Shown piece after piece: positions 1 through 60,382 of a DNA stretch of 60,382 bases. Position numbers and translations under genes: made by a program. The notes below the pieces were generated by a model. That model was not told the origin of the DNA. It did no database searches and was given only the letters and a program-made list of their open reading frames with translations. Within the stretch, counting starts at the first letter, position 1, and each line of letters starts with the position of its first letter. The stretch covers positions 1 to 60,382 of the forward strand of contig NZ_JAFMST010000017.1 of NCBI RefSeq assembly GCF_017916275.1, read 5' to 3'. This stretch comes from Rubellimicrobium arenae. Lineage in GTDB: Bacteria > Pseudomonadota > Alphaproteobacteria > Rhodobacterales > Rhodobacteraceae.

Positions 1-1
1 C

Positions 2-85
2 TGGCGCGCCAGAACCGGGCTGCGGCAGGGCCTCGAGCACACCGTCCGCTGGTTCAGGCAAGAGATCGACAGCCTCCGACAGTGA
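2..85 (+). CDS. C-terminal end of a sugar-nucleotide epimerase/dehydratase (partial, SDR family)
   Basis: The window opens inside a reading frame that codes for about 27 residues (WRARTGLRQGLEHTVRWFR and a few more) and stops with TGA at 83-85. The pattern G-W/L-x-x-x-x-x-L-x-x-G-L-x-x-T-V-x-W-F-R is the usual last helix of extended short-chain dehydrogenases acting on nucleotide sugars, such as GDP-mannose dehydratase, GDP-fucose synthase and UDP-glucuronate epimerase. The location just upstream of manC fits a role in making an activated sugar for the polysaccharide cluster. Substrate cannot be told from the tail alone. Confidence 0.6.
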   Translation, partial: WRARTGLRQGLEHTVRWFRQEIDSLRQ

Positions 86-124
86 CGGGCCAAAGGCCCC
101 TCCGACCCCGAAGCGACCCAAAAA

Positions 125-176
125 GAAGTTCCGTGATGTCCGTGCCGCGTGACATGGATGGGACACACGGAACTTC
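125..176 (+). promoter_or_regulatory. Long stem-loop in the manC leader
   Basis: GAAGTTCCGTG (125-135) pairs perfectly with CACGGAACTTC (166-176). After one unpaired A, TGTCC (137-141) pairs with GGACA (161-165), giving a 16-bp stem with one bulge and a 19-nt loop. It sits between the epimerase stop (85) and the manC ATG (195). No T-run follows, so it is not a classic terminator. It could be an attenuator, a processing site or a protein-binding inverted repeat. Confidence 0.6.
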
Positions 177-194
177 AGCAATTTCGAGATCCCG

Positions 195-1616
195 ATGGCA
201 ATGATCCACCCTGTCCTTCTGTGCGGCGGCTCCGGCACCCGGCTCTGGCCGCTCAGCCGCAAGAGCTATCCCAAGCAGTTCGCGGCGCTCCTGGGGAACG
301 AAAGCCTGTTCCAGGCGTCGGCCAAGCGCCTGTCGGGCTCCCTGTTCGCGCGCCCGGTCGTGGTCACGGCCGACGCCTTCCGCTTCATCGCCGCCGAGCA
401 GCTGGCCGAGGCGGGGATCCCGCCTGCCGCTCTCCTGATCGAGCCCGAGGGGCGGGACACCGGCGCCGCGATCCTGGCCGCCACCCTGCAGGTCGCGGCC
501 GATGATCCCCGGGCGCTGATCCTGGTCGCCCCCTCGGACCACGTCATCCCCGAGGACCAGCAATTCCGCGACACCGTCGCCGCCGCTGCGCCCACGGCCG
601 AGACCGGGCGCATCGTCACGTTCGGCATCGCTCCGGATCGGCCCGAGACCGGCTATGGCTACCTCGAGCTTGCGGCCCCGCCCTCGGCCGCGACGCCCGA
701 GCCCCTGCCGCTCGTGGCCTTCGTCGAGAAGCCCGATGCCGCGAGGGCCGAGGCGATGCTGGCGGACGGGCGGCATCTTTGGAACGGGGGCCTCTTCCTG
801 TTCCGCGCGGATGTCATGATCGATGCGGCACGCCGCCACGCGCCAGCCCTGCTTGCCGCGGTCGAAGCCTCCCTGGCGGGGGCCATGCGCGACCTGGGCT
901 TCTGCCGGCTCGATGCGGCCGCCTGGGCCGACGCACCGACCATCTCCATCGACTACGCGATCATGGAGAAGGCCGACAACCTGTCGGTCATGCCCTACAC
1001 CGGACGCTGGTCCGACCTGGGCGACTGGGCCTCGGTCTGGCGCGAGACGCAGGCGGACGGGACCGCCGCCTCCGGGCCGACGACGGCGATCGACTGCGAC
1101 GGCACGCTGCTGCGGTCGGAATCGCCCGGCCAGCGGGTCGTGGGGATCGGCCTTCATGACATCGTCGCCGTGGCCATGCCCGACGCGGTGCTGGTCGCCC
1201 ACAAGGACCGCGCGCAGGACGTCAAGGCCGCCGTCGCCGCCCTCAAGAAGGAGGGCGCCCGCCAGGCCGAGACCTTCCCCCGCGACCACCGCCCCTGGGG
1301 CTGGTTCGAAAGCCTTGCCATGGGCGACCGCTTCCAGGTGAAGCGCATCGTGGTCCATCCGGGCGCGGCGCTCAGCCTCCAGAGCCATCATCACCGGTCC
1401 GAGCACTGGATCGTGGTGCAGGGCACCGCCAAGGTCACCGTCGACGACGAGGTCCGCCTCGTGACCGAGAACCAGTCCGTCTACATCCCGCTGGGCGCCG
1501 TCCACCGGATGGAGAACCCGGGCAAGCTCCCCATGGTCCTCATCGAGGTCCAGACCGGGCCTTACCTGGGCGAGGACGACATCGTCCGCTACGAGGACGT
1601 TTACGCGAGGTCCTGA
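195..1616 (+). CDS. manC: Mannose-1-phosphate guanylyltransferase / mannose-6-phosphate isomerase
   Basis: 473 residues, normal length for the bifunctional ManC/AlgA/CpsB family. The N-terminal nucleotidyltransferase half shows the signature LCGGSGTRLWPLSR at about residue 9 followed by YPKQF, and the conserved VAPSDHVI, FVEKPD and WNGGLF motifs. The C-terminal cupin half has the RPWGWFESL entry motif, the metal-binding QSHHHRSEHWIVVQG segment and GAVHRMENPG. The enzyme makes GDP-mannose from mannose-1-phosphate in the cytoplasm, and the cupin half interconverts fructose-6-phosphate and mannose-6-phosphate. The next gene starts 3 nt after the stop, so the two are cotranscribed. The start is preceded by a strong hairpin and has only a weak ribosome-binding site. 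Confidence 0.93.
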   Translation: MAMIHPVLLCGGSGTRLWPLSRKSYPKQFAALLGNESLFQASAKRLSGSLFARPVVVTADAFRFIAAEQLAEAGIPPAALLIEPEGRDTGAAILAATLQVAADDPRALILVAPSDHVIPEDQQFRDTVAAAAPTAETGRIVTFGIAPDRPETGYGYLELAAPPSAATPEPLPLVAFVEKPDAARAEAMLADGRHLWNGGLFLFRADVMIDAARRHAPALLAAVEASLAGAMRDLGFCRLDAAAWADAPTISIDYAIMEKADNLSVMPYTGRWSDLGDWASVWRETQADGTAASGPTTAIDCDGTLLRSESPGQRVVGIGLHDIVAVAMPDAVLVAHKDRAQDVKAAVAALKKEGARQAETFPRDHRPWGWFESLAMGDRFQVKRIVVHPGAALSLQSHHHRSEHWIVVQGTAKVTVDDEVRLVTENQSVYIPLGAVHRMENPGKLPMVLIEVQTGPYLGEDDIVRYEDVYARS

Positions 1617-1619
1617 CGA

Positions 1620-2939
1620 ATGCAGCCCAGCGCCCCGACAGTCGGCCCGTCCCTGGCGGCCGGGCCCGGTCCGATCCGGACAGCGGGCGGCAGCCTTGCC
1701 GCCCGGGCCGCCAGCGGTGCCGCCCGCATCCTGGGCGGGTCGCGCGGGGTCGTGCTGGGCCAGGCCGTCTTCGCCGCGAGCCAGGCCGCGATCCTGATGA
1801 TCCTGGCGCACCGGGGTCAGCTCGAGACCATCGGGGTGTTCACCGCGGGGCTGGCCATCTTCGGGCCGCTCTGCCTCGTGGCCAGCCTGAACTCGCGCAT
1901 CCTGATCGTCATCGCCGCGGCCCCCGACCTCGGACCGCGCACGGCCTTCCGGCTTCGGGGCATCGCCGTCCTGGCAAGCGCGGCCGTCACCGCCCTGGCC
2001 CTGATCCCGGTCGCGCCCGACGCCTGGACGCTCCTGGCGGCCGGACTGCTGATCGGCACGCGCGCGGCGGACCAGCTCAGCGACGTGTCGATCGGCTTCT
2101 ACCAGCGCGAGGGCCGCACGAACCTCATCTCGCGGTCCTTCGCGGTCCGGGGACTGGCCGCGCTCTCCGCCTTCATCGCCGTGCTGGTGCCGTTCGACAA
2201 CGTCCCGGTGGCCTCGGCGGCGGCGGCCGTGGCTGCGACCTCGGCCGTGCTCCTTCTCGAGGTGCGGCCGCTGCTCGCCCGCTTCCCGGACCATGAGCAG
2301 GCCCCGGGCATCTGGAGCACGCTTCGTGCGCTGGTCCGCTTTCCGGCCGCCTTTTTCCCCTTCGTGGACAGCCTGCACACCAACGCGATCCGCTACGCCC
2401 TGGTGCAGGTCACATCGGCCCAGTTCCTGGGGCTGTTCGGCGTCGCCCAGGCCCTGTTCAGCCCGTTCCAGCTTTTGACCACGGCGATCGGCTACCAGCG
2501 GCTTTCCCTGTCGAAGAGCCTGGCAGAGCGGCAGGACCTCCCCGGCCTCCGGCGGCAGGCGATCCGCGGACTCGGCCTCGGGCTCGGGCTGTCGCTCCTG
2601 TTCACCGCCGGCGCCCTGCTGGTGCCGCATGCCGTCTTGGCCCTGGTCGTCGGCGACTCGGTCGAGGCGACCCGCGATGCCATGATCAAGGTCGGCGTGG
2701 CCATGTTCTTCTGGGCCCCGAACGCGATGGTGGCGCATCCGGTCATCGCCATGAACCGCCAGAGCAGCTACCTGCTCGCGCCGCTGGTGTCCCTTCTCGC
2801 CTTTGCGGGCGCTGTCGTGGGGCTGCACCTCTGGGGGACGGGAACCTCGGTCTGGCTGACCGTCCTGCTGTTCTCGGGCAGCTTCCTTATTCGGGTCGTC
2901 TGGTGCCTGGTCGTGGTGTGGCGCCCCGCCGCGCGCTGA
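1620..2939 (+). CDS. Polysaccharide flippase-like membrane protein (Wzx/MATE-type)
   Basis: 439 residues with about a dozen hydrophobic segments spread over the whole length and short basic loops, as in the polysaccharide biosynthesis/MVF-like flippases. No enzyme motif is seen. Its place between manC and a Wzy-like gene, 3 nt after the manC stop, argues that it moves lipid-linked repeat units or a related glycan across the inner membrane. The N-terminal 35 residues are rich in Ala, Gly and Pro and precede the first helix (VLGQAVFAASQAAILMILA). The function is inferred from topology and context; an unrelated polytopic protein cannot be excluded. Confidence 0.7.
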   Translation: MQPSAPTVGPSLAAGPGPIRTAGGSLAARAASGAARILGGSRGVVLGQAVFAASQAAILMILAHRGQLETIGVFTAGLAIFGPLCLVASLNSRILIVIAAAPDLGPRTAFRLRGIAVLASAAVTALALIPVAPDAWTLLAAGLLIGTRAADQLSDVSIGFYQREGRTNLISRSFAVRGLAALSAFIAVLVPFDNVPVASAAAAVAATSAVLLLEVRPLLARFPDHEQAPGIWSTLRALVRFPAAFFPFVDSLHTNAIRYALVQVTSAQFLGLFGVAQALFSPFQLLTTAIGYQRLSLSKSLAERQDLPGLRRQAIRGLGLGLGLSLLFTAGALLVPHAVLALVVGDSVEATRDAMIKVGVAMFFWAPNAMVAHPVIAMNRQSSYLLAPLVSLLAFAGAVVGLHLWGTGTSVWLTVLLFSGSFLIRVVWCLVVVWRPAAR

Positions 2940-2971
2940 CAGGCGTTCTTTCCGTTGCCAGGAGCCCGAAG

Positions 2972-3028
2972 ATGACGGAAAAGCCCGCACGGTCCGGCCC
3001 GCAGATCCCGGCCCTGGTCGGGGACTGA
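2972..3028 (+). other. Possible 18-codon ORF with good ribosome-binding site
   Basis: ATG at 2972 is preceded at a good distance by AGGAG (2960-2964) and codes for MTEKPARSGPQIPALVGD before TGA at 3026-3028. It lies in the 162-nt gap between the flippase-like gene and the Wzy-like gene. It may be a leader peptide, the remnant of a lost gene, or chance. Confidence 0.25.
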
Positions 3029-3101
3029 CGCACCTTCGCCGCCTCATGGCGGCCCCAGCCCCGCCATCCTCCGGCCCCGCCGCTCCCCGAGGAACCACGA
3101 C

Positions 3102-4343
3102 ATGCCCAGCCGACGCAGCGTCCTCATCCTTGTCCTTGCCACCCTGGTCGCGATCTCCGTGATCGCGCCCGGCGGCGCCTTCGAGCCGCCGCCCGCCGTC
3201 GCCCGGCTCAAGGACATGGGCCGGGAGATCACCTACGCGGTCCTGGTCGGGCTGTTCCTGACGGCGGCGCTCAACCTGCTGTTCACCCTCCGGGGGGCGC
3301 GGCCCGGCGTCGTCGTCTGGGCCTATTCCGGCTTCTTCATCTTCACCGGAGCGAAGTTCGTCTACTACGACCTGGTCGGCCCCGGCCTGCTGTATTTCGG
3401 GGTCTTCGCGCTCTACTTCGTGACCTTCGGGCTGTTCCTGCCCAAGCTGTCGCGCTCGGGGCTGTTCGATCTCGATGCCGCAGTGACGGTGATCGGCCTG
3501 GCCAACCTCCTGGCGGTGGCGATCAACCTGCCGACCTCGTTCATGGCGGGCACCTCGAGCTTCTACGGGCGCTTCTCGGGCCTCGCCTTCAACGCCAACA
3601 TCCTCGCCTACGCGCTGGTGCTGACCTCGGTGTGCCTGCAGGCCACCGTGCGCAACATCCCTTACCGCGCGCTCCGCACGCCGGCCCTGATGCTGGGGCT
3701 GGGCCTCAACTTCTACCTGATCTTCCTGACCCAGAGCCGCGGCGGCCTCATTCTGCTGGTCGTGTCCATGCTCATCAACTTCTACTTCTGGAACAGGACG
3801 CTCTTCCGGGTGGCGCTGGTGCTGTCGCCCTGCCTGATGCTCCTGGGCTGGCTGTTCTTCCTGAACAGCCCCCTTTACGGAGTCATCTTCGCGGATCGGG
3901 GCGACACGCGCGGCTGGGTCTTCGAACGGCAGTGGAACAGCTTCATGGCCTCGCCTTTCTTCGGCGACCCCTGGATGGATTCCCGGATCGTCTACGGCGA
4001 GAACCTGCTCCTCGGGGCCATCGCCGAGATGGGCCTTTTCGGGCTGCTGTTCGTGAGCCTCATCTGCCTTCCCCGGCTCGTCCAGTTCTATCGCCTGGGC
4101 TGGCGCCGGCGGCTGCCCACGCTCCGGCTGCGGCAGGACCACCAGCTCGCGGCGGCCTTCGTCGCCGTGACGATCCTGTCGGGCGGCCTGGAGTCCATGC
4201 TGCTGGGCGTCGTGGGACCGGCCATCATCTGCTTCCTCGTCCTCGACGCGGCCAGCCAGAGCTGGAAGCTCCCCGTGCGCCGGATGATGCAGGACCTTGC
4301 AGCCGGCGCGGGCGGTCCCGCCCTGAACGGGCAGCCGTCCTGA
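3102..4343 (+). CDS. O-antigen ligase / Wzy polymerase-like membrane protein
   Basis: 413 residues, about ten to twelve transmembrane helices. It has the family's characteristic segments: GRFSGLAFNANILAYALV (like the RF-G-x-x-NPN region), LTQSRGGLILLVV (the conserved TxSRGG helix) and a large polar loop ending in ENLLLGAIAEMGLFGLL (the H/E-N-x-x-L-x-x-x-x-E-x-G motif of the Wzy_C/O-antigen ligase domain). The protein would polymerise or ligate glycan units at the periplasmic face of the inner membrane. The start ATG follows GAGGAACCACGAC. The flippase-like gene upstream and glycosyltransferases downstream support the assignment; polymerase and ligase cannot be told apart by sequence. Confidence 0.82.
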   Translation: MPSRRSVLILVLATLVAISVIAPGGAFEPPPAVARLKDMGREITYAVLVGLFLTAALNLLFTLRGARPGVVVWAYSGFFIFTGAKFVYYDLVGPGLLYFGVFALYFVTFGLFLPKLSRSGLFDLDAAVTVIGLANLLAVAINLPTSFMAGTSSFYGRFSGLAFNANILAYALVLTSVCLQATVRNIPYRALRTPALMLGLGLNFYLIFLTQSRGGLILLVVSMLINFYFWNRTLFRVALVLSPCLMLLGWLFFLNSPLYGVIFADRGDTRGWVFERQWNSFMASPFFGDPWMDSRIVYGENLLLGAIAEMGLFGLLFVSLICLPRLVQFYRLGWRRRLPTLRLRQDHQLAAAFVAVTILSGGLESMLLGVVGPAIICFLVLDAASQSWKLPVRRMMQDLAAGAGGPALNGQPS

Positions 4344-4387
4344 GCCCGCATCCCTCCCCTCACCCGAACCCCATGACGAGATCAGCC

Positions 4388-5665
4388 ATGAGCGAACAGA
4401 CAGCTCCCGACCCCCAGCGGCGGATCCGCGTGCTTCACGTGACGCCGACCTACTACCCGGCCGTGGCGTTCGGCGGACCGATCTTCTCGACCAAGGCGCT
4501 CTGCGACGGCGCGGCGCGCGACCCTGGCTTCGAGGTGCGCGTGCTGACCACGGACTCGGCCGCGCCGGGCCGGTCCGACGCGCTGCCCCTGACCGAGAAC
4601 CCGGCCTGGTTCCCGGCGGGCTACGAGGTCCGCTACTGCCGCCGCCGTTTCATGACCTCGGGATCGCCCGAGCTTCTGCGGCGCCTGCCCGGGCTCATCC
4701 GCTGGGCGGACGTGGTGCATGTGACCGCCGCCTACTCCTTTCCGACGATCCCGGCGCTGCTGCTTTGCCGCCTTCTCGGCAAGCCGGTCGTCTGGTCGCC
4801 GCGCGGAAGCCTGCAGGCCACGGCGCAATGGTCCGGCGCGCCTCGGCGCCGCATGAAGGAGCTCTACGAGAGCGTCTGCAACGCCGTGCGGCCGCGCCGC
4901 ACGATCCTGCACGCCACCGCCGAGATGGAGCGCGAAACCAGCCGGGGCCGGCTGGGCGACATCGAGTCCGTGGTCATCCCGAACGGCATCGAGCTGCCCG
5001 GAGAGCTGCCCGACCGGACCTGGCGGCCCGGCGGGCGGCTGCGGCTGATGTTCATGAGCCGCCTTCACGAAAAGAAGGGCCTCGATGTCCTGATCCGGGT
5101 CATGGCCCGGCTGCCCGCGCAGGTCACCCTCGACATCTACGGGGACGGCGAGGCCGACCATGTGGCGGGCTTCCGGTCGCTCGTGGCCGAGCTGGGGCTG
5201 ACGGACCGCGTCCTGTTCCGCGGCCAGATCGGCGCGCAGGAAAAGCTCCGGGCCTTTGCCGAGGCGGATCTGTTCTGCCTGCCGACGCGATCGGAGAACT
5301 TCGGCATCGTGGTCGGCGAGGCGCTGGCCCATGGCGTGCCGGTCATCACGACGACCGCCGCCCCTTGGGACGGCCTGGAGACCGAGGGCTGCGGCCTGTG
5401 GACCGAGCAGGGCGAAGATGCCCTCGAGGCCGCCATCCTGTCGCTGAACAACGCCGACCTGGCGGCCCTGGGCGAACGCGGACGGCAATGGATGGAGCGC
5501 GACTTCACGCCCGTGTCCGTCTCGCTCCGCATGCGCGACGTGTATCGGCGCCTCGTCGGCGGCCGGCCCGCCGTCACCGGGGGCCGCCCGCACGCGACGG
5601 AGACGGCGCCAGCCGGTCCGGCGCCGCGCACCGCCTCGCTTCAACGCGAAGGGCACGCCCAATGA
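4388..5665 (+). CDS. Glycosyltransferase family 4 (GT-B fold)
   Basis: 425 residues. The N-terminal half has the family-4 acceptor domain (RVLHVTPTYYPAVAFGGP, and VVWSPRGSLQATAQWSG). The C-terminal half has the nucleotide-sugar domain: RLHEKKGLDVLIRV, LDIYGDGEAD, VLFRGQIG and the E-x7-E signature SENFGIVVGEALAHGVPVITT. It would transfer a sugar from an activated donor to the growing glycan at the cytoplasmic face of the membrane. An in-frame ATG lies 15 nt upstream (4373) and is possible, but neither site has a strong ribosome-binding site. The stop overlaps the start of the next glycosyltransferase (ATGA at 5662-5665), indicating translational coupling. Confidence 0.87.
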   Translation: MSEQTAPDPQRRIRVLHVTPTYYPAVAFGGPIFSTKALCDGAARDPGFEVRVLTTDSAAPGRSDALPLTENPAWFPAGYEVRYCRRRFMTSGSPELLRRLPGLIRWADVVHVTAAYSFPTIPALLLCRLLGKPVVWSPRGSLQATAQWSGAPRRRMKELYESVCNAVRPRRTILHATAEMERETSRGRLGDIESVVIPNGIELPGELPDRTWRPGGRLRLMFMSRLHEKKGLDVLIRVMARLPAQVTLDIYGDGEADHVAGFRSLVAELGLTDRVLFRGQIGAQEKLRAFAEADLFCLPTRSENFGIVVGEALAHGVPVITTTAAPWDGLETEGCGLWTEQGEDALEAAILSLNNADLAALGERGRQWMERDFTPVSVSLRMRDVYRRLVGGRPAVTGGRPHATETAPAGPAPRTASLQREGHAQ

Positions 5666-6561
5666 CCCTGACCACCATCATCCTCACCCGTGACGAGGAG
5701 CGCCACCTCGCCCGGGCCATCGACAGCGTCCGCAGCATCTCGGACCGCATCGTGATCGTGGACTCCGGCTCGACCGACCGGACCCGCGAGCTCGCGGCCA
5801 GCCTGGGCGCGGAGGTTCTCGAGAACCCCTGGACCAACCACGCCACGCAGTTCAACTGGGGGCTCGACCACCTTCCGGCGGAAACGGAGTGGGTGCTGCG
5901 CCTGGACGCCGACGAGATCGTCACGCCCGAGCTGGCCGCACAGATCGCCGCGACCCTGCCCACGCTGGGCGCGGAGGTGGCGGGGGTCTACGTGTCGCGG
6001 CGGATGACGTTCCTGGGGCGCGCGATCCGGCACGGAGGCGTCTTCCCGATCAAGGTCCTCCGCCTGTTCCGCCAGGGCCAGGGCCGCTGTGAGGATCGCT
6101 GGATGGACGAGCACATCCTCGTGGATGGGCCGACCGTCGCGCTCAGCGGCGAGATCGTGGACGACAACCTGAACTCCCTGAGCTGGTGGACCCAGAAGCA
6201 CAACGCCTACGCTTCGCGCGAGGTGGTGGACCTCCTGAACCTCGAATACGGCTTCCGGCCGCACGAGTCCGTCGCCAACCTCCGGGGCGGGCAGCAGGCC
6301 GGGGTCAAGCGATGGCTCAAGGAACGGGTCTATGCCCGGCTTCCAGGCGGGTTCCGGGCCTTTGCCTACTTCTTCTACCGCTACGTGGTCCGGATGGGCT
6401 TCCTCGACGGAAAGGAAGGCACGGCATTCCATGTGCTCCAGGGCTTCTGGTACCGGTATCTCGTGGACACGAAGCTGCACGAGGTAAAGACCTACATGCA
6501 CCGGACCGGAGCCCCGCCGCTTCAGGCCATCGAGGCCGTGCTCGGCATCAGGGTGGCCTAG
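5662..6561 (+). CDS. Glycosyltransferase family 2 (WaaE-like)
   Basis: 299 residues. A GT-A fold is shown by TTIILTRDEERHLARAI at the N-terminus, IVIVDSGSTDRT near residue 33, and the metal-binding LRLDADE near residue 78. The later part (FPIKVLRLFRQGQGRCEDRWMDEH, and W-x-x-K-x-x-x-Y-A-x-R-E) and a hydrophobic FFYRYVVRMGFLDGKEG segment resemble the WaaE/KdtX-like branch of family 2. It starts inside the stop of the upstream family-4 enzyme (ATGA), so the two are coupled. A role in lipopolysaccharide or exopolysaccharide assembly is inferred; the sugar is unknown. Confidence 0.87.
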   Translation: MTLTTIILTRDEERHLARAIDSVRSISDRIVIVDSGSTDRTRELAASLGAEVLENPWTNHATQFNWGLDHLPAETEWVLRLDADEIVTPELAAQIAATLPTLGAEVAGVYVSRRMTFLGRAIRHGGVFPIKVLRLFRQGQGRCEDRWMDEHILVDGPTVALSGEIVDDNLNSLSWWTQKHNAYASREVVDLLNLEYGFRPHESVANLRGGQQAGVKRWLKERVYARLPGGFRAFAYFFYRYVVRMGFLDGKEGTAFHVLQGFWYRYLVDTKLHEVKTYMHRTGAPPLQAIEAVLGIRVA

Positions 6562-6588
6562 CGGCCCAAGCCGCGCCCGCCTGGATCC

Positions 6589-7149
6589 ATGAGCGCCGGC
6601 TTCGCCCACCTTCTGTCCTATGCCGGCGGAGCCGCCGCCTATGCCGTGGCCGGGACCGCCGCTTTGGTCGGGCTGGGCGTGGCGGCGGGGTGGCGCCCCC
6701 TGGCGCAGGCCTGGCAGATCCTGCTGGTCACCCTGCTGTTCGTCAGCCTCACGCAGCATCCCTTTCCTGACAGGTCGGCGCTCGCCTGCCCCGTGGGCGC
6801 GGCCGCGCCGAACCTCCATCCGTTCAGCTTCCTGGGCTACCTGATCCACGGCTGGCGGCGGGCGCCGGACCTGGGCGCCTGGCTGGCGCAGGGGCAGCTT
6901 CTTTCGGTCGCGATGAACTTCGTCCTGTGCGCGGTCATCGGGGCCCTCCTGCCGCGGCACAGGATCGGGTTCGGCACGGCCCTGCTCCTGGGCTGCGGCC
7001 TGTCGCTGGCCGTCGAGCTCACGCAGCTGACGGGGATCTGGGGGCTTTATCCCTGCGCCTACCGCAAGTTCGACGTGGACGACCTGATCCTGAACATCCT
7101 CGGGGTCGCGGCCGGCTACTTCGCGGGGCGCGGGGTCCGGCGCGCCTGA
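6589..7149 (+). CDS. VanZ-like family membrane protein
   Basis: 186 residues with four or five hydrophobic helices. The C-terminal part ELTQLTGIWGLYPCAYRKFDVDDLILNILG is the hallmark of the VanZ-like family (E-x-x-Q, then R-x-x-D-x-x-D-x-x-x-N-x-x-G). The N-terminal part contains a hydrophobic pair and the polar NLHPFSFLGYLI loop typical of the family. The family is named for teicoplanin resistance but most members are of unknown role and often sit in surface-polysaccharide clusters, as here. It begins 27 nt after the glycosyltransferase stop and is likely the last gene of the plus-strand operon. Confidence 0.8.
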   Translation: MSAGFAHLLSYAGGAAAYAVAGTAALVGLGVAAGWRPLAQAWQILLVTLLFVSLTQHPFPDRSALACPVGAAAPNLHPFSFLGYLIHGWRRAPDLGAWLAQGQLLSVAMNFVLCAVIGALLPRHRIGFGTALLLGCGLSLAVELTQLTGIWGLYPCAYRKFDVDDLILNILGVAAGYFAGRGVRRA

Positions 7150-7174
7150 GCGGCCGGCCCCGCCCCCACCCCGC

Positions 7175-9073
7175 TTACCCTTCGGTCATGAAGAAGCGGG
7201 CCTCGGCCATGAACTCCCCGGCATCGAGCCGGTTGGGGAACCGGGCCACCTGCAGCCCCCCGAAGTCCAGGGCTCCGGCCGTGGCGCTTTGCATCCGGAG
7301 CCGCGGCGTCCCGGCCGACGCCTGCGACCGCGTCACGATCCCGAGCCCGAACCATTCCCCGATCGGATGGGCGATCTGGTTCGAAAGCGCCGCGACGAAG
7401 CCGCTGACGTTCACGCCCGTGAAGGACAGCGGCTGCGCCGCCCGCATCATCAGGTAGATGGCGTAGAATTCGCCGGGCGCGAAGTCGGCCGCGATCCCGA
7501 GGTTGAACCCGAAATCCGCCGAGGTCACCGTCGCATGCTTCTGCTCGGGCAGGACGCCGCCGACCTGGCCAAAGGCGAGCGGGGCCGTCGTCGAAAGCTT
7601 GCCCGAGGTCAGCGCCGCGCCGGTGAAGGGCTCGGCGATGAGGAGCCGGCCGCCGAACGGGCGAAGGCCCCAGGTCTTCTCGGTCTTGGCCGGGACGCGG
7701 GCGACGATGGCGCGGCCCGTGCTGTGGACCGGCATGGGGCGCTGCACGAGGCAGGACACCGACCGGTTGTCGGTCAGGACGCGGTCCATGCGGACCCGCC
7801 CGGTCCCGATCTCGGTCACGTCGGCCTCGAAGAGGTTCGCCAAGCCATCCACGTAGATGGAGCCGCCGTCGCGCGCCACCATCCGCCCGACCCGTCCGCC
7901 GTCGACGGCGACCTGCCCGCCGAAGCTTTCGTACAGATCGCCGGTGGGCGCGGCAGTTCCGGCGACCACGGCGCCCTTCTCGTAGGTCGCGCCGTTGAAG
8001 GTCACCGTGCCCGAGGTGGCGTTGTTCTCGAACCAGGGCTGGACCAGCCGGAAGCCGCCCCGGATGCAGAGGAGCCCGATGCCGCAGCTTTCGATGCTGG
8101 CCTTGGTCAAGAGGTTGTGGGGCGTGTTGACGGTGGCCCCCAAGCCCGCCAGGCCGATGTCGCAGCTGTTGATGCGGATCGTGTCCCAGTGCTTGTTGCC
8201 CGAATGCCCGCCCGCGTTCGCCATGGCGAAGGGCAGCGTGACGCTGACCGTCGATCCCGCGCCGTTTACCAGGTCGCCGATCGTCGTGGCCCCGGTCCCG
8301 AAGGTGCCGTTCAGGATGCCCACGAAGCAGTCGCGGAGGTTCAGGTTGCGCCCGCCGTAGTAGTAGTTGTCCCCGGTCACGAGCCCGATGAGGCATTCGG
8401 TGAACGACACGTTCTCGAGCCGGTGCTCGCGCGGGGCATAGAGGCCGCAGCCCATCCGCTTGGTGCCGCCGACATAGCCCGAGAACTGGAGGTCGCGGAG
8501 GGACACGCCCCACCAGGACTGCGAGAAGGCCGACTGGCCCAGGGTGACGGCGAATTTTCCGGCGTCGCGGGCGCGGATCACGGTCGCGCCGTAGTCCCCG
8601 ACCAGCGCCACGGGGACCGAGCTCGAGGCGGTGGTGAGCGCGAACTCGTGCAGGACGTAGGTGCCGCCCGGCGCATAGATCGTGCCGCCTCCGGCCGCCG
8701 CGGCGGCGGTGCGGGCCATGACGAAAGCCGCGGTGTCGTCGGCGGCCCCGTCGCCCTTGGCCCCGAAGGCGCCGACGTGCCAGCCCCTTTCGCCGGGGCG
8801 CACATAAAGCCTCACCCCTCGGGCGGTGGTCAGGTGGGCGTCGGCGGCGTCGGGCGCGGCGACCAGATAGGTGAAGCCCTGAAGCGTCGTGCGCACGATG
8901 TCGCCCTCGGCCACGGGCCGGGAGCCGGTGCCGTAGCCCATCGAGCGGTCGGCCACGAGCGCGGCGAAGGACGACAGGGTCCGGCTCGCGCGGAGCTCCA
9001 CGACGGCGGCGTTGACACGGGCGGCCAGGTCGGCGCCGCTGAAGTTCGGGGTGGGCAGGTTGTCGAGGGTCAT
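7175..9073 (-). CDS. Right-handed beta-helix protein, pectate-lyase-3 / tailspike type
   Basis: 632 residues. After about 100 residues the sequence reads VGAFGAKGDGAADDTAAFVMA followed by GGGTIYAPGGTYVL, the entry of the pectate_lyase_3 (GH28-like) superhelix seen in tailspikes, capsule depolymerases and secreted epimerases. Short repeated turns with stacked Asn, Gly and hydrophobic residues follow (for example CGLYAPREHRLENVSFTECLIGLVTGDN). The last 170 residues form a separate beta-rich module. No Sec or Tat signal is visible; the N-terminus (MTLDNLPTPNFSGADLAARV) is like that of phage tailspike or adapter proteins. It is oriented against the surrounding polysaccharide genes. It may modify or bind the glycan; activity and export route are unknown. 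Confidence 0.72.
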   Translation of the reverse strand: MTLDNLPTPNFSGADLAARVNAAVVELRASRTLSSFAALVADRSMGYGTGSRPVAEGDIVRTTLQGFTYLVAAPDAADAHLTTARGVRLYVRPGERGWHVGAFGAKGDGAADDTAAFVMARTAAAAAGGGTIYAPGGTYVLHEFALTTASSSVPVALVGDYGATVIRARDAGKFAVTLGQSAFSQSWWGVSLRDLQFSGYVGGTKRMGCGLYAPREHRLENVSFTECLIGLVTGDNYYYGGRNLNLRDCFVGILNGTFGTGATTIGDLVNGAGSTVSVTLPFAMANAGGHSGNKHWDTIRINSCDIGLAGLGATVNTPHNLLTKASIESCGIGLLCIRGGFRLVQPWFENNATSGTVTFNGATYEKGAVVAGTAAPTGDLYESFGGQVAVDGGRVGRMVARDGGSIYVDGLANLFEADVTEIGTGRVRMDRVLTDNRSVSCLVQRPMPVHSTGRAIVARVPAKTEKTWGLRPFGGRLLIAEPFTGAALTSGKLSTTAPLAFGQVGGVLPEQKHATVTSADFGFNLGIAADFAPGEFYAIYLMMRAAQPLSFTGVNVSGFVAALSNQIAHPIGEWFGLGIVTRSQASAGTPRLRMQSATAGALDFGGLQVARFPNRLDAGEFMAEARFFMTEG

Positions 9074-9074
9074 G

Positions 9075-9179
9075 TCAGCCCTCCGACCGGGTGCGGCAGG
9101 CGGCGTGGGGCCGGGTCGTCCGACGGAGCGGCACGGCGTCGCCGCGCCCGACGGGGCGGGTGATGGGTCTGGATCGCAT
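9075..9179 (-). CDS. Putative 34-residue Arg-rich leader peptide coupled to the beta-helix gene
   Basis: On the minus strand a very good ribosome-binding site (AGGAGG, 9192-9187) precedes ATG at 9179. The frame codes for 34 residues, MRSRPITRPVGRGDAVPLRR and a further basic tail, and stops one nucleotide before the ATG of the beta-helix gene (TGACATG). The strong site and tight spacing suggest translational coupling or a regulatory leader. The beta-helix gene itself has no other good ribosome-binding site. The peptide resembles nothing known to me. Confidence 0.4.
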   Translation of the reverse strand: MRSRPITRPVGRGDAVPLRRTTRPHAACRTRSEG

Positions 9180-9754
9180 GGGGAAGTCCTCCTGATATGC
9201 GACCAGGCTAGGACAGAGCGGTAACCGGCTTCTTATAGCACCGAGCGTTGCGTGCCCCTGCCCCGCACGGACCGCCCGGGTCGCCACCGTCCCGATGGGC
9301 ACCCGGGCGGAGGTTCCGGGTGGGGCCCCGGACCTGGACGAGTTCGGTACCTAGGCCGAACGGGAGGGGGATCGTCGGGGGCACGGATCGGAGCGCCTAA
9401 CCTGACAGTGGTCGACGAAACGGAAACGGACGGAGCGGAGGCGGACAGCCGGGGCCGGAGGGGTCGCGGGGACGCCAGGGGCGCGCCCAAGGTCGCCTGA
9501 CCCCCGAATATGGCGATCGGGCGTCGATTTCGGGGCGCAGCCGCCGTCGGCCGATCCCTGCCGAGCAGGAGCAGGCCAGCCACGGCCCCGATGAATGGTC
9601 CGGTTGGAGCAAAGCACTGTTTCCTGAGCGCGAACAACCACACCACCCATAAACCTTTCAATTAGTTAAAATGCGATCTAATGGGCCTGAGCCCGCGGGT
9701 CGCCAGCAGGACCCCGGACGGACTGCCCCTGGCCGTTTCGCGAAAGGATCCGGC
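9180..9754. other. Long intergenic region with tandem hairpins and an AT-rich promoter zone
   Basis: This 575-nt stretch lies between the divergent beta-helix gene and the glycosyltransferase at 9755. It holds three successive perfect inverted repeats: CCGCCCGGGT/ACCCGGGCGG (9272-9281 with 9301-9310), TCCGGG/CCCGGA (9315-9320 with 9327-9332) and GTTCGG/CCGAAC (9342-9347 with 9356-9361). The segment 9640-9690 is strikingly AT-rich for this genome (AAACCTTTCAATTAGTTAAA), a likely promoter for the plus-strand gene. On the minus strand TATAAG at 9237-9232 could be a -10 box for the leader and beta-helix genes. I see no convincing coding frame. Confidence 0.5.
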
Positions 9755-10495
9755 ATGCTCATTTCCGTCGTCACCGCCGTCTTCAACCGCGCCGATACCG
9801 TCGGCGACGCCGTGGAAAGCCTGCGGTCCCAGACCTGGACCGACTGGGAGCATGTCATCCAGGATGGCGCATCGCGCGACGGGACCCTGGAGGTCCTGGA
9901 GGGCCTGTCGGACCACCGCACGCGGCTCGAGAGCGGAAAGGACGGCGGCATCTACGACGCGCTGAACCGCGCCTTTGTCAGGACCTCGGGCGAGGTGGTG
10001 GGCCTGCTGCATTCGGACGACCTGTTCGCCGCGCCCGATATCCTCGAGTCGGTGGCCGCCGCCTTCGCGGACCCCGAGGTGGACGCGGTCTATGGCGACC
10101 TCCTGTACGTCGCCCGGGACAACCCGGACCGGGTGATCCGCACCTGGACCTCGCAGCCCTTCCGGCCCGCCCTGCTGCGCCGGGGCTGGATGCCCGCGCA
10201 TCCGACCCTGTTCCTGCGCCGCCGCGTGATCGAGCAGCATGGCGCCTTCGACACCGCCTACCGGATCGCCGCCGACTACGACGCCGTGCTGCGCTACTTC
10301 CGCCAGCCGGGCTTCCGGGCGGTGCACGTGCCCAAGGTCTTCGTGCGGATGCGGGTCGGCGGCGAAAGCAACCGCTCGGTCGAGCGCATCCTCAAGAAGA
10401 GCCGCGAGGACCTGCGCGCCCTGCGGACGAACCGCGTGGGCGGGGTCGGCACGCTCCTGTTCAAGAACGCGAGCAAGATCAGCCAGTTCTTCTAG
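9755..10495 (+). CDS. Glycosyltransferase family 2 (GT-A fold)
   Basis: 246 residues. MLISVVTAVFNRADTVGDAVESL is the family-2 N-terminus; QDGASRDGTLEVL and LLHSDD (DxD-like metal site near residue 88) follow. The WMPAHPTLFLRRRV segment is typical of the WcaA/PGL-like branch of family 2 acting in colanic acid or O-antigen pathways. The start is set by AAAGG upstream of ATG 9755; longer frames upstream lack a ribosome-binding site. It stands alone on the plus strand after a long regulatory gap and faces the phosphatase gene, whose stop lies 4 nt beyond its own stop. Confidence 0.87.
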   Translation: MLISVVTAVFNRADTVGDAVESLRSQTWTDWEHVIQDGASRDGTLEVLEGLSDHRTRLESGKDGGIYDALNRAFVRTSGEVVGLLHSDDLFAAPDILESVAAAFADPEVDAVYGDLLYVARDNPDRVIRTWTSQPFRPALLRRGWMPAHPTLFLRRRVIEQHGAFDTAYRIAADYDAVLRYFRQPGFRAVHVPKVFVRMRVGGESNRSVERILKKSREDLRALRTNRVGGVGTLLFKNASKISQFF

Positions 10496-10499
10496 GCCG

Positions 10500-11249
10500 T
10501 CAGGCGGTCACGAAGCTCACCCCGCCCGGGTCCACCAGGGCGGCCGTGAGCCGGCCCGTCGCATAGGCCCCGGTGTCCACGGCGATCCGCCCGCTCTCGG
10601 CCAGCGGCTCGGGCGTGATGGTATGGCCGTGGGCGATCCAGATCCCGTCGGCGCGGACCCCTTCGGCAAAGCGGGGATGGCCCCAGATCAGCGTCCGTTC
10701 GGACTGCTGCTCCAGGGGGAGGGTGGGGTCGGCGGCGGCGTGGACCACGGCGACGTTCCCGCTCCTCCAGACCAGGGGGCGGAGACGGAGCCAGTCGGTC
10801 AGCTCCTCGCCCATGGCGGCGGCGAGGCGGTCCCGGGCCGCCTCGAGCGCCTCTCCCCTGGCGCTGGGGGTGACCCCGCCGACGCCGTAGCTCGCCAGGG
10901 TCTGGAGCCCCCCGTTCACGAGCCAGCGCGGTCCCTGCCGTTCCGGGTCGGCCAGGAAGCCCAGGCACATGGCCTCGTGGTTGCCCTTGAGGCAGACGAG
11001 GTCGGGCCGGGCGGCGAGCCGGGCCAGGACGGCCGCGCTCTGCTCGCCCCGGTCGATGTAGTCGCCGACCAGGATGATGCGCCGGCCGGGCTCGGTCGCC
11101 GCGAGCCGGTCGAGAAGCCGCCCGAGAAGGTCGTCGCGCCCATGGACGTCCCCGATCACGGCCAGGGGTTCGTCCGGGGCGAGCGGGGCGTCGAACACCG
11201 CGGGGGCCGCCTTGCTGCGGCGTCCGAACAGATCCAGGAGACGTCTCAT
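10500..11249 (-). CDS. Metallophosphoesterase, serine/threonine phosphatase-like
   Basis: 249 residues. The calcineurin-like signature is complete: IGDVHGRDDLL near residue 31 (D-x-H), VGDYIDRGEQS (G-D-x-x-D-R-G) and LKGNHEAM (G-N-H-E), then a distal WGHPRF and IAHGHT (H-x-H) metal site. This matches the PPP/ApaH-like family with two metals, as in bacterial Ser/Thr phosphatases and symmetrical Ap4A hydrolases. The ATG at 11249 was chosen because it starts the conserved core after a short basic lead (MRRLLDLFGRR). Members of this family are often found beside polysaccharide export genes, but the substrate is not known. Confidence 0.85.
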   Translation of the reverse strand: MRRLLDLFGRRSKAAPAVFDAPLAPDEPLAVIGDVHGRDDLLGRLLDRLAATEPGRRIILVGDYIDRGEQSAAVLARLAARPDLVCLKGNHEAMCLGFLADPERQGPRWLVNGGLQTLASYGVGGVTPSARGEALEAARDRLAAAMGEELTDWLRLRPLVWRSGNVAVVHAAADPTLPLEQQSERTLIWGHPRFAEGVRADGIWIAHGHTITPEPLAESGRIAVDTGAYATGRLTAALVDPGGVSFVTA

Positions 11250-11361
11250 CGGTCCTGTGGCCCTTTCCTGATCCTCGTGGAGCCTGGGGCCAGCGGCCCG
11301 CGTGCGGGTGCGGCCCTGGTCCCATCCCCCGGCTCTCCCGTGCGGCGCGCGGCGCGGGAGG

Positions 11362-12360
11362 TCAAGGGCCGACCCCGCCCCGGAAGGCCGCCTCGGCTTC
11401 GGCCCGCAGCAGGTCGGGCCGGTCCAGATAGCGGGGCGAGTGGTGGAAGACGGTGATCCGCCGCGCCCCGGCCTCCCGCGCAAGCTCGCCCGCCCGTGCG
11501 GCCGTATGGTGCAGGCGGTCGCGCGCGATGGCCTCGTCCTCGCCCAGGAAGACCGCCTCGATGAAGAGGTGATGGGCGTCGCGGGCCAGCCGGCGGATCG
11601 CGGCGGCGTTCGCGGGCGTCATCGCGGCGTCGGTGACATAGGCCAGGCGCTGGCCGGGGGCGACCTGAAAGGCCGCGGCCCGAAGGTCCCCCAGCCGCAT
11701 CGGGGGGCCCCCGCCCGTGTCCACGGCAAGGTCGTCGGGCGCGCCGCGGCGGACCGCGCTCTTGGCGGCGTTGAGCCAGGGACCGACCGCGAGGCCCAGC
11801 CGCTCCAGACCGTCCACGCGCACGTTGACCCGCGCCCGCTCCTGCAGGGCAAAGGCGAGGCAGGGCAGACCGTGGTCGAGCGTCGCGGCCTCGACCTGCA
11901 GGTCGTCCTCGGCCAGCACCAGCCCGGGCTCCAGCCCCGCGTCGCCGGCCGGGCTTGGCCGGAAGGCGTCGCGGGCGCGGAAGGCGGTCCAGGGGCCGAG
12001 GCGGTCGTCCGCGAACTCGGCCGCCAGCACCGTGAGGTCGGGCGAGCCCTCGCCCAGGAGGTTCCAGGCATAGGCGTCGAGCTTGGCCCGGATGCCGCCC
12101 ACCAGGCCGGGCGGCCCGACCATCCGGATCACGCCGGGGCGGTTCAGCCGCAGGCGCAGGAGCCGGTCGAAGCCCACGAAATGGTCCATGTGCCGGTGCG
12201 ACACGAAGACATCCGTCACGCGCAGCAGCTCGCGCGGGGAAAGCGGCCCGAGGTCGCCCAGGTCGAACAGCACCGCCCGTCGCCCGAAGAGGAGGTCGAG
12301 GTAGAGCCCCGGGTCTCCGAACGGCTCGTTCACGAGCCGGGCCTGCACGAGCCAGCTCAC
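11362..12360 (-). CDS. Metallo-beta-lactamase fold hydrolase, RNase Z-like
   Basis: 332 residues. SHRHMDHFVGFDRLLRL gives the H-x-H-x-D-H zinc motif about 60 residues in; LAYVTDAAMTP supplies the later Asp, and RITVFHHSPRY a distal His. The layout and the FGRRAVLFDLGDL beginning fit RNase Z or cyclic-phosphodiesterase-like members; a conserved exosite arm of true RNase Z is not obvious. The start is GTG at 12360, overlapping the stop of the upstream DUF4336 gene (GTGA), so the two are coupled. A tRNA 3'-processing role is possible but a small-molecule or lipid hydrolase is as likely. Confidence 0.8.
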   Translation of the reverse strand: MSWLVQARLVNEPFGDPGLYLDLLFGRRAVLFDLGDLGPLSPRELLRVTDVFVSHRHMDHFVGFDRLLRLRLNRPGVIRMVGPPGLVGGIRAKLDAYAWNLLGEGSPDLTVLAAEFADDRLGPWTAFRARDAFRPSPAGDAGLEPGLVLAEDDLQVEAATLDHGLPCLAFALQERARVNVRVDGLERLGLAVGPWLNAAKSAVRRGAPDDLAVDTGGGPPMRLGDLRAAAFQVAPGQRLAYVTDAAMTPANAAAIRRLARDAHHLFIEAVFLGEDEAIARDRLHHTAARAGELAREAGARRITVFHHSPRYLDRPDLLRAEAEAAFRGGVGP

Positions 12361-13106
12361 CCCAGCAGCCACCGGAGCGAGCGGCGCAGATGCGCCGTGC
12401 CGTCGCGGTCGAACCACTTGCCGTGGGCGAAGATCACCCGCTCGGGGCCCCAGTCCACGAGCTCGCGCGCGAGCGCCCTGGCAGCGGACCGGTTGAGGTT
12501 GACGGCAAGGCGGTAATGGGGCGGCGCCATCCCGTCCGGCTCCATGGCCCCGCCTGCGCGGACAAGGGGGCGGAGCGCCGGGTTGAGCTTGTCGGCCTCG
12601 AAGTTCTCCACCAGGTCCGTGAGGACCAGCGTGCGCGAGGCGCGGTGCAGGAACACGGCCTCGGTCAGGCCGAGCCCGCCCTGGAGGAGCCGCTGCTCCA
12701 TGTCGTCGGCCCAGGCCGCGGGCGCCACCGGGCCCAGGTCCTCGTCGAGCCGCACGCCGGACATGCGGACCTGCCAGCGCCGCCGCAGCCCCGGCGCGGC
12801 CCAGGTCCTGGCCCCCGGGCATTGCCCCTGCCAGTCCTTGACGAAGGACCAGTGCGCGATGTTCGGCGCGACCAGGTGCGCGATGGGCCCGATCCTCTCG
12901 ATCTCGCGGTGGAGCCGGGCGTTGTAGGGCGTGGGCGAATGCAGCCACACCCCGCCCGAGCCGAGCCGCACCACGGTCATCCGGACCGGCACCTCGATCA
13001 TGAGGACGTGCAGGGGGCCGCCATCCACCACCCAGATGCCCTCGGCGACGGGCTTGAGGGTGTCGAGGGGCGGGTAGACGACAGGGCTGGTTCCGTCCGT
13101 GGCCAT
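12357..13106 (-). CDS. DUF4336 family protein
   Basis: 249 residues. The motifs IEVPVRMTVVRLGSGGVWLHSPTPY, IAHLVAPNIAHWSFVKDW and LVLTDLVENFE are those of DUF4336, a family related to metallo-beta-lactamase folds but with a degenerate metal site. The start has AGGGGA upstream. It overlaps the RNase Z-like gene by four bases. The function of the family is unknown; the pairing with two other metallo-hydrolase-fold genes suggests a shared pathway. Confidence 0.8.
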   Translation of the reverse strand: MATDGTSPVVYPPLDTLKPVAEGIWVVDGGPLHVLMIEVPVRMTVVRLGSGGVWLHSPTPYNARLHREIERIGPIAHLVAPNIAHWSFVKDWQGQCPGARTWAAPGLRRRWQVRMSGVRLDEDLGPVAPAAWADDMEQRLLQGGLGLTEAVFLHRASRTLVLTDLVENFEADKLNPALRPLVRAGGAMEPDGMAPPHYRLAVNLNRSAARALARELVDWGPERVIFAHGKWFDRDGTAHLRRSLRWLLG

Positions 13107-13193
13107 GGGATGTCCCCTTCGCAGGTCCGATGCCGCATCAACGACCTGGCGTGCCGGAAGGTCCCTCGGGCCGGAGCCCGTGTCGGGACCGCG

Positions 13194-14183
13194 TCAGGGC
13201 CAGGGCAGATCGACCGGCTCGCCGGGCTGGAGCGGCTGGAACCGTTCGGGCGGGAGGTCGTGCCGCGCCAGGGCGGCGGCCAGGTCCCGGGGCGGCGCGT
13301 CGGCCTCCTCCCAGGTGAGCTGGAACGTGCCCCAATGGTGCCCCAGCGCCCGCCGCGCCCCGCAGTCGAGCATGATCCGCACGGCCTCCTCGGGGTCGAC
13401 GTGCTGCGTGCCCACGTACCAGCGCGGCTCGTAGGCCCCGATGGGGATCAGGGCCAGGTCCGGCGGGCCGTAGACCTCGCGGATGCGGCGGAAGATGCTG
13501 CCGTCGCCGTAGGACGTGTCGCCCACGTGATACAGCACGCCGCCCGCGCCGGTCAGGACATAGGAGCCCCAGAGCGCCATGCGCCGGTCCCAGAGGCTTC
13601 GCCCCGACCAGTGCAGCGCCGGTTCGAGATGCACCGAAAGGCCGTCCGACAGCCGCAGCCCCTGCCCCCAGTCCAGCGTCTCGACCGGCATGGCGCGGTC
13701 GTAGCGGCGCAGCACGGCGTCGTTGCCCAGGGGCGCGAGGATGCGGGGGGCGAACCGCGCCCAGAGCCGGGCGATGCCGGGGCCGTCGAGGTGGTCCCAA
13801 TGGTTGTGGGTCAGGAGGATCGCGTCGATGGGCGGGAGGTCCTCCCAGCGGATGCCCGGGGGATGCGCGCGCCGCGGGCCGGAATGGGGCCAGGGGCCGA
13901 GCCATTCGGCGAAAACGGGGTCGATGAGGAGGTTGTGCCCCGCCACCTGCACGAGGAGGCTCGAATGGCCGATGGAGGTCACGCGAAGCGCCGCGACCCG
14001 CTGGGGCGGCACGACCGGGCGCACGGGACGCGGCGGCGCGGTCCACCTTCGGGCGATCTGGCCGCGCACCATCCGGAGGTGGGTGGCCATACCGCGCCGG
14101 GGCGGCTCGTCGTGCGAGAAGAAGCGGTTCCCGTCGAAATGGCCCGAGACCGGACCGTCGTAATAGCGATTGCGCCGTGTCAT
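13194..14183 (-). CDS. Metallo-beta-lactamase fold hydrolase, NAPE-PLD / UlaG-like
   Basis: 329 residues. VTSIGHSSLLVQVAGHNLLIDPVF and LTHNHWDHLDGPG (H-x-H-x-D-H) are the first zinc motifs; LYHVGDTSYGDG gives the bridging Asp and ALGHHWGTF the late His. FSEWLGPW-like wording (VFAEWLGPWPHSGPRR) and an overall length near 330 match bacterial homologues of N-acyl-phosphatidylethanolamine phospholipase D. Such enzymes cleave phospholipid head groups at the membrane. ATG 14183 was preferred to an upstream frame because MTRRNRYYDG begins the usual N-terminus. It is followed 87 nt later by DUF4336 on the same strand. Confidence 0.83.
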   Translation of the reverse strand: MTRRNRYYDGPVSGHFDGNRFFSHDEPPRRGMATHLRMVRGQIARRWTAPPRPVRPVVPPQRVAALRVTSIGHSSLLVQVAGHNLLIDPVFAEWLGPWPHSGPRRAHPPGIRWEDLPPIDAILLTHNHWDHLDGPGIARLWARFAPRILAPLGNDAVLRRYDRAMPVETLDWGQGLRLSDGLSVHLEPALHWSGRSLWDRRMALWGSYVLTGAGGVLYHVGDTSYGDGSIFRRIREVYGPPDLALIPIGAYEPRWYVGTQHVDPEEAVRIMLDCGARRALGHHWGTFQLTWEEADAPPRDLAAALARHDLPPERFQPLQPGEPVDLPWP

Positions 14184-14251
14184 GTGCCCTCCGCGCGGCC
14201 CGACAGGGGGAACGCGGCGGGCCACCGTCCGGTTCGCTCAGCGTCCGTCGC

Positions 14252-15199
14252 TCAGTGGGATGCGGCCGGGCGCACGATCCGCAGCAGGCCCAGGGCGACC
14301 AGGCCCACCCCGAGGCCGACCACCGCCGAGGCCAGCGCCCGCACGACCCAGTCCACCGCGCCCTCGATCGGCCCGATCAGGGGCGCCACGGCATGGGCGA
14401 GGCCGTGGATGATCTCCTCGGGCCGGTGCCAGCCGAAGGTGGCGAGGCCATGGACCAGGATGTTGCCGCCGACCCAGAGCATGGCGACGGTGCCCACCAC
14501 GCTCAGCACCGCGAGGACCTTGGGCATGCCCACGACCAGCGCCCGGCCGACGATGCAGCGCAGGCCGCCCTTGGTGGCGCCCCGCGCCATGGCCGCGCCG
14601 ATGTCGTCGGCCTTCACGATCAGCGCCACCGCGCCGTAGACGCCCGCCGTGATGAGCACCCCCACGATGGCCAGGACCACCGCCTGCGTGAGGAGCTGCG
14701 GCGCCTCGATGGTGGCAAGGGCGATGGCCATGATCTCGGCGGACAGGATCAGGTCCGTGCGGATCGCGCCCGAGACCTTCTCGTTCTCGAGCTCCTCGGG
14801 CGTGTGGGCGGCGCTCTGCTCCTCGTCCTGGGACTCGGGGTCGTGCCGCAGCATGTGGATCAGCTTCTCGGCGCCCTCGAAGCAGAGATACGCCCCCCCG
14901 ACCATCAGGATCGGCGTGATGAGCCAGGGCATGAGGGCGCTGAGCAGCAGCGCGGCCGGCAGGAGGAACACGAGCTTGTTGCGCAGGCTGCCCTTGGCGA
15001 TGCGCCAGATGATCGACAGCTCGCGCTCGGCGGCGAAGCCCACGGCGTAGCGCGGCGTGACCGCCGTGTCGTCGATCACCACCCCGGCGGCCTTGCTGCC
15101 CGCCTTGACGGTCTGGGTCGCCACGTCGTCGAGCGTGGCCGCCGCGACCTTCGCGATCGTGGCCACGTCGTCCAGAAGGGCGAACAATCCCGATGCCAT
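14252..15199 (-). CDS. yedI: DUF808 inner membrane protein (YedI homologue)
   Basis: 315 residues. It begins MASGLFALLDDVATIAKVAA and continues with LDDVATQT and AGVVIDDTAVTPRYAVGF, the invariant start of DUF808/YedI proteins. Several transmembrane helices follow, with LGGAYLCFEGAEK-like (MVGGAYLCFEGAEKLIHML) and GAIRTDLILSAEIMAIAL motifs. Full length for the family. Location is the inner membrane; the role is unknown. Confidence 0.9.
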   Translation of the reverse strand: MASGLFALLDDVATIAKVAAATLDDVATQTVKAGSKAAGVVIDDTAVTPRYAVGFAAERELSIIWRIAKGSLRNKLVFLLPAALLLSALMPWLITPILMVGGAYLCFEGAEKLIHMLRHDPESQDEEQSAAHTPEELENEKVSGAIRTDLILSAEIMAIALATIEAPQLLTQAVVLAIVGVLITAGVYGAVALIVKADDIGAAMARGATKGGLRCIVGRALVVGMPKVLAVLSVVGTVAMLWVGGNILVHGLATFGWHRPEEIIHGLAHAVAPLIGPIEGAVDWVVRALASAVVGLGVGLVALGLLRIVRPAASH

Positions 15200-15364
15200 G
15201 GCTCCGCACCCTTATCCCGCCGGCCGCAGGAGCGCGCGGGCGCCATCGGCCAAGTCATTGAACCTGTTTCCGGATAGCGTGACACCCGGGGGGCGGCCAG
15301 CCCGGAAACGATGGGACGGGGCGCTGCCGGCGCAGGCCCCGTCCCCCGTGGTCTCCGTTCCGAG

Positions 15365-15550
15365 CTACTTCAGCCGCTCGTCGCGGGTGTGGTGGCTGTC
15401 GCGCTCGCCGCCGCCGGACGACTTGCCGCTGCGATGGTTGTCCTGCACCTCGCCGGGCTTGTTCGGGTCGAGCGGCTTCTTCGCGTTCTCGTGGGACGCG
15501 CCAGGGCCGCCCTGGCGGATGGTGTTGGGGCTCTTGTCAGAGGTGGACAT
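15365..15550 (-). CDS. Small hydrophilic protein (61 residues)
   Basis: MSTSDKSPNTIRQGGPGASH and a tail rich in Lys, Asp, Gly, His and Ser, with no aromatic residue and almost no hydrophobic residue. It is predicted to be disordered, like hydrophilins and small stress proteins. AGGA precedes the start. It lies 3 nt after a similar small gene, so the two form an operon. The family function is unknown. Confidence 0.65.
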   Translation of the reverse strand: MSTSDKSPNTIRQGGPGASHENAKKPLDPNKPGEVQDNHRSGKSSGGGERDSHHTRDERLK

Positions 15551-15553
15551 GGG

Positions 15554-15739
15554 TCACCTGTCCTGCTGGAGGCCTTGGTTGGTGGTGTTGACCTTGCTGT
15601 TGCCGGCCTGGCCGATCTTGTCGGGGTTCTGCTTCTGCGGATTCCCGACATGGACGGCCGGGTCGTCCGGGTGCGCGGCCGAGACCGGGCCCTTGTCGCT
15701 CTGGTTCCCCGGGGGAACCGGGGGCATCTTGCTGCTCAT
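15554..15739 (-). CDS. Small hydrophilic protein (61 residues), second
   Basis: MSSKMPPVPPGNQSDKGPVS, then an Asn-, Gln-, Lys- and Gly-rich tail containing NPDKIGQAGNSKVNTTNQG. It is low in hydrophobic residues and resembles its neighbour in composition. AGGAG is well placed before the ATG. Probably a disordered stress-related protein; no enzyme motif. Confidence 0.65.
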   Translation of the reverse strand: MSSKMPPVPPGNQSDKGPVSAAHPDDPAVHVGNPQKQNPDKIGQAGNSKVNTTNQGLQQDR

Positions 15740-15750
15740 GGGATATCTCC

Positions 15751-16020
15751 TCAGGCGTTCGCTTCGCCGTCGTCGAGGGTGGCGCGGCTGTCCGCGAGCT
15801 CGTCGTCCTCGATCCGGCGGTTGGCGGCGTGGTCACGGTATTGGTCGGTCTGCACGGCCTTGCTGTCGAGCCCGCGCTCGTCGGAGTGCTGCGCCTTGTC
15901 GCGGTTGGACAGGATCATGTTGTCGGGAATGTCGGCGGTGTCGATCGTGGTCATCGCCCCTGTGCCGTCGCCCTTGCCCTGGGATCCAGGACCGAAGTGC
16001 TTGCGGCTTGCATGTGCCAT
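15751..16020 (-). CDS. Small hydrophilic protein (89 residues)
   Basis: MAHASRKHFGPGSQGKGDGT, then DIPDNMILSNRDKAQHSDERG and an acidic end. It is charged and poor in hydrophobic residues. The start has a near-perfect GGAGGA. It heads a three-gene run of tiny hydrophilic proteins spaced 3-11 nt apart on the minus strand, between the HtrA-like operon and DUF808. Role unknown; desiccation or osmotic stress is a guess from composition. Confidence 0.65.
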   Translation of the reverse strand: MAHASRKHFGPGSQGKGDGTGAMTTIDTADIPDNMILSNRDKAQHSDERGLDSKAVQTDQYRDHAANRRIEDDELADSRATLDDGEANA

Positions 16021-16121
16021 GATGGCCTTCCTCCATGAACGCGTCGGGCGGGGTCCGCCGCCGTCATGTTCAACCATCCGGAGCAAGGGGAGTTCCGATT
16101 GCCGCTGGGAGAGTGCGCGCC

Positions 16122-17066
16122 TCAGGCCGCGCCGGGCCGTTCGGAGGGGCGGATCGCCCGCCGTTCGAGCCGCCCCGCGCGGAGCAGCGTCAGGGTCGCC
16201 TCCTGGCCGATCCGCCCTTCGGACAGCGCCCGCACCAGGGCATCGACGCCGGGAAGCGGCTGATCGTCGAGCGCCAGGAGCGTGTCCCCGACCCGGAGGT
16301 CGGCCAGGGCCGCCGGGCCGCCGGCCACGACCTCGCTCAGCCGGACGCCCGAGGCGGCGGCCAGGCCCGCCACCCGCGCCACCTTGCGGGGCAGCGCGGT
16401 CGTCTGGCCCGCGACCCCGATCCAGGCCCGGCGGACGCGGCCATGGCGGAGGAGCTGGCCCGCCACGAAGGCGGCCGTGTCGCTCGCCACCGCGAAGCAG
16501 AGGCCCTGCGCCCCCCGGATGACCGCCGTGTTGATCCCGACGACCTCGCCCGCGCTGCTGACGAGCGCCCCGCCCGAGTTGCCGGGGTTGAGCGCCGCGT
16601 CCGTCTGGATCACGTCCTCGATGAGCCGCCCGTTCCGCGCCCGGAGGCTGCGGCCCAGCGCCGAGACGACCCCTGCGGTCACCGTCGATTCGAAGCCCAG
16701 CGGATTGCCCAGCGCCACCACGAGCTGCCCCTGCCGCAGCGCGCGGGACGCCCCCAGATGCGCGAAGGGCAGCGTTCCCGCATGGGTCCGGAGCAGGGCC
16801 AGGTCCGTGTCCTCGTCCACCCCCACGAGGGCGGCGCCGCCCTCGGTCCCGTCGGTCAGGTGGACGCGCAGGCCGCGCCCCTCGCCCGCGACATGGGCGT
16901 TGGTGAGCACGAGCCCATCCGGCGCGATGACCACGCCCGAGCCGCCGCCCCCGCGCGGGGTCTCGATGCGGACGACGGCGGGGCCGACCCGCTCCACGGC
17001 GCCGACCACGGCGGCGGAATAGGCATCGAGGATCGCGATGTCGTCCTTGGGAAGGGGTGCGGCCAT
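16122..17066 (-). CDS. HtrA/DegP-like serine protease with PDZ domain (S1C)
   Basis: 314 residues. The catalytic triad is intact: His58 in LVLTNAHVAG, Asp88 in DEDTDLALL and Ser164 in ALNPGNSGGAL. A PDZ domain occupies roughly residues 215-305 (AWIGVAG, then GPAALADLRVGDTLLALDDQPL). No signal peptide or transmembrane helix is visible, so it would act in the cytoplasm, unlike DegP. It is the last gene of an operon with a LuxR-type regulator and a degenerate homologue upstream (gap to the regulator 12 nt). The fold and residues are clear; the substrates are unknown. Confidence 0.88.
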   Translation of the reverse strand: MAAPLPKDDIAILDAYSAAVVGAVERVGPAVVRIETPRGGGGSGVVIAPDGLVLTNAHVAGEGRGLRVHLTDGTEGGAALVGVDEDTDLALLRTHAGTLPFAHLGASRALRQGQLVVALGNPLGFESTVTAGVVSALGRSLRARNGRLIEDVIQTDAALNPGNSGGALVSSAGEVVGINTAVIRGAQGLCFAVASDTAAFVAGQLLRHGRVRRAWIGVAGQTTALPRKVARVAGLAAASGVRLSEVVAGGPAALADLRVGDTLLALDDQPLPGVDALVRALSEGRIGQEATLTLLRAGRLERRAIRPSERPGAA

Positions 17067-17078
17067 GGCGGCCTCCGG

Positions 17079-17450
17079 TCAGAGATGGATGACACCCGTG
17101 CGCGCGGCGTGCGCCACCGCGTCGGTGCGCCCCGTGGCATCGAGCTTGTCGATGACCCGGCCCACATGGAACTTGGCCGTGTGGACCGAGATGCCGAGCC
17201 GGCGCGCGATCTCCTTGTTGGACGCGCCCTGGGTCAGGAGCTCCAGCACCTCCCGCTCGCGCGGGGTGAGGTCGCCGGCCGTGGCCATCGGCTCGGGCGC
17301 GCGGGCCTCGTCGGGATCGCCGATGACGGCGTCCGGGGTCTCGCCGGGCTCGGCGAGGACGATTCCGGGCACCGCGCCCAGAAGCTCGGTCAGCCGCTCG
17401 GCCAGGTCCTCGTCGGCGATCCGGAGGGCGAGGACGACGGGCTCGGTCAC
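17079..17450 (-). CDS. Short LuxR-type DNA-binding regulator
   Basis: 123 residues. The C-terminal 65 residues form a standard LuxR/FixJ helix-turn-helix: [28 protein letters not shown], then [24 protein letters not shown]. The N-terminal part, about 55 residues, is too short for a receiver domain and shows no phosphoacceptor site, so activity is probably not set by classical phosphorylation. It starts inside the stop of the pseudo-protease gene (ATGA) and is followed by the intact protease. It may control this operon or the neighbouring hydrophilic-protein genes. Confidence 0.83.
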
Positions 17451-18316
17451 GGCGCGGGCTGCTCGGCGATGGTCAGGGTCACGGTCAGGGGCTGGCCCCC
17501 GCGCAGGAGCCCCAGCTCGACCGCCTGCCCGACGCTGTCCGGCCCCAGGCGCGACCGGACGGCCCAGGGGCCGCGCAGGGGCTCTCCGCCCAGGCGGACC
17601 AGGAGGTCGCCCTGCAGCACCCCGGCCGCCAGCGCGGGGCCCTGCGGGTCCACGTCGGTGACGACCGCCGCCGCGCCGCCGCCCTGCCCCAGCCGCACGG
17701 GCTGGAGGCTCAGGCCCAGGTAGCCCCGCGCCACCCGCCCATGCCGGGCCAGGTGGTCGGCCACGCGCTCGATGGTCGCCGAGGGGATCACGAGGCTCGA
17801 TCGCCGCGGCCCGAACACCGTCATGCCGAAGGCCCGGCCGTCGGCGCCAAGCGCCAGGCCGCCCTCGGCGGCGCGGGGCAGCCGCAGGTCAAGCTGGAGC
17901 CGCGCGTCGATGGTCCCGCCGCGCAGCGACCGCCAGGCCGGCCCGGCGTGCCGGACGACACCGAAGCCCGCGACGGCCCCGTCCGGCCCCCGCCCGAGCG
18001 CCAGCGCCAGCTCGCCCAGCCGGGGCACCGCCGGATCGAGCGGCACGGGCGGGGGCAGCGCCCCTTCGACCCGCAGGAGCGCCACGTCGGTCGAAGGGTC
18101 GCGCCCGACCACGGCCGCGGCCCGGCGCGTCCCGTCGGGCAGGACCACGGCGACGTCGCCCTCGGCATCCAGTGCCTCGTCGGCGGTGACCACGTGGCCC
18201 TCGCGCCAGACGAACCCCGAGGACCAGGCGCGGGCCCCCGTGACGCCGACGACGCCGGGGGAGAACCGCTCGGCCAGCGCGGCGATGCTGCGGGACAGGT
18301 CGGAAAGATCGGTCAT
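17447..18316 (-). CDS. Degenerate HtrA-like protein lacking catalytic His and Ser (pseudo-protease) with PDZ domain
   Basis: 289 residues with the trypsin-like double barrel followed by a PDZ domain (YLGLSLQPV, then [22 protein letters not shown]). At the position of the catalytic His the sequence reads VTADEALD (Glu47 instead of His) and at the Ser position [10 protein letters not shown] (Glu151 instead of Ser), while the Asp (DPSTDVALL, Asp77) and the eight-residue distance from the conserved Asp143 are kept. It should therefore be inactive as a protease and may bind peptides or regulate its intact partner downstream. No signal peptide. It is the first gene of the three-gene operon. Confidence 0.82.
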
Positions 18317-18369
18317 GGTGCCCTCCGTGGGAGTTGCACCAGAGCTAAGACCGCGCGCCCCGCCCGCCT

Positions 18370-18387
18370 ACTGCCCGGACGGGCAGT
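18370..18387 (-). terminator. Hairpin downstream of the DUF779 gene
   Basis: ACTGCCC and GGGCAGT form a 7-bp stem with a four-base loop, 8 nt after the DUF779 stop and 54 nt before the pseudo-protease start. No T-run follows. Position suggests a terminator for the aldehyde dehydrogenase-DUF779 transcript. Confidence 0.45.
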
Positions 18388-18394
18388 GCGGGGA

Positions 18395-18754
18395 TCAGGG
18401 CCGCAGGCAGATGTTCGAGCGGGTGAGGAACCGCCTTTCCCGCCCGTTGTCGAGCGAGAACATCCCCCCGCGCCCCGGCACCACGTCGATGACCAGGTCG
18501 GTGTGCTTCCAGGCCTCGTATTGGCTTTCGGAGATGTAGAAGGGCATCCCCCCGATCTCGCCCATCTGCACGTCGCGGTCGCCGACGATGAAGTCGCCCA
18601 CCGGGTAGCACATGGGCGAGGAGCCGTCGCAGCAGCCCCCCGACTGGTGGAACAGCACCGGCCCGTGGTCGGCCACGATCTCGGCCAGGAGCTGCAGCGC
18701 CTCGGGCGTGGCGGTCACCTTGTCGAGCGGCGGGGCGGCGGTCATGTCGTTCAT
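18395..18754 (-). CDS. DUF779 family protein
   Basis: 119 residues, full length. VLFHQSGGCCDGSSPMCYPVGDF with its cysteine pair and later CLRP end is the DUF779 signature. The family is nearly always encoded next to AcoD/ExaC-type aldehyde dehydrogenases, as here. The conserved Cys residues suggest metal binding or a redox role; a cytoplasmic accessory of the dehydrogenase is the simplest reading. It follows the dehydrogenase by 74 nt, with a strong hairpin between them. Confidence 0.88.
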   Translation of the reverse strand: MNDMTAAPPLDKVTATPEALQLLAEIVADHGPVLFHQSGGCCDGSSPMCYPVGDFIVGDRDVQMGEIGGMPFYISESQYEAWKHTDLVIDVVPGRGGMFSLDNGRERRFLTRSNICLRP

Positions 18755-18776
18755 GGAGTGGTCCTTTCACGGGAAA

Positions 18777-18804
18777 GGGCGCGCGGGGATGGCCCCGCGC
18801 GCCC
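18777..18804 (-). terminator. Very strong intercistronic hairpin
   Basis: GGGCGCGCGGGG (18777-18788) and CCCCGCGCGCCC (18793-18804) pair perfectly over 12 bp with loop ATGG. It lies between the aldehyde dehydrogenase stop (18829) and the DUF779 start (18754). No T-run follows, so it may attenuate rather than end transcription, or stabilise the upstream mRNA. Confidence 0.55.
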
Positions 18805-18828
18805 GCGCCTTTCGGACTGTCCCCCGCC

Positions 18829-20346
<1,518 letters not shown>

Positions 20347-20416
20347 GATCTTCTCCCTGCGCCGCCTCCTCGCGGCCCTGGGGCATTCGTGCCACGCGGA
20401 CGGGCGAATTTCAGCC

Positions 20417-20431
20417 GCGACAAAGGTCTTA
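20417..20431 (-). promoter_or_regulatory. Candidate regulatory element upstream of aldehyde dehydrogenase
   Basis: On the minus strand the sequence is TAAGACCTTTGTCGC. It shares 13 of 15 bases with the element before the ABC permease at exactly the same distance from the start codon, and 12 of 15 with the element before the LuxR response regulator. It overlaps the end of the permease gene. Confidence 0.5.
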
Positions 20432-21193
20432 GGCGGTGCGCCAGCGCCGCGCGCGGAGCTCAACCGGTTGAAGCAGCACGTATTCCATGACCAGCATCAC
20501 CGCCACGAAGGCCGCCGAATAGGCCAGCACATGCGCCACGTCGAAGAGCTGGAAGTAGAGGTGGATCTGGAAGCCCACGCCATTGGGCCGACCCAGGAAC
20601 TCCACCACCAGCACCAGCTTCCAGATGATGGCGAGGCCGTTGCGCGCGCTCGCGGCCAGGTAAGGGGCCAGCTGGGGCAGCATGACGTGCCGGAGCCGCG
20701 CCCAGGGCGACAGGCGGTAGACCCGCGCCATCTCGGCGATCCGGGGATCGAGGGCGCGCGCGCCCTCTCGCATGGTGACGACCACCATCGCCGTCTTGTT
20801 GAAGGCCACCGCGCCGACGGCCGAAAGCTCGTTCAGGCCGAACCAGACATAGGCCAGCACGATCACGACCAGCGCCGGCAGGTTCAGGGCGATCACGACC
20901 CAGGGGTCCGCCCAGCGGTCGAACCGGGGATGCAGGCCCAGCAGGAGCCCCAGGACCGAGCCCGCCGCCATCGCGATCCCGAAGGACCAGCCGACCCGGC
21001 CCAGGGTGGCCAGCACATGCCGCCCGAGATCGCCGGCCGCGGCTTCGGCCCAAAGGACCTCGGCCACGCGCCAGGGCGTCGGCAGCCGCACCGGATCGTC
21101 CGCCAGCACCGAGATGCCGGCCCAAAGGAGCGCCATCGCCGCCAGCGACACCGCGAGGGCCGCCCGGTCCACCTGCAGGCCCTTCTGCGCCAT
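20429..21193 (-). CDS. ABC transporter permease, TauC/SsuC type
   Basis: 254 residues, six predicted helices. The loop [46 protein letters not shown] carries the EAA motif of nitrate/sulfonate/taurine-type permeases. Its partners, an ATPase (30385-31071) and a periplasmic binding protein (31088-32059), are encoded 10 kb away at the other side of the island, so the transporter is split. The stop lies 82 nt before the aldehyde dehydrogenase start. Substrate unknown; the location suggests a compound needed for alcohol oxidation. Confidence 0.87.
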
Positions 21194-21263
21194 GCCACGA
21201 TCCTCCCCTGCCGGCCGAGCCTGCGTCCCGCCGCCGCCCCGGTCAACCGGGGGCCGCCGCAAC

Positions 21264-21278
21264 GCGACCTAGGTCTTA
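21264..21278 (-). promoter_or_regulatory. Candidate regulatory element in the permease / NosR-like divergent region
   Basis: Minus strand TAAGACCTAGGTCGC, 70 nt before the permease start, with a perfect 10-bp palindrome GACCTAGGTC (21266-21275) at its core. It also lies 36-50 nt before the plus-strand NosR-like gene, so it could serve both directions. Confidence 0.5.
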
Positions 21279-21314
21279 TGGGCGCCGTGGGGAGCCCTGC
21301 CTATCCTGCCCGGC

Positions 21315-23384
21315 ATGGCCGCTGTTCTCCGCCTTCTTGCCCTCCTGCTCCTCGCGACGGCGGCGCGGGCCGAGGTGCTGGACCGCGCGGCGCTGGCCGG
21401 CTTCGTCCGCCCGCCGATGTCCATTGGCGACCCCGTGAACGACAGGGGCGTCTGGGAGCTCCTCAATTCCGGGGGCGCGCTCGCGGGCTATGTCTTCGAG
21501 ACCGAGCCCATGGCCCCGATCCCCGGCTTTTCCGGCGCGCCGATCAACCTGTTCGTGGCGCTGGACCTCGAAGGGCGCTTCATCGACGTCAAGCTCATCT
21601 CCCACAACGAGCCGATCTTCGTGTCGGGCCTGGGCGAGGCGCCGTTCCGCGCCTTCCTGGAGCAGTATCGCGGCCTGTCGATCTCCCAGCCCATGGTGGT
21701 CGGAACCCCCTACGGCGACGCGGGGGCGGGATCGGCGCTCGTGTACCTCGACGGGGTGACCAAGGCGACGGCCTCGGTCCGCATCGCCCATGAATCGCTG
21801 CTGGCCGCCACGCGCGAGGTCGCGCGGGAGAAGATGAAGGGCATCGCCAGCGCCCCGCCCGCCGCGCCCGACCCCGCGCACGAGGAAGCGCTGGCCTGGG
21901 CCGACCTCGTGGACCAGGGCATCGCCACGCGAAAGCTGGTCACGAACGCGCAGATCGACGGGATGTTCGCGGGCACGATCTGGGCCGCCGACGACCCCGA
22001 GGCGCGGGCCGATCCCGACGGGCCTTATCTCGACCTTTGGATCGTCGATCTCGGGCCGCCGTCGATCCGCGCGGCGGTGCTGGGCGAGGCGACGGCCGGA
22101 AAGCTCGACCGTTTGCTGGAGATCTCGCCCAACGAGGAGCCGATCCTCGTGATCGACGCGGGCCGCCACGGCCTCGTGTCGCCCGACTTCGTGCGCAACA
22201 CCGCGCCCGACCGCCTGACCGCCTCGCAGGATGGCCTTCCCGTGGCGCTGCGCGACGCCGACATCGCGGTCGAGCTGCAGCCCGGCGTGCCGGAGGGCAT
22301 CGCGATGATCCTGCGGACCGACCGCCGCCTGGGCTTCGACCCGTCGCGCCCCTGGACCCTGGAGGTCGAGGCCGTGCGCGAGCATGGCTCCTTCCAGCCC
22401 GAGATCGGCCGCGTGCCCCTGACGGCCGAGCACGCCACGCCCGAGCGGTTCTTCCTCCGCGAGGGCGAGGTGCGGCAGCTCACCCCGTTCGAGGAGGCCG
22501 TGCGGAGCCGCGCCCCGGACCTCGCCCTGCTGGGCGTCCTGCTCGCGGGGCTGTTCGTCCTCCTGGGGCCGCTCATGCACAGGGTGGCGCGGCGCGGCTG
22601 GCTGACGCCCGTCCGGCTGACGGTCCTGGCCGCCGTCCTGGCCTTCGTCGGCTGGTGGGGCCAGGGGCAGCTGTCCATCGTCACCGTGCTGGGCGCGATC
22701 CGCACCGCCTGGGATGGCGGCGGCTTCGCCTTCCTCCTCTACGACCCCTTCGGGCTCCTGGTCTGGGGCGCGGCGATCGTCGGCCTCGTGCTCTGGGGGC
22801 GCGGGCTGTTCTGCGGCTGGCTTTGCCCCTTCGGCGCGCTGCAGGAGTTCGCGCACCATCTGGGCCGCCGCCTGCGCCTGCCGCAATGGGAGCCGCCCGC
22901 CGTCTGGGACCGCCGCCTCAAGGGCGTGAAATATGTGCTGCTGGCGGGCCTCGTCGCCACCGTCTTCGTCGCGCCCGACCGCGTGGACACCATGGCCGAG
23001 GTGGAGCCCTTCAAGACCGCCATCACCACCTTCTTCCTTCGCGACTGGCTCTTTGTGCTCTATGCCGTGGCGTGGCTCGTCTCCGGCACCGTCCTGTTCA
23101 AGGGCTTCTGCCGCTATGTATGCCCCCTGGGCGCGGTCATGGCCATCGGCGGCCTGCTGCGCGGGCGGGACTGGATCGCGCGGCGGGCGGAATGCGGCTC
23201 GCCGTGCCAGCTCTGCCGCGTGCGCTGCCGCTACGGGGCGATCGAGCCCACGGGCCGGATCGACTACTCGGAATGCTTCCAGTGCCTCGACTGCGTGCAG
23301 ATCCTCGACGATCCCCGGCAATGCGTGCCGCAGGTCCTTGCCGCACGCGGGCCGCGCACCGCCTCGCAACGGAGGGCCGCCTGA
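21315..23384 (+). CDS. NosR/NirI-like membrane flavin and iron-sulfur protein
   Basis: 689 residues. A signal peptide (MAAVLRLLALLLLATAARA) precedes a periplasmic FMN-binding domain; DGVTKATAS, near residue 150, is the D-x-x-T/S-x-A-T motif where ApbE attaches FMN to threonine. After about 400 residues come membrane helices with two CxxxCP motifs (FCGWLCPFGAL and FCRYVCPLGAV), then ferredoxin-like cysteines (CGSPCQLCRVRC and CFQCLDC). This is the NosR/NirI layout, which carries electrons across the membrane. The ApbE gene follows with a TGATG overlap. No nitrous oxide or nitrite reductase gene is present; here it probably serves the quinoprotein system. Confidence 0.85.
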   Translation: MAAVLRLLALLLLATAARAEVLDRAALAGFVRPPMSIGDPVNDRGVWELLNSGGALAGYVFETEPMAPIPGFSGAPINLFVALDLEGRFIDVKLISHNEPIFVSGLGEAPFRAFLEQYRGLSISQPMVVGTPYGDAGAGSALVYLDGVTKATASVRIAHESLLAATREVAREKMKGIASAPPAAPDPAHEEALAWADLVDQGIATRKLVTNAQIDGMFAGTIWAADDPEARADPDGPYLDLWIVDLGPPSIRAAVLGEATAGKLDRLLEISPNEEPILVIDAGRHGLVSPDFVRNTAPDRLTASQDGLPVALRDADIAVELQPGVPEGIAMILRTDRRLGFDPSRPWTLEVEAVREHGSFQPEIGRVPLTAEHATPERFFLREGEVRQLTPFEEAVRSRAPDLALLGVLLAGLFVLLGPLMHRVARRGWLTPVRLTVLAAVLAFVGWWGQGQLSIVTVLGAIRTAWDGGGFAFLLYDPFGLLVWGAAIVGLVLWGRGLFCGWLCPFGALQEFAHHLGRRLRLPQWEPPAVWDRRLKGVKYVLLAGLVATVFVAPDRVDTMAEVEPFKTAITTFFLRDWLFVLYAVAWLVSGTVLFKGFCRYVCPLGAVMAIGGLLRGRDWIARRAECGSPCQLCRVRCRYGAIEPTGRIDYSECFQCLDCVQILDDPRQCVPQVLAARGPRTASQRRAA

Positions 23385-24259
23385 TGCGCCGCCGCCGCTT
23401 CCTCCGGATCATGGCCGCGGCGCTGCTGGGGCCCGGGGCCGCGCTGGCCCGCGACCGGCGCCTGGCGCTGGGGGCCGAGGCGGAGCTCACGCTCTATGGC
23501 CCGCCGGCCCTGACGGCCCGCGCCCGCGACCGCGCCTGGGCCGAGATCGCACGGATCGAGTCGATCTTCAGCCTGTACGACCCGGCCTCGTCGCTGTCGC
23601 GGCTCAACGCGGCGGGCCGCCTCGACGCGCCCCCGCACGAGCTGCTGGAGGTGCTGGCCCTGTCGGACCGCCTGCACGCGGCCACCGGGGGGCTCTTCGA
23701 TCCGACGGTGCAGCCGCTCTGGCTCGCCCTCGCGCAGGGCGGGGACGCGGAGGAGGCACGGCGGCTCATCGGCTGGGAGGGGGTGCGGATCGGCCCCGAC
23801 GCGGTGAGGCTGGGCAAGGGCCAGGCCCTCACGCTCAACGGGATCACGCAGGGCTATGCCACCGACCGGGTCGCCCGCGTCCTGGCCGACGAGGGCCTGA
23901 CCCACGCCCTGGTCGACATCGGCGAGTTCCGCGCCCTGTCCGGTCCCTTCCGCCTGGGCGTGGAGGACCCGACCTGGGGGCGCCTGGGCCAGATCACGCT
24001 GGACGGCGCCGCCTGCGCGACCTCCAGCCCCGGGGCCATGCTGCTGCCCGGCGGGTCGGGGCACATCCTCGATCCCCGGGGCGGCGACCCCGTCTGGTCC
24101 ACAGTGACCGTCACGGCCCCCACCGCCGCGATGGCGGACGGCCTGGCCACCGCGCTCTGCCTCGCCGAGGCCGGAGCGGCGCGCGGCATCCTCGCGGCGC
24201 TTGGGCCGGGCCTCGGGGCCACCGCGATCACCCCCGGCGGCGACCTGCTGACGCTCTGA
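23384..24259 (+). CDS. apbE: FAD:protein FMN transferase
   Basis: 291 residues. RRRRFLRIMAAALLGPGAALA at the start looks like a Tat-type export signal, so it acts in the periplasm. ApbE motifs are present: FSLYDPASSLSRLN, GLFDPTVQPLW, LNGITQGYATDRVA, ALVDIGEFRAL and MADGLATALCL. It transfers FMN from FAD onto Thr of target proteins, using Mg. Its TGATG overlap with the NosR-like gene and the DGVTKAT site there make that protein its obvious substrate. Slightly shorter than most ApbE proteins because the C-terminus ends soon after the last motif. Confidence 0.92.
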   Translation: MRRRRFLRIMAAALLGPGAALARDRRLALGAEAELTLYGPPALTARARDRAWAEIARIESIFSLYDPASSLSRLNAAGRLDAPPHELLEVLALSDRLHAATGGLFDPTVQPLWLALAQGGDAEEARRLIGWEGVRIGPDAVRLGKGQALTLNGITQGYATDRVARVLADEGLTHALVDIGEFRALSGPFRLGVEDPTWGRLGQITLDGAACATSSPGAMLLPGGSGHILDPRGGDPVWSTVTVTAPTAAMADGLATALCLAEAGAARGILAALGPGLGATAITPGGDLLTL

Positions 24260-24267
24260 CGCAAAAG

Positions 24268-24297
24268 GGCGCCCCGGGGCCAGGCCGCCGGGGCGCC
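24268..24297. terminator. Hairpin between convergent genes
   Basis: GGCGCCCCGG (24268-24277) and CCGGGGCGCC (24288-24297) form a perfect 10-bp stem with a 10-nt loop. It sits between the ApbE stop (24259) and the end of the minus-strand binding-protein gene (24335). AAAA precedes it on the plus strand, which would read as TTTT after the hairpin on the minus strand, so it suits termination of the minus-strand operon best. Confidence 0.65.
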
Positions 24298-24334
24298 AGT
24301 CGGTCCGACTGGGAGGAGGACGGACCGGGTAACC

Positions 24335-25237
24335 TCACCTCTCGGGCGGCTCGAAGGTGAGCCCGAGATCCCCGAACAGCGCCGGGATCCGCCCATCGGC
24401 AAGCCCCGCGGCGATGGCGTCGTCCACGGCATAGCCCAGGTCGCGGTGCGACATGTGGACCGCCAGACCCACGGTCCAGTCCCCGACGGCCAGGCCGGGC
24501 AGCGGCGGCTCGTGGACGCGGACCCCCTCGCCCGCACCCCATTCGAGTTGGGCGCGCGGCCCCATTGCGGCGTTGACCTCGCCCCGCGACAGCGCGGCCA
24601 TCCCGGCGGCCATGGTCGGATAGCGGCGGATGTTGGCGTTGATCTGCCCGCCGGGAAAGGACGCGAGATAGAAATCCGAGATCGTGTCGTTCTGCACCCC
24701 CACGAGGTCGAAGCGGAAATAGGCGGGGGTCGGCGGATCGTCGGGATAGGCGTCCTCGCGGTAGGCGATGGCCAGCCGTTCCCGGTAGGCCTGCCCGGTG
24801 AAGACGACCTGCTCGACCCGGCAGGCGAAGACGCTGTCGTAGGGCACATGGAGCATCGCGTTCGCGACGTCGTTCTCGGCGCCGGCGGTGGGCTGGCCCT
24901 GCCAGACCTGGTAGCGCAGGTCGGCCTCCAGGGTCTCGCCCGAAAGGACGAAGCGGAAGCGCGGCTCGACGCCCAGCGCCTCGGCCACGAGACGCCCGAG
25001 GGCGATGTCGATGCCCTGCGGCTGCCCGCCCTCCTCCCAGGAATAGGGCGGCAGGTTGGCGTAGACGGCGAACTCGATCCAGCCGCGCGCAACGATGGCG
25101 TCGAGATCCTGGCCCACGAAGTCCCGGTCGGGGTTCTGGATGCGCCCGCCGGGCACGACGCCCTCGCAGCGGGCCAGGGCCGCCCGGGGCAGTCCCGCCG
25201 CCCCGGCCAGGCCCCAAAGGACGTCACGCCGCCGCAT
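24335..25237 (-). CDS. MoxJ/XoxJ-like periplasmic binding protein linked to quinoprotein dehydrogenase
   Basis: 300 residues with a short signal (MRRRDVLWGLAGAAGLPRAALA). The solute-binding family 3 pattern is seen in FAVYANLPPYSWEEGGQPQGIDIALGRLVAEALG, a recurrent start of quinoprotein dehydrogenase-associated binding proteins. Such proteins (MoxJ, XoxJ) help assemble or activate methanol and lanthanide-type alcohol dehydrogenases rather than import amino acids. It starts 2 nt after the cytochrome gene stop, in one minus-strand operon. Its direct role is inferred from homologues. Confidence 0.82.
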   Translation of the reverse strand: MRRRDVLWGLAGAAGLPRAALARCEGVVPGGRIQNPDRDFVGQDLDAIVARGWIEFAVYANLPPYSWEEGGQPQGIDIALGRLVAEALGVEPRFRFVLSGETLEADLRYQVWQGQPTAGAENDVANAMLHVPYDSVFACRVEQVVFTGQAYRERLAIAYREDAYPDDPPTPAYFRFDLVGVQNDTISDFYLASFPGGQINANIRRYPTMAAGMAALSRGEVNAAMGPRAQLEWGAGEGVRVHEPPLPGLAVGDWTVGLAVHMSHRDLGYAVDDAIAAGLADGRIPALFGDLGLTFEPPER

Positions 25238-25239
25238 GG

Positions 25240-25929
25240 CTAGTGCGCGACGGACAGCGACACGGAGATGAGCTCGGCCGCCTCGTGGAACCGCGCGGGG
25301 CTCCCGTCGATGAGCCGGGCCGCGCGCGCGGCGGCGCTGTCCGCGACCGGGGCGCCCGACAGCGTCTCGAAGCCCGCGTTGATCTCCATGAGCTCGGCCT
25401 TGATCGCGTCGATGTCCGCGCCCGCCGGGTCCTCGGCGTAGCCGGCCAGCTTGTCGCGCATCTGGGTCAGCGTGGGGGCGGCGTCGGCCACCTGCTGGTC
25501 ATCGGGGCGGGTCTCGATGTAGGAGCGGATCGCCCAGGCGGCCTTCTGGCCCAGGATCTCGCCGAAGGCCGGCATCTTGGTGATGCCGTTCTGGGTCATG
25601 CCGTGCTGGAAGCGTTCGGCGAACCATTCGTCGCCGTATTCCTCGGCCTCCAGGAACCGCAGGTCCGGCGCGAGCCCCCCCGAGATCGCGCCCAGCCCGT
25701 GGCAGCGCGCGCAGTTCTGGTTGAAGCCGGAATCGCCGATCTCGATCGCCTTCTGGAACACCTCGGGATCCATGCTGCGGTAGGGGTTCTCGGTCAGCCA
25801 CTCCTCGCCCACATCGGGCAGGGCGTCGGTGTTGACGGGCTGCGGGGCGACGTCGCCATGGGCGAGCGCGATGCCGGCGATGACGATCAGGCCGGCCGAC
25901 AACGGCCAGCGGGCGCGGGATGCGGGCAT
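25240..25929 (-). CDS. Cytochrome c550, PedF-like
   Basis: 229 residues. A leader peptide is followed by HGDVAPQPVNTDALPDVGEEW and NPYR, then the haem motif NCARCHG and the axial Met in KMPAFGE; this matches the PedF family of cytochrome c550 that accepts electrons from PQQ alcohol dehydrogenases. About 75 residues follow the normal end (QQVADAAPTLTQMRDKLAGY onward), a helical tail absent from the short PedF proteins I know. AGGAGG precedes ATG 25929. Periplasmic. It is the first gene of the operon with the MoxJ-like protein. Confidence 0.87.
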   Translation of the reverse strand: MPASRARWPLSAGLIVIAGIALAHGDVAPQPVNTDALPDVGEEWLTENPYRSMDPEVFQKAIEIGDSGFNQNCARCHGLGAISGGLAPDLRFLEAEEYGDEWFAERFQHGMTQNGITKMPAFGEILGQKAAWAIRSYIETRPDDQQVADAAPTLTQMRDKLAGYAEDPAGADIDAIKAELMEINAGFETLSGAPVADSAAARAARLIDGSPARFHEAAELISVSLSVAH

Positions 25930-26002
25930 GTGATTCCTCCTGGGGGCGCCTCTTGCGGGACGCGTCTGGGGAAAGGGTGTCAGAGCCCCTCCGCCCCCGC
26001 CA

Positions 26003-26017
26003 TTCGACCTTGGTGGC
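26003..26017 (+). promoter_or_regulatory. Candidate regulatory element upstream of the PedA-like gene
   Basis: TTCGACCTTGGTGGC matches 13 of 15 bases of the element before the response regulator (34089-34103) in the same orientation. Its end lies 84 nt before the plus-strand start at 26102, in the region that also drives the cytochrome operon on the minus strand. Confidence 0.5.
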
Positions 26018-26036
26018 AACGGAGCCGCCAGGGGCT

Positions 26037-26050
26037 GCGACCATGGTCGC
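26037..26050. promoter_or_regulatory. 14-bp perfect palindrome in divergent promoter region
   Basis: GCGACCATGGTCGC is a perfect palindrome centred between the divergent cytochrome c550 (25929) and PedA-like (26102) genes. Its half-site GCGACC is also found in the permease element at 21264. Confidence 0.45.
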
Positions 26051-26101
26051 GGTTCGCCCGCTCCGCCCCGCCGCTATCCTGCCGGACCAAGGGAGGACGT
26101 C

Positions 26102-27280
26102 ATGCGACAAGTCACGGCAGGAGCCATCCTGCTGGCCCTTATGGCCTTTTCCACCCCCGCACGGGCCGACGGCATGACCGTCCCCATCGCCTACCTGCAC
26201 CAGCAGGTGGAACGCCCGCCGGTCCTGTCGGACCTGGATCCGGTGCCGGCGGACGACGGGATCGCCGGCGCGACGCTCGGGCGCGAGGACGACGCCACGA
26301 CGGGCCGCTTCCTGGGGCAGGATTACCGGCTCACCGTGCGCGAGGTGCCGGTCGGGGGCGACCTCCTCGCCGCCGCTCGCGAGGCGCTGGCCGGGTCGCG
26401 GCTCCTGGTGGTGGATGCCCCGGCGGCGGACCTCCTGAAGGTGGCGGACCTGCCCGAGGCGCGGGACGCCCTTCTCTTCAACGTGGGCGCGCCCGACGAC
26501 GGCCTGCGCGGGGCGGACTGCCGGGCGAACCTGCTCCATACCATCCCCTCGCTCGGGATGCGCGCCGACGCTCTCGCGCAGTTCCTGCTGGTGCGGGGCT
26601 GGACCGGGGTGGCGCTGCTGTCGGGTCCCCATCCCGACGACCAGGCCTGGGCGGAGGCGCTGCGCGGATCGGTGGCCAAGTTCGGCCTGTCCCTGGTGGA
26701 CGACCGCCCCTGGGAGTTCGCGGGCGACCTCGGCCGCACCGCCCAGTCCGAGATCCCGCTGCTCACGCAGGGGTTTGCCGACCACGACGTCCTGCTCGTC
26801 GCCGACGAGACCGGCGACTTCGGCCGCTACGTCCTGTTCAACACCTGGCAGCCCCGTCCCGTCGGCGGGTCCGAGGGCATCGTTCCCGTGGCCTGGTCGC
26901 CGGTGCTGGAGAACTGGGGCGCGTCGCAGCTCCAGTCGCGCTTCGCCGACCTGGCGGGCCGGCCCATGCGCCCGCGCGACTACGCCGCCTGGGCCGCGCT
27001 GCGCAGCATCGGCGAGGCCGTGACGCGGACCGGCTCGGCCGACCCGGCCACGCTCCGCGCCTACATGCTGGGACCGGAGTTCGAGCTCGACGGGTTCAAG
27101 GGCCGCCCGCTCAGCTTCCGCGACTGGGATGGCCAGCTCCGGCAGCCGATCGCGGTGGTGCAGCCCCGCGCCATGATCGCCATGGCGCCGTTCGAGCAGT
27201 TCCTCCATCAGGTCAACGACCTCGACACGCTGGGCCGCGACCGCCCGGAAAGCGGCTGCGCCGCCTTCGCGGGGCCCTGA
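26102..27280 (+). CDS. ABC substrate-binding protein of PQQ alcohol dehydrogenase system (PedA1-like)
   Basis: 392 residues, signal MRQVTAGAILLALMAFSTPARA. IAYLHQQVERPPVLSDLDPVPADDGIAGATLG and NLLHTIPSLGMRADALAQFL are the characteristic segments of the binding protein that accompanies PQQ alcohol dehydrogenases, a branched-chain-type periplasmic fold. In Pseudomonas putida the PedA1A2BC set supports growth by the lanthanide-dependent enzyme, and has been linked to rare-earth uptake. It heads the plus-strand operon with the propeller protein, ATPase and permease. GGGAGG lies before the ATG. Confidence 0.85.
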   Translation: MRQVTAGAILLALMAFSTPARADGMTVPIAYLHQQVERPPVLSDLDPVPADDGIAGATLGREDDATTGRFLGQDYRLTVREVPVGGDLLAAAREALAGSRLLVVDAPAADLLKVADLPEARDALLFNVGAPDDGLRGADCRANLLHTIPSLGMRADALAQFLLVRGWTGVALLSGPHPDDQAWAEALRGSVAKFGLSLVDDRPWEFAGDLGRTAQSEIPLLTQGFADHDVLLVADETGDFGRYVLFNTWQPRPVGGSEGIVPVAWSPVLENWGASQLQSRFADLAGRPMRPRDYAAWAALRSIGEAVTRTGSADPATLRAYMLGPEFELDGFKGRPLSFRDWDGQLRQPIAVVQPRAMIAMAPFEQFLHQVNDLDTLGRDRPESGCAAFAGP

Positions 27281-27369
27281 TGCGCGCAACGCCCGGTGCC
27301 CCAGGACATCGTTCATCCCATCCGGCGCATCCTGGCCGGACGTTCCTTTCCCTTTCCGCAGGTGCCCCC

Positions 27370-28344
27370 ATGCCCCGACCCGTCCTGCCGTCCTCCGGGG
27401 CGGCCCTCCTTGCCCTGCTCCTGGCCGCCCCCGCGTCGGCCGAGGAGATCTGGATCACCAACGAGCTCGACGACACGATCAGCGTGATCGACGCCCAGAC
27501 GCTGGAGGTCACGCGCACCATCCCCACCGGCGAGCGTCCGCGCGGCATCACCTTCGCCCCCGACGGCAGCGTGGCCTACATCTGCGCCTCGGACAGCGAC
27601 GCGGTGCAGGTCATGGACCCGGAAAGCGGCGAGATCCTGCACGACCTCCCCTCGGGCGAGGACCCGGAGCAGTTCGCGCTGTCCCCCGACGGGCGGCATC
27701 TCTGGATCGCCAACGAGGACGACGCCGTGACGACCGTGGTGGACGTGCAAAGCCGCCGCGTGGTCGCCCAGATCGACGTGGGGATCGAGCCCGAGGGCAT
27801 GACCGTGTCGCCCGACGGGCGCATCGCCATCACGACCAGCGAAACGACGAACATGGCGCACTGGATCGACACGTCGACCTACGAGCCGGTCGCCAACACG
27901 CTCGTGGACACCCGGCCCCGCGACGCCGAGTTCGCCAAGGGCGGGGCGGAGCTCTGGGTGTCCTCCGAGATCGGCGGAACGGTCACGGTCTTCGACGCCG
28001 CGACCCGGCAGGAGACCCGCAAGATCACCTTCGCCATCCCGGGCGTGAACGACGACCAGATCCAGCCGGTGGGATTCGCCTTCACCCCGGACGGCGCGAC
28101 CGCCTTCGTGGCCCTGGGCCCCGCCAACCACGTCGCCGTGGTGGACGCCGCCACCTACGAGGTCGAGGACTACATCCTCGTGGGGCGGCGGGTCTGGCAC
28201 ATGGCCTTCAGCGCCGACGGCTCTAGACTCTTCACCACCAACGGGGTTTCGGGGGACGTGACCGTGATCGACGTGGCGAACCGCGAACCGCTCAGCTCGA
28301 TCAAGGTCGGGCGCTTCCCCTGGGGGGCGGCGCTGCGGCCATGA
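27370..28344 (+). CDS. PQQ-catabolism-associated beta-propeller protein (YVTN repeats, PedA2-like)
   Basis: 324 residues with a signal peptide ending ASA. Repeats of about 42 residues with DDTISVIDAQTLEV, RGITFAPDGSVAYI, PEQFALSPDGRHLWI and similar units form a seven-bladed YVTN/NHL-type propeller. This matches the periplasmic propeller protein that accompanies PQQ alcohol dehydrogenase ABC systems. It overlaps the ATPase start (ATGA at 28341-28344). It probably binds solute or stabilises the complex in the periplasm. Confidence 0.87.
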   Translation: MPRPVLPSSGAALLALLLAAPASAEEIWITNELDDTISVIDAQTLEVTRTIPTGERPRGITFAPDGSVAYICASDSDAVQVMDPESGEILHDLPSGEDPEQFALSPDGRHLWIANEDDAVTTVVDVQSRRVVAQIDVGIEPEGMTVSPDGRIAITTSETTNMAHWIDTSTYEPVANTLVDTRPRDAEFAKGGAELWVSSEIGGTVTVFDAATRQETRKITFAIPGVNDDQIQPVGFAFTPDGATAFVALGPANHVAVVDAATYEVEDYILVGRRVWHMAFSADGSRLFTTNGVSGDVTVIDVANREPLSSIKVGRFPWGAALRP

Positions 28345-29060
28345 GCGGTCTGTCCGTCCGGAACGTCACCCACCGCTACGGCCCCCGCACGGCGCTGGAC
28401 GCGGTCAGCTTCGACGTCGCGCCCGGCCGGTTCTGCGCGCTCCTGGGGCCCAACGGCGCGGGCAAGTCCACCCTGTTCGCCCTTCTGACGGGTCTTCTGG
28501 CCGCACCTCCGGGGACGATCGCGGTGGCGGGCCACGACATCCGGCGCGAACCCACCAGGGCCCTGGCCCGCATGGGCGTGGTGTTCCAGGCGCCGACGCT
28601 CGACCTCGACCTGACGGTGGCGCAAAATCTGCGCTACTTCGCGGCGCTGCAGGGCCTTTCCGACCGCATCGCCGCCGGGCGGATCGACAGGGCGCTCCAC
28701 CGGCTCGGCATGGCCGAGCGGGCGGGGGAACGCGCGCGCGCCCTGAACGGCGGACACCGCCGCCGGACCGAGATCGCGCGGGCGCTGATCCACGAGCCCG
28801 CCGTGCTCCTCCTCGACGAGCCGACGGTCGGGCTCGACGCCGCCGCGCGGGCGGCGATCACCGACCACGTGCACGGCCTGGCGCGCGAGGACGGGCTGAC
28901 CGTGCTCTGGGCCACGCACCTGACCGACGAGGTGCGGCCCGAGGACGATCTCGTGATCCTCCACAAGGGCCGCGTCCTGCGCCACGCCACCGCCGGGGCC
29001 GTCGCGCGGGGGGCGCCCCTGACCGAGGTCTTCCTCGGCCTCACCGGAGAGGCGGCATGA
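28341..29060 (+). CDS. ABC transporter ATP-binding protein of PQQ alcohol system (PedB-like)
   Basis: 239 residues. Walker A is GPNGAGKST, the Q-loop VVFQAPTLDLDLTV, Walker B AVLLLDEPTVGLD and the H-loop WATH. The signature motif reads LNGGHRRRTEIARAL, where the usual LSGGQ is replaced by LNGGH, as seen in this subfamily. It is coupled to the propeller gene before it and to the permease after it by ATGA overlaps. With the ABC-2 permease it would energise an exporter-type transporter. Confidence 0.87.
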   Translation: MSGLSVRNVTHRYGPRTALDAVSFDVAPGRFCALLGPNGAGKSTLFALLTGLLAAPPGTIAVAGHDIRREPTRALARMGVVFQAPTLDLDLTVAQNLRYFAALQGLSDRIAAGRIDRALHRLGMAERAGERARALNGGHRRRTEIARALIHEPAVLLLDEPTVGLDAAARAAITDHVHGLAREDGLTVLWATHLTDEVRPEDDLVILHKGRVLRHATAGAVARGAPLTEVFLGLTGEAA

Positions 29061-29848
29061 CCCCGGCCCTGCGCGCGCTCCGCGCCATCGTCACCCGCGA
29101 GGCCCTGCGGTTCCTCGGCCAGCGGGGCCGCTTCCTGTCGGCCCTGGTGCGCCCCCTGGTCTGGCTCCTGGTCTTCGCGGCGGGGTTCCGGGCGGCGCTC
29201 GGGCTGTCCATCACGCCGCCCTACACCACCTACATCGAGTACGAGACCTACATCGTCCCCGGCCTGTGCGGGATGATCCTGCTCTTCAACGGGATGCAGT
29301 CCTCGCTGTCGCTGGTCTACGACCGCGAGATGGGATCGATGCGGCTTCTCCTCACGGCGCCCCTGCCCCGCTGGTGGCTCCTGCTGTGCAAGCTGCTGGC
29401 CGGAACGGCGATCGGCGTCCTTCAATGCTATGCCTTCCTGCTCATCGCCTGGATCTGGGGCATCAGGATGCCGTGGTTGGGCTACCTGACCGCGCTGCCC
29501 GCGCTGGTCGTGGCGGGGCTGATGCTGGGGGCGCTGGGGCTGGCCCTGTCCTCGTTCGTGAAGCAGCTCGAGAACTTTGCCGGCGTGATGAACTTCGTGA
29601 TCTTCCCGATGTTCTTCCTGTCCTCGGCACTCTACCCCCTCTGGCGGATGCAGGAGGCGGGTGACCTGCTCCACGACATCTGCGCCGCCAACCCCTTCAC
29701 CCACGCGGTGGAGCTCGTGCGCTTCGCCCTGTACGTCCAGCCGAACCTGCCGGCCCTGGGCTGGACCGCCCTGGCGGCCGTGGCCTTCCTGGGGCTGTCG
29801 CTCTGGGGCTACGACCCGGCGCGCGGGATGATGGGGCAGCGGGCCTGA
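29057..29848 (+). CDS. ABC-2 type permease of PQQ alcohol system (PedC-like)
   Basis: 263 residues with six helices. YETYIVPGLCGMILLFNGMQSSLSLVYDREMGSMRLLLTAPLPRWWLL is the ABC-2 permease motif, and MFFLSSALYPLW a late conserved turn. It overlaps the ATPase stop by four bases. ABC-2 permeases normally export, so the direction of transport in the PedABC set is unsettled; published work links it to lanthanide-dependent growth. Confidence 0.86.
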   Translation: MTPALRALRAIVTREALRFLGQRGRFLSALVRPLVWLLVFAAGFRAALGLSITPPYTTYIEYETYIVPGLCGMILLFNGMQSSLSLVYDREMGSMRLLLTAPLPRWWLLLCKLLAGTAIGVLQCYAFLLIAWIWGIRMPWLGYLTALPALVVAGLMLGALGLALSSFVKQLENFAGVMNFVIFPMFFLSSALYPLWRMQEAGDLLHDICAANPFTHAVELVRFALYVQPNLPALGWTALAAVAFLGLSLWGYDPARGMMGQRA

Positions 29849-29908
29849 GCGCCCCCGGCCATGGCGGCCCCGCCCTGGCCTCGCAGCACCGATCCGGGAG
29901 ACACCGAC

Positions 29909-30445
29909 ATGATCCGCCGCGCCGCCGTCCTGCTCCTTCTCCTGGCCGGGCCCGCCCTGGCCGAGGGCGATGAGCACGGCACCACGAACCCCGAGGAGAT
30001 GACCCTGGACCGCATGGTCGAGAACGCCCGCAACGGCCAGGTGGACATGACCACCTGCGCCTCGGGCTACCTGATGACCAAATCCGGCCAGCACGCCATC
30101 GCGCGCGAAACCTTCGAAGCCTGCGCCGAGGCCGGCTACACCGGCGCGATGACCTGGATGAGCTACATGGAGGACAACGGCTTCGGGGGCGACAGCAATC
30201 CCGACGCCTCCACCGAGTGGAACCGCCGGGCCGCCGAGGCGGGCGATCCCATCGGCCTGTTCAACCACGGCCTGGACCTGCTGCGCGGGCACGGCACGGC
30301 CCTGGACGAGGAGCGCGGGCGGGCGCTGGTGGACCGGGCCGCCGCCGCCGGGGTCGAGGACGCGCGGACGCTCGTGGAGTCGGGCTATGACCTCGACGTG
30401 GTGACGCCGGACGCGGACAACTGGAAGTACGCGCCCCTGTTCTGA
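29909..30445 (+). CDS. Sel1-repeat secreted protein
   Basis: 178 residues, signal MIRRAAVLLLLLAGPALA. Two or three Sel1-like units are visible: ARETFEACAEAGYTGAMTWMSYM, DASTEWNRRAAEAGDPIGLFNHGLDLL and ARALVDRAAAAGVEDARTLVE-type helices. Such repeats mediate protein-protein contacts. It follows the PedC-like gene by 60 nt, so it may belong to the operon. Its 3' end overlaps the convergent ATPase gene by 61 nt. It may be a periplasmic scaffold for the dehydrogenase system. Confidence 0.78.
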   Translation: MIRRAAVLLLLLAGPALAEGDEHGTTNPEEMTLDRMVENARNGQVDMTTCASGYLMTKSGQHAIARETFEACAEAGYTGAMTWMSYMEDNGFGGDSNPDASTEWNRRAAEAGDPIGLFNHGLDLLRGHGTALDEERGRALVDRAAAAGVEDARTLVESGYDLDVVTPDADNWKYAPLF

Positions 30446-31071
30446 CGCTCCTCGACGATGACGGCCGGACGGCCGCCCAGCCGCAGGATCCGCGTGGCCA
30501 GCGCCTCGGCCTCGCGCGGGTCGTGCGTGACAAGGAGCGTGGCCGTCCGGTGCCGCGCCCGCAACTGCGCGAACAGCGTCATCATCTCGCGCACGCGCGG
30601 CTCGTCGAGCGACACGAAGGGCTCGTCCATGAGCAGGAGGTCGGGCCGGCAGGCAAAGGCCCGGGCCAGCGCCAGGCGGCGCTGCTGCCCGAGCGAGACC
30701 TGCGAGGGGTAAAGCCCGCCCATCCCCTCCAGCCCCACCTCCGCCATCGCCGCGTCCGCCTCGTCGGCGGTGATGCCGGCCGTCACCGTCAGGTTCTGCG
30801 ACAGCGTCCGCCAGGGCAGCAGGGTGGGCTCCTGGAACACCACGGCAAGCCGGCCCCGGACCCGCACCGATCCCGCCCGCCGCCGGTCGAGTCCCGCGAT
30901 GACCCGCAGGAGGGAGGTCTTGCCCACCCCGGAGGGACCGGTCAGGGCCACCGTCTCGCCCTGCAGGACGGTCAGGCGCACCGGCCCCAGCACCTCGGCC
31001 CCGCCAAAGGCGAGACCGGCCAGGTCGAGATCGAGGACGACCGGCGCCTCGGGCTCCCCCCTTCGCGCCAT
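30385..31071 (-). CDS. ABC transporter ATP-binding protein, TauB/SsuB type
   Basis: 228 residues. Walker A is GPSGVGKTS, the Q-loop VVFQEPTLLPWRTL, the signature SLGQQRRLALARA and Walker B LLLMDEPFVSLD; the H-loop is VTHDPREA. Matches nitrate/sulfonate/taurine importers. The partner binding protein ends 16 nt upstream, and the permease lies 9 kb to the left. The start may also be GTG at 31080, a few codons earlier. The C-terminus overlaps the Sel1 gene on the other strand. Confidence 0.87.
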   Translation of the reverse strand: MARRGEPEAPVVLDLDLAGLAFGGAEVLGPVRLTVLQGETVALTGPSGVGKTSLLRVIAGLDRRRAGSVRVRGRLAVVFQEPTLLPWRTLSQNLTVTAGITADEADAAMAEVGLEGMGGLYPSQVSLGQQRRLALARAFACRPDLLLMDEPFVSLDEPRVREMMTLFAQLRARHRTATLLVTHDPREAEALATRILRLGGRPAVIVEERQNRGAYFQLSASGVTTSRS

Positions 31072-31087
31072 CGCGAGCACCGCGGCC

Positions 31088-32059
31088 CTACCCGCCCGTG
31101 CCCACGAAGACGCCCTCCGGCAGCGTCGTGGCGGTGCCCACGAGCTCCTCGCCGCCCAGCTCGGCCATGAGCCGCAGCATCCGGTCGGCGGCCTCCTCGT
31201 CCACGGGGCCTTCGGCGGGGGTGCCGGCCAGGAAGCCGTCGCGCAGGGCGGCGAACTCGGCATCCGAGCCGGCGTTCATCATCGGGCGGATCCGCTCCCA
31301 GGCGGCCATGTCGGTCGCGAGGAGCGCCTTGGCCTCGTGCGAGGCGGCGGCCAGTTCCCCCGTGAGCTCGGGATGCGCCTCGAGCATCTCCCCGTGCAGG
31401 ACATAGCCCAGGAGCGGCGTGTCGGGATCGAGCCCGAGCGCCGTGGCGGCGTCCTCGACCGAGATCAGCTCGCGCATCCCGGCGGCCTCCATCTTGGCCT
31501 GGAAGTGCCAGAAGTTGATCGCCCCATCGAGGTCGCCCGACAGCGCCGTCTCGTAGATCAGGGGGGGCGCGCCGAAGACCTGCTCGGTGTCGGCGGCCAG
31601 GTCCATGCCGTATTCCTGCTGGGCGTAGGCGCGCAGGATCAGCCAGCTCTTGTCCACCGGCCCGCCCGCGATGCCGATCTTGCCGCCCTCGAGGTCCCTG
31701 AGGCTCTGGGCCGGGCTGTCGGCCGCGACCATGAGGCCGCCGACCGCCCTGGAATAGGGCAGGAACACGAGGTCCATGCCCGCCGCCCTCTGCCGGGCGA
31801 CCCAAAGCCAGTCGGACACGATCACGTCCACCTCGCCGGCCAGGAACGCGGTCTGCGCGGCCGGCGCGCCGGCCAGTTCCTGGACCTGCAGGTCGAAGCC
31901 GTTGGCGACGTCGAAGCCGTTGTGCTCGATGGTGTCGAGCTCCCAGAGCACGGTGCCCGAGGCCTGCACCCCCGCCTTCAGAACCGGCTCCTCGGCCCGA
32001 GCCGGCGCGGACAGGCAAAGGACAGCAAGCGCGCCGGCGGCGGCGTGGCGGATGGACAT
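31088..32059 (-). CDS. ABC substrate-binding protein, NMT1/TauA-like
   Basis: 323 residues, signal MSIRHAAAGALAVLCLSAPARA. NGFDLQVQELAGAPAAQTAFLAGEVDVIVSDWLWVARQRAAG is the two-lobe pattern of NMT1/TauA-type periplasmic binding proteins; GGKIGIAGGPVDKSWLILRAYA and GDLDGAINFWHFQAKM are also typical. It is transcribed divergently from the alcohol dehydrogenase. The ligand is unknown; such proteins near PQQ enzymes may deliver a cofactor precursor, an alcohol-derived acid or a metal carrier. Confidence 0.85.
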   Translation of the reverse strand: MSIRHAAAGALAVLCLSAPARAEEPVLKAGVQASGTVLWELDTIEHNGFDVANGFDLQVQELAGAPAAQTAFLAGEVDVIVSDWLWVARQRAAGMDLVFLPYSRAVGGLMVAADSPAQSLRDLEGGKIGIAGGPVDKSWLILRAYAQQEYGMDLAADTEQVFGAPPLIYETALSGDLDGAINFWHFQAKMEAAGMRELISVEDAATALGLDPDTPLLGYVLHGEMLEAHPELTGELAAASHEAKALLATDMAAWERIRPMMNAGSDAEFAALRDGFLAGTPAEGPVDEEAADRMLRLMAELGGEELVGTATTLPEGVFVGTGG

Positions 32060-32113
32060 GGCGCTCCTCCCAAAGCTGTGGACCCAGCCTAGCAGGGCCT
32101 CCGCTGCATGGAA

Positions 32114-32156
32114 TACGACCAAAGCCGCACCCGCGGAACCTTTGTTTACGACCAAA
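32114..32156. promoter_or_regulatory. Divergent promoter with 33-bp-spaced direct repeats and the island motif
   Basis: TACGACCAAA occurs at 32114-32123 and again at 32147-32156, exactly 33 bp apart (about three helical turns), in the region between the binding protein (minus) and the alcohol dehydrogenase (plus). Between them ACCTTTGT (32138-32145) repeats the island motif in plus orientation. They are the best candidates for regulator binding at this divergent promoter. Confidence 0.5.
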
Positions 32157-32257
32157 CGCGAATACCGCGCCGCAAGGCCCCGGCCCGATACTTCGGTCCG
32201 GGGCCGGCCCGCGCAGGGGCGCAGGACAAGGCCAAGACGACAAACGGGAGGAAGCTC

Positions 32258-34024
32258 ATGAGACGTTTGATGCTGGCCGCGACGGTCAGCCTGCTGGCCG
32301 TCGGCGCCGCACAGGCGCAGGTCACGGCCGACGACATCGCCAACGACGCGACCACCACGGGCGATGTCGTCACCAACGGCATGGGCCAGGCGCTCCAGCG
32401 CTACAGCCCCCTCGAGCTGCTCAACAAGGAGAACGTGGAGCACCTCGTCCCCGCCTGGGCCTTCTCGCTGGGCGGCGAGAAGCAGCGCGGGCAGGAAACC
32501 CAGCCCCTGGTCTATGACGGGATCATGTACGTCACGGGGTCCTATTCGCGGCTTTACGCCGTCGACGTGAAGACCGGCCAGGAGCTCTGGCAATACGACG
32601 CCCGCCTGCCCGAGGGCATCCTGCCCTGCTGCGACGTGGTGAACCGGGGCGCCGCCATCTACGGCGACATGGTGATCTTCGGCACGCTCGACGCCCGGCT
32701 GGTGGCGCTCGACCGCAAGACGGGCGACGTGATCTGGAACAAGGAGATCGCGGACTACAAGGCGGGCTACAGCTACACGGCCGCGCCGCTCATCGTGAAC
32801 GGCCTCGTGATCACCGGCAACTCGGGCGGCGAGTTCGGGATCGTGGGCGAGGTGCAGGCCCGCGACGTCAACACCGGCGAGCTCGTCTGGACGCGGCCCA
32901 CCATCGAAGGGAACATGGGCACCCTGAACGGCGAGGACAGCACCATGACCGGGGTGCTGAACGCCACCTGGCCCGGCGACATGTGGAAGACCGGCGGCGG
33001 CGCCCCCTGGCTGGGCGGCTCCTACGACGCCGAGACCAACACCCTGATCTTCGGCGCGGGCAACCCGGCCCCCTGGAACAGCCACCTGCGCAACGCCGGC
33101 ACGCCGGTCGAGGGCAACACCGGCGACAACCTGTACGCCGCCTCGCGGATCGGGATCGACCCCGCCACCGGCGAGATCAAGTGGCACTTCCAGACCACCC
33201 CGCGCGAGGGATGGGACTTCGACGGCGTGAACGAGGTCGTGGCCTACACCGACCGGGAGGGCAACGGCCGGCTCGCCACCGCCGACCGCAACGGCTTCTT
33301 CTACATCCTGAACCGCGAGGACGGGAAGTTCATCCGCGCCACGCCCTTCGTGCAGAACATCACCTGGGCCAGCGGCATCGGCGAGGATGGCCGCCCCATC
33401 TACAACGAGGACAACCGCCCCGGCGACCCGACCACCGCCGCCGAGGGCGAGCGGGGCGAGACGGTCTTCGCGGTCCCCTCCTTCCTGGGCGGCAAGAACT
33501 GGATGCCCATGGCCTTCAGCCAGCGGACCGGCAACTTCTACGTGCCCTCCAACGAATGGGGCATGGACATCTGGAACGAGCCCGTCACCTACCGCGAGGG
33601 CGCGGCCTACCTGGGGTCGGGCTTCACCATCAAGCCGATCTTCGAGGACCATATCGGCGCGCTCAAGGCCATCGACCCCGACACCGGCGACATCAAGTGG
33701 GAATACCACAATCCCGCGCCCCTTTGGGGCGGCGTGATGACCACCGCGGGCGGGCTCGTGTTCCTGGGCACCCCCGAAGGCGAGTTCAAGGCGCTGGACG
33801 ATGAAACGGGCGAGGTCCTGTGGTCCTTCCAGACCGGGTCGGGCATCGTCGGCCAGCCCATCACCTGGGAGCAGGACGGTGAGCAGTTCGTGACCGTCGT
33901 GTCGGGCTGGGGCGGCGCCGTTCCGCTCTGGGGCGGCGAGGTCGCGAACCGCGTCAACTACCTCAACCAGGGCGGCATGGTCTGGACGTTCCGGCTGCCC
34001 AAGGAGTTCGCCTCGGCCGGCTGA
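32258..34024 (+). CDS. PQQ-dependent alcohol dehydrogenase, lanthanide type (ExaF/PedH/XoxF-like)
   Basis: 588 residues with a clean signal (cleavage after AQA, residue 20). It is an eight-bladed quinoprotein: vicinal Cys124-Cys125 (LPCCDVV), metal ligands Glu192 (GGEFG), Asn269 (GAGNPAPWN) and catalytic Asp320. GWDFDGVNE adds Asp322 two positions after the catalytic Asp, the residue that marks lanthanide-dependent enzymes (calcium types have Ala or Ser there). It would oxidise ethanol or other primary alcohols in the periplasm and feed cytochrome c550. GGGAGGAAG precedes the ATG. Ethanol-type and methanol-type enzymes cannot be separated surely by eye; the PedF-type cytochrome favours the ethanol group. 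Confidence 0.9.
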
Positions 34025-34046
34025 TCCCGTCCAGGTCCGAACCCCG

Positions 34047-34073
34047 CCGGCGCGGCCGTCATGGCCGCGCCGG
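34047..34073 (+). terminator. Strong hairpin after the alcohol dehydrogenase gene
   Basis: CCGGCGCGGCC (34047-34057) and GGCCGCGCCGG (34063-34073) pair perfectly over 11 bp with a five-base loop, 22 nt after the stop. It is followed by TTCCCGTT, a poor T-run. It probably ends the dehydrogenase transcript or stabilises its mRNA. Confidence 0.65.
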
Positions 34074-34088
34074 TTCCCGTTCGGGGGG

Positions 34089-34103
34089 TCCGACCTTTGT
34101 GGC
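34089..34103 (+). promoter_or_regulatory. Candidate regulatory element upstream of the response regulator
   Basis: TCCGACCTTTGTGGC, 58 nt before the ATG at 34162. It matches 13 of 15 bases at 26003 and 12 of 15 at 20431-20417 (minus), suggesting the regulator controls its own gene. Confidence 0.5.
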
Positions 34104-34161
34104 GTAGGCGGGCGCGTCGCGGGCTGCTAACCTGGGACCGAACGCAACCCGGACGACGATC

Positions 34162-34845
34162 ATGCAGGCCAGCCCTCTCGCCCCCCAGCTCCGCACCTTC
34201 GGGACGGCGCTGATCGTGGACGACCACCCGCTCTTCTGCGACGCCCTGTCGATGACGTTGCGCGCCGTGGCCGGCATCGCCCGGACCGAGACGGCCGACA
34301 GCCTGGCCGCCGCGCTGGACCGGCTCGAGACGGACGGGATCGACCTCGTCGTGCTCGACCTCAACCTCCCGGACGTGAGCGGGCTGGACGGGCTGCTGCG
34401 GCTGCGGGCGGCCGCGAACGGCCTGCCGGTCGTGGTCGTGTCCTCGGTGGCCGACCACAGGATGATCGCGGCGACGATCCGCGCGGGGGCGGCGGGCTTC
34501 GTCCCCAAGCACAGCCAGCGCGACGTCTTCCGCCGGGCCCTGGCCCAGATCGCCGCCGGCGGCGTCTTCGTGCCGGAAGGCGTTGTGATCGAGGACGAGG
34601 TGCCCGCCACCGGACCCGAGGAAGCGATCCGCCGCCTGTCCCAGTTGACCCGCCAGCAGGCCCGCATCCTCGAGCTGATCTGCGAGGGCAAGCTCAACAA
34701 GCAGATCGCCTTCGACCTGTCGATCGCCGACGCGACCGTGAAGGCCCATGTCACGGCGATCATGCGCAAGCTGGGCGTCCAGACGCGGACGCAGGCGGTG
34801 CTCCTCGCGCGGGAGGTGAGCTTCTCGACGATCTTGCACGACTGA
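34162..34845 (+). CDS. LuxR-family response regulator (ErbR/AgmR/FlhR-like)
   Basis: 227 residues. The receiver domain has acidic LIVDDHP, phosphoacceptor Asp66 (VVLDLNLPD) and Lys in GFVPKHS; the DNA-binding domain is LSQLTRQQARILELICEGKLNKQIAFDLSIADATVKAHVTAIMRKLGV. This type of regulator (AgmR/ErbR in Pseudomonas, FlhR in Paracoccus) controls PQQ alcohol dehydrogenase genes. It stands next to a FIST sensor and a hybrid kinase, its likely partners. It carries the shared motif in its own promoter. Confidence 0.88.
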   Translation: MQASPLAPQLRTFGTALIVDDHPLFCDALSMTLRAVAGIARTETADSLAAALDRLETDGIDLVVLDLNLPDVSGLDGLLRLRAAANGLPVVVVSSVADHRMIAATIRAGAAGFVPKHSQRDVFRRALAQIAAGGVFVPEGVVIEDEVPATGPEEAIRRLSQLTRQQARILELICEGKLNKQIAFDLSIADATVKAHVTAIMRKLGVQTRTQAVLLAREVSFSTILHD

Positions 34846-34868
34846 GGCCGCTGCAGCTACGCTCCGGG

Positions 34869-34899
34869 GCGAACCGGACTAGAACATGACATGGTTCGC
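34869..34899. promoter_or_regulatory. Inverted repeat before the FIST sensor gene
   Basis: GCGAACC (34869-34875) and GGTTCGC (34893-34899) are separated by 17 nt and end just before GGGGAGGAG, the ribosome-binding site of the sensor gene. It could be an operator or an RNA hairpin hiding the site. Confidence 0.4.
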
Positions 34900-34913
34900 T
34901 GGGGAGGAGCATC

Positions 34914-36083
34914 ATGGAGAGGAGCGAGGCGCTGAGCCTCGCGCCGCGGACCGGCATGCCACGGGTCCGTTCGGCGCAGGTCCCGCATGACGAACCCGAC
35001 GCCCTGGGCCAGCTGGCGCAGGGCCTGGGCGGCGACCTGGCCCTGGTCGCCCTGTTCGTGACGCCCTTGGCCGATTTCGCCGCCGTCATGGCCGCCGCCT
35101 GCCGGCTTTACCCGGACGCCGTGGTCGTGGGCTGCACCACCGCCGGAGAGATCGGCGTCCAGGGCTATGCCGAGGGCGTGATCGTCGGGCTGGGCCTGCC
35201 CCGCGCCAACTTCGCGGTGACGCCCATCCTGGTGCCCGACCTCGACGCCCTCGACGGAGAGCAGCTCGTGGGCGACATGATCCGGTCCCGCACGAGCCTC
35301 ATGGCCCAGGAGCCGCGCTGGCGGAACGAGTTCGCCTTCCTCCTCGTGGACGGGCTGTCGGTGCGCGAGGACGAGCTGGTCTCGGCCCTGGCGGTCGGGC
35401 TGGGCCCGATGCCGCTCTTTGGAGGATCGGCCGGGGACGGGAGCCACTTCCGGGAAACCTTCGTGGCCCTGGGGGCCGAGCCGCGCCGCCACGCGGCCGT
35501 GCTTTGCATGGTCCGCACCGATTGCGAGGTGCAGGTCTTCAGCCTCGATCACCTCAAGCCGTCGCAGACGCGCATGGTCGTGACCGAGGCCGACCCCGCG
35601 CGCCGCATCGTCCACCAGATCAACGCCGAGCCCGCCGCGCGGGAATACGCCCGCGTGCTGGGCAAGGACCCCGAGCAGCTGTCGCCCATGACCTTCGCGG
35701 CGCATCCCGTGGTCGTGCGCTTTGGCGGCACCCACCATGTCCGGGCGATCCAGCGGGTGCTCGACAACGGCGACCTCGTGTTCTTCTCGGCCATCGACGA
35801 GGGGCTGGTCCTGACGCTCGCCGAGGCCGAAGACATGGCCCAGCATCTCGACCGCGAGCTCAAGCGGATCCGCCGCGGCCGCGAGCCCGAGGCGATCTGG
35901 GCCTGCGACTGCATCCTGCGCCGCGTCGCCGCCCAGGAAACCCAGCAGACCCGCGCCCTGTCGGCCATCCTGTCCAAGAACCGCGTCGTGGGCTTTTCGA
36001 CCTACGGCGAGCAGATCAACGGGATGCACGTCAACCAGACCATGACCGGCGTCGCCATCTTCCCTCCCCCCGATCCCTCGTGA
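34914..36083 (+). CDS. nosP: FIST-domain sensor protein, NosP-like
   Basis: 389 residues. The FIST_N domain spans about residues 30-215 (ALFVTPLADFAAVMAAACRLYPDAVVVGCTTAGEIGVQGYAEGVIVGLGL, and PLFGGSAGDGSHF). FIST_C follows (PAAREYARVLG, DCILRRVAA and VVGFSTYGEQINGMHVNQTMTGVAIF). In Pseudomonas the homologue NosP (PA1975) is a haem protein that senses nitric oxide and is encoded beside the kinase NahK (PA1976). Here the next gene is a NahK-like kinase only 8 nt away. Haem binding cannot be read from sequence; small-ligand sensing is the family role. Confidence 0.8.
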   Translation: MERSEALSLAPRTGMPRVRSAQVPHDEPDALGQLAQGLGGDLALVALFVTPLADFAAVMAAACRLYPDAVVVGCTTAGEIGVQGYAEGVIVGLGLPRANFAVTPILVPDLDALDGEQLVGDMIRSRTSLMAQEPRWRNEFAFLLVDGLSVREDELVSALAVGLGPMPLFGGSAGDGSHFRETFVALGAEPRRHAAVLCMVRTDCEVQVFSLDHLKPSQTRMVVTEADPARRIVHQINAEPAAREYARVLGKDPEQLSPMTFAAHPVVVRFGGTHHVRAIQRVLDNGDLVFFSAIDEGLVLTLAEAEDMAQHLDRELKRIRRGREPEAIWACDCILRRVAAQETQQTRALSAILSKNRVVGFSTYGEQINGMHVNQTMTGVAIFPPPDPS

Positions 36084-36090
36084 CGCGATC

Positions 36091-38307
36091 ATGCCAGCCA
36101 TCGCCCTGATCGACCCGACCGAACCCCTGGAACGGCAGAACGACAAGCTGCTGCGGATCTGCGATGCCCTGATGAAGCGGGTCGAGCAGATCGACGACGA
36201 CCGGGGCGTGGCCTACAACCAGTTCCAGCGCGCCGTCCTGCTCGAGGATCAGGTGCGCGAACGGACGCGCGACCTCGAGCACGCGCTCGACCTCCTCAAC
36301 GAATCGAACGCCCGCCTCGCCGCCGCCATACGCGAGACCGAACGGGCGCGCTCGGACCTGGCCGGGGCCATCGAGACGATCCAGGAAGGCTTCGCGCTCT
36401 TCGACCCCGACGACCGGCTCGTGCTCTGCAACTCGCGCTTCGCGATGCACCTGCCCGACATCCGCCACGCCCTCGAGCCCGGCCTGACCTTCGAGGGCTA
36501 CGTGGCGCTGGTCAGCCGCAGCGCCCATCTCGACCTGCCGCCCGGAATGACCCGCGAGGAATGGCTGGTGAGCCGGATGGCCCGCCACGGCGAGACCCAC
36601 GTCGTCTTCAACGTCCGCATGGCGGGCGACCGCTGGGTGCAGGTCAGCGAGCACCGGATGACGCGGGGCCAGACGGTGGTCATGCAGACCGACGTGTCCG
36701 ACATCATCCGATCCGAGCGCGAGGAGCACGGCAAGCTGCTCGACGACCAGGCGCGGCTGATCCGGGCGACCCTGGAGCACATCGACCAGGGCGTCTGCAT
36801 CGTCGACCCGCGGGGGCGGCTCGCCGGGTTCAACCGGCGCATGGCGACGCTGCTGGGCCTTCCGCTCACCTATCTGCGGCCGGGGCTGGACGTGGACCTG
36901 GTCCTCAACCGGCTCCGGTCCGACGCGAGCTTCGGGCCCGGCCCCTCGCCCGACGACGTGCTGGCCTGGGTCCGGCAGGATGGCGGCCGCAAGCCGCTCC
37001 GCTTCGAGCTGCGACGCGGCGAAGGCAAGTGGATCGACGTCTTCGCGGCCGAGATGCCCGACCGCGGCTTCGTGATGAGCCTCACCGACGTCAGCGCCGA
37101 ACGTGAATCCGCGCGGGCGCTCCACGAGGCCAACGAGATGCTGGAAGCCCGCGTGGCCTCGCGCACGCTGGAGCTGGAGGACGCCCTCGCCGTGGCCGAG
37201 CGGGCCAACGCCTCGCGCACGCGGTTCGTCGCCGCGGCGAGCCACGACCTCCTCCAGCCGCTGTCGGCGGCCAAGCTCTACCTGTCCTCGATATCGGACG
37301 AGATGTCCGACCCGTATCACCGCGAGGTGGTCAACAAGGCCCAGAACGCCCTGGCCTCGGTGCAGGACATCATCGAGGCGCTGCTGGACATCTCCAAGCT
37401 GGAGTCCGGGCGCGCCGCCGCCGACATCCGGACCGTGGACCTGGGCACCCTCCTTGCGCAGCTTCGCGACGAGTTCGCGCCGGCGGCGGCGCTCAAGGGG
37501 CTGAAGCTGACCGTGCGGCCCTCGGCGCTGCGGATCACCACCGATCCCACCTACATCAAGCGGATCCTCCAGAACCTGATGGCCAACGCGATCCGCTACA
37601 CCGAGTCCGGGCGCGTCCTTGTCGGCGCGCGGCGGTCGGGGGGGATGGTGCGGATCGGGGTCCACGACACCGGCCCCGGCATCCCCGAGGCCGAGCAGGA
37701 GAACATCTTCAAGGAATTCCACCGCCTGGGCCGCCGCGCCTCGGCCAGCGAGGGCCTGGGCCTGGGCCTGGCCATCGTGGACCGGGCCTGCGCGATGCTG
37801 GGGCATCCGCTGACGCTCGCCTCGGTGCCGGGACGGGGCACGGCCTTCACCGTCGCGGTCCCGCTGTCCGAACGGAGCGGCCACATCCCGATCGACCCGC
37901 GCCGGGCCCTGTCGGGGGACTGGCGGCATGATGGGCTATCGGTGCTGGTGATCGAGAACGACCTCGACATGCGGCGGGCCCTGTCGCTCCTGCTGCAAAG
38001 CTGGGGCGTGCGGGTGCTGGGCGCGGGCTCGGCCGAGGAGGCGCTGCGGCGGCTGGGTCCCTCGGGGCTGCGGCCCGACGCCCTTCTGGTGGACTTCCAG
38101 CTCGATGACGGGGAGACCGGGGTGCGGGCCATCCAGCGGCTGCGGCGCAAGCTGGGGCGCCTGCCCGCCCGGATCGTGACCGCGAACCGCAGGCCCGAGG
38201 TCGCCGCCGAGGCGCGGCGGATCGGGGTCGAGATGCTCTACAAGCCGCTCGACCCCTTGATGCTCCACCTGTTCCTGGGCTCCCTCGCCCTGGGCCGGAT
38301 GGGCTGA
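36091..38307 (+). CDS. nahK: Hybrid sensor histidine kinase, NahK/ErcS'-like
   Basis: 738 residues, no transmembrane segment. A coiled-coil start (about 45-95) leads to two PAS domains (about 96-205 and 222-335). HisKA carries His385 in AAASHDLLQPLSAAKLYLSS, a NahK/ErcS'-type motif. HATPase is present (NLMANAIRYTESG, HDTGPGIP, GLGLGLAIVDRAC). The C-terminal receiver has LVIENDLDMRRAL, phosphoacceptor Asp668 in LLVDFQLDDG and Lys in MLYKPLDP. It begins 7 nt after the FIST gene, so NosP-like control of its activity is likely. Its 3' end overlaps the convergent SRPBCC gene by 70 nt. Confidence 0.88.
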   Translation: MPAIALIDPTEPLERQNDKLLRICDALMKRVEQIDDDRGVAYNQFQRAVLLEDQVRERTRDLEHALDLLNESNARLAAAIRETERARSDLAGAIETIQEGFALFDPDDRLVLCNSRFAMHLPDIRHALEPGLTFEGYVALVSRSAHLDLPPGMTREEWLVSRMARHGETHVVFNVRMAGDRWVQVSEHRMTRGQTVVMQTDVSDIIRSEREEHGKLLDDQARLIRATLEHIDQGVCIVDPRGRLAGFNRRMATLLGLPLTYLRPGLDVDLVLNRLRSDASFGPGPSPDDVLAWVRQDGGRKPLRFELRRGEGKWIDVFAAEMPDRGFVMSLTDVSAERESARALHEANEMLEARVASRTLELEDALAVAERANASRTRFVAAASHDLLQPLSAAKLYLSSISDEMSDPYHREVVNKAQNALASVQDIIEALLDISKLESGRAAADIRTVDLGTLLAQLRDEFAPAAALKGLKLTVRPSALRITTDPTYIKRILQNLMANAIRYTESGRVLVGARRSGGMVRIGVHDTGPGIPEAEQENIFKEFHRLGRRASASEGLGLGLAIVDRACAMLGHPLTLASVPGRGTAFTVAVPLSERSGHIPIDPRRALSGDWRHDGLSVLVIENDLDMRRALSLLLQSWGVRVLGAGSAEEALRRLGPSGLRPDALLVDFQLDDGETGVRAIQRLRRKLGRLPARIVTANRRPEVAAEARRIGVEMLYKPLDPLMLHLFLGSLALGRMG

Positions 38308-38846
38308 GGCGCGCGCCCGGCAAAGGTCAGGCGAGAGGGGCCGGGCGGCGGCGGGATGCGCGCCCGCTCGGCGTCGCTGGCGGCCCGGCGGCGCAGGATC
38401 TCGAGCCGCAGGCTTTCCTCACCCCGCTGCATGGCCCAGTCGTGGTTCGCCGTGAACAGCGGGCGGAGCAGCCAGGTCAGCGCCCGCAGGACCGGCTTCC
38501 TCGCCTGCACCTGCCAGTCGTAGCGGATCACCGCCACGGGCCCCTCCTGGGCAAAGCTCCATTCGCCCCGGCCGGTGAAGTCGCCGCTGGGGACCAGGAC
38601 GACCCGGCGCGGCGGATCCACCTCGGTCACGCGGAAGCGCCAGCGGAGCGTGTAGGGCAGCCAGCCCTTGGTGAGCAGCTCCACCTCCTTGCCCAGGCCC
38701 GTGGCGTCGCCGGGGGCCAGTTCCTCGACCGCGAGGTAGACGGAGGGCCACCATTCGGTGAGGCGGGCGATGTCGCCCAGCACGCCGGCGACCTCCTCCA
38801 GGGAGGCGTCCACGCGCCAGGTGGTCACGATGTGGTAGCGGCTCAC
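38238..38846 (-). CDS. SRPBCC (START-like) superfamily protein
   Basis: About 202 residues. SRYHIVTTWRVDASLEEVAGVLGDIARLTEWWPSVYLAVEEL is the polyketide-cyclase/SRPBCC opening, with the expected beta-strands after it (LRWRFRVTEVDPPRRVVLVPSGDFTGRGEWSF) and a long C-terminal helix. The fold binds hydrophobic ligands. GTG 38846 seems a better start than TTG 38852. The last 23 codons overlap the kinase gene on the other strand, and the Pro/Arg-rich tail may not be functional. It is 18 nt after the stop of the LOV kinase gene on the same strand, so they may be cotranscribed. Confidence 0.75.
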   Translation of the reverse strand: MSRYHIVTTWRVDASLEEVAGVLGDIARLTEWWPSVYLAVEELAPGDATGLGKEVELLTKGWLPYTLRWRFRVTEVDPPRRVVLVPSGDFTGRGEWSFAQEGPVAVIRYDWQVQARKPVLRALTWLLRPLFTANHDWAMQRGEESLRLEILRRRAASDAERARIPPPPGPSRLTFAGRAPQPIRPRAREPRNRWSIKGSSGL

Positions 38847-38864
38847 GCGCAAGGGCTCCGCATC

Positions 38865-41800
38865 TCAGGCCCCGGCCAGCGCGTCGCGGATCTTGGTGGT
38901 CAGGAGGTCCATCTGGAACGGCTTGGTGAGGATCGCCATGTTGCGGTCGAGCTGCCCGTTCCCCACCACCGCGTTCTCGGCATAGCCGGTGATGAACAGG
39001 ATCTTGAGATCGGGCCGCAGGACCCGCGCCGCGTCGGCGACCTGCCGCCCGTTCAGCCCGCCCGGCAGGCCCACGTCGGTGATGAGGAGGTCGATCCGCG
39101 CGCCGGACTGGAGGATGCGAAGTCCCGACGGCCCATCCGCGGCCTCGAGCGCGGCGTAGCCCGCCTCGTCCAGGACCTCGCGGACCAGCATCCGGATCGT
39201 CGGCTCGTCGTCGATGACGAGCACCACCTCCCCGTCGCCCGAGGGACCGGCGGCACGGTCCGGCCCGAGGTCCCCGTCCGCCTCGGCCTCGGCGGTGTGC
39301 CGGGGGAGGTAGAGCGTCATCGTGGTCCCCTGCCCCACCTCCGAATAGATGCGGATCTGCCCGCCCGACTGGCGCGCGAAGCCATAGATCATCGACAGCC
39401 CCAGGCCGGTGCCCTGGCCCAGCGGCTTGGTGGTGAAGAAGGGATCGAAGGCCTTGGCCGCGACCTCGGGCCCCATGCCCGTCCCGGTGTCGGTCACGCT
39501 GAGCGAGACATACTGCCCCGCCGCCAGGTCGAGCTGCGAGGCCATGCGCGGATCGAGCCAGCGGTTCGCCGTCTCGATGGTCAGGCGCCCGCCATCGGGC
39601 ATGGCGTCGCGCGCGTTGATGCACAGGTTGAGCAGCGCGTTCTCGAGCTGGTTGGGGTCCACCAGCGTGGCCCAGAGCCCGCCCGCCCCCACGACCTCGA
39701 GCTGGACCGAAGGTCCCACGGTCCGCCGGACCAGCTCCTCGATCCCCTGGACCAGGCGGTTCACGTCCGTCGGCTTGGGATCCAGCGTCTGCCGCCGCGA
39801 GAAGGCCAGGAGGCGGTGGGTCAGCGAGGCCGCGCGCCGCACCGCGCCCTGGGCCGCCACGAGGTAGCGCTGGGTGGCCGGGGCGTTGCCCTGCTCGATC
39901 CGGGTCTGGATCATCTCGAGGCTGCCGCCGATCCCGGTCAGAAGGTTGTTGAAGTCATGCGCGAGCCCGCCCGTGAGCTGGCCGACGGCCTCCATCTTCT
40001 GCGACTGGCGCAGGGCCTCCTCGGCCTCCACGAGCTGCCGGGTGCGCTCCTGGACGCGCTGCTCGAGCGTCTCGTTGAGCTCCTGGAGCGCCACGGCGCT
40101 GGCCCGCAGCTCGGCCTCGGCCCGCACCCGCTCGATATGCGCCCAGGACCGGTCGACGACCTCGCGGGTGAGCGCCAGCTCGATGGGGGACCAGCGGTGC
40201 GGCGTCCTGTGATGGACGGCCATGAGCGCAGTCAGCCGGCCTTCCTTGACCAGGGGCATGCAGATCGTGGCCGCGATGCCGATCCCCTGGAAGGTCGAGG
40301 CGGCCTCGGGCGCCAGCTCCTCCTGGACGTCGTTGACGATGAGCGGCTGGCCGGCCCGGAGCCGCCGGACGGCCCTCTCGCCGAAGGCGGCAAGGCTGTA
40401 ATGGCCGACGATGCTGCCCGACCCCGGCGCGGACCAGTCGCCGCGGATGGTGAAGCCGTCCTGGTCGGGGTCCATGTCCGCGTAGGCGCAGATCGACACG
40501 CCCATGTGCTGGCCCAGCCGCCGGGTCGTCATGTCCATGACCTCGTCGGCGCCGGCGGCGACCGTGGTCTCCCGCCCGAGCTCATCGAGGAAGCGCAGCC
40601 GCTCGGTCCCGGCCCGCAGGGCCTGCTCGGCCCGGCGCCGCTCGACCATGACGCGGGTGCGCTCGGCCACGTCGCGCAGGAAGGCCAGCTCCTCGGGGAG
40701 CCAGGGGCGCGGGTCCGCGTGGTTCAGGAAGAAGATGGCGACGGTCCGCCCCCCCTCCACGACCGGGATGTTCAGGATCGCGCGCGCTCCGATGGCGCGG
40801 ATGGCCCCGGTCGCGGCGGCGGTGCGGGGATCGGCCTCGGCATCCTCGATCACCACGGTCTCCCCCCGCGCGAGGTCCTCGATGAAGGAGCCGTAGTCGC
40901 GGAAGCGGCGCAGCCCGGCGATGCTGCGGACTCCGGGGGCGTTCCAGTCCTGCTCGATCAGGATGGTCTCGGCCTGCGGGTCGACCGAGCCGTAGCCCGC
41001 GCGGTCCACGTCGAGCGTCTCGCCCAGGATGCGTCCGGCGGCGAAGGAAATCTCGCCGGGGCTGTCGAGATCGCGGAAGGCGTCGCTCAGCCGGACGAGC
41101 GCGTCCCTCATCCGCTCGGCCCGCTTGGCGTCCGTGATGTCCAGCGACACCCCCGTGAGACGGGTCCAGCGGCCATCCTCGCCGGGGCTGGGACGTCCCC
41201 GCATCGCCACCCACCGCGTGCCGCCCCCGGGGGGAAGCACCCGGAACTCGACCGCGAAGTCGGAGCCCCGGGAAAGGCTGTCGGCCATGACCTCCTCGAC
41301 CATGGACCAGTCGGCCGGATGCACCGATTCCAGGAACTCGGCGTAGCTGCAGGGCGAATCCGGGTCCCGACCCGCGTTCTGCCGGCAGATCGGGGAGGAG
41401 GTGAGCTCGTGGGTCGACAGGTCGAGCGTCCAGGCCCCGAACCGGCCCGCGGCCAGGGTGAAGCGCAGCTCCTCCTCGCGGGCCTGCTGCTCCCTCAGCC
41501 GGCCGTTGAGCTCGGCCACCAGCGCGGCATTGCTGCTTTCGAGGCTCGCCAGCCGTTCCCGTTCCAGGGTGACGTCCACTTGGCTCGCGAAGAAGTAGGC
41601 GAGATTGCCTTCGGCGTCCCAGACCGGCGCCATGAGGAGACGATTCCAGAACGCCTCGCCGTTCTTGCGGTAATTCCGGATGTCCACCTCGATCGCCTGG
41701 GAGGACTTGACCGCCGTGCGAATGGCCCGCCGTGTCGCGGGATCCGTGTCGGCCCCCTGCAGAAAGCGGCAATTGCGTCCAAGGATCTCTTCGCGGTCGT

Positions 41801-41987
41801 AGCCTGTCAGGCGGCAGAACGAGTTATTGACGAAGACGACCGGATTGTCCTCGAGCCGGGGGTTCGTGATGATCATCGGCATGCGCGTCGCCCGCACCGC
41901 CGCGACGAACGGGTCCGTGCCGATGTCGAGGCCGAAGATTTCCGCGTCGATGCGTTCGGCGTCGAGCTTGGCCTCCTCCGTCGGCAT
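38865..41987 (-). CDS. Blue-light LOV hybrid histidine kinase (LOV-PAS-GAF-GAF-HisKA-HATPase-REC)
   Basis: 1040 residues from ATG 41987 (a longer start at 42092 is possible). The LOV domain has GRNCRFLQG with Cys73, the residue that bonds FMN in light, plus GYDREEILG and NYRKNGEAFWN. A second PAS and two GAF domains follow. The kinase core has LAHDFNNLLTGIGG, NLCINARDAMPDGG, DTGTGMG and GTGLGLSMIYGF. A receiver with LLITDVGLPGG and LTKPFQ ends the protein. It is a soluble blue-light receptor of the LOV-HK type. Output is unknown; the genes around it include a SRPBCC protein. Confidence 0.9.
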   Translation of the reverse strand: MPTEEAKLDAERIDAEIFGLDIGTDPFVAAVRATRMPMIITNPRLEDNPVVFVNNSFCRLTGYDREEILGRNCRFLQGADTDPATRRAIRTAVKSSQAIEVDIRNYRKNGEAFWNRLLMAPVWDAEGNLAYFFASQVDVTLERERLASLESSNAALVAELNGRLREQQAREEELRFTLAAGRFGAWTLDLSTHELTSSPICRQNAGRDPDSPCSYAEFLESVHPADWSMVEEVMADSLSRGSDFAVEFRVLPPGGGTRWVAMRGRPSPGEDGRWTRLTGVSLDITDAKRAERMRDALVRLSDAFRDLDSPGEISFAAGRILGETLDVDRAGYGSVDPQAETILIEQDWNAPGVRSIAGLRRFRDYGSFIEDLARGETVVIEDAEADPRTAAATGAIRAIGARAILNIPVVEGGRTVAIFFLNHADPRPWLPEELAFLRDVAERTRVMVERRRAEQALRAGTERLRFLDELGRETTVAAGADEVMDMTTRRLGQHMGVSICAYADMDPDQDGFTIRGDWSAPGSGSIVGHYSLAAFGERAVRRLRAGQPLIVNDVQEELAPEAASTFQGIGIAATICMPLVKEGRLTALMAVHHRTPHRWSPIELALTREVVDRSWAHIERVRAEAELRASAVALQELNETLEQRVQERTRQLVEAEEALRQSQKMEAVGQLTGGLAHDFNNLLTGIGGSLEMIQTRIEQGNAPATQRYLVAAQGAVRRAASLTHRLLAFSRRQTLDPKPTDVNRLVQGIEELVRRTVGPSVQLEVVGAGGLWATLVDPNQLENALLNLCINARDAMPDGGRLTIETANRWLDPRMASQLDLAAGQYVSLSVTDTGTGMGPEVAAKAFDPFFTTKPLGQGTGLGLSMIYGFARQSGGQIRIYSEVGQGTTMTLYLPRHTAEAEADGDLGPDRAAGPSGDGEVVLVIDDEPTIRMLVREVLDEAGYAALEAADGPSGLRILQSGARIDLLITDVGLPGGLNGRQVADAARVLRPDLKILFITGYAENAVVGNGQLDRNMAILTKPFQMDLLTTKIRDALAGA

Positions 41988-42092
41988 CCGTCCTGTAGGC
42001 TTGTCCAATCGATCTACCCATGTCAGTCCGGGCCGCCCATGGCGCGACCGGGTCGGACCCGGCGCATCGCAAAGCCCATCTTCCGCCATCAT

Positions 42093-42726
42093 CTAGGTCG
42101 GCGTCCTGACCCGACCAAGAGCGCTTCGCTGCGTTGTGCGCAGCCGGTGAGCGGCACGCTCCGGCACGGCACCCGGCCCGCGGACCGGGGCCTGGATGCG
42201 GCCCATGGCGAGGTCCCGGGCACCCCCTGGGACGCTTTGCCGCAATCCCCCGGAGCGGCCTTTCGGGCGTGATCACAATGCCGAAATCATGGGCAGATCG
42301 GAACCAGGCAAAGGACGGAGCGGGATCACGGCGACGGGAGGAGCAACCGCCAGCCCAAGGAATGCGCAGTCCGTTCGATCGCACTAGGACCGACATCTCG
42401 GGTTGCAATCATATCAAGTTTGACTGTTAAACTGTTGGGAGGTGGAGATTCGCGCAGCGATTCGGTCGGACCACCTCGCAGGCGCGTGACGATGGCCCGA
42501 ACGTCGGTGATCATCGTGCGTTCATCCGTTTGCATATCCGTTATGCAGTTCAGGAATGCCCAATTCCTGAGCGACCGGCAAAAACCCGCCTCTTTCAATC
42601 CTCTAGAACAGGCGGAACGAGGCCGGAGCTTAGCGGTTAAGCAAGGGCCCTCTTGCAGGTGCAGCATCTTAGCGCAACTGATCCACGCGGGTGGCCTGCA
42701 CCCTTTCTCCGACCGAATCCGAGACC
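42093..42726. other. Long intergenic region between LOV kinase and glucan operon
   Basis: About 630 nt between divergent genes. From 42380 to 42610 it is clearly richer in A and T than the rest. Two perfect inverted repeats were found: GAGGTGG/CCACCTC (42439-42445 with 42471-42477) and TCAGGAAT/ATTCCTGA (42550-42557 with 42563-42570, loop GCCCA). A short repeat AGTTT-N7-AAACT lies at about 42417-42433. I see no convincing ORF with a ribosome-binding site. It probably holds both promoters and perhaps a small RNA. Confidence 0.5.
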
Positions 42727-44283
42727 ATGTTCCTGACTTCCCCACTGACCCCCTCGCGGCGGGACCTTCTGAAGCTTGCGGCCGTATCGGCGCTCCTGCC
42801 GCGCCTTGCGCGATCGGCGGAGGCCCAGGAAGGCCAGCCCTTCTCCTTCGATGCGCTGTCCGAGGAGATGCGGGCAGCGGCGGCCCAGCCCTGGGCGCCC
42901 CCGTCCCCTCCGCAGGGATGGTGGGGCGAACTGGATTATGACGGCTACCGCATGATCCGCTTCCGCGACGAGGAGGCCCGCTGGCAGGACCAGCCGGACC
43001 TGTGGCGCCTTCAGGCCTTCCACATGGGCTGGCTCTTCCCCGAGCCGGTCCGCCTGTTCGACGTGACCGACGGGACCGTGCGGGAGCTCGCCTTCACGAC
43101 GCACGACTTCGAATACTCGAACGCCCTCGAGGGCCGGGTTCCGGCCGACAGCGCCCTGCCGGGCGTCGCCGGCTTCAAGCTGAACTGGCCGCTCAACAGC
43201 CCCGACCGCATGGACGAGGTCGTGTCCTTCGTCGGCGCCAGCTACTTCCGCGCGCTGGGGCGCGAGAACGTCTACGGCGCCAGCGCCCGGGGCGTCGCGC
43301 TCAACACCTGGCTGCAGACGCCCGAGGAGTTTCCGCGCTTCTCGCGCTTCTACGTCGCCCACCAGGGCGAGACCGCGACCATCCACGCCGTGCTCGAGGG
43401 GCCGAGCGTCATGGGCGCCTACCGCTTCGTCGTGCGCCCGGGCAATGCGACCGAGATGGACGTCACCGCGCGGCTGTTCTTCCGCTCGGCGGTCGAGGAG
43501 CTGGGGATCGCGCCGCTGACCTCGATGTTCCTGTTCTCGGGCCAGAACCGGGCGGATTTCGACGACTACCGGCCGAACGTGCACGACAGCGACGGCCTGC
43601 GGATCGTGCGCGCCGACGGCGACATCATCTGGCGGCCGCTGGACAACCCCGGGCGGCTGGCCTCCTCGTACTTCTCGGAATCCGCGCCGCGGAGCTTCGG
43701 CCTCTACCAGCGCGACCGCAGCTTCGAAAGCTATCAAGACCCTGGCGCCCGCTACGACCTGCGTCCCTCGATCGAGGTGGTTCCGCAAGGGGACTGGGGC
43801 AACGGCTTCGTGCGGCTAGTGGAGATCCCGACCGCGCTCGAGGCCAACGACAACATCGTGGCCTTCTGGGTGCCGCAGCAGAAGGTCCAGGCCGGCGAAG
43901 CGCGGGAGTTCTCGTACACGCTGCGCTGGGGCGACCTGCTCCCGGACTTCGAAGGTCCGCTGGCCGTCGTCACCGAAACCCGCGCGGGCGCGGGCGGCGT
44001 GTCAGGGATCGAGGCGCTCGAGAATGCGCGCAAGTTCGCTGTGCACTTCAAGGGTGGCAAGCTGGGCGCGCTGCCAGCGGACGCCGAGCTCGAGCCGGTC
44101 GTCACGGTGTCGTCTGGCCATGTCGTCACCGCCATCGTCGAGAAGCTGCCCGAGACCGGGGATTGGCGGGTCATCCTGGACATCGGGGCGGAGCGCGACG
44201 CCACCGTGGAGATCACCATGCACCTGGCCGGCTACGACGAGCGTCTGACCGAGACCTGGGCTTATCAGTGGGTGAACGTCTGA
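42727..44283 (+). CDS. opgG: Periplasmic glucan biosynthesis protein, OpgG/OpgD family
   Basis: 518 residues. SRRDLLKLAAVSALLP is a twin-arginine signal, as in OpgD. Family segments follow: FSFDALSEEMRAAAAQPW, LDYDGYRMIRFRDEEARW, FALGLGREN-like YFRALGRENVYGASARGVALNT, SMFLFSGQNR and EIPTALEANDNIVAFWVP. Such proteins trim or branch osmoregulated periplasmic glucan chains outside the cytoplasm. The next frame starts at TGATG, and the glucosyltransferase follows. Confidence 0.9.
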   Translation: MFLTSPLTPSRRDLLKLAAVSALLPRLARSAEAQEGQPFSFDALSEEMRAAAAQPWAPPSPPQGWWGELDYDGYRMIRFRDEEARWQDQPDLWRLQAFHMGWLFPEPVRLFDVTDGTVRELAFTTHDFEYSNALEGRVPADSALPGVAGFKLNWPLNSPDRMDEVVSFVGASYFRALGRENVYGASARGVALNTWLQTPEEFPRFSRFYVAHQGETATIHAVLEGPSVMGAYRFVVRPGNATEMDVTARLFFRSAVEELGIAPLTSMFLFSGQNRADFDDYRPNVHDSDGLRIVRADGDIIWRPLDNPGRLASSYFSESAPRSFGLYQRDRSFESYQDPGARYDLRPSIEVVPQGDWGNGFVRLVEIPTALEANDNIVAFWVPQQKVQAGEAREFSYTLRWGDLLPDFEGPLAVVTETRAGAGGVSGIEALENARKFAVHFKGGKLGALPADAELEPVVTVSSGHVVTAIVEKLPETGDWRVILDIGAERDATVEITMHLAGYDERLTETWAYQWVNV

Positions 44284-44447
44284 TGCTGGACGGAAGCCAA
44301 CAGTTCCTCTTCTTCGAGGACGAGCAGCGGGTGGACACGGTCCTCCCGCCCTACGCGCCGCTTGCGATGCCGACCCAGATCCTCGAACGCCGGCGCCGGC
44401 GCTGGAGCCTGGGGTGGTGGCGCATGTTCATCCTGCTCGCCCGCTGA
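44283..44447 (+). CDS. 54-residue ORF between opgG and opgH, resembles an OpgH N-terminus
   Basis: It starts at TGATG overlapping the opgG stop and codes for MLDGSQQFLFFEDEQRVDTV, then LPPYAPLAMPTQILERRRRRW and ends LGWWRMFILLAR before TGA at 44445-44447. Two nucleotides later opgH starts in another frame. The proline-rich LPPxAPLAMP stretch followed by an Arg-rich run before a hydrophobic helix looks like the cytoplasmic N-terminus of alphaproteobacterial OpgH proteins. Either a frameshift split opgH, or a small coupled protein is made. The coding potential is supported by tight spacing on both sides. Confidence 0.5.
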   Translation: MLDGSQQFLFFEDEQRVDTVLPPYAPLAMPTQILERRRRRWSLGWWRMFILLAR

Positions 44448-44449
44448 TC

Positions 44450-46141
44450 ATGGCCGACCGGACCGTCATCGCCCGTGCCGTGGCCCTGGGGGCGGCGGCG
44501 GTCCTGGCCGTCGTGGCGCTCGGGCTCCTGCTGTATGGCGGGGGGCTGAACGCGCTCAGCCTGCTGCAAGGCCTCGCCGTGCTGGTGGCGACCTTCTGGC
44601 TGGGCTTTGGGGCGGGGTTGGTCCTTCTTGGCCTCAGCGCCCGCTTCGCCCCCCCGCCCGAGGTGGAGTTCCGCGGCCGGGCCGTAGTCCTGATCCCGAT
44701 CTGCAACGAGGATCCGTCCGACATCTTCGCCCGGATCGCGGCCATGGACGTGGAGCTTCAGCTCAACGGGCTCTGGCGGCAGGTGGACATCGCCGTCCTG
44801 TCCGACACCAAGTCCGAGGGCCTGGGCGCCGAGGAGGAACGCCTGTTCCGCCGCCTCCTGGCCGAAACCGGGGGCGAGGGCCGGCTCTTCTACCGCCGCC
44901 GCTCGGACAACCGGGGCCGCAAGGCCGGCAACATCGAGGACTTCATCCGCCGCTCGGGCGGAGCCTATGACCATGCGGTGATCCTGGACGCCGACAGCCT
45001 CATGGCCGGGGACACGATCGGCCGGATGCTTCGGCGCATGGAGGCCGACCCGCGCCTGGGGCTGCTCCAGACCGTGCCCGCCATCATCGGCGCGCGGTCG
45101 CGCTTCGGGCGGATGATGGCCTTCGCCGGCAGCTTCCACGGGCCCGTCTTCTCGAAGGGGCTGGCGCAACTCCAGGGCCGGACGGGGCCGTTCTGGGGCC
45201 ACAACGCCGCCGTCCGCGTGCGCGCCTTTGCCGAAAGCTGCGGCCTGCCCGAACTGTCGGGCCCCCCGCCCTTCGGCGGCCATGTCCTCAGCCATGACTA
45301 CGTCGAGGCCGCGCTCCTTGCGCGGGCGGGCTGGACCGTGCGGCTCGATCCCGACCTCGGCGGCTCCTACGAGGAAGGGCCCGAAAACATGCTGGCCTAC
45401 GCCAAGCGGGACAGGCGCTGGTGCCAGGGCAACCTCCAGCACGCACGGATCCTCCTGGCTCCGGGGTTGCGCCCCTGGAGCCGGTTCGTCTTTGCCCAGG
45501 GCATCTTCGCCTATGTGGTGCCGGTCCTTTGGCTGACTTTCGTCATCCTGGGCCTGGCCGGCCGGATGGAGTCCACGAGGTCCGCCCAGCTCGCGGCCTT
45601 GGTGCTGGCCCTGCTGTTCATCCCCAAGCTGCTCGTGGCCGCCTCGGCGCAGGGCCGGGCGCGGCAGTTCGGGGGTCATCTTCTCCTGCTGGCCTCGGTC
45701 TTCGCGGAAGTGCTGCAATCCAGCATCATCGCCCCCGTGCTCCTCATGTTCCAGGCCCGCTCGGTCATGCAGGTGGTGCTCGGGCGGGATGGGGGCTGGC
45801 CGTCCCAGGCCCGGGGCGACGGCCGTCTGAGCTGGGAGGAAGGCTGGCGCGCGGGCTGGTGGATCACGCTCTGGGGCCTGGGCTTCCTGGCGACCTGCTG
45901 GTTCATCGCGCCCGACCTGCTGCCCTGGCTCCTTCCTCTTGCCGGGCCGATGGCCCTGGCCCCCTTCATCATCACCTGGACCTCGCACCCGCCGCGCACG
46001 CGCCTGTTCACGACGCCCGAAGACCTGAGCGCCTCCCCCGTGCTGCGCCGCGCCGCCGCCGAGCGGGCGCTGTGGTCCAAGCCCGATCGCATGCCCCTGG
46101 TCCCGGCGCCCCCCAAGTCGCGCCGCGTGCACCATGCGTGA
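44450..46141 (+). CDS. opgH: Glucan glucosyltransferase OpgH
   Basis: 563 residues. AVVLIPICNEDPSDIFARI, AVLSDTKSEG, RRRSDNRGRKAGNIEDF, VILDADSLMAGD, FWGHNAAVRVRAF, LSHDYVEAALLARAGW and YAKRDRRWCQGNLQH are the D,D,D,R/Q-x-x-R-W motifs of the OpgH/MdoH family. It polymerises glucose from UDP-glucose into the linear glucan while moving it over the inner membrane. It is shorter than E. coli OpgH (847) as in other Rhodobacteraceae. The first residues may be missing because of a preceding out-of-frame N-terminal-like ORF. Overlaps opgC by 8 nt. Confidence 0.92.
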   Translation: MADRTVIARAVALGAAAVLAVVALGLLLYGGGLNALSLLQGLAVLVATFWLGFGAGLVLLGLSARFAPPPEVEFRGRAVVLIPICNEDPSDIFARIAAMDVELQLNGLWRQVDIAVLSDTKSEGLGAEEERLFRRLLAETGGEGRLFYRRRSDNRGRKAGNIEDFIRRSGGAYDHAVILDADSLMAGDTIGRMLRRMEADPRLGLLQTVPAIIGARSRFGRMMAFAGSFHGPVFSKGLAQLQGRTGPFWGHNAAVRVRAFAESCGLPELSGPPPFGGHVLSHDYVEAALLARAGWTVRLDPDLGGSYEEGPENMLAYAKRDRRWCQGNLQHARILLAPGLRPWSRFVFAQGIFAYVVPVLWLTFVILGLAGRMESTRSAQLAALVLALLFIPKLLVAASAQGRARQFGGHLLLLASVFAEVLQSSIIAPVLLMFQARSVMQVVLGRDGGWPSQARGDGRLSWEEGWRAGWWITLWGLGFLATCWFIAPDLLPWLLPLAGPMALAPFIITWTSHPPRTRLFTTPEDLSASPVLRRAAAERALWSKPDRMPLVPAPPKSRRVHHA

Positions 46142-47306
46142 ACTCAACCCGGCCGAGATCCGGCCGGCGACCCCTGTCGTCCCTGCCCCGCTGGGCGCTC
46201 CGCGCAAGGCGCGCGACCCTCGGCTGGACGTCCTCAGGGGCGTGGCCCTGGTCACGATCTTCATCGACCATGTGCCCACCAACGCCTATGAGGCGCTGAC
46301 GCTTCGCAACTGGGGCTTTTCGGACGCTGCCGAAGGCTTCGTCCTCATGTCCGGGGTCTCGGCAGGACTGGCCTACGGGCTCGCCTTCCGTCCGGGGGGG
46401 CAGGCCTGGACGGGGCTCGCGCGGGTCTGGTCCCGGGTCTGGACCCTTTACCTCGTGCATGTGCTGGTGACCGCGCTGGCCTTCGCGCTGGCGGCGGGGC
46501 TGGCGCTCTGGGCCGGCATTCCGGGGCTGCTGCGGCTGAACGGCATCGACGGGATCTACCTCCATCCCCTCCAGACGATGGTCGCCCTGCCGCTGATGAT
46601 CGACCAGCTGGGCTATGCCAACATCCTGCCGCTCTATTGCGTGCTTCTGGGGGTCACGCCCGCGCTGCTCTGGGGCGCCTGGCGACGGCCCTGGGCCGTC
46701 CTGGCCGGGTCGGCGGCCCTCTGGTACCTGGCCGCAGAGTTCAGGCTGAACATCCCGACCTGGCCCATCGAGAAGGGGTGGCAGTTCTCGCCCTTCGCGT
46801 GGCAGATCCTGTTCGTGCTGGGCCTGTTCACCGGCATCCGGCTCAAGGAGGGGCGCCGCTTCGTGCCCCGGCGGGGCTGGCTCCTGGCGCTTTGCGCGGG
46901 GTTCGTCCTGTTCGCGCTCGCCTGCCGCACGATGCCCCCTGTCGCCCGGCTGATGCACGAGGGGTTGGGCTGGCTGGGTCAGGCCGGCGCGCCATGGCAC
47001 CTTATCTCGTTCGACAAGATCTGGGAAACGGCGCCCCGGCTCGCCCATGCGGCGGCGCTGGCCTATCTCCTGTCGGCGCTGCCCGCCATCCGAAGCGCCT
47101 GCGCCCAGCCCTGGGCCGCGCCCTTTGCCCTGCTGGGCCGCCACGCCCTTCCGGTCTTTGCGCTGGGATCGGTGCTCGCCTTCCTGTTCCAGGGCATCAA
47201 GACCGAGACGGGCGAGAACTTCCTGTTCGACAGCGTCATGCTGGGCTCCGGGCTGGGCCTGCAGTTCGCCCTCGCCCTGGCCAAGGACCGCTGGCCCGCC
47301 CGCTGA
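46134..47306 (+). CDS. opgC: OpgC-type acyltransferase (succinyl transfer to glucans)
   Basis: 390 residues with about ten helices. RDPRLDVLRGVALVTIFIDHVPTNAYEALTLRNWGFSDAAEGFVLMSGVSAGLAYG is the acyltransferase-3/OpgC opening, with the conserved D-x-x-R-G and H residues. OpgC adds succinyl groups to periplasmic glucans at the inner membrane. It overlaps opgH by 8 nt, so the order opgG-opgH-opgC forms one operon. Confidence 0.9.
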   Translation: MRELNPAEIRPATPVVPAPLGAPRKARDPRLDVLRGVALVTIFIDHVPTNAYEALTLRNWGFSDAAEGFVLMSGVSAGLAYGLAFRPGGQAWTGLARVWSRVWTLYLVHVLVTALAFALAAGLALWAGIPGLLRLNGIDGIYLHPLQTMVALPLMIDQLGYANILPLYCVLLGVTPALLWGAWRRPWAVLAGSAALWYLAAEFRLNIPTWPIEKGWQFSPFAWQILFVLGLFTGIRLKEGRRFVPRRGWLLALCAGFVLFALACRTMPPVARLMHEGLGWLGQAGAPWHLISFDKIWETAPRLAHAAALAYLLSALPAIRSACAQPWAAPFALLGRHALPVFALGSVLAFLFQGIKTETGENFLFDSVMLGSGLGLQFALALAKDRWPAR

Positions 47307-47322
47307 GGGGCGCCCCCCTCAG
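47303..47322. terminator. Hairpin between convergent opgC and kinase genes
   Basis: CTGAGGGG (47303-47310) and CCCCTCAG (47315-47322) form an 8-bp stem with a CGCC loop. It covers both stop codons of the convergent genes (47306 and 47319), so it can serve both directions. No T-run. Confidence 0.6.
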
Positions 47323-47948
47323 GCCCGGACGACGAACTGGGCGGGCGCGCTCTCGGCCCGGACCATTCGCCCGTTCGGAAGGTCGTTTCCATCGAGCTTC
47401 CAGGCGATCTCGTCGGGGGTCAGCTGATAATGCTCCCATCGGCGGGTCAGCCGGGCCCGCAACTCCTCTTCGGGCACGTCGATCATCACGGTCACGTCGA
47501 ACAGCGGTTGCAGGCTGTTCCAGGGCGCCCGGTCGAGGAGCAGGTAGTTCCCTTCGCTCACGATGACCCGGACCGAAGACGGGATCAGGCGGGCCCCGGC
47601 GCGCGCGATCTCGATGTCGCGGTCAAAGACGGGGACGGCCACGGCGGCCTCGTCATTGGCCCTCAGCCGCAGCAGGGTGTGGCGCAGCCCTCCGACGTCG
47701 AAGGTCTCGGGGGCGCCCTTCCGGGGTCGCAGGCCGGCCGGGACGAGGTACAGGTCGTCGTAATGGAAGCCGTCCATCGGCAGGAGCGCGGCCAGCCCGG
47801 GCGTCGCCTGGTTCAGCCGCTCCACCAGGCCTTCGGCCAGCGTGGACTTGCCCGAGCCGGGCGCCCCGGCAATTGCGCAGATGGTGCGGGCTCCATTCAC
47901 CGGCGCGGCCAGCCGCCGCGCCAGTTCGTCAAGATCGGTGGGCGTCAT
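47319..47948 (-). CDS. P-loop sugar/nucleoside kinase, FrcK-like (uridine kinase fold)
   Basis: 209 residues. Walker A GAPGSGKST at residues 28-36, then LLPMDGFHYDDLYLVPAGLRPRKGAPETFDV, VFDRDIEIARAG, VIVSEGNYLLLDRAPW and LRARLTRRW lid. The family is close to uridine kinase/pantothenate kinase and includes FrcK, found beside the frc sugar ABC transporter of Sinorhizobium. It starts on the last base of the epimerase stop (TGATG). Likely phosphorylates the sugar produced by the epimerase; the substrate is not proven. Confidence 0.85.
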   Translation of the reverse strand: MTPTDLDELARRLAAPVNGARTICAIAGAPGSGKSTLAEGLVERLNQATPGLAALLPMDGFHYDDLYLVPAGLRPRKGAPETFDVGGLRHTLLRLRANDEAAVAVPVFDRDIEIARAGARLIPSSVRVIVSEGNYLLLDRAPWNSLQPLFDVTVMIDVPEEELRARLTRRWEHYQLTPDEIAWKLDGNDLPNGRMVRAESAPAQFVVRA

Positions 47949-48796
47949 CAGATCAGCCTGTATTGCTTGGCCTTGTTGCGGAGGAAGGGCAGGCCCTTGT
48001 CCATCACCTCCTCGAAGCTTTCCGCGACCGGCCGCCAGACCGCAAGGCCATAGCCCACCTCGGGCGGCATGTTGATGAAGCTTTCCATCGCGAGCCCGCC
48101 CTTGAAGCCGATGGCGGCCAGCGTGGCATAGACCTCGTCCCAGTCGCAGGTCCCCTCGCCCGGGGTGCCCCGGTCGGATTCCGACAGGTGGATGTAACGG
48201 AGATGCTCGCGGGCATCGAGGATGCCGTTCCCGACGCCCTTCTCCTCGATGTTCATGTGATAGGTGTCGAGGTGGATGAAGATGTTGTCCGCCCCCACCT
48301 TCTCGATCATCCACTTGGCCTGCCAGCCGGTGTTGATGAGGTGGTTCTCGTAGCGGTTCACCGGCTCGATGCCGAAGGCGAGGCCGAGCTCCTTGGCGTA
48401 CCGGGCCGCCGCCTCGAGCGCGCGGGCGATGTTGTCGTACTCCTGCTCGGTCGGGGGCACGCCGGTGCGCTGCCCGATGCCGCCGAAGGTCACGCCCGAC
48501 AAGGCCTCGGCGCCCATGGCCTTGGTGACGTCCATGGCCTGCTTGAGGTGCTCGATGGCGCCGTCGGGATTCACGCTGGCCCAGTTCCGTTCGGGCAGGC
48601 CAAGGGAGCAGACGGCCCTCATGCCATGCGCCTCGAGGAGCGCGCGCGTGTGGGGGGCGTCGACCATCGGCGCATTGAGGAGCGCGATCTCGATGAAGTC
48701 CATCTTGTAGGCCGCCGCGGCGGGGATCGTCCGTTCCGCCCCCGCGCGGTCCCAGTTCATCGTCCACATGCTGGTGTGGACGCCGAAGCCTTGCAT
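47948..48796 (-). CDS. D-tagatose/D-psicose 3-epimerase family sugar isomerase
   Basis: 282 residues, TIM barrel. Metal ligands Glu144 (GIEPVNRYE), Asp177 (HLDTYHMN), His203 (YIHLSESDRG) and Glu238 (LAMESF) are spaced 33, 26 and 35 residues apart, exactly as Glu152, Asp185, His211 and Glu246 of the Pseudomonas cichorii D-tagatose 3-epimerase. It would invert C3 of a ketose, for example allulose to fructose. It lies in the sugar ABC operon, 4 nt after the second permease. Confidence 0.88.
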   Translation of the reverse strand: MQGFGVHTSMWTMNWDRAGAERTIPAAAAYKMDFIEIALLNAPMVDAPHTRALLEAHGMRAVCSLGLPERNWASVNPDGAIEHLKQAMDVTKAMGAEALSGVTFGGIGQRTGVPPTEQEYDNIARALEAAARYAKELGLAFGIEPVNRYENHLINTGWQAKWMIEKVGADNIFIHLDTYHMNIEEKGVGNGILDAREHLRYIHLSESDRGTPGEGTCDWDEVYATLAAIGFKGGLAMESFINMPPEVGYGLAVWRPVAESFEEVMDKGLPFLRNKAKQYRLI

Positions 48797-48800
48797 GTCG

Positions 48801-49793
48801 TCAGTCCTTTCGTGTCTTGGCCCGCCATCGCGCGACCAGGGTTCGTATGATCATCACGCCGATCAGGAACAGCCCCCAGATCGCGGTCGACAGGTGCTGG
48901 TTCGCGCCCAGGAGGTTCAGGCCCGAGGACAGGACCTGCAGGATCACCAGGGCGATCACCACGGGAAGCACCTTGCCGAAGCCGCCGAAAGGGTCCACCC
49001 CGCCCAGGAAGCAGGCCAGCACCGTCACGAGGAGCAGCGACTCCCCGTGCCCCATGCGGACGGAGTTGAAGCGCGACAGCATGAGAACGCCCGCCACCGC
49101 GCACATGAGCCCCGACAGGGTGTAGATCAGGACCAGCGTGCGCCGGACATTGATCCCCGAATAGCGCGCGGCCTGTGGGTTGGAGCCGATCATGTGGACG
49201 GCAAAGCCGTGCCGGGTGTGGGACAGGAGGACATGCCAGGCCAGCGCCGCCACCCCGAAGATCAGGAGCGGAACGGGCACCCCGGCGACCAGGCCGTGGC
49301 CGATCGGCTCCACGAAGGACGGAAAGCCCGAGATGTCGCCGCCCCGGGTCAGGAACTCGCCCAGCCCCCGCAGGAAGATCATCATGGACAGCGAGACGAG
49401 GATCGGGTGCGCCCCCGTCACGGCGATCACGAGGCCCATGACGCCTCCGGCGAGCCCGCCGGCCCCAAGCGCCAGCACCGATCCGAGCACGAAGGCCATC
49501 GGCCCGGCGTCCAGGCCGCCATGGGACTTGAGCACCCAGGCCAGGGTCAGGCCGCAGATGTTGGCGGTCGCGATGATCGCGAGGTTCAGCCCGCCCGAGA
49601 TGATCGGGATCAGCATCGCCAGCGTCAGGAGCCCGAGTTCCGGGAGCTGGAATGCGATGGAGCCGAAGTTCGCCCCGCTGAGGAAGCGCGGCGCGATGGC
49701 GCCGAACACCACGACGACCAGCAGCAGGAACCCCAGGAGGCCCAGGATCTCGGGCGCGATGCGGGGCGTCCGGCGCAGCGGCGCGACGGTCAT
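48801..49793 (-). CDS. Sugar ABC transporter permease, second subunit
   Basis: 330 residues, eight to ten helices. MLIPIISGGLNLAIIATANICGLTLAWVL and GSNPQAARYSGINVRRTLVLIYTLSGLMCAVAGVLMLSRFNSV are the branched-chain/ribose-type permease motifs (G-x-N-x-x-A-A-x-x-S-G-I). It is overlapped by four bases with the first permease. Together they form a heterodimeric channel. Confidence 0.88.
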   Translation of the reverse strand: MTVAPLRRTPRIAPEILGLLGFLLLVVVVFGAIAPRFLSGANFGSIAFQLPELGLLTLAMLIPIISGGLNLAIIATANICGLTLAWVLKSHGGLDAGPMAFVLGSVLALGAGGLAGGVMGLVIAVTGAHPILVSLSMMIFLRGLGEFLTRGGDISGFPSFVEPIGHGLVAGVPVPLLIFGVAALAWHVLLSHTRHGFAVHMIGSNPQAARYSGINVRRTLVLIYTLSGLMCAVAGVLMLSRFNSVRMGHGESLLLVTVLACFLGGVDPFGGFGKVLPVVIALVILQVLSSGLNLLGANQHLSTAIWGLFLIGVMIIRTLVARWRAKTRKD

Positions 49794-50779
49794 GGCCGGG
49801 CCCTCCGGGGCTGGGCGCGGACAAGCTCGACGCCCGAGGTGGAGATGGCGATGAGGATGATCGCGCCGACGACCATCTTGAAGGCATAGGGCGACACGCC
49901 GAGCAGGTTGAGCCCGTTCTGGGTGATGGCGACCAGCATCACCCCGAGAAAGCAGCCGATCACCGAGCCGCGCCCCCCGCCGAGCCGCGCGCCCCCCAGC
50001 ACGACGGCGGCCAGCACGTCGAGCTCGCGCCCGTAGAGCGCGTTGGGCACCACCTCGCGGGTGATGTTGACCTGCATGAGGCCGGCGATCCCTGCCATGG
50101 CTCCCATCCAGCCGAAGGCGACGAACCACATCGCGCCGGGCCGGATGCCGATGCGGCGGGCTCCTTCCGGGTTGTCGCCGAAGGCATAAAGCTGGCGGCC
50201 GACCGTCGTGTGCCGGATCAGGACCCAGGTGGCCAGCATGCAGGCCAGCATGACGGCGACGGCGAGCGTGAGCTCGGCCCAGCTTCCATCCGCGGTCTGG
50301 TGCTCCCAGATCAGGATCCGGCGGGTCCACCAGGAGGGCAGGCTGTAGATCCCCCGCCCGGCCGTCAGCCACATCATCAGCCCGAAGAAGGCGTTGAAGG
50401 TGGCGATGGTGACCACGATCGAGATGACGCCGAAGCCGTGGATCAGGGCGGCGTTGATCCAGCCCAGGGCCACGCCCAGCGCGATGGCCACGACGAAACC
50501 GAGGATCCAGGTCCCGCCGCCCAGGGCCTCGAGGACATGGACCGCCAGCACCTGCACCACCGACGCCGCCACCGCGAAGGAGATGTCGATCCCGCCCGCG
50601 ATCAGCACGACCAGGAGACCGACCGCCCAGATGACGTTCACCGCGCTGTTGTTGAGCAGCGACGCCAGGTTCACGGGCGAAAGGAAGCTCGGCGAGGCCA
50701 GGGACAGGCCGGCGCAAAGGACGAGCAGGACGGCGAGGAGCTTGGCCTCGGTGGGGTAGTCGCGGAGCAGCCTAGCCAT
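49790..50779 (-). CDS. Sugar ABC transporter permease, first subunit
   Basis: 329 residues. AVGLLVVLIAGGIDISFAVAASVVQVLAVHVL and GDNPEGARRIGIRPGAMWFVAFGWMGAMAGIAGLMQVNI give the RbsC/AraH-like signature. VLGGARLGGGRGSVIGCFLGV is the C-terminal helix pair. The start overlaps the ATPase stop by 8 nt and the stop overlaps the next permease. Confidence 0.9.
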   Translation of the reverse strand: MARLLRDYPTEAKLLAVLLVLCAGLSLASPSFLSPVNLASLLNNSAVNVIWAVGLLVVLIAGGIDISFAVAASVVQVLAVHVLEALGGGTWILGFVVAIALGVALGWINAALIHGFGVISIVVTIATFNAFFGLMMWLTAGRGIYSLPSWWTRRILIWEHQTADGSWAELTLAVAVMLACMLATWVLIRHTTVGRQLYAFGDNPEGARRIGIRPGAMWFVAFGWMGAMAGIAGLMQVNITREVVPNALYGRELDVLAAVVLGGARLGGGRGSVIGCFLGVMLVAITQNGLNLLGVSPYAFKMVVGAIILIAISTSGVELVRAQPRRARP

Positions 50780-52271
50780 AGACGGCCTCCTCGAGGGCCG
50801 GGAGTGGGGTTCGGCGGGGGTCGTACTCGCCCAGGATGCGGCCCTGGGCCATGTGCAGCACGCGATCGGCGTTCTGGTGGACCTCGGGCACCTCGTCCGA
50901 GATCATCAGGATGGCGAGCCCCTGTTCGGCCAGGCGGCGGACGATGCGGAATATCCCCGCCCGGGCGCCCACGTCCACGCCGACGGTCGGGCTGTCGAGG
51001 ATCAGGAGCCGCGGCTGGGTGGCGAGCCACTTGGCCAGCACCACGCGCTGCTGGTTGCCGCCCGACAGCGTCGCGACCGGGTCCTCGGGCAGGCCGAGCT
51101 TGATGGAAAGGTCCCGGATCCAGCCCTCCACGAGATCCCGCTTGGCGCGGCCCGAGATGAGCCCGGCCGGGCCGGTGATCCGCCGCAGCACGGACATGAC
51201 CGTGTTGTCGGCGATGGATTGCGGCTGGATCAGCCCAAGGGCGAGCCGGTCCTCGGACACGTAGGCCACGCCGGCCGCGATGGCGTCGCGGTTCGAGCGA
51301 AAGGCGACGTCGCGCCCCTCGATGCGGATCGTGCCACGGTCGGGGCGGGTCATCCCGAAGAGCGCATGGCCCAGCTCGGTCCGGCCGGCGCCGATCAGTC
51401 CGGTGAGGCCCACCACCTCCCCCGCCCGGACGACGAGGTCGATATCCTCGAATTCGCCGTTCCGGGACAGGCCGCGCACCTCGAGGACGGGGCACGCGCC
51501 GGCCATGTCGCGGGCGGCGACGACCGAGTCGAAGGTCCGGCCCGTCATCAGCTCGGTCAGCCGGGCGGGCGTCATGCCCTGCGTCGGATAGACCCCGACG
51601 AGCCGCCCGTCGCGCAGCACGGTCACCCGTTCGCAGATGTCCAGCACCTCGGCCAGGCGGTGGCTGACGAACACGACGGCCACCCCGCGCGCGGCCAGGG
51701 TGCGCACGATGGCCAGCAGGCTGTCGGTTTCGGACTGGGTGAGCGAGGCCGTGGGCTCGTCCATGAAGATGAGCCGCGCGTCCTGCACCAGGGCGCGGGC
51801 GATGGCGACGATCTGCCGTTCGGCGATCGGCAGGGTCCGGAGCCGGGCCTCCAGGTCCAGCTCGACCCCGAGCCGGCCGAGCGCGGCCCGTGCGGTCCCG
51901 TGCAGGCGGGCATGGCTCACGAGACGGGGGCCGCGGCCCATGAGGGTCTCGATGGCGATGTTCTCTGCCACCGTCATCTCGGGAAATAGCGCGAGGTCCT
52001 GCCAGATGACCGCGATCCCCGCCCGGCGGGCGGCATCGGGCGTCATGCGGGCGACCGTCTCGCCGAAGACCTCCATCCGGGCGCCCGGTTCGGGCGCGTG
52101 GACGCCGGTCACGATCTTGATGAGCGTGCTCTTGCCGCAGCCGTTCTCGCCCGCAAGGCAGTGGACCTCGCCGACCCGGACCTCGAAGGCGATGTCGTCG
52201 AGGGCGCGAACGCCGCCGAAGACCTTGGACACCTGCGACAGGCGGAGGGCGAAGGGGGGATCAGCGGCCAT
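50772..52271 (-). CDS. Sugar ABC transporter ATP-binding protein (two-domain, RbsA/FrcA-like)
   Basis: 499 residues, two fused ATPase domains. Domain 1: Walker A AGENGCGKST, Q-loop IWQDLALFPEMTVAENIA, LPIAERQIVAIARAL and LIFMDEPTASLTQSE. Domain 2 has the degenerate LTGLIGAGRTELGHALFG and SGGNQQRVVLAKWL, as in RbsA. It energises import by the two permeases. The gap before it holds a hairpin after the binding-protein gene. Confidence 0.92.
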   Translation of the reverse strand: MAADPPFALRLSQVSKVFGGVRALDDIAFEVRVGEVHCLAGENGCGKSTLIKIVTGVHAPEPGARMEVFGETVARMTPDAARRAGIAVIWQDLALFPEMTVAENIAIETLMGRGPRLVSHARLHGTARAALGRLGVELDLEARLRTLPIAERQIVAIARALVQDARLIFMDEPTASLTQSETDSLLAIVRTLAARGVAVVFVSHRLAEVLDICERVTVLRDGRLVGVYPTQGMTPARLTELMTGRTFDSVVAARDMAGACPVLEVRGLSRNGEFEDIDLVVRAGEVVGLTGLIGAGRTELGHALFGMTRPDRGTIRIEGRDVAFRSNRDAIAAGVAYVSEDRLALGLIQPQSIADNTVMSVLRRITGPAGLISGRAKRDLVEGWIRDLSIKLGLPEDPVATLSGGNQQRVVLAKWLATQPRLLILDSPTVGVDVGARAGIFRIVRRLAEQGLAILMISDEVPEVHQNADRVLHMAQGRILGEYDPRRTPLPALEEAVYG

Positions 52272-52326
52272 GCGGCACCCGGACGGCGGGCGGCCGGGCC
52301 CGAGGACCCGACCGGTGCGAGGACGT

Positions 52327-52352
52327 CGGCCGGGCGCCGGAGCCCCCGGCCG
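52327..52352 (-). promoter_or_regulatory. Intercistronic hairpin after the binding-protein gene
   Basis: CGGCCGGG (52327-52334) and CCCGGCCG (52345-52352) form an 8-bp stem with a 10-nt loop between the binding-protein stop and the ATPase start. Such hairpins often raise the level of the binding-protein mRNA relative to downstream genes. Confidence 0.5.
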
Positions 52353-52361
52353 CGCGGCGGA

Positions 52362-53354
52362 TCAGAGCCCCATCTCCGCAAGGCCGTCGACGGTCTCGGC
52401 GTTGATGGCAACGAGGTTGTCGGTGATGATGTCGTGCCCCTCGGGATCGGGGGACACCACGCCCAGGCCCGGAATCTCGGTGCCGTCGGCGATCTGCTGG
52501 CCTTCCACCAGCATATCGCCCAGGGTCACGAAGACCTTGCCCGCTTCCATCGGGTTCCACATGAACCCGCCCGAGATCGCGCCGGAATGGATCAGGTCGC
52601 GGCCCTGCCCCGGCGAGAACGGCCCGAACACGTGGACTTGGCCCACGGCCCGGCGCTCCTCGATGGCGCGGCCCGCCCCGATGGGACCCTGGCTGCCGAA
52701 GGCGAGGAAGCCCTTGAGGTTCGGATGCGCCGCCATCAGGTCGAGAGCGGTCCGGCGCGAGTCGTCGACGTTCTCGGCCACGCCGTAGCGTTCGCCCACC
52801 GGCGTCATCTCGGGATACTTGTCCTGGAGGTAGGCGATGGCCGCGTCGGCCCAGGCGTTGTGCAGCGGCACCGTGAGCGAGCCCACGAAGACCGCGTATT
52901 CGCCCGTGCCGCCCATCGCCTGGGCGAGAAGCTCCGCATGGGCCTCGCCGAAGCCCTGCGCCGAGGCCATCTCGAAGTTCCAGTCCACGTTCTGGAGCCC
53001 GGGCCCTTCGTGCGACACCACGAGGATGCCCGCGTCACGGGCCTTCTGGAGCACCGGCTCCAGCGCGGCCTCGTCGTTGGGGACCACGCCGATCACGTCG
53101 ACGCCGCGCGCGATGAGGTCCTCGATGGCGCGGACCTGAAGCGCGGGGTCGGCGCTGGTGGGGCCGATCATCTCGGCTTCGACGCCAAGCTCGGCCGCCT
53201 TTTCCTGGATGCCCTGCTCCATGGCGTTGAACCAGGGGATGCCGCCGATCTTGACGACGACGCCCATGGTGGGCGCCTCCTGGGCGGCGGCGGGCAGGGC
53301 CAGCAACGCCGCGAGAGCGGGTCCCGCCAAGATGGCGGCGCGTCGGTTCATCAT
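52362..53354 (-). CDS. Periplasmic sugar-binding protein (RhaS/LsrB-like)
   Basis: 330 residues, signal MMNRRAAILAGPALAALLAL ending AAAQ. MGVVVKIGGIPWFNAMEQGIQEKAAELG, IGPTSADPALQVRAIEDLIARGVDVIGVVPNDEAALEPVLQKARDAGI and GFMWNPMEAGKVFV are typical of the ribose/rhamnose/AI-2-type binding proteins. GGAGGACGAC precedes the start. It is first in the operon and divergent from the LacI regulator. Confidence 0.9.
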   Translation of the reverse strand: MMNRRAAILAGPALAALLALPAAAQEAPTMGVVVKIGGIPWFNAMEQGIQEKAAELGVEAEMIGPTSADPALQVRAIEDLIARGVDVIGVVPNDEAALEPVLQKARDAGILVVSHEGPGLQNVDWNFEMASAQGFGEAHAELLAQAMGGTGEYAVFVGSLTVPLHNAWADAAIAYLQDKYPEMTPVGERYGVAENVDDSRRTALDLMAAHPNLKGFLAFGSQGPIGAGRAIEERRAVGQVHVFGPFSPGQGRDLIHSGAISGGFMWNPMEAGKVFVTLGDMLVEGQQIADGTEIPGLGVVSPDPEGHDIITDNLVAINAETVDGLAEMGL

Positions 53355-53408
53355 GTCGTCCTCCCATGTTCCGCCGGGTTGGTCCCGGCTTTCATCGCAG
53401 GCAGGCGT

Positions 53409-53421
53409 CAACGGACCGTTG
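53409..53421. promoter_or_regulatory. Candidate LacI-family operator
   Basis: CAACGGACCGTTG is a perfect inverted repeat (six bases either side of a central A) in the 173-nt region between the divergent sugar operon (start 53354) and the LacI gene (start 53528). A second palindrome TTGCGCAA lies at 53459-53466. Either may be the operator. Confidence 0.5.
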
Positions 53422-53527
53422 GAGCATCGCGCGGTCCTCCTCCGCGCGGCGCAACACCTTGCGCAAACGATGGAGCCAAGGGCATCAAGGAACCGACCCT
53501 ACGTCAACAGAAATCTTCGGCGCCACT

Positions 53528-54583
53528 GTGAACGATCCACGCCCCCTGCGGCCCAAGCCGACCCTTCGGGACATCGCCCGGCTCAGCGGGGCCTCGACCT
53601 CCACGGTCAGCTCGGTCCTGTCGGGCACCTGGCAGGCCCGCCGGATCAGCGAGATCACCGCCGAGCGCATCCGCAGCATCGCCGGAGCCCAGGGCTATTC
53701 CACGAACCGGCAGGCCCGGGGCCTGCGCCGTGGCCAGTCGGAACTGGCCGGCCTGATCCTGCCCATGCACGACAACCGGTTCTTTGCCGCCATCACCCAG
53801 AGCTTCGAGGCCGAGGCGCGGGCCCGGAACCTCTGCCCCGTGGTCGTGTCCACCCTGCGCGACCCGCGCGAGGAGATCCGGACGGTCGAGCGGCTGATCT
53901 CGCAGGCGATCGACTTCCTGGTGATCGCGGGCGCCACCGACCCGGCGGCGATCGGCGCGCTTTGCCGTGCGGGGGGCGTGCGGCACGTCTACCTCGACCT
54001 GCCCGGCCATGACGCGCCCTCCGTCGTCAGCGACAACCGGGCCGGGGCGGCGCTCCTGACCGAAACCATCCTGGACCGGATGGAGTCCGGGACCGCCGGG
54101 CCGCGCGGGCGTCCCTATTTCCTGGGCGGCGCCCCCGCCGACGCCGCGACCGCCCGACGGATCGAGGGCTTCCGCGAGGTGGTCGCAGCGCGGCTGGGCC
54201 CGGTCGACCCGGACCAGGTCATCGCCTGCGGCTACGCCCCGTCCCGCGCCCGGGCGGAGATCGCCGCTCTGCGCGAGCGGCTGGGCGGGCTGCCCGTCGC
54301 GCTTTTCGTGAACGCGATCACGGTGTTCGAGGGCGTGCTGACCCATATCGTGACCCTGCCCCCCGCCGAGATCGAGGGCTGCGTGATCGGCTGCTACGAC
54401 CACGATCCGATCGCCTCGTTCCTGCCCTTCCCGGTCCACATGATCCGGCAGAACTCCGAGGCCCTCGTCGCCCGCGCCTTCGAGCTGATCGACGCCGAGG
54501 TGGACGCGCCGCTGCTGGTGGAGATCGCGCCGGACCTGGTGCCGCCCCGGTCGATCCATTCGACCCGCTTCGACCTGGGCTGA
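53528..54583 (+). CDS. LacI-family transcriptional regulator
   Basis: 351 residues from a GTG start. KPTLRDIARLSGASTSTVSSVLSGTWQARRISEITAERIRSIAGAQGYSTNRQARGLRRGQSELAGLILP is the LacI helix-turn-helix and hinge; the periplasmic-binding-like core follows (VLDNRFFAAITQSFEAEA-like HDNRFFAAITQSFEAEARARN). Divergent from the sugar ABC operon, so it most likely represses it until its sugar is present. GTG is chosen because it starts the HTH at the usual distance. Confidence 0.9.
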   Translation: MNDPRPLRPKPTLRDIARLSGASTSTVSSVLSGTWQARRISEITAERIRSIAGAQGYSTNRQARGLRRGQSELAGLILPMHDNRFFAAITQSFEAEARARNLCPVVVSTLRDPREEIRTVERLISQAIDFLVIAGATDPAAIGALCRAGGVRHVYLDLPGHDAPSVVSDNRAGAALLTETILDRMESGTAGPRGRPYFLGGAPADAATARRIEGFREVVAARLGPVDPDQVIACGYAPSRARAEIAALRERLGGLPVALFVNAITVFEGVLTHIVTLPPAEIEGCVIGCYDHDPIASFLPFPVHMIRQNSEALVARAFELIDAEVDAPLLVEIAPDLVPPRSIHSTRFDLG

Positions 54584-54595
54584 CGCGGCGCCCCC

Positions 54596-55192
54596 TCAGG
54601 CGGAATCGGACGGCCCGGCGCGGGATTCGCCGCGATGGACGCGGCCCAGCCCATCCGCGTAGCGCCCGAACAGTCGGGAGAAGATGGCCACGTCCTCGTC
54701 GGACCAGTCGGCGAAGATGTCCATCAGCTTGGCCCACTTGAGCTCGCGGAACCGGGCCAGAACCTCGTGCGCGCGGTCGGTGAGGAGCAGGACGGACTTG
54801 CGCCCGTCGTCCTGCGCCGCGGCCCGGGTCACATAGCCCCGCGCGATCAGGTCGGCGGCGATGCGGCTCGCCCGGGAGGGGTCGAGGTTCATCTCCTCGG
54901 CCAGGAGGCCGATCGTCGCCGGTTCGCCCCGGTCGCGGCCGATGCCGTTCTGGATCCGGGTGATCGCGGTCAGGCCATGGAACTGCGTGAGCTCGAGGTC
55001 GAGGCCCAGCTCCGCCAGGAGCCGGCCCTGGATCTCGCCCTTGAGCAGGCGGCGGTGCCACAGGAAGAGCGCCCGGTCGAGTTGCACCAGGGCCTCGGCC
55101 GCCTCGGGCGAGCGTCCCTGGGCCTGGGCGATCTGCATGGCTTCGTCCTGAAAGGACGGCGTGCGGCACCGGGGGGCGGAAGGGCTGGTCAT
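54596..55192 (-). CDS. MarR-family transcriptional regulator
   Basis: 198 residues. The winged helix is seen in LGLDLELTQFHGLTAITRIQNG, TIGLLAEEMNLDPSRASRIAADLIARGYVTRAAAQDDGRKSVLLLTDRAHEVL. It is longer than average because of a 45-residue N-terminal stretch. It is divergent from the EmrB-type exporter and lies beside a clear operator, so it represses both genes until a toxic ligand binds. It ends 12 nt beyond the LacI stop on the opposite strand. Confidence 0.9.
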   Translation of the reverse strand: MTSPSAPRCRTPSFQDEAMQIAQAQGRSPEAAEALVQLDRALFLWHRRLLKGEIQGRLLAELGLDLELTQFHGLTAITRIQNGIGRDRGEPATIGLLAEEMNLDPSRASRIAADLIARGYVTRAAAQDDGRKSVLLLTDRAHEVLARFRELKWAKLMDIFADWSDEDVAIFSRLFGRYADGLGRVHRGESRAGPSDSA

Positions 55193-55221
55193 GGACGCAA
55201 TCTGGGCAGGATGCCTGCGCA

Positions 55222-55283
55222 TGTCAATAATATGCGCGACGCACATATATGCCGTTGACACAAGGCGGGGCCCGGCCTAGCTC
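55222..55283. promoter_or_regulatory. Back-to-back promoters and 19-bp operator for MarR regulator and exporter
   Basis: ATATGCGCGACGCACATAT (55230-55248) is an inverted repeat with only one mismatched pair. It is flanked by TGTCAA (55222-55227, a minus-strand TTGACA) and TTGACA (55255-55260). On the plus strand TAGCTC (55278-55283) is a -10 candidate 17 bp after TTGACA. On the minus strand CAGATT (55204-55199) is 17 bp after its TTGACA and only 7 nt before the MarR ATG, so its mRNA may be nearly leaderless. The operator lies upstream of both -35 boxes. Confidence 0.7.
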
Positions 55284-55330
55284 TCGCGCCATTCGGCCCG
55301 GCGTCGCCCGGGCCCTGCCCCGGAGCCCCC

Positions 55331-56839
55331 ATGTCCGTCCCCACCCCTGTTGCCGCCCCGGCGACCCATGAGGCCCCCAAGGCCCGGCTCGTCATCGTGT
55401 CGATCGGCCTCCTGCTGCTGCTGGCGGCGCTCGACCAGACGATCGTCTCCACGGCCTTGCCGACCATCGTGGCCGACCTCGGGGGGCTCGAGCACCTGAG
55501 CTGGGTGGTGACGGCCTACATCCTGTCCTCGACGGTCGTGGCGCCGCTGTATGGCAAGCTTGGCGACCTGTACGGACGGCGCAACACGGTGGTCGTGTCG
55601 GTGGGACTGTTCCTGCTGGGCTCGGCGCTGTGCGGGCTTGCCACGACGATGACCTTCCTCATCGTGGCGCGGACGATCCAGGGCCTGGGCGGGGGCGGGC
55701 TCTTCGTGCTGGCGCTGTCGGTCATCGGCGACGTGATCCCGCCGCGCGACCGGGGCAAGGTCCAGGGGGTCTTCGCGGCCGTGTTCGGCGTGTCCTCGGT
55801 CATCGGGCCGCTGATCGGCGGCTGGTTCGTCGAGGCCTTCAGCTGGCACTGGATCTTCTACATCAACATCCCGGTGGGCGGGCTTGCGGTGGCGGGGTTC
55901 CTGGCCTCGTTCCGGCCGACCGCCTCGCGGGTGAGCCATTCCATCGACTGGCTGGGCGCGGCGCTGCTGTCGGTCGCGCTGGCCGCGCTCACGCTGGTCA
56001 CGAGCCTGGGGGGACGGACCTATGGCTGGACGTCGCCGCAGATCCTGGGGCTGGCCGTGCTGGCCGTGGCGGGCACCCTCGCCTTCCTCGCGGTCGAGCG
56101 GCGCGCGGCCGAGCCGATCCTGCCGCTGGGCCTGTTCCGGCTGAACGTGTTCTGGGTCACGAGCGCCATCGGCTTCATCGCGGGCGCGTCGATGTTCGGG
56201 GCGGTCACCTTCCTGCCCATCTACCTTCAGATCGCCAAGGGCGACACGCCCACCGAGTCGGGCCTCATGCTGATCCCCATGACGGCGGGGATCCTGACGG
56301 CCTCGACGATCGCCGGGCGCTACATGGGGCGGACGGGGCGCTACAAGTGGTTGCCGATCTTCGGGACAGGCTTCATCGTCCTGGGCATGCTGCTCCTGTC
56401 GCGCATCCAGCCCGACACCTCGGTGCCGGTCTTCGCGGTTTCGCTGGCCTGCGTGGGCCTGGGCATGGGCTGCATCTTCCCGGTGGTGACGACGGCCGTG
56501 CAGAACGCAGTCCCCCGCGAGATGCTGGGCACGGCCACGGCGGCGGGGCTGCTGTTCCGGCAGGTCGGGGGATCGCTGGCGGTGGCGGCGTTCGGGGCCC
56601 TCTTCGCGGCGCGGCTGGCGGGGGCGGTGGACGGCATCGAGCTCGGCGGGGGCGAGATCGGGCCGCAGATGCTCGCGGGGCTGCCGCAGGCGACGCGGGA
56701 CGCCCTGGCCCTGCACGTCGCGGACGCCCTGCATCCGATCTTCTGGGTGGCGGCGGGCCTGGGGGCGCTGGGCCTTCTGTTCGCCCTAATCCTCCAGGAG
56801 GTTCCCCTGGCCAGCCGCCGGATCCCCACCAGCGAGTGA
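55331..56839 (+). CDS. EmrB/QacA-type multidrug exporter (DHA2 family, MFS)
   Basis: 502 residues with about 14 helices. LLAALDQTIVSTALPTIVADLGG is the DHA2 helix-1 motif, YGKLGDLYGRRNTVVVSV the MFS loop motif and GPLIGGWFVEAFSWHWIFYINIPVGG motif C plus the next helix. It would export drugs or toxic metabolites by proton exchange. Its promoter is controlled by the divergent MarR gene. Confidence 0.9.
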   Translation: MSVPTPVAAPATHEAPKARLVIVSIGLLLLLAALDQTIVSTALPTIVADLGGLEHLSWVVTAYILSSTVVAPLYGKLGDLYGRRNTVVVSVGLFLLGSALCGLATTMTFLIVARTIQGLGGGGLFVLALSVIGDVIPPRDRGKVQGVFAAVFGVSSVIGPLIGGWFVEAFSWHWIFYINIPVGGLAVAGFLASFRPTASRVSHSIDWLGAALLSVALAALTLVTSLGGRTYGWTSPQILGLAVLAVAGTLAFLAVERRAAEPILPLGLFRLNVFWVTSAIGFIAGASMFGAVTFLPIYLQIAKGDTPTESGLMLIPMTAGILTASTIAGRYMGRTGRYKWLPIFGTGFIVLGMLLLSRIQPDTSVPVFAVSLACVGLGMGCIFPVVTTAVQNAVPREMLGTATAAGLLFRQVGGSLAVAAFGALFAARLAGAVDGIELGGGEIGPQMLAGLPQATRDALALHVADALHPIFWVAAGLGALGLLFALILQEVPLASRRIPTSE

Positions 56840-57052
56840 CCCGTCGGCCGGGACCGGGCGCGGCGGAATCGCCACGCCGGGGATCGCCCTGCCCCGCCGC
56901 CTCTTTCGCGGGCGCCGCGCCCGGGGCGATACAAGGGCGAGCAGACCCGGCGCAGGGTCGCTGCCGGTGTGCCGCGCGGCCGGGCCGCGGGTCGGAGCAT
57001 CCCCCGGCAGGGCCTGCACGCCCGGGTCGCGGCCACCGCGAAAGGACCCGGC

Positions 57053-57916
57053 ATGAAGCCCGCCCGCCCCGATCACCCCGCACCCGCCGACGCCGGGGCG
57101 CGTGCCGCCGTCGCTCCGGTGGTGTGCTATCCCGTGGCGGGGCTGCCCGACCCCCATCTGGCCGCCCTCCGGGCCGTACGCCCGGGCTGGAGCAAGACCT
57201 CCGAGGTGATCGTCCCCCCGCGCGAGGCGCGCTGCTTCGACGTGCCCGCCGGGCATTTCTTCCGGATCACGAGCCTGGACGGCCCGCAGGTGGGCGACCT
57301 CAACCTTTGGTCGGCCGACGACCTGTCCGAGCGGTTCTTCTCCGGCAAGACGCGGGCGCTGCACGGCACCCACCTGTCGAGCGGCGACCGGCTCTGGTCC
57401 TCGCTCCCGCATCTGCGGCCCATGGCCACGATCACCGAGGACACGCTCGACTGGTATGGCTTCGACGAATTCGGGGGCTCGGTCCACGACGTGATCGGCA
57501 CGCGCTGCGACCCCTACACCCACAACCTCCTGTCGGGCGGCGGCCAATACCACCATTGCTGCCATTCGAACCTGACCCGCGCCCTCGCGGAGCGCACGGG
57601 CCTGCCCCTGCGTGAGGCCGAGCCCCATGTCCATGACGTGCTCAACGTCTTCATGTGCACGGGATTCGTCAGGGGCACCGGCCAGTATTTCATGAAGGCC
57701 TCGCCGGTCCGTCCCGGCGACTTCCTCGAGTTCTTCGCCGAGATCGACCTTCTGGGCGGGCTGTCGGCCTGCCCGGGCGGCGACTGCTCCTCGGAGCATT
57801 CCTCGGACCTGGCCGCCTGCCACCCGCTGCGCGTGGAGGTGTTCCGGCCGCAGGGCGCCCCGGACGGCTGGGTCCCGCCCCCGCGCAACGGCTACGACCG
57901 CAGCCATGGCGCCTGA
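57053..57916 (+). CDS. DUF1989 family protein (urea carboxylase-associated type)
   Basis: 287 residues. VPPREARCFDVPAGHFFRITSLDGPQVGDLNLWSADD, DVIGTRCDPYTHNLLSGGGQYHHCCHSNLTRAL, DVLNVFMCTGF and SACPGGDCSSEHS are DUF1989 motifs, with many Cys and His able to bind zinc. Paired DUF1989 proteins act as carboxyguanidine deiminase, but singletons such as this have no known reaction. AAAGGA is placed 8 nt before the ATG. It stands between an exporter and RecD2, with no urea or guanidine carboxylase nearby. Confidence 0.85.
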   Translation: MKPARPDHPAPADAGARAAVAPVVCYPVAGLPDPHLAALRAVRPGWSKTSEVIVPPREARCFDVPAGHFFRITSLDGPQVGDLNLWSADDLSERFFSGKTRALHGTHLSSGDRLWSSLPHLRPMATITEDTLDWYGFDEFGGSVHDVIGTRCDPYTHNLLSGGGQYHHCCHSNLTRALAERTGLPLREAEPHVHDVLNVFMCTGFVRGTGQYFMKASPVRPGDFLEFFAEIDLLGGLSACPGGDCSSEHSSDLAACHPLRVEVFRPQGAPDGWVPPPRNGYDRSHGA

Positions 57917-57987
57917 GGGGCCTTCTGTGGAACGGGACCCGCAGCGCCTATCTGCATGGCGACACAGGAGTTGACGACGGCCCCGGC

Positions 57988-60180
57988 GTGACCCAGGCGA
58001 GCCCATCCCACCAGACCCAGGCCGAGTCCCTGTCGGGGCTGACGGAGCGCGTGACCTTCCACAGCCCCGAGTCGGGCTTCTGCGTGCTCCGCGTCAAGGT
58101 CCGGGGGCACCGGGACCTGGTCACCGTCGTGGGCCACGCCGCGACGATCTCGGCCGGGGAATGGGTGACCGCCTCGGGCGACTGGGTGAACGACACGACG
58201 CATGGGCGGCAATTCCGGGCGAGGCTTCTCCGGACCTCCCCGCCGTCCTCGGCCGACGGGATCAGGCGCTATCTCGGCTCGGGCCTGATCCGCGGCATCG
58301 GCCCCGTCTACGCCGAGAAGCTGGTCGCGCTCTTCGGGGAGGAGGTCTTCGACATCATCGAGGCCGCGCCCCAGCGCCTGCGCGAGGTGGGCGGCATCGG
58401 GCCCAAGCGCGCGGCCCGCATCGCCGCCGCCTGGGCCGACCAGAAGGTGATCCGCGGGATCATGGTGTTCCTGCACGCGCATGGCGTGGGCACGGCACGG
58501 GCGGTGCGGATCTTCAAGACCTACGGCACCGAGGCCGTGGAGGTCATGACCGGGAACCCCTACCGCCTTGCGCGCGACATCCGGGGCATCGGCTTCAAGA
58601 CCGCGGACATGATCGCGGCCCGGCTCGGGATCGCGCCCCACGCCATGATCCGCGTGCGCGCCGGGATCTCCTTCGCCCTGACCGAGGCCATGGGCCAAGG
58701 TCACTGCGGCCTTCCGGTCGAGGATCTGGCAACCCTGGCCGAGAAGCTCCTGGAGGTGCCGCGCCCCCTGGTCGACGAGGCCATCGCCCTCGAGGCGGCC
58801 GAGGGAACGGTGATCGCCGCCCCTGTCGGCGACACGCCCTGCCTGTTCCTGGCCGGGCTCCACCACGCCGAGCGCGGCATCGCGGACCGGCTGAGGAGCC
58901 TCCTGTTCGCCCCCCTCCCCTGGCCCGGGATCGACGCCGCCAAGGCGCTGCCCTGGATCGAGGAGCGCACGGGCGTCACCCTCGCGCCCAGCCAGGCCGA
59001 GGCGCTGCGGCTCGCGCTCCGGTCCAAGGTGCTGGTGATCACCGGGGGGCCGGGCGTGGGCAAGACGACTCTGGTGAACTCGATCCTCCGCATCCTGGGC
59101 GCCAAAGGGGTGCGGCTCCTCCTGTGCGCGCCCACCGGCCGGGCCGCCAAGAGGATGGCCGAGGCCACCGGGCTCGAGGCCAGGACCATCCATCGCCTGC
59201 TCGAGCCCGACCCGCGGACCGGCGGGTTCAAGCGGGGCGAGGACAGCCCGCTCGCCTGCGACCTGCTCGTGGCGGACGAAAGCTCGATGATCGACGTGCC
59301 GCTGATGCATGCGCTGCTGCGGGCGGTTCCGGACTCGTCCGCGCTGCTGATCGTGGGGGACATCGACCAGCTCCCCTCGGTCGGGCCGGGGCAGGTGCTG
59401 GCGGACCTGATCGGCTCGGGCGCGGTCCCGGTGGTCCGGCTGACCGAGGTGTTCCGGCAGGCGGCGCAAAGCCGGATCGTAGCCAGCGCCCACCGCATCA
59501 ACCAGGGGCGGATGCCCGACCTGGCGCCGGGCGAGACGGGATCGGATTTCCACTTCGTGCCGGCCGACGACCCTGACGAGGCGGTGCGGCGCGTCCTGGC
59601 GCTGGTGACCGGGCGGATCCCACGGCGCTTTGGGCTGGATCCGGTGCGGGATGTCCAGGTGCTTTGCCCCATGAACCGGGGAAGCGTGGGGGCGCGGGCG
59701 CTCAACGTCGCGCTGCAGGGGGCGCTGAACCCGACGGGCGGCCCCCGGGTCGAGCGGTTCGGCCATGTCTTCGCGCCGGGCGACAAGGTCATGCAGGTCG
59801 AGAACGACCCCGAAAAGGAGGTCTTCAACGGCGACATCGGCTTCGTGGGCCGGGTGGACCCCGAGGAGGGCGAGCTGGTGGTCCGCTTTGACGGGCGGCC
59901 GGTGACCTACGCCTTAGGCGAGTTGGACGCGCTGCAGCCCGCCTACGCGGTCACGGTCCACAAGAGCCAGGGATCGGAATATCCGGCGGTGGTGATCCCC
60001 GTGATGACGCAGCATTACAGCCTGCTCCAGCGCAACCTGCTCTACACCGGGGTCACGCGGGGCAAGCGGCTCGTGGTGCTGGTCGGGCAGGCCAAGGCGG
60101 TGGCCATGGCCGTCCGGAGCACCGCGGGCCAGCGCCGCTGGTCCCGGCTGCGGGAGTGGCTGGCCCCCGGCCCGGGCTGA
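57988..60180 (+). CDS. recD2: ATP-dependent RecD2-like DNA helicase
   Basis: 730 residues from GTG 57988, the family's normal size. The N-terminus has an OB-like region (VTFHSPESGFCVLRVKVRG) and helix-hairpin-helix repeats (GSGLIRGIGPVYAEKLVALFG and GGIGPKRAARIAAAW). The SF1B helicase motifs follow: GGPGVGKTTLVNS (I), APTGRAAKRMAE (Ia), VADESSMIDV (II), GDIDQLPSVGPGQVLADL (III), LTEVFRQAAQSRIVASAHRINQG (IV), and TVHKSQGSEYPAVVIPV and YTGVTRGKRLVVLVG (V-VI). It unwinds DNA 5' to 3'. The start is uncertain because no ribosome-binding site is well spaced. Confidence 0.9.
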   Translation: MTQASPSHQTQAESLSGLTERVTFHSPESGFCVLRVKVRGHRDLVTVVGHAATISAGEWVTASGDWVNDTTHGRQFRARLLRTSPPSSADGIRRYLGSGLIRGIGPVYAEKLVALFGEEVFDIIEAAPQRLREVGGIGPKRAARIAAAWADQKVIRGIMVFLHAHGVGTARAVRIFKTYGTEAVEVMTGNPYRLARDIRGIGFKTADMIAARLGIAPHAMIRVRAGISFALTEAMGQGHCGLPVEDLATLAEKLLEVPRPLVDEAIALEAAEGTVIAAPVGDTPCLFLAGLHHAERGIADRLRSLLFAPLPWPGIDAAKALPWIEERTGVTLAPSQAEALRLALRSKVLVITGGPGVGKTTLVNSILRILGAKGVRLLLCAPTGRAAKRMAEATGLEARTIHRLLEPDPRTGGFKRGEDSPLACDLLVADESSMIDVPLMHALLRAVPDSSALLIVGDIDQLPSVGPGQVLADLIGSGAVPVVRLTEVFRQAAQSRIVASAHRINQGRMPDLAPGETGSDFHFVPADDPDEAVRRVLALVTGRIPRRFGLDPVRDVQVLCPMNRGSVGARALNVALQGALNPTGGPRVERFGHVFAPGDKVMQVENDPEKEVFNGDIGFVGRVDPEEGELVVRFDGRPVTYALGELDALQPAYAVTVHKSQGSEYPAVVIPVMTQHYSLLQRNLLYTGVTRGKRLVVLVGQAKAVAMAVRSTAGQRRWSRLREWLAPGPG

Positions 60181-60314
60181 GCGCCGGCCGGCCTTAGGTG
60201 GAGACGCCCGGACGTCAATCGGACGAATTGGCGAGTTGCCCTTCCGTCGGGCCGAATGCTTCAGTCCTCGCCCAGAGCCGCGGAATCGTGGCCGAACGGG
60301 AGGAGCGGAGAGCG

Positions 60315-60382
60315 ATGAGGACGAGGGTGATGGCGGTGGCGGCCGGGGCGCTTCTGGGTCCGGGCCTGGCCTGGGCGCAGGA
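60315..60382 (+). CDS. N-terminus of a secreted protein (partial)
   Basis: ATG at 60315 follows GGGAGGAGCGGAG and codes for MRTRVMAVAAGALLGPGLAW, then AQ, before the window ends. It is a clear Sec-type signal peptide, with likely cleavage after AWA. The mature protein lies outside the window, so no function can be given. Confidence 0.6.
   Translation, partial: MRTRVMAVAAGALLGPGLAWAQ

What the first reader, a model, noticed from the sequence alone, without database searches (positions are those of the whole stretch)
18395..38307. A complete lanthanide-type alcohol oxidation island
The alcohol dehydrogenase has D320-F-D322, the extra Asp that marks lanthanide-dependent quinoproteins, and all other metal ligands (E192, N269). 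Around it are a PedF-like cytochrome, a PedA1A2BC-like ABC set (the set needed for rare-earth-dependent growth in Pseudomonas putida), a MoxJ/XoxJ-like protein, a Sel1 protein, an ExaC-type aldehyde dehydrogenase with DUF779, and two-component control. No calcium-type partner enzyme is seen, so the organism may depend on lanthanides for this route.
Basis: partly seen in the sequence, partly recalled or inferred. Interest (0 to 1): 0.72.

Follow-up and report, generated by a model that had tools for sequence, protein, structure and literature searches.

The report
Rare-earth alcohol oxidation island with flavoprotein
A bacterium carries a gene island for oxidising alcohol with an enzyme that looks built to use rare-earth metals, together with a membrane flavin protein that is inherited with this enzyme in related genera and whose job in the pathway is not known.

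Summary
The dehydrogenase (32258-34024 +) has E192, N269 and D320-F-D322, is closest in the PDB to lanthanide-dependent PedH, and sits with a PedF cytochrome, a PedA1A2BC set, ExaC and DUF779. The genome's only other alcohol quinoprotein over the family cut-off is also lanthanide-type (XoxF); no calcium-type partner was found. Corrections: the "MoxJ/XoxJ-like" protein matches no MoxJ/XoxJ model; the Sel1 match is sub-threshold. Over 295 genomes of its family, nearly all of different genera, this protein and the dehydrogenase are both present in 56, one alone in 3 and 4, neither in 232; 55 of the 56 also have PedF. So here the flavoprotein does not replace the cytochrome, as proposed in print for an exaA cluster (PMC8238504). 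In the few sampled islands without it a SoxYZ/SoxH pair sits beside the dehydrogenase (small sample). A known kind of island with a partly published extra; direction of electron flow unknown.

The parts
18395..18754 (-). DUF779 protein
   Evidence: PF05610 150.5 bits, cut-off 25
18829..20463 (-). ExaC-type acetaldehyde dehydrogenase (model match starts at residue 52, so the true start is probably near 20310)
   Evidence: NF050026 955 bits, cut-off 900
20429..21262 (-). ABC permease, inferred third part of the PqqT-type importer
   Evidence: BPD_transp_1; nearly all-or-none with PqqT and ATPase genes in 50 relatives
21315..23384 (+). NosR-like membrane protein: N-terminal part with an ApbE-type motif DGVTKAT (Thr152), TM segments, two CxxxCP motifs, C-terminal Cys-rich part
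   Evidence: NF046105 NosR 436 bits, below its cut-off of 1000; Fer4_5; alignment; model and RnfG matches
23384..24259 (+). ApbE (FAD:protein FMN transferase); start ATG at 23384
   Evidence: PF02424 150.6 bits, cut-off 25.6; start read
24335..25237 (-).
   Evidence: SBP_bac_3 28.3 bits, cut-off 26.4; 34% identical to the protein at the same place beside PedF in L137; no MoxJ/XoxJ model match
25240..26019 (-). cytochrome c550 PedF
   Evidence: TIGR04494 192 bits, cut-off 122
26102..27280 (+). PedA1-like substrate-binding protein
   Evidence: TIGR03863 483 bits, cut-off 414
27370..28344 (+). PedA2-like beta-propeller protein (start by inspection)
   Evidence: TIGR03866 513 bits, cut-off 287; start candidates
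28341..29060 (+). PedB-like ABC ATPase
   Evidence: TIGR03864 343 bits, cut-off 302
29057..29848 (+). PedC-like ABC permease
   Evidence: TIGR03861 434 bits, cut-off 241
29861..30445 (+). small exported protein with sub-threshold Sel1 match
   Evidence: PF08238 22.7 bits, cut-off 30.7; homologue in 36 of 50 relatives
30385..31083 (-). ABC ATPase of the PqqT-type importer (start approximate; ORF opens at 31263)
   Evidence: ABC_tran 94 bits; taurine/sulfonate/nitrate-type models below cut-off
31088..32059 (-). PqqT-like periplasmic binding protein
   Evidence: phmmer 218 bits, E 1e-63 to PDB 9b1u/9b1v; start ATG at 32059
32258..34024 (+). lanthanide-type PQQ alcohol dehydrogenase (PedH/ExaF type)
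   Evidence: TIGR03075 760 bits; best PDB chains 6zcv, 6zcw at 830 and 823 bits; metal ligands
34162..34845 (+). LuxR-type response regulator, nearest model ErdR
   Evidence: NF041830 163 bits, below its cut-off of 390
34914..36083 (+). FIST-domain protein, nearest model NosP (nitric-oxide sensor)
   Evidence: PF08495, PF10442; NF041558 375 bits, below its cut-off of 450
36091..38307 (+). hybrid histidine kinase, nearest models NahK/ErcS' family
   Evidence: NF041832 374 bits, below its cut-off of 400

Best explanation
The island is a periplasmic lanthanide-type alcohol oxidation unit of the PedH/ExaF kind. Shown by sequence: the dehydrogenase with lanthanide-type ligands, PedF, PedA1A2BC, a PqqT-type importer in two pieces, ExaC, a NosP/NahK/ErdR-like control set, and a NosR-like protein with an ApbE. 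Inferred: PedA1A2BC brings in lanthanide; the PqqT set recaptures PQQ; the enzyme oxidises ethanol-type alcohols, PedF takes the electrons to a cytochrome oxidase, and ExaC oxidises the aldehyde. The NosR-like protein is flavinylated by its ApbE at Thr152 and links the quinone pool with the periplasmic quinoprotein. It works beside PedF, not in its place. I cannot tell the direction. I lean slightly to a second exit, in which reduced PQQ passes electrons through the flavin and iron-sulphur clusters to quinone (about 0.4), over a reductive maturation or repair role (about 0.3).
For: Family models and PDB match. Ligands invariant in 49 of 49. Co-occurrence over 295 genomes: 56 both, 3 dehydrogenase only, 4 NosR-like only, 232 neither; Fisher p 1e-51. 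42 of 56 pairs lie within 30 kb, 41 of them on the same strand. 55 of 56 have PedF. Thr152 of the ApbE-type motif invariant in 45 of 45; the four best Foldseek matches of the model are RnfG, the flavinylated Rnf subunit. ApbE found beside it in 44 of 50 relatives.
Against: The motif is DGVTKAT where the published rule is D-x-x-[S/T]-G-A-[S/T]: the Gly is Lys, so flavinylation is not certain. Pfam finds no FMN-binding domain. The RnfG matches have E 0.002 to 0.009, none below 0.001, and the model is under 50 pLDDT at residues 131-150 around the motif. Five of nine genomes with the dehydrogenase in a class-wide sample of 385 lack the NosR-like protein, so it is not needed everywhere. In 14 of 56 genomes the two genes are on other contigs or at least 86 kb apart. 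Genomes share ancestry, so the p value overstates independence.
Confidence: 0.8

Rival explanations
1. The NosR-like flavoprotein replaces the cytochrome as electron acceptor of the alcohol dehydrogenase (flavin/cytochrome substitution, proposed in print for an exaA cluster).
For: Meheust et al. 2021 (PMC8238504, section 17 and passages) found NapH-like flavinylation clusters with an ethanol oxidase in 172 genomes and proposed this.
Against: 55 of the 56 genomes with both genes also have PedF; the exception, G098, is 84% complete. In the window PedF lies in the same island.
Confidence: 0.07
2. The NosR-like protein with ApbE delivers electrons outward, from quinol to the periplasm, for maturation or repair of the quinoprotein (for example its vicinal disulfide Cys124-Cys125 or sulphur adducts of PQQ), doing a job that other islands give to the SoxYZ-like carrier and SoxH-like hydrolase.
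For: The known homologue NosR is thought to donate electrons to a periplasmic enzyme (PMC12052999, passages). The Cys pair is invariant in 49 of 49. SoxYZ and SoxH genes sit directly beside the dehydrogenase in five islands without the NosR-like protein (G461, G638, G557, G344, and the calcium-type G002); SoxH over cut-off in none of the four class-sample genomes with it.
Against: Not exclusive: SoxYZ of the 200-208-bit class is found in 7 of 60 genomes with the NosR-like protein, next to it in G126 and G020. The window's genome has a SoxYZ-like carrier elsewhere (C15, 258 bits). Over the whole family SoxYZ is not depleted with the NosR-like protein: 14 of 60 against 28 of 235. The comparison group is 6 to 8 genomes, two of one genus; p goes from 0.0005 to 0.03 depending on the choice of rows and class.
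Confidence: 0.3
3. XoxF on another contig is the main ethanol enzyme and this island serves other alcohols or is minor.
For: A full XoxF set is present; in strain La 6 a xoxF5 mutant lost growth on methanol and ethanol (PMC5934484, passages).
Against: The island enzyme is far closer to PedH (830 bits) and ExaA (688) than to XoxF (326) in the PDB, and lies in an island with ExaC.
Confidence: 0.2
4. The enzyme is a calcium enzyme in spite of the second Asp.
For: Sequence alone cannot show the metal used.
Against: Ligands, PedH as the closest solved relative, and the linked PedA1A2BC set.
Confidence: 0.05

Closest known systems
ped cluster of Pseudomonas putida KT2440 (PedH, PedF, PedG, PedA1A2BC, PP_2663/PedS1/AgmR)
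   Same: Lanthanide-type dehydrogenase, PedF, PedG-like binding protein, four-gene ABC set, NosP-like plus NahK/ErcS'-like plus LuxR-type regulators (Table 1 seen as a passage of PMC12997753).
   Different: No calcium-type PedE here; no SoxYZ/SoxH pair between PedG and the dehydrogenase; a NosR-like/ApbE pair and a PqqT-type importer are added.
NapH-like flavinylated gene clusters with exaA (Meheust et al. 2021, PMC8238504)
   Same: FMN-type plus iron-sulphur membrane protein and ApbE linked to a quinoprotein alcohol dehydrogenase.
   Different: Here the dehydrogenase is lanthanide-type in 49 of 49 inspected, PedF is kept, and the association is near-obligate in one family. Whether their 172 genomes include these was not checked (supplement not readable here).
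NosR of nitrous oxide reduction
   Same: Whole-length homology (436 bits), iron-sulphur motifs, ApbE partner.
   Different: Below the NosR cut-off; 30-37% identical to the NosR group against 52-75% inside its own group in the family search; separate branch with support 1.0; TKAT in place of SGAT or SRAT; a separate NosR exists on another contig of this genome.
PqqT of Methylorubrum extorquens AM1 (PDB 9b1u, 9b1v)
   Same: Binding protein 218 bits; the Lys aligned to what I infer to be Lys142 is kept in 30 of 30 relatives.
   Different: Here the binding protein and ATPase lie 9 kb from the permease, with the island between them; PQQ binding not tested.

Membership tests
PedH/ExaF-type lanthanide alcohol dehydrogenase | TIGR03075 over cut-off | tested here: met
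   760 bits, cut-off 480
PedH/ExaF-type lanthanide alcohol dehydrogenase | Extra Asp two residues after the catalytic Asp, plus Glu and Asn ligands | tested here: met
   D320, D322, E192, N269; 49 of 49; aligned to PedH WDFDG and ExaA WDFSG
PedH/ExaF-type lanthanide alcohol dehydrogenase | Activity needs a lanthanide | not testable with these tools
   Needs enzyme or growth assay
PedA1A2BC lanthanide ABC set | All four gene families over cut-off and adjacent | tested here: met
   TIGR03863, TIGR03866, TIGR03864, TIGR03861
PedA1A2BC lanthanide ABC set | Lanthanide import | not testable with these tools
   Shown for P. putida in PMC6839425 (passages)
PedF | TIGR04494 over cut-off | tested here: met
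   192 bits, cut-off 122
MoxJ/XoxJ | TIGR03870 or TIGR03871 match | tested here: not met
   No such match at E 0.001; no BLASTP similarity to the genome's own XoxJ, which does match TIGR03871 at 293 bits
NosR | NosR equivalog cut-off | tested here: not met
   436 bits, cut-off 1000
NosR | ApbE-type flavinylation motif D-x-x-[S/T]-G-A-[S/T] | tested here: inconclusive
   DGVTKAT: six of seven positions fit, Gly is Lys; acceptor Thr invariant in 45 of 45
FMN-binding (RnfG-like) domain | Fold | tested here: inconclusive
   Top four Foldseek hits RnfG, probability 1.00, E 0.002-0.009; motif region low confidence; no Pfam FMN_bind match
PqqT-type PQQ importer | Homology to PqqT and presence of ATPase and permease | tested here: met
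   218 bits; pattern in 50 relatives 27 all three, 20 none, 3 partial
PqqT-type PQQ importer | PQQ binding and import | not testable with these tools
   Needs binding assay
ExaC | NF050026 over cut-off | tested here: met
   955 bits, cut-off 900
NosP / NahK / ErdR control set | Equivalog cut-offs | tested here: not met
   375/450, 374/400, 163/390; all three are best matches but below cut-off

The most novel reading that the evidence does not exclude
In this lineage the maturation or redox upkeep of the lanthanide quinoprotein has been taken over by a dedicated flavinylated NosR-like protein and its ApbE, in place of the SoxYZ/SoxH 'quinoprotein relay' that other islands carry beside the enzyme. 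It would be a new, obligate redox partner of lanthanide enzymes, powered from the quinone pool.
Probability: 0.22. Interest if true: 0.75.

Novelty: new variant of a known kind. Interest (0 to 1): 0.5.

Why it matters
Lanthanide-dependent alcohol oxidation has known parts for the enzyme, the cytochrome and metal import, but its maturation and the fate of its electrons are poorly known. A membrane flavoprotein that comes and goes with the lanthanide enzyme in one bacterial family, while the cytochrome is kept, points to a further redox step that one gene deletion could reveal. The split PqqT-type importer shows how island parts hidden on the other strand can be assigned by shared presence and absence. 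In the 295-genome sample only one of 59 genomes with a dehydrogenase of this kind (E at most 1e-150) had a calcium-type one among those inspected, so periplasmic ethanol-type oxidation in this family may be largely a rare-earth trait.

Tried and rejected
Rejected: NosR-like protein as a replacement for PedF (55 of 56 genomes keep PedF). Rejected: that it is simply NosR of nitrous oxide reduction. Of 62 genomes with only NosR-group matches, one (G002) has a dehydrogenase match and that is calcium-type. A link with denitrification was not supported: an additional NosR-group match in 19 of 60 genomes with the NosR-like protein against 62 of 235 without, p 0.42 (the 19 were picked by hand from the table, where at most 3 candidates a genome were scored). 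Rejected: sulfonate importer for the second ABC set, since its binding protein matches PqqT at 218 bits and the sulfonate model at 19.5. Rejected: strict exclusion between the NosR-like protein and SoxYZ/SoxH.

Led nowhere: the second structural aligner was not available; literature searches for NosR-like with PQQ, for pedH with Rhodobacteraceae and lanthanide, and for FMN-binding with 4Fe-4S, quinoprotein and lanthanide gave no paper; NosR with alcohol dehydrogenase and lanthanide gave two papers that I saw as listings only.

Limits of the counts: 50 of the 55 relatives with both genes were fetched (not fetched: G031, G098, G125, G133, G161), and many fetched stretches end inside the island, so the gene counts are lower bounds. 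G161, G133 and G198 have the NosR-like gene in pieces at contig ends or gaps and were counted as present.


Full report
Place. The window is one whole contig (C8) of a 4.55 Mb, 39-contig genome that is 99.6% complete. The best matches of the NosR-like protein among named genomes are Rubellimicrobium roseum (84%) and R. mesophilum (80%) (records of the own genome may be left out there), so the organism is probably a Rubellimicrobium or close kin; this is an inference.

The dehydrogenase. ORF 32108-34024 (+) opens upstream, but a signal-peptide-like start is at 32258. It scores 760 bits on TIGR03075. In the PDB its best chains are PedH, 6zcv and 6zcw (830 and 823 bits), then ExaA 1flg (688), then XoxF 4mae (326). 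The alignments put WDFDG against WDFDG of PedH and WDFSG of ExaA. Numbered from 32258, E192, N269, D320, D322 and the Cys124-Cys125 pair are each invariant in 49 of 49 sequences, the window and 48 relatives.

No calcium partner in the genome. TIGR03075 gives six matches in the genome, two over the cut-off: this one and C34:431220-432839, which reads WDYDG, is 36% identical to it and lies with TIGR03874, TIGR03871, TIGR03865, TIGR03863 and TIGR03866 genes, all over cut-off: a XoxF set. A third, weaker match is a membrane glucose-type dehydrogenase (TIGR03074, 1091 bits). PqqE is on C16 (568 bits, cut-off 381), and an ORF beside it reads as PqqB (by eye). In the family sample of 295 genomes, 59 had a match to the dehydrogenase at E up to 1e-150, one each (at most four candidates were scored per genome). 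Of those inspected, G002 alone reads WDFSG, calcium-type, at 53-56% identity.

The rest of the known island. PedF, PedA1, PedA2, PedB, PedC and ExaC pass their cut-offs, and DUF779 too. The binding protein at 24335-25237 matches no MoxJ/XoxJ model and has no BLASTP similarity to the genome's XoxJ, but is 34% identical to the protein at the same place beside PedF in an unrelated island, L137, and fits the published description of PedG (PMC12997753, passages). The Sel1 match is sub-threshold. The regulators are best matched by ErdR, NosP and NahK/ErcS' models, all below cut-off; P. putida has a NosP-like, a NahK-like (PedS1) and a LuxR-type regulator in its ped cluster (PMC12997753, passages), so this set is not special to the window.

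A PqqT-type importer in two pieces. The gene at 31088-32059 (-) matches PDB 9b1u/9b1v at 218 bits, E 1e-63; a passage of PMC12828617 names 9B1V as PqqT with PQQ and Gd, and PMC12124388 describes PqqT as a PQQ-binding protein of M. extorquens with Kd 50 nM (passage). Beside it is an ABC ATPase; the matching permease is 9 kb away at 20429-21262 (-). In 50 relatives for which I fetched the loci, the three genes were all found in 27, none in 20, and partly in 3, whose stretches are cut. Of the 27, they are contiguous in 4, on separate stretches in 6, and 8-17 kb apart in 17. That pattern assigns the far permease to this importer. One result against: the R. mesophilum locus has the binding protein and the ATPase but no permease in the 10 kb held upstream.

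The NosR-like protein and ApbE. The protein at 21315-23384 (+) matches the NosR model over its length at 436 bits, far below the cut-off of 1000; Pfam sees only Fer4_5. ApbE follows with overlapping stop and start. The motif is DGVTKAT; the published ApbE rule is D-x-x-[S/T]-G-A-[S/T] (PMC12052999, section 8), so six of seven positions fit. The acceptor Thr152 is invariant in 45 of 45, and the two CxxxCP motifs and the C-terminal Cys residues are conserved. Five NosR-group proteins of the family read SGAT or SRAT, and the tree puts them on a separate branch (support 1.0). An AlphaFold model (mean pLDDT 79.7, pTM 0.52, motif region under 50) has RnfG as its four best PDB matches (probability 1.00, E 0.002 to 0.009; no match at E 0.001 or below).

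Co-occurrence. Over 295 genomes of the family (294 genera) the NosR-like orthologue (52% identity or more to the window) is found in 60 and the dehydrogenase in 59; both in 56, dehydrogenase only in 3 (G147, 73% complete; G216, partial match; G002, calcium-type), NosR-like only in 4 (G020, G122, G191, G198; in the first three the gene lies near a contig end), neither in 232; Fisher p 1e-51. 42 of the 56 pairs are within 30 kb, 41 of these on the same strand. PedF is found in 55 of the 56. In a class-wide sample of 385 genomes the NosR-like protein (E up to 1e-110) is in 4 and the dehydrogenase (E up to 1e-180) in 9; all 4 have both, 5 have the dehydrogenase alone. Of the 80 named loci kept, 73 have ApbE, 55 PedF and 29 the dehydrogenase within the held flanks of at most 10 kb, many of them cut by contig ends; of the 29, 26 read W-D-[F/Y]-D-G and 3 could not be read. 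Distant members exist without a dehydrogenase in reach, such as the Methyloligella MAG L227 (42%).

What stands in its place. Where the dehydrogenase lacks the NosR-like protein, four fetched class-sample islands (G461, G638, G557, G344) and the calcium-type G002 carry a SoxYZ-like carrier and a SoxH-like hydrolase directly before the dehydrogenase, as P. putida does (PMC12997753, passages). SoxH model TIGR04558 is over cut-off in those 5 and in none of G000, G294, G321, G467 and G530 of the ten searched; G530 has neither. Against a simple swap: a SoxYZ carrier of the same score class is in 7 of 60 genomes with the NosR-like protein, next to it in G126 and G020; the window's genome has one on C15; and over the family any over-cut-off SoxYZ is in 14 of 60 against 28 of 235. 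The contrast of 7 of 60 with 5 of 6 gives p 0.0005; adding the two incomplete genomes G147 and G216 gives 0.003, and counting any SoxYZ gives 0.006 (against 5 of 6) or 0.03 (against 5 of 8). The 200-208-bit class was chosen after seeing the scores. I treat this as a lead.

Known work. Meheust et al. 2021 (PMC8238504: section 17 read, other passages seen) report NapH-like flavinylation clusters with an ethanol oxidase in 172 genomes and propose that the flavoprotein stands where a cytochrome stands elsewhere. So the association as such is in print. New here, as far as my ten searches went, are the tie to lanthanide-type enzymes, the retention of PedF, the near-obligate pairing in one family, and the contrast with SoxYZ/SoxH. 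I could not read that paper's supplement, so its 172 genomes may include some of these.

Mechanism. Shown: gene content, ligands, pairing. Inferred: metal use, PQQ recapture, alcohol range, flavinylation, electron direction. I lean slightly to an extra exit to quinone, because the pair tracks an oxidase and PedF is kept; the maturation reading rests on the SoxYZ/SoxH contrast and on NosR being an electron donor. Neither is shown.

Noticed in passing
L074:4785-8502: Between ApbE and the PedG-like gene this relative carries a molybdenum-hydroxylase set (CoxM-, CoxL-, CoxS-like, with a CoxG-like gene), read from the ORFs. Several other relatives have a gap of similar size at the same place.
   Followed up: partly
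L227:8686-13074: In a Methyloligella MAG a distant NosR-like/ApbE pair lies next to a YHS-domain-like gene and a small membrane protein gene, with no dehydrogenase in the held 22 kb.
   Followed up: partly
window 16122-18316 (-): Two HtrA/Deg-type protease genes flank a short LuxR-type regulator gene just beside the island; the second protease is divergent.
   Followed up: no
genome contig C1, 63996-66062: The same genome has a separate NosR-group protein with its own linked ApbE, so two ApbE/NosR-type pairs coexist.
   Followed up: partly
genome contig C15, 17589-19468: A quinoprotein-associated SoxYZ-like carrier (258 bits) and a sub-threshold SoxH-like hydrolase lie together, away from this island; whether they belong to XoxF was not tested.
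   Followed up: no
L150: Rubellimicrobium mesophilum has the PqqT-like protein and ATPase but no matching permease in the 10 kb held upstream of the NosR-like gene; R. roseum (L149) shows none of the three.
   Followed up: no
L166, L179, L187: Shinella, Neorhizobium and Allorhizobium (Rhizobiaceae) carry nearly the whole island with the NosR-like protein and the PqqT set at 64-66% identity, which may mean transfer between families.
   Followed up: no
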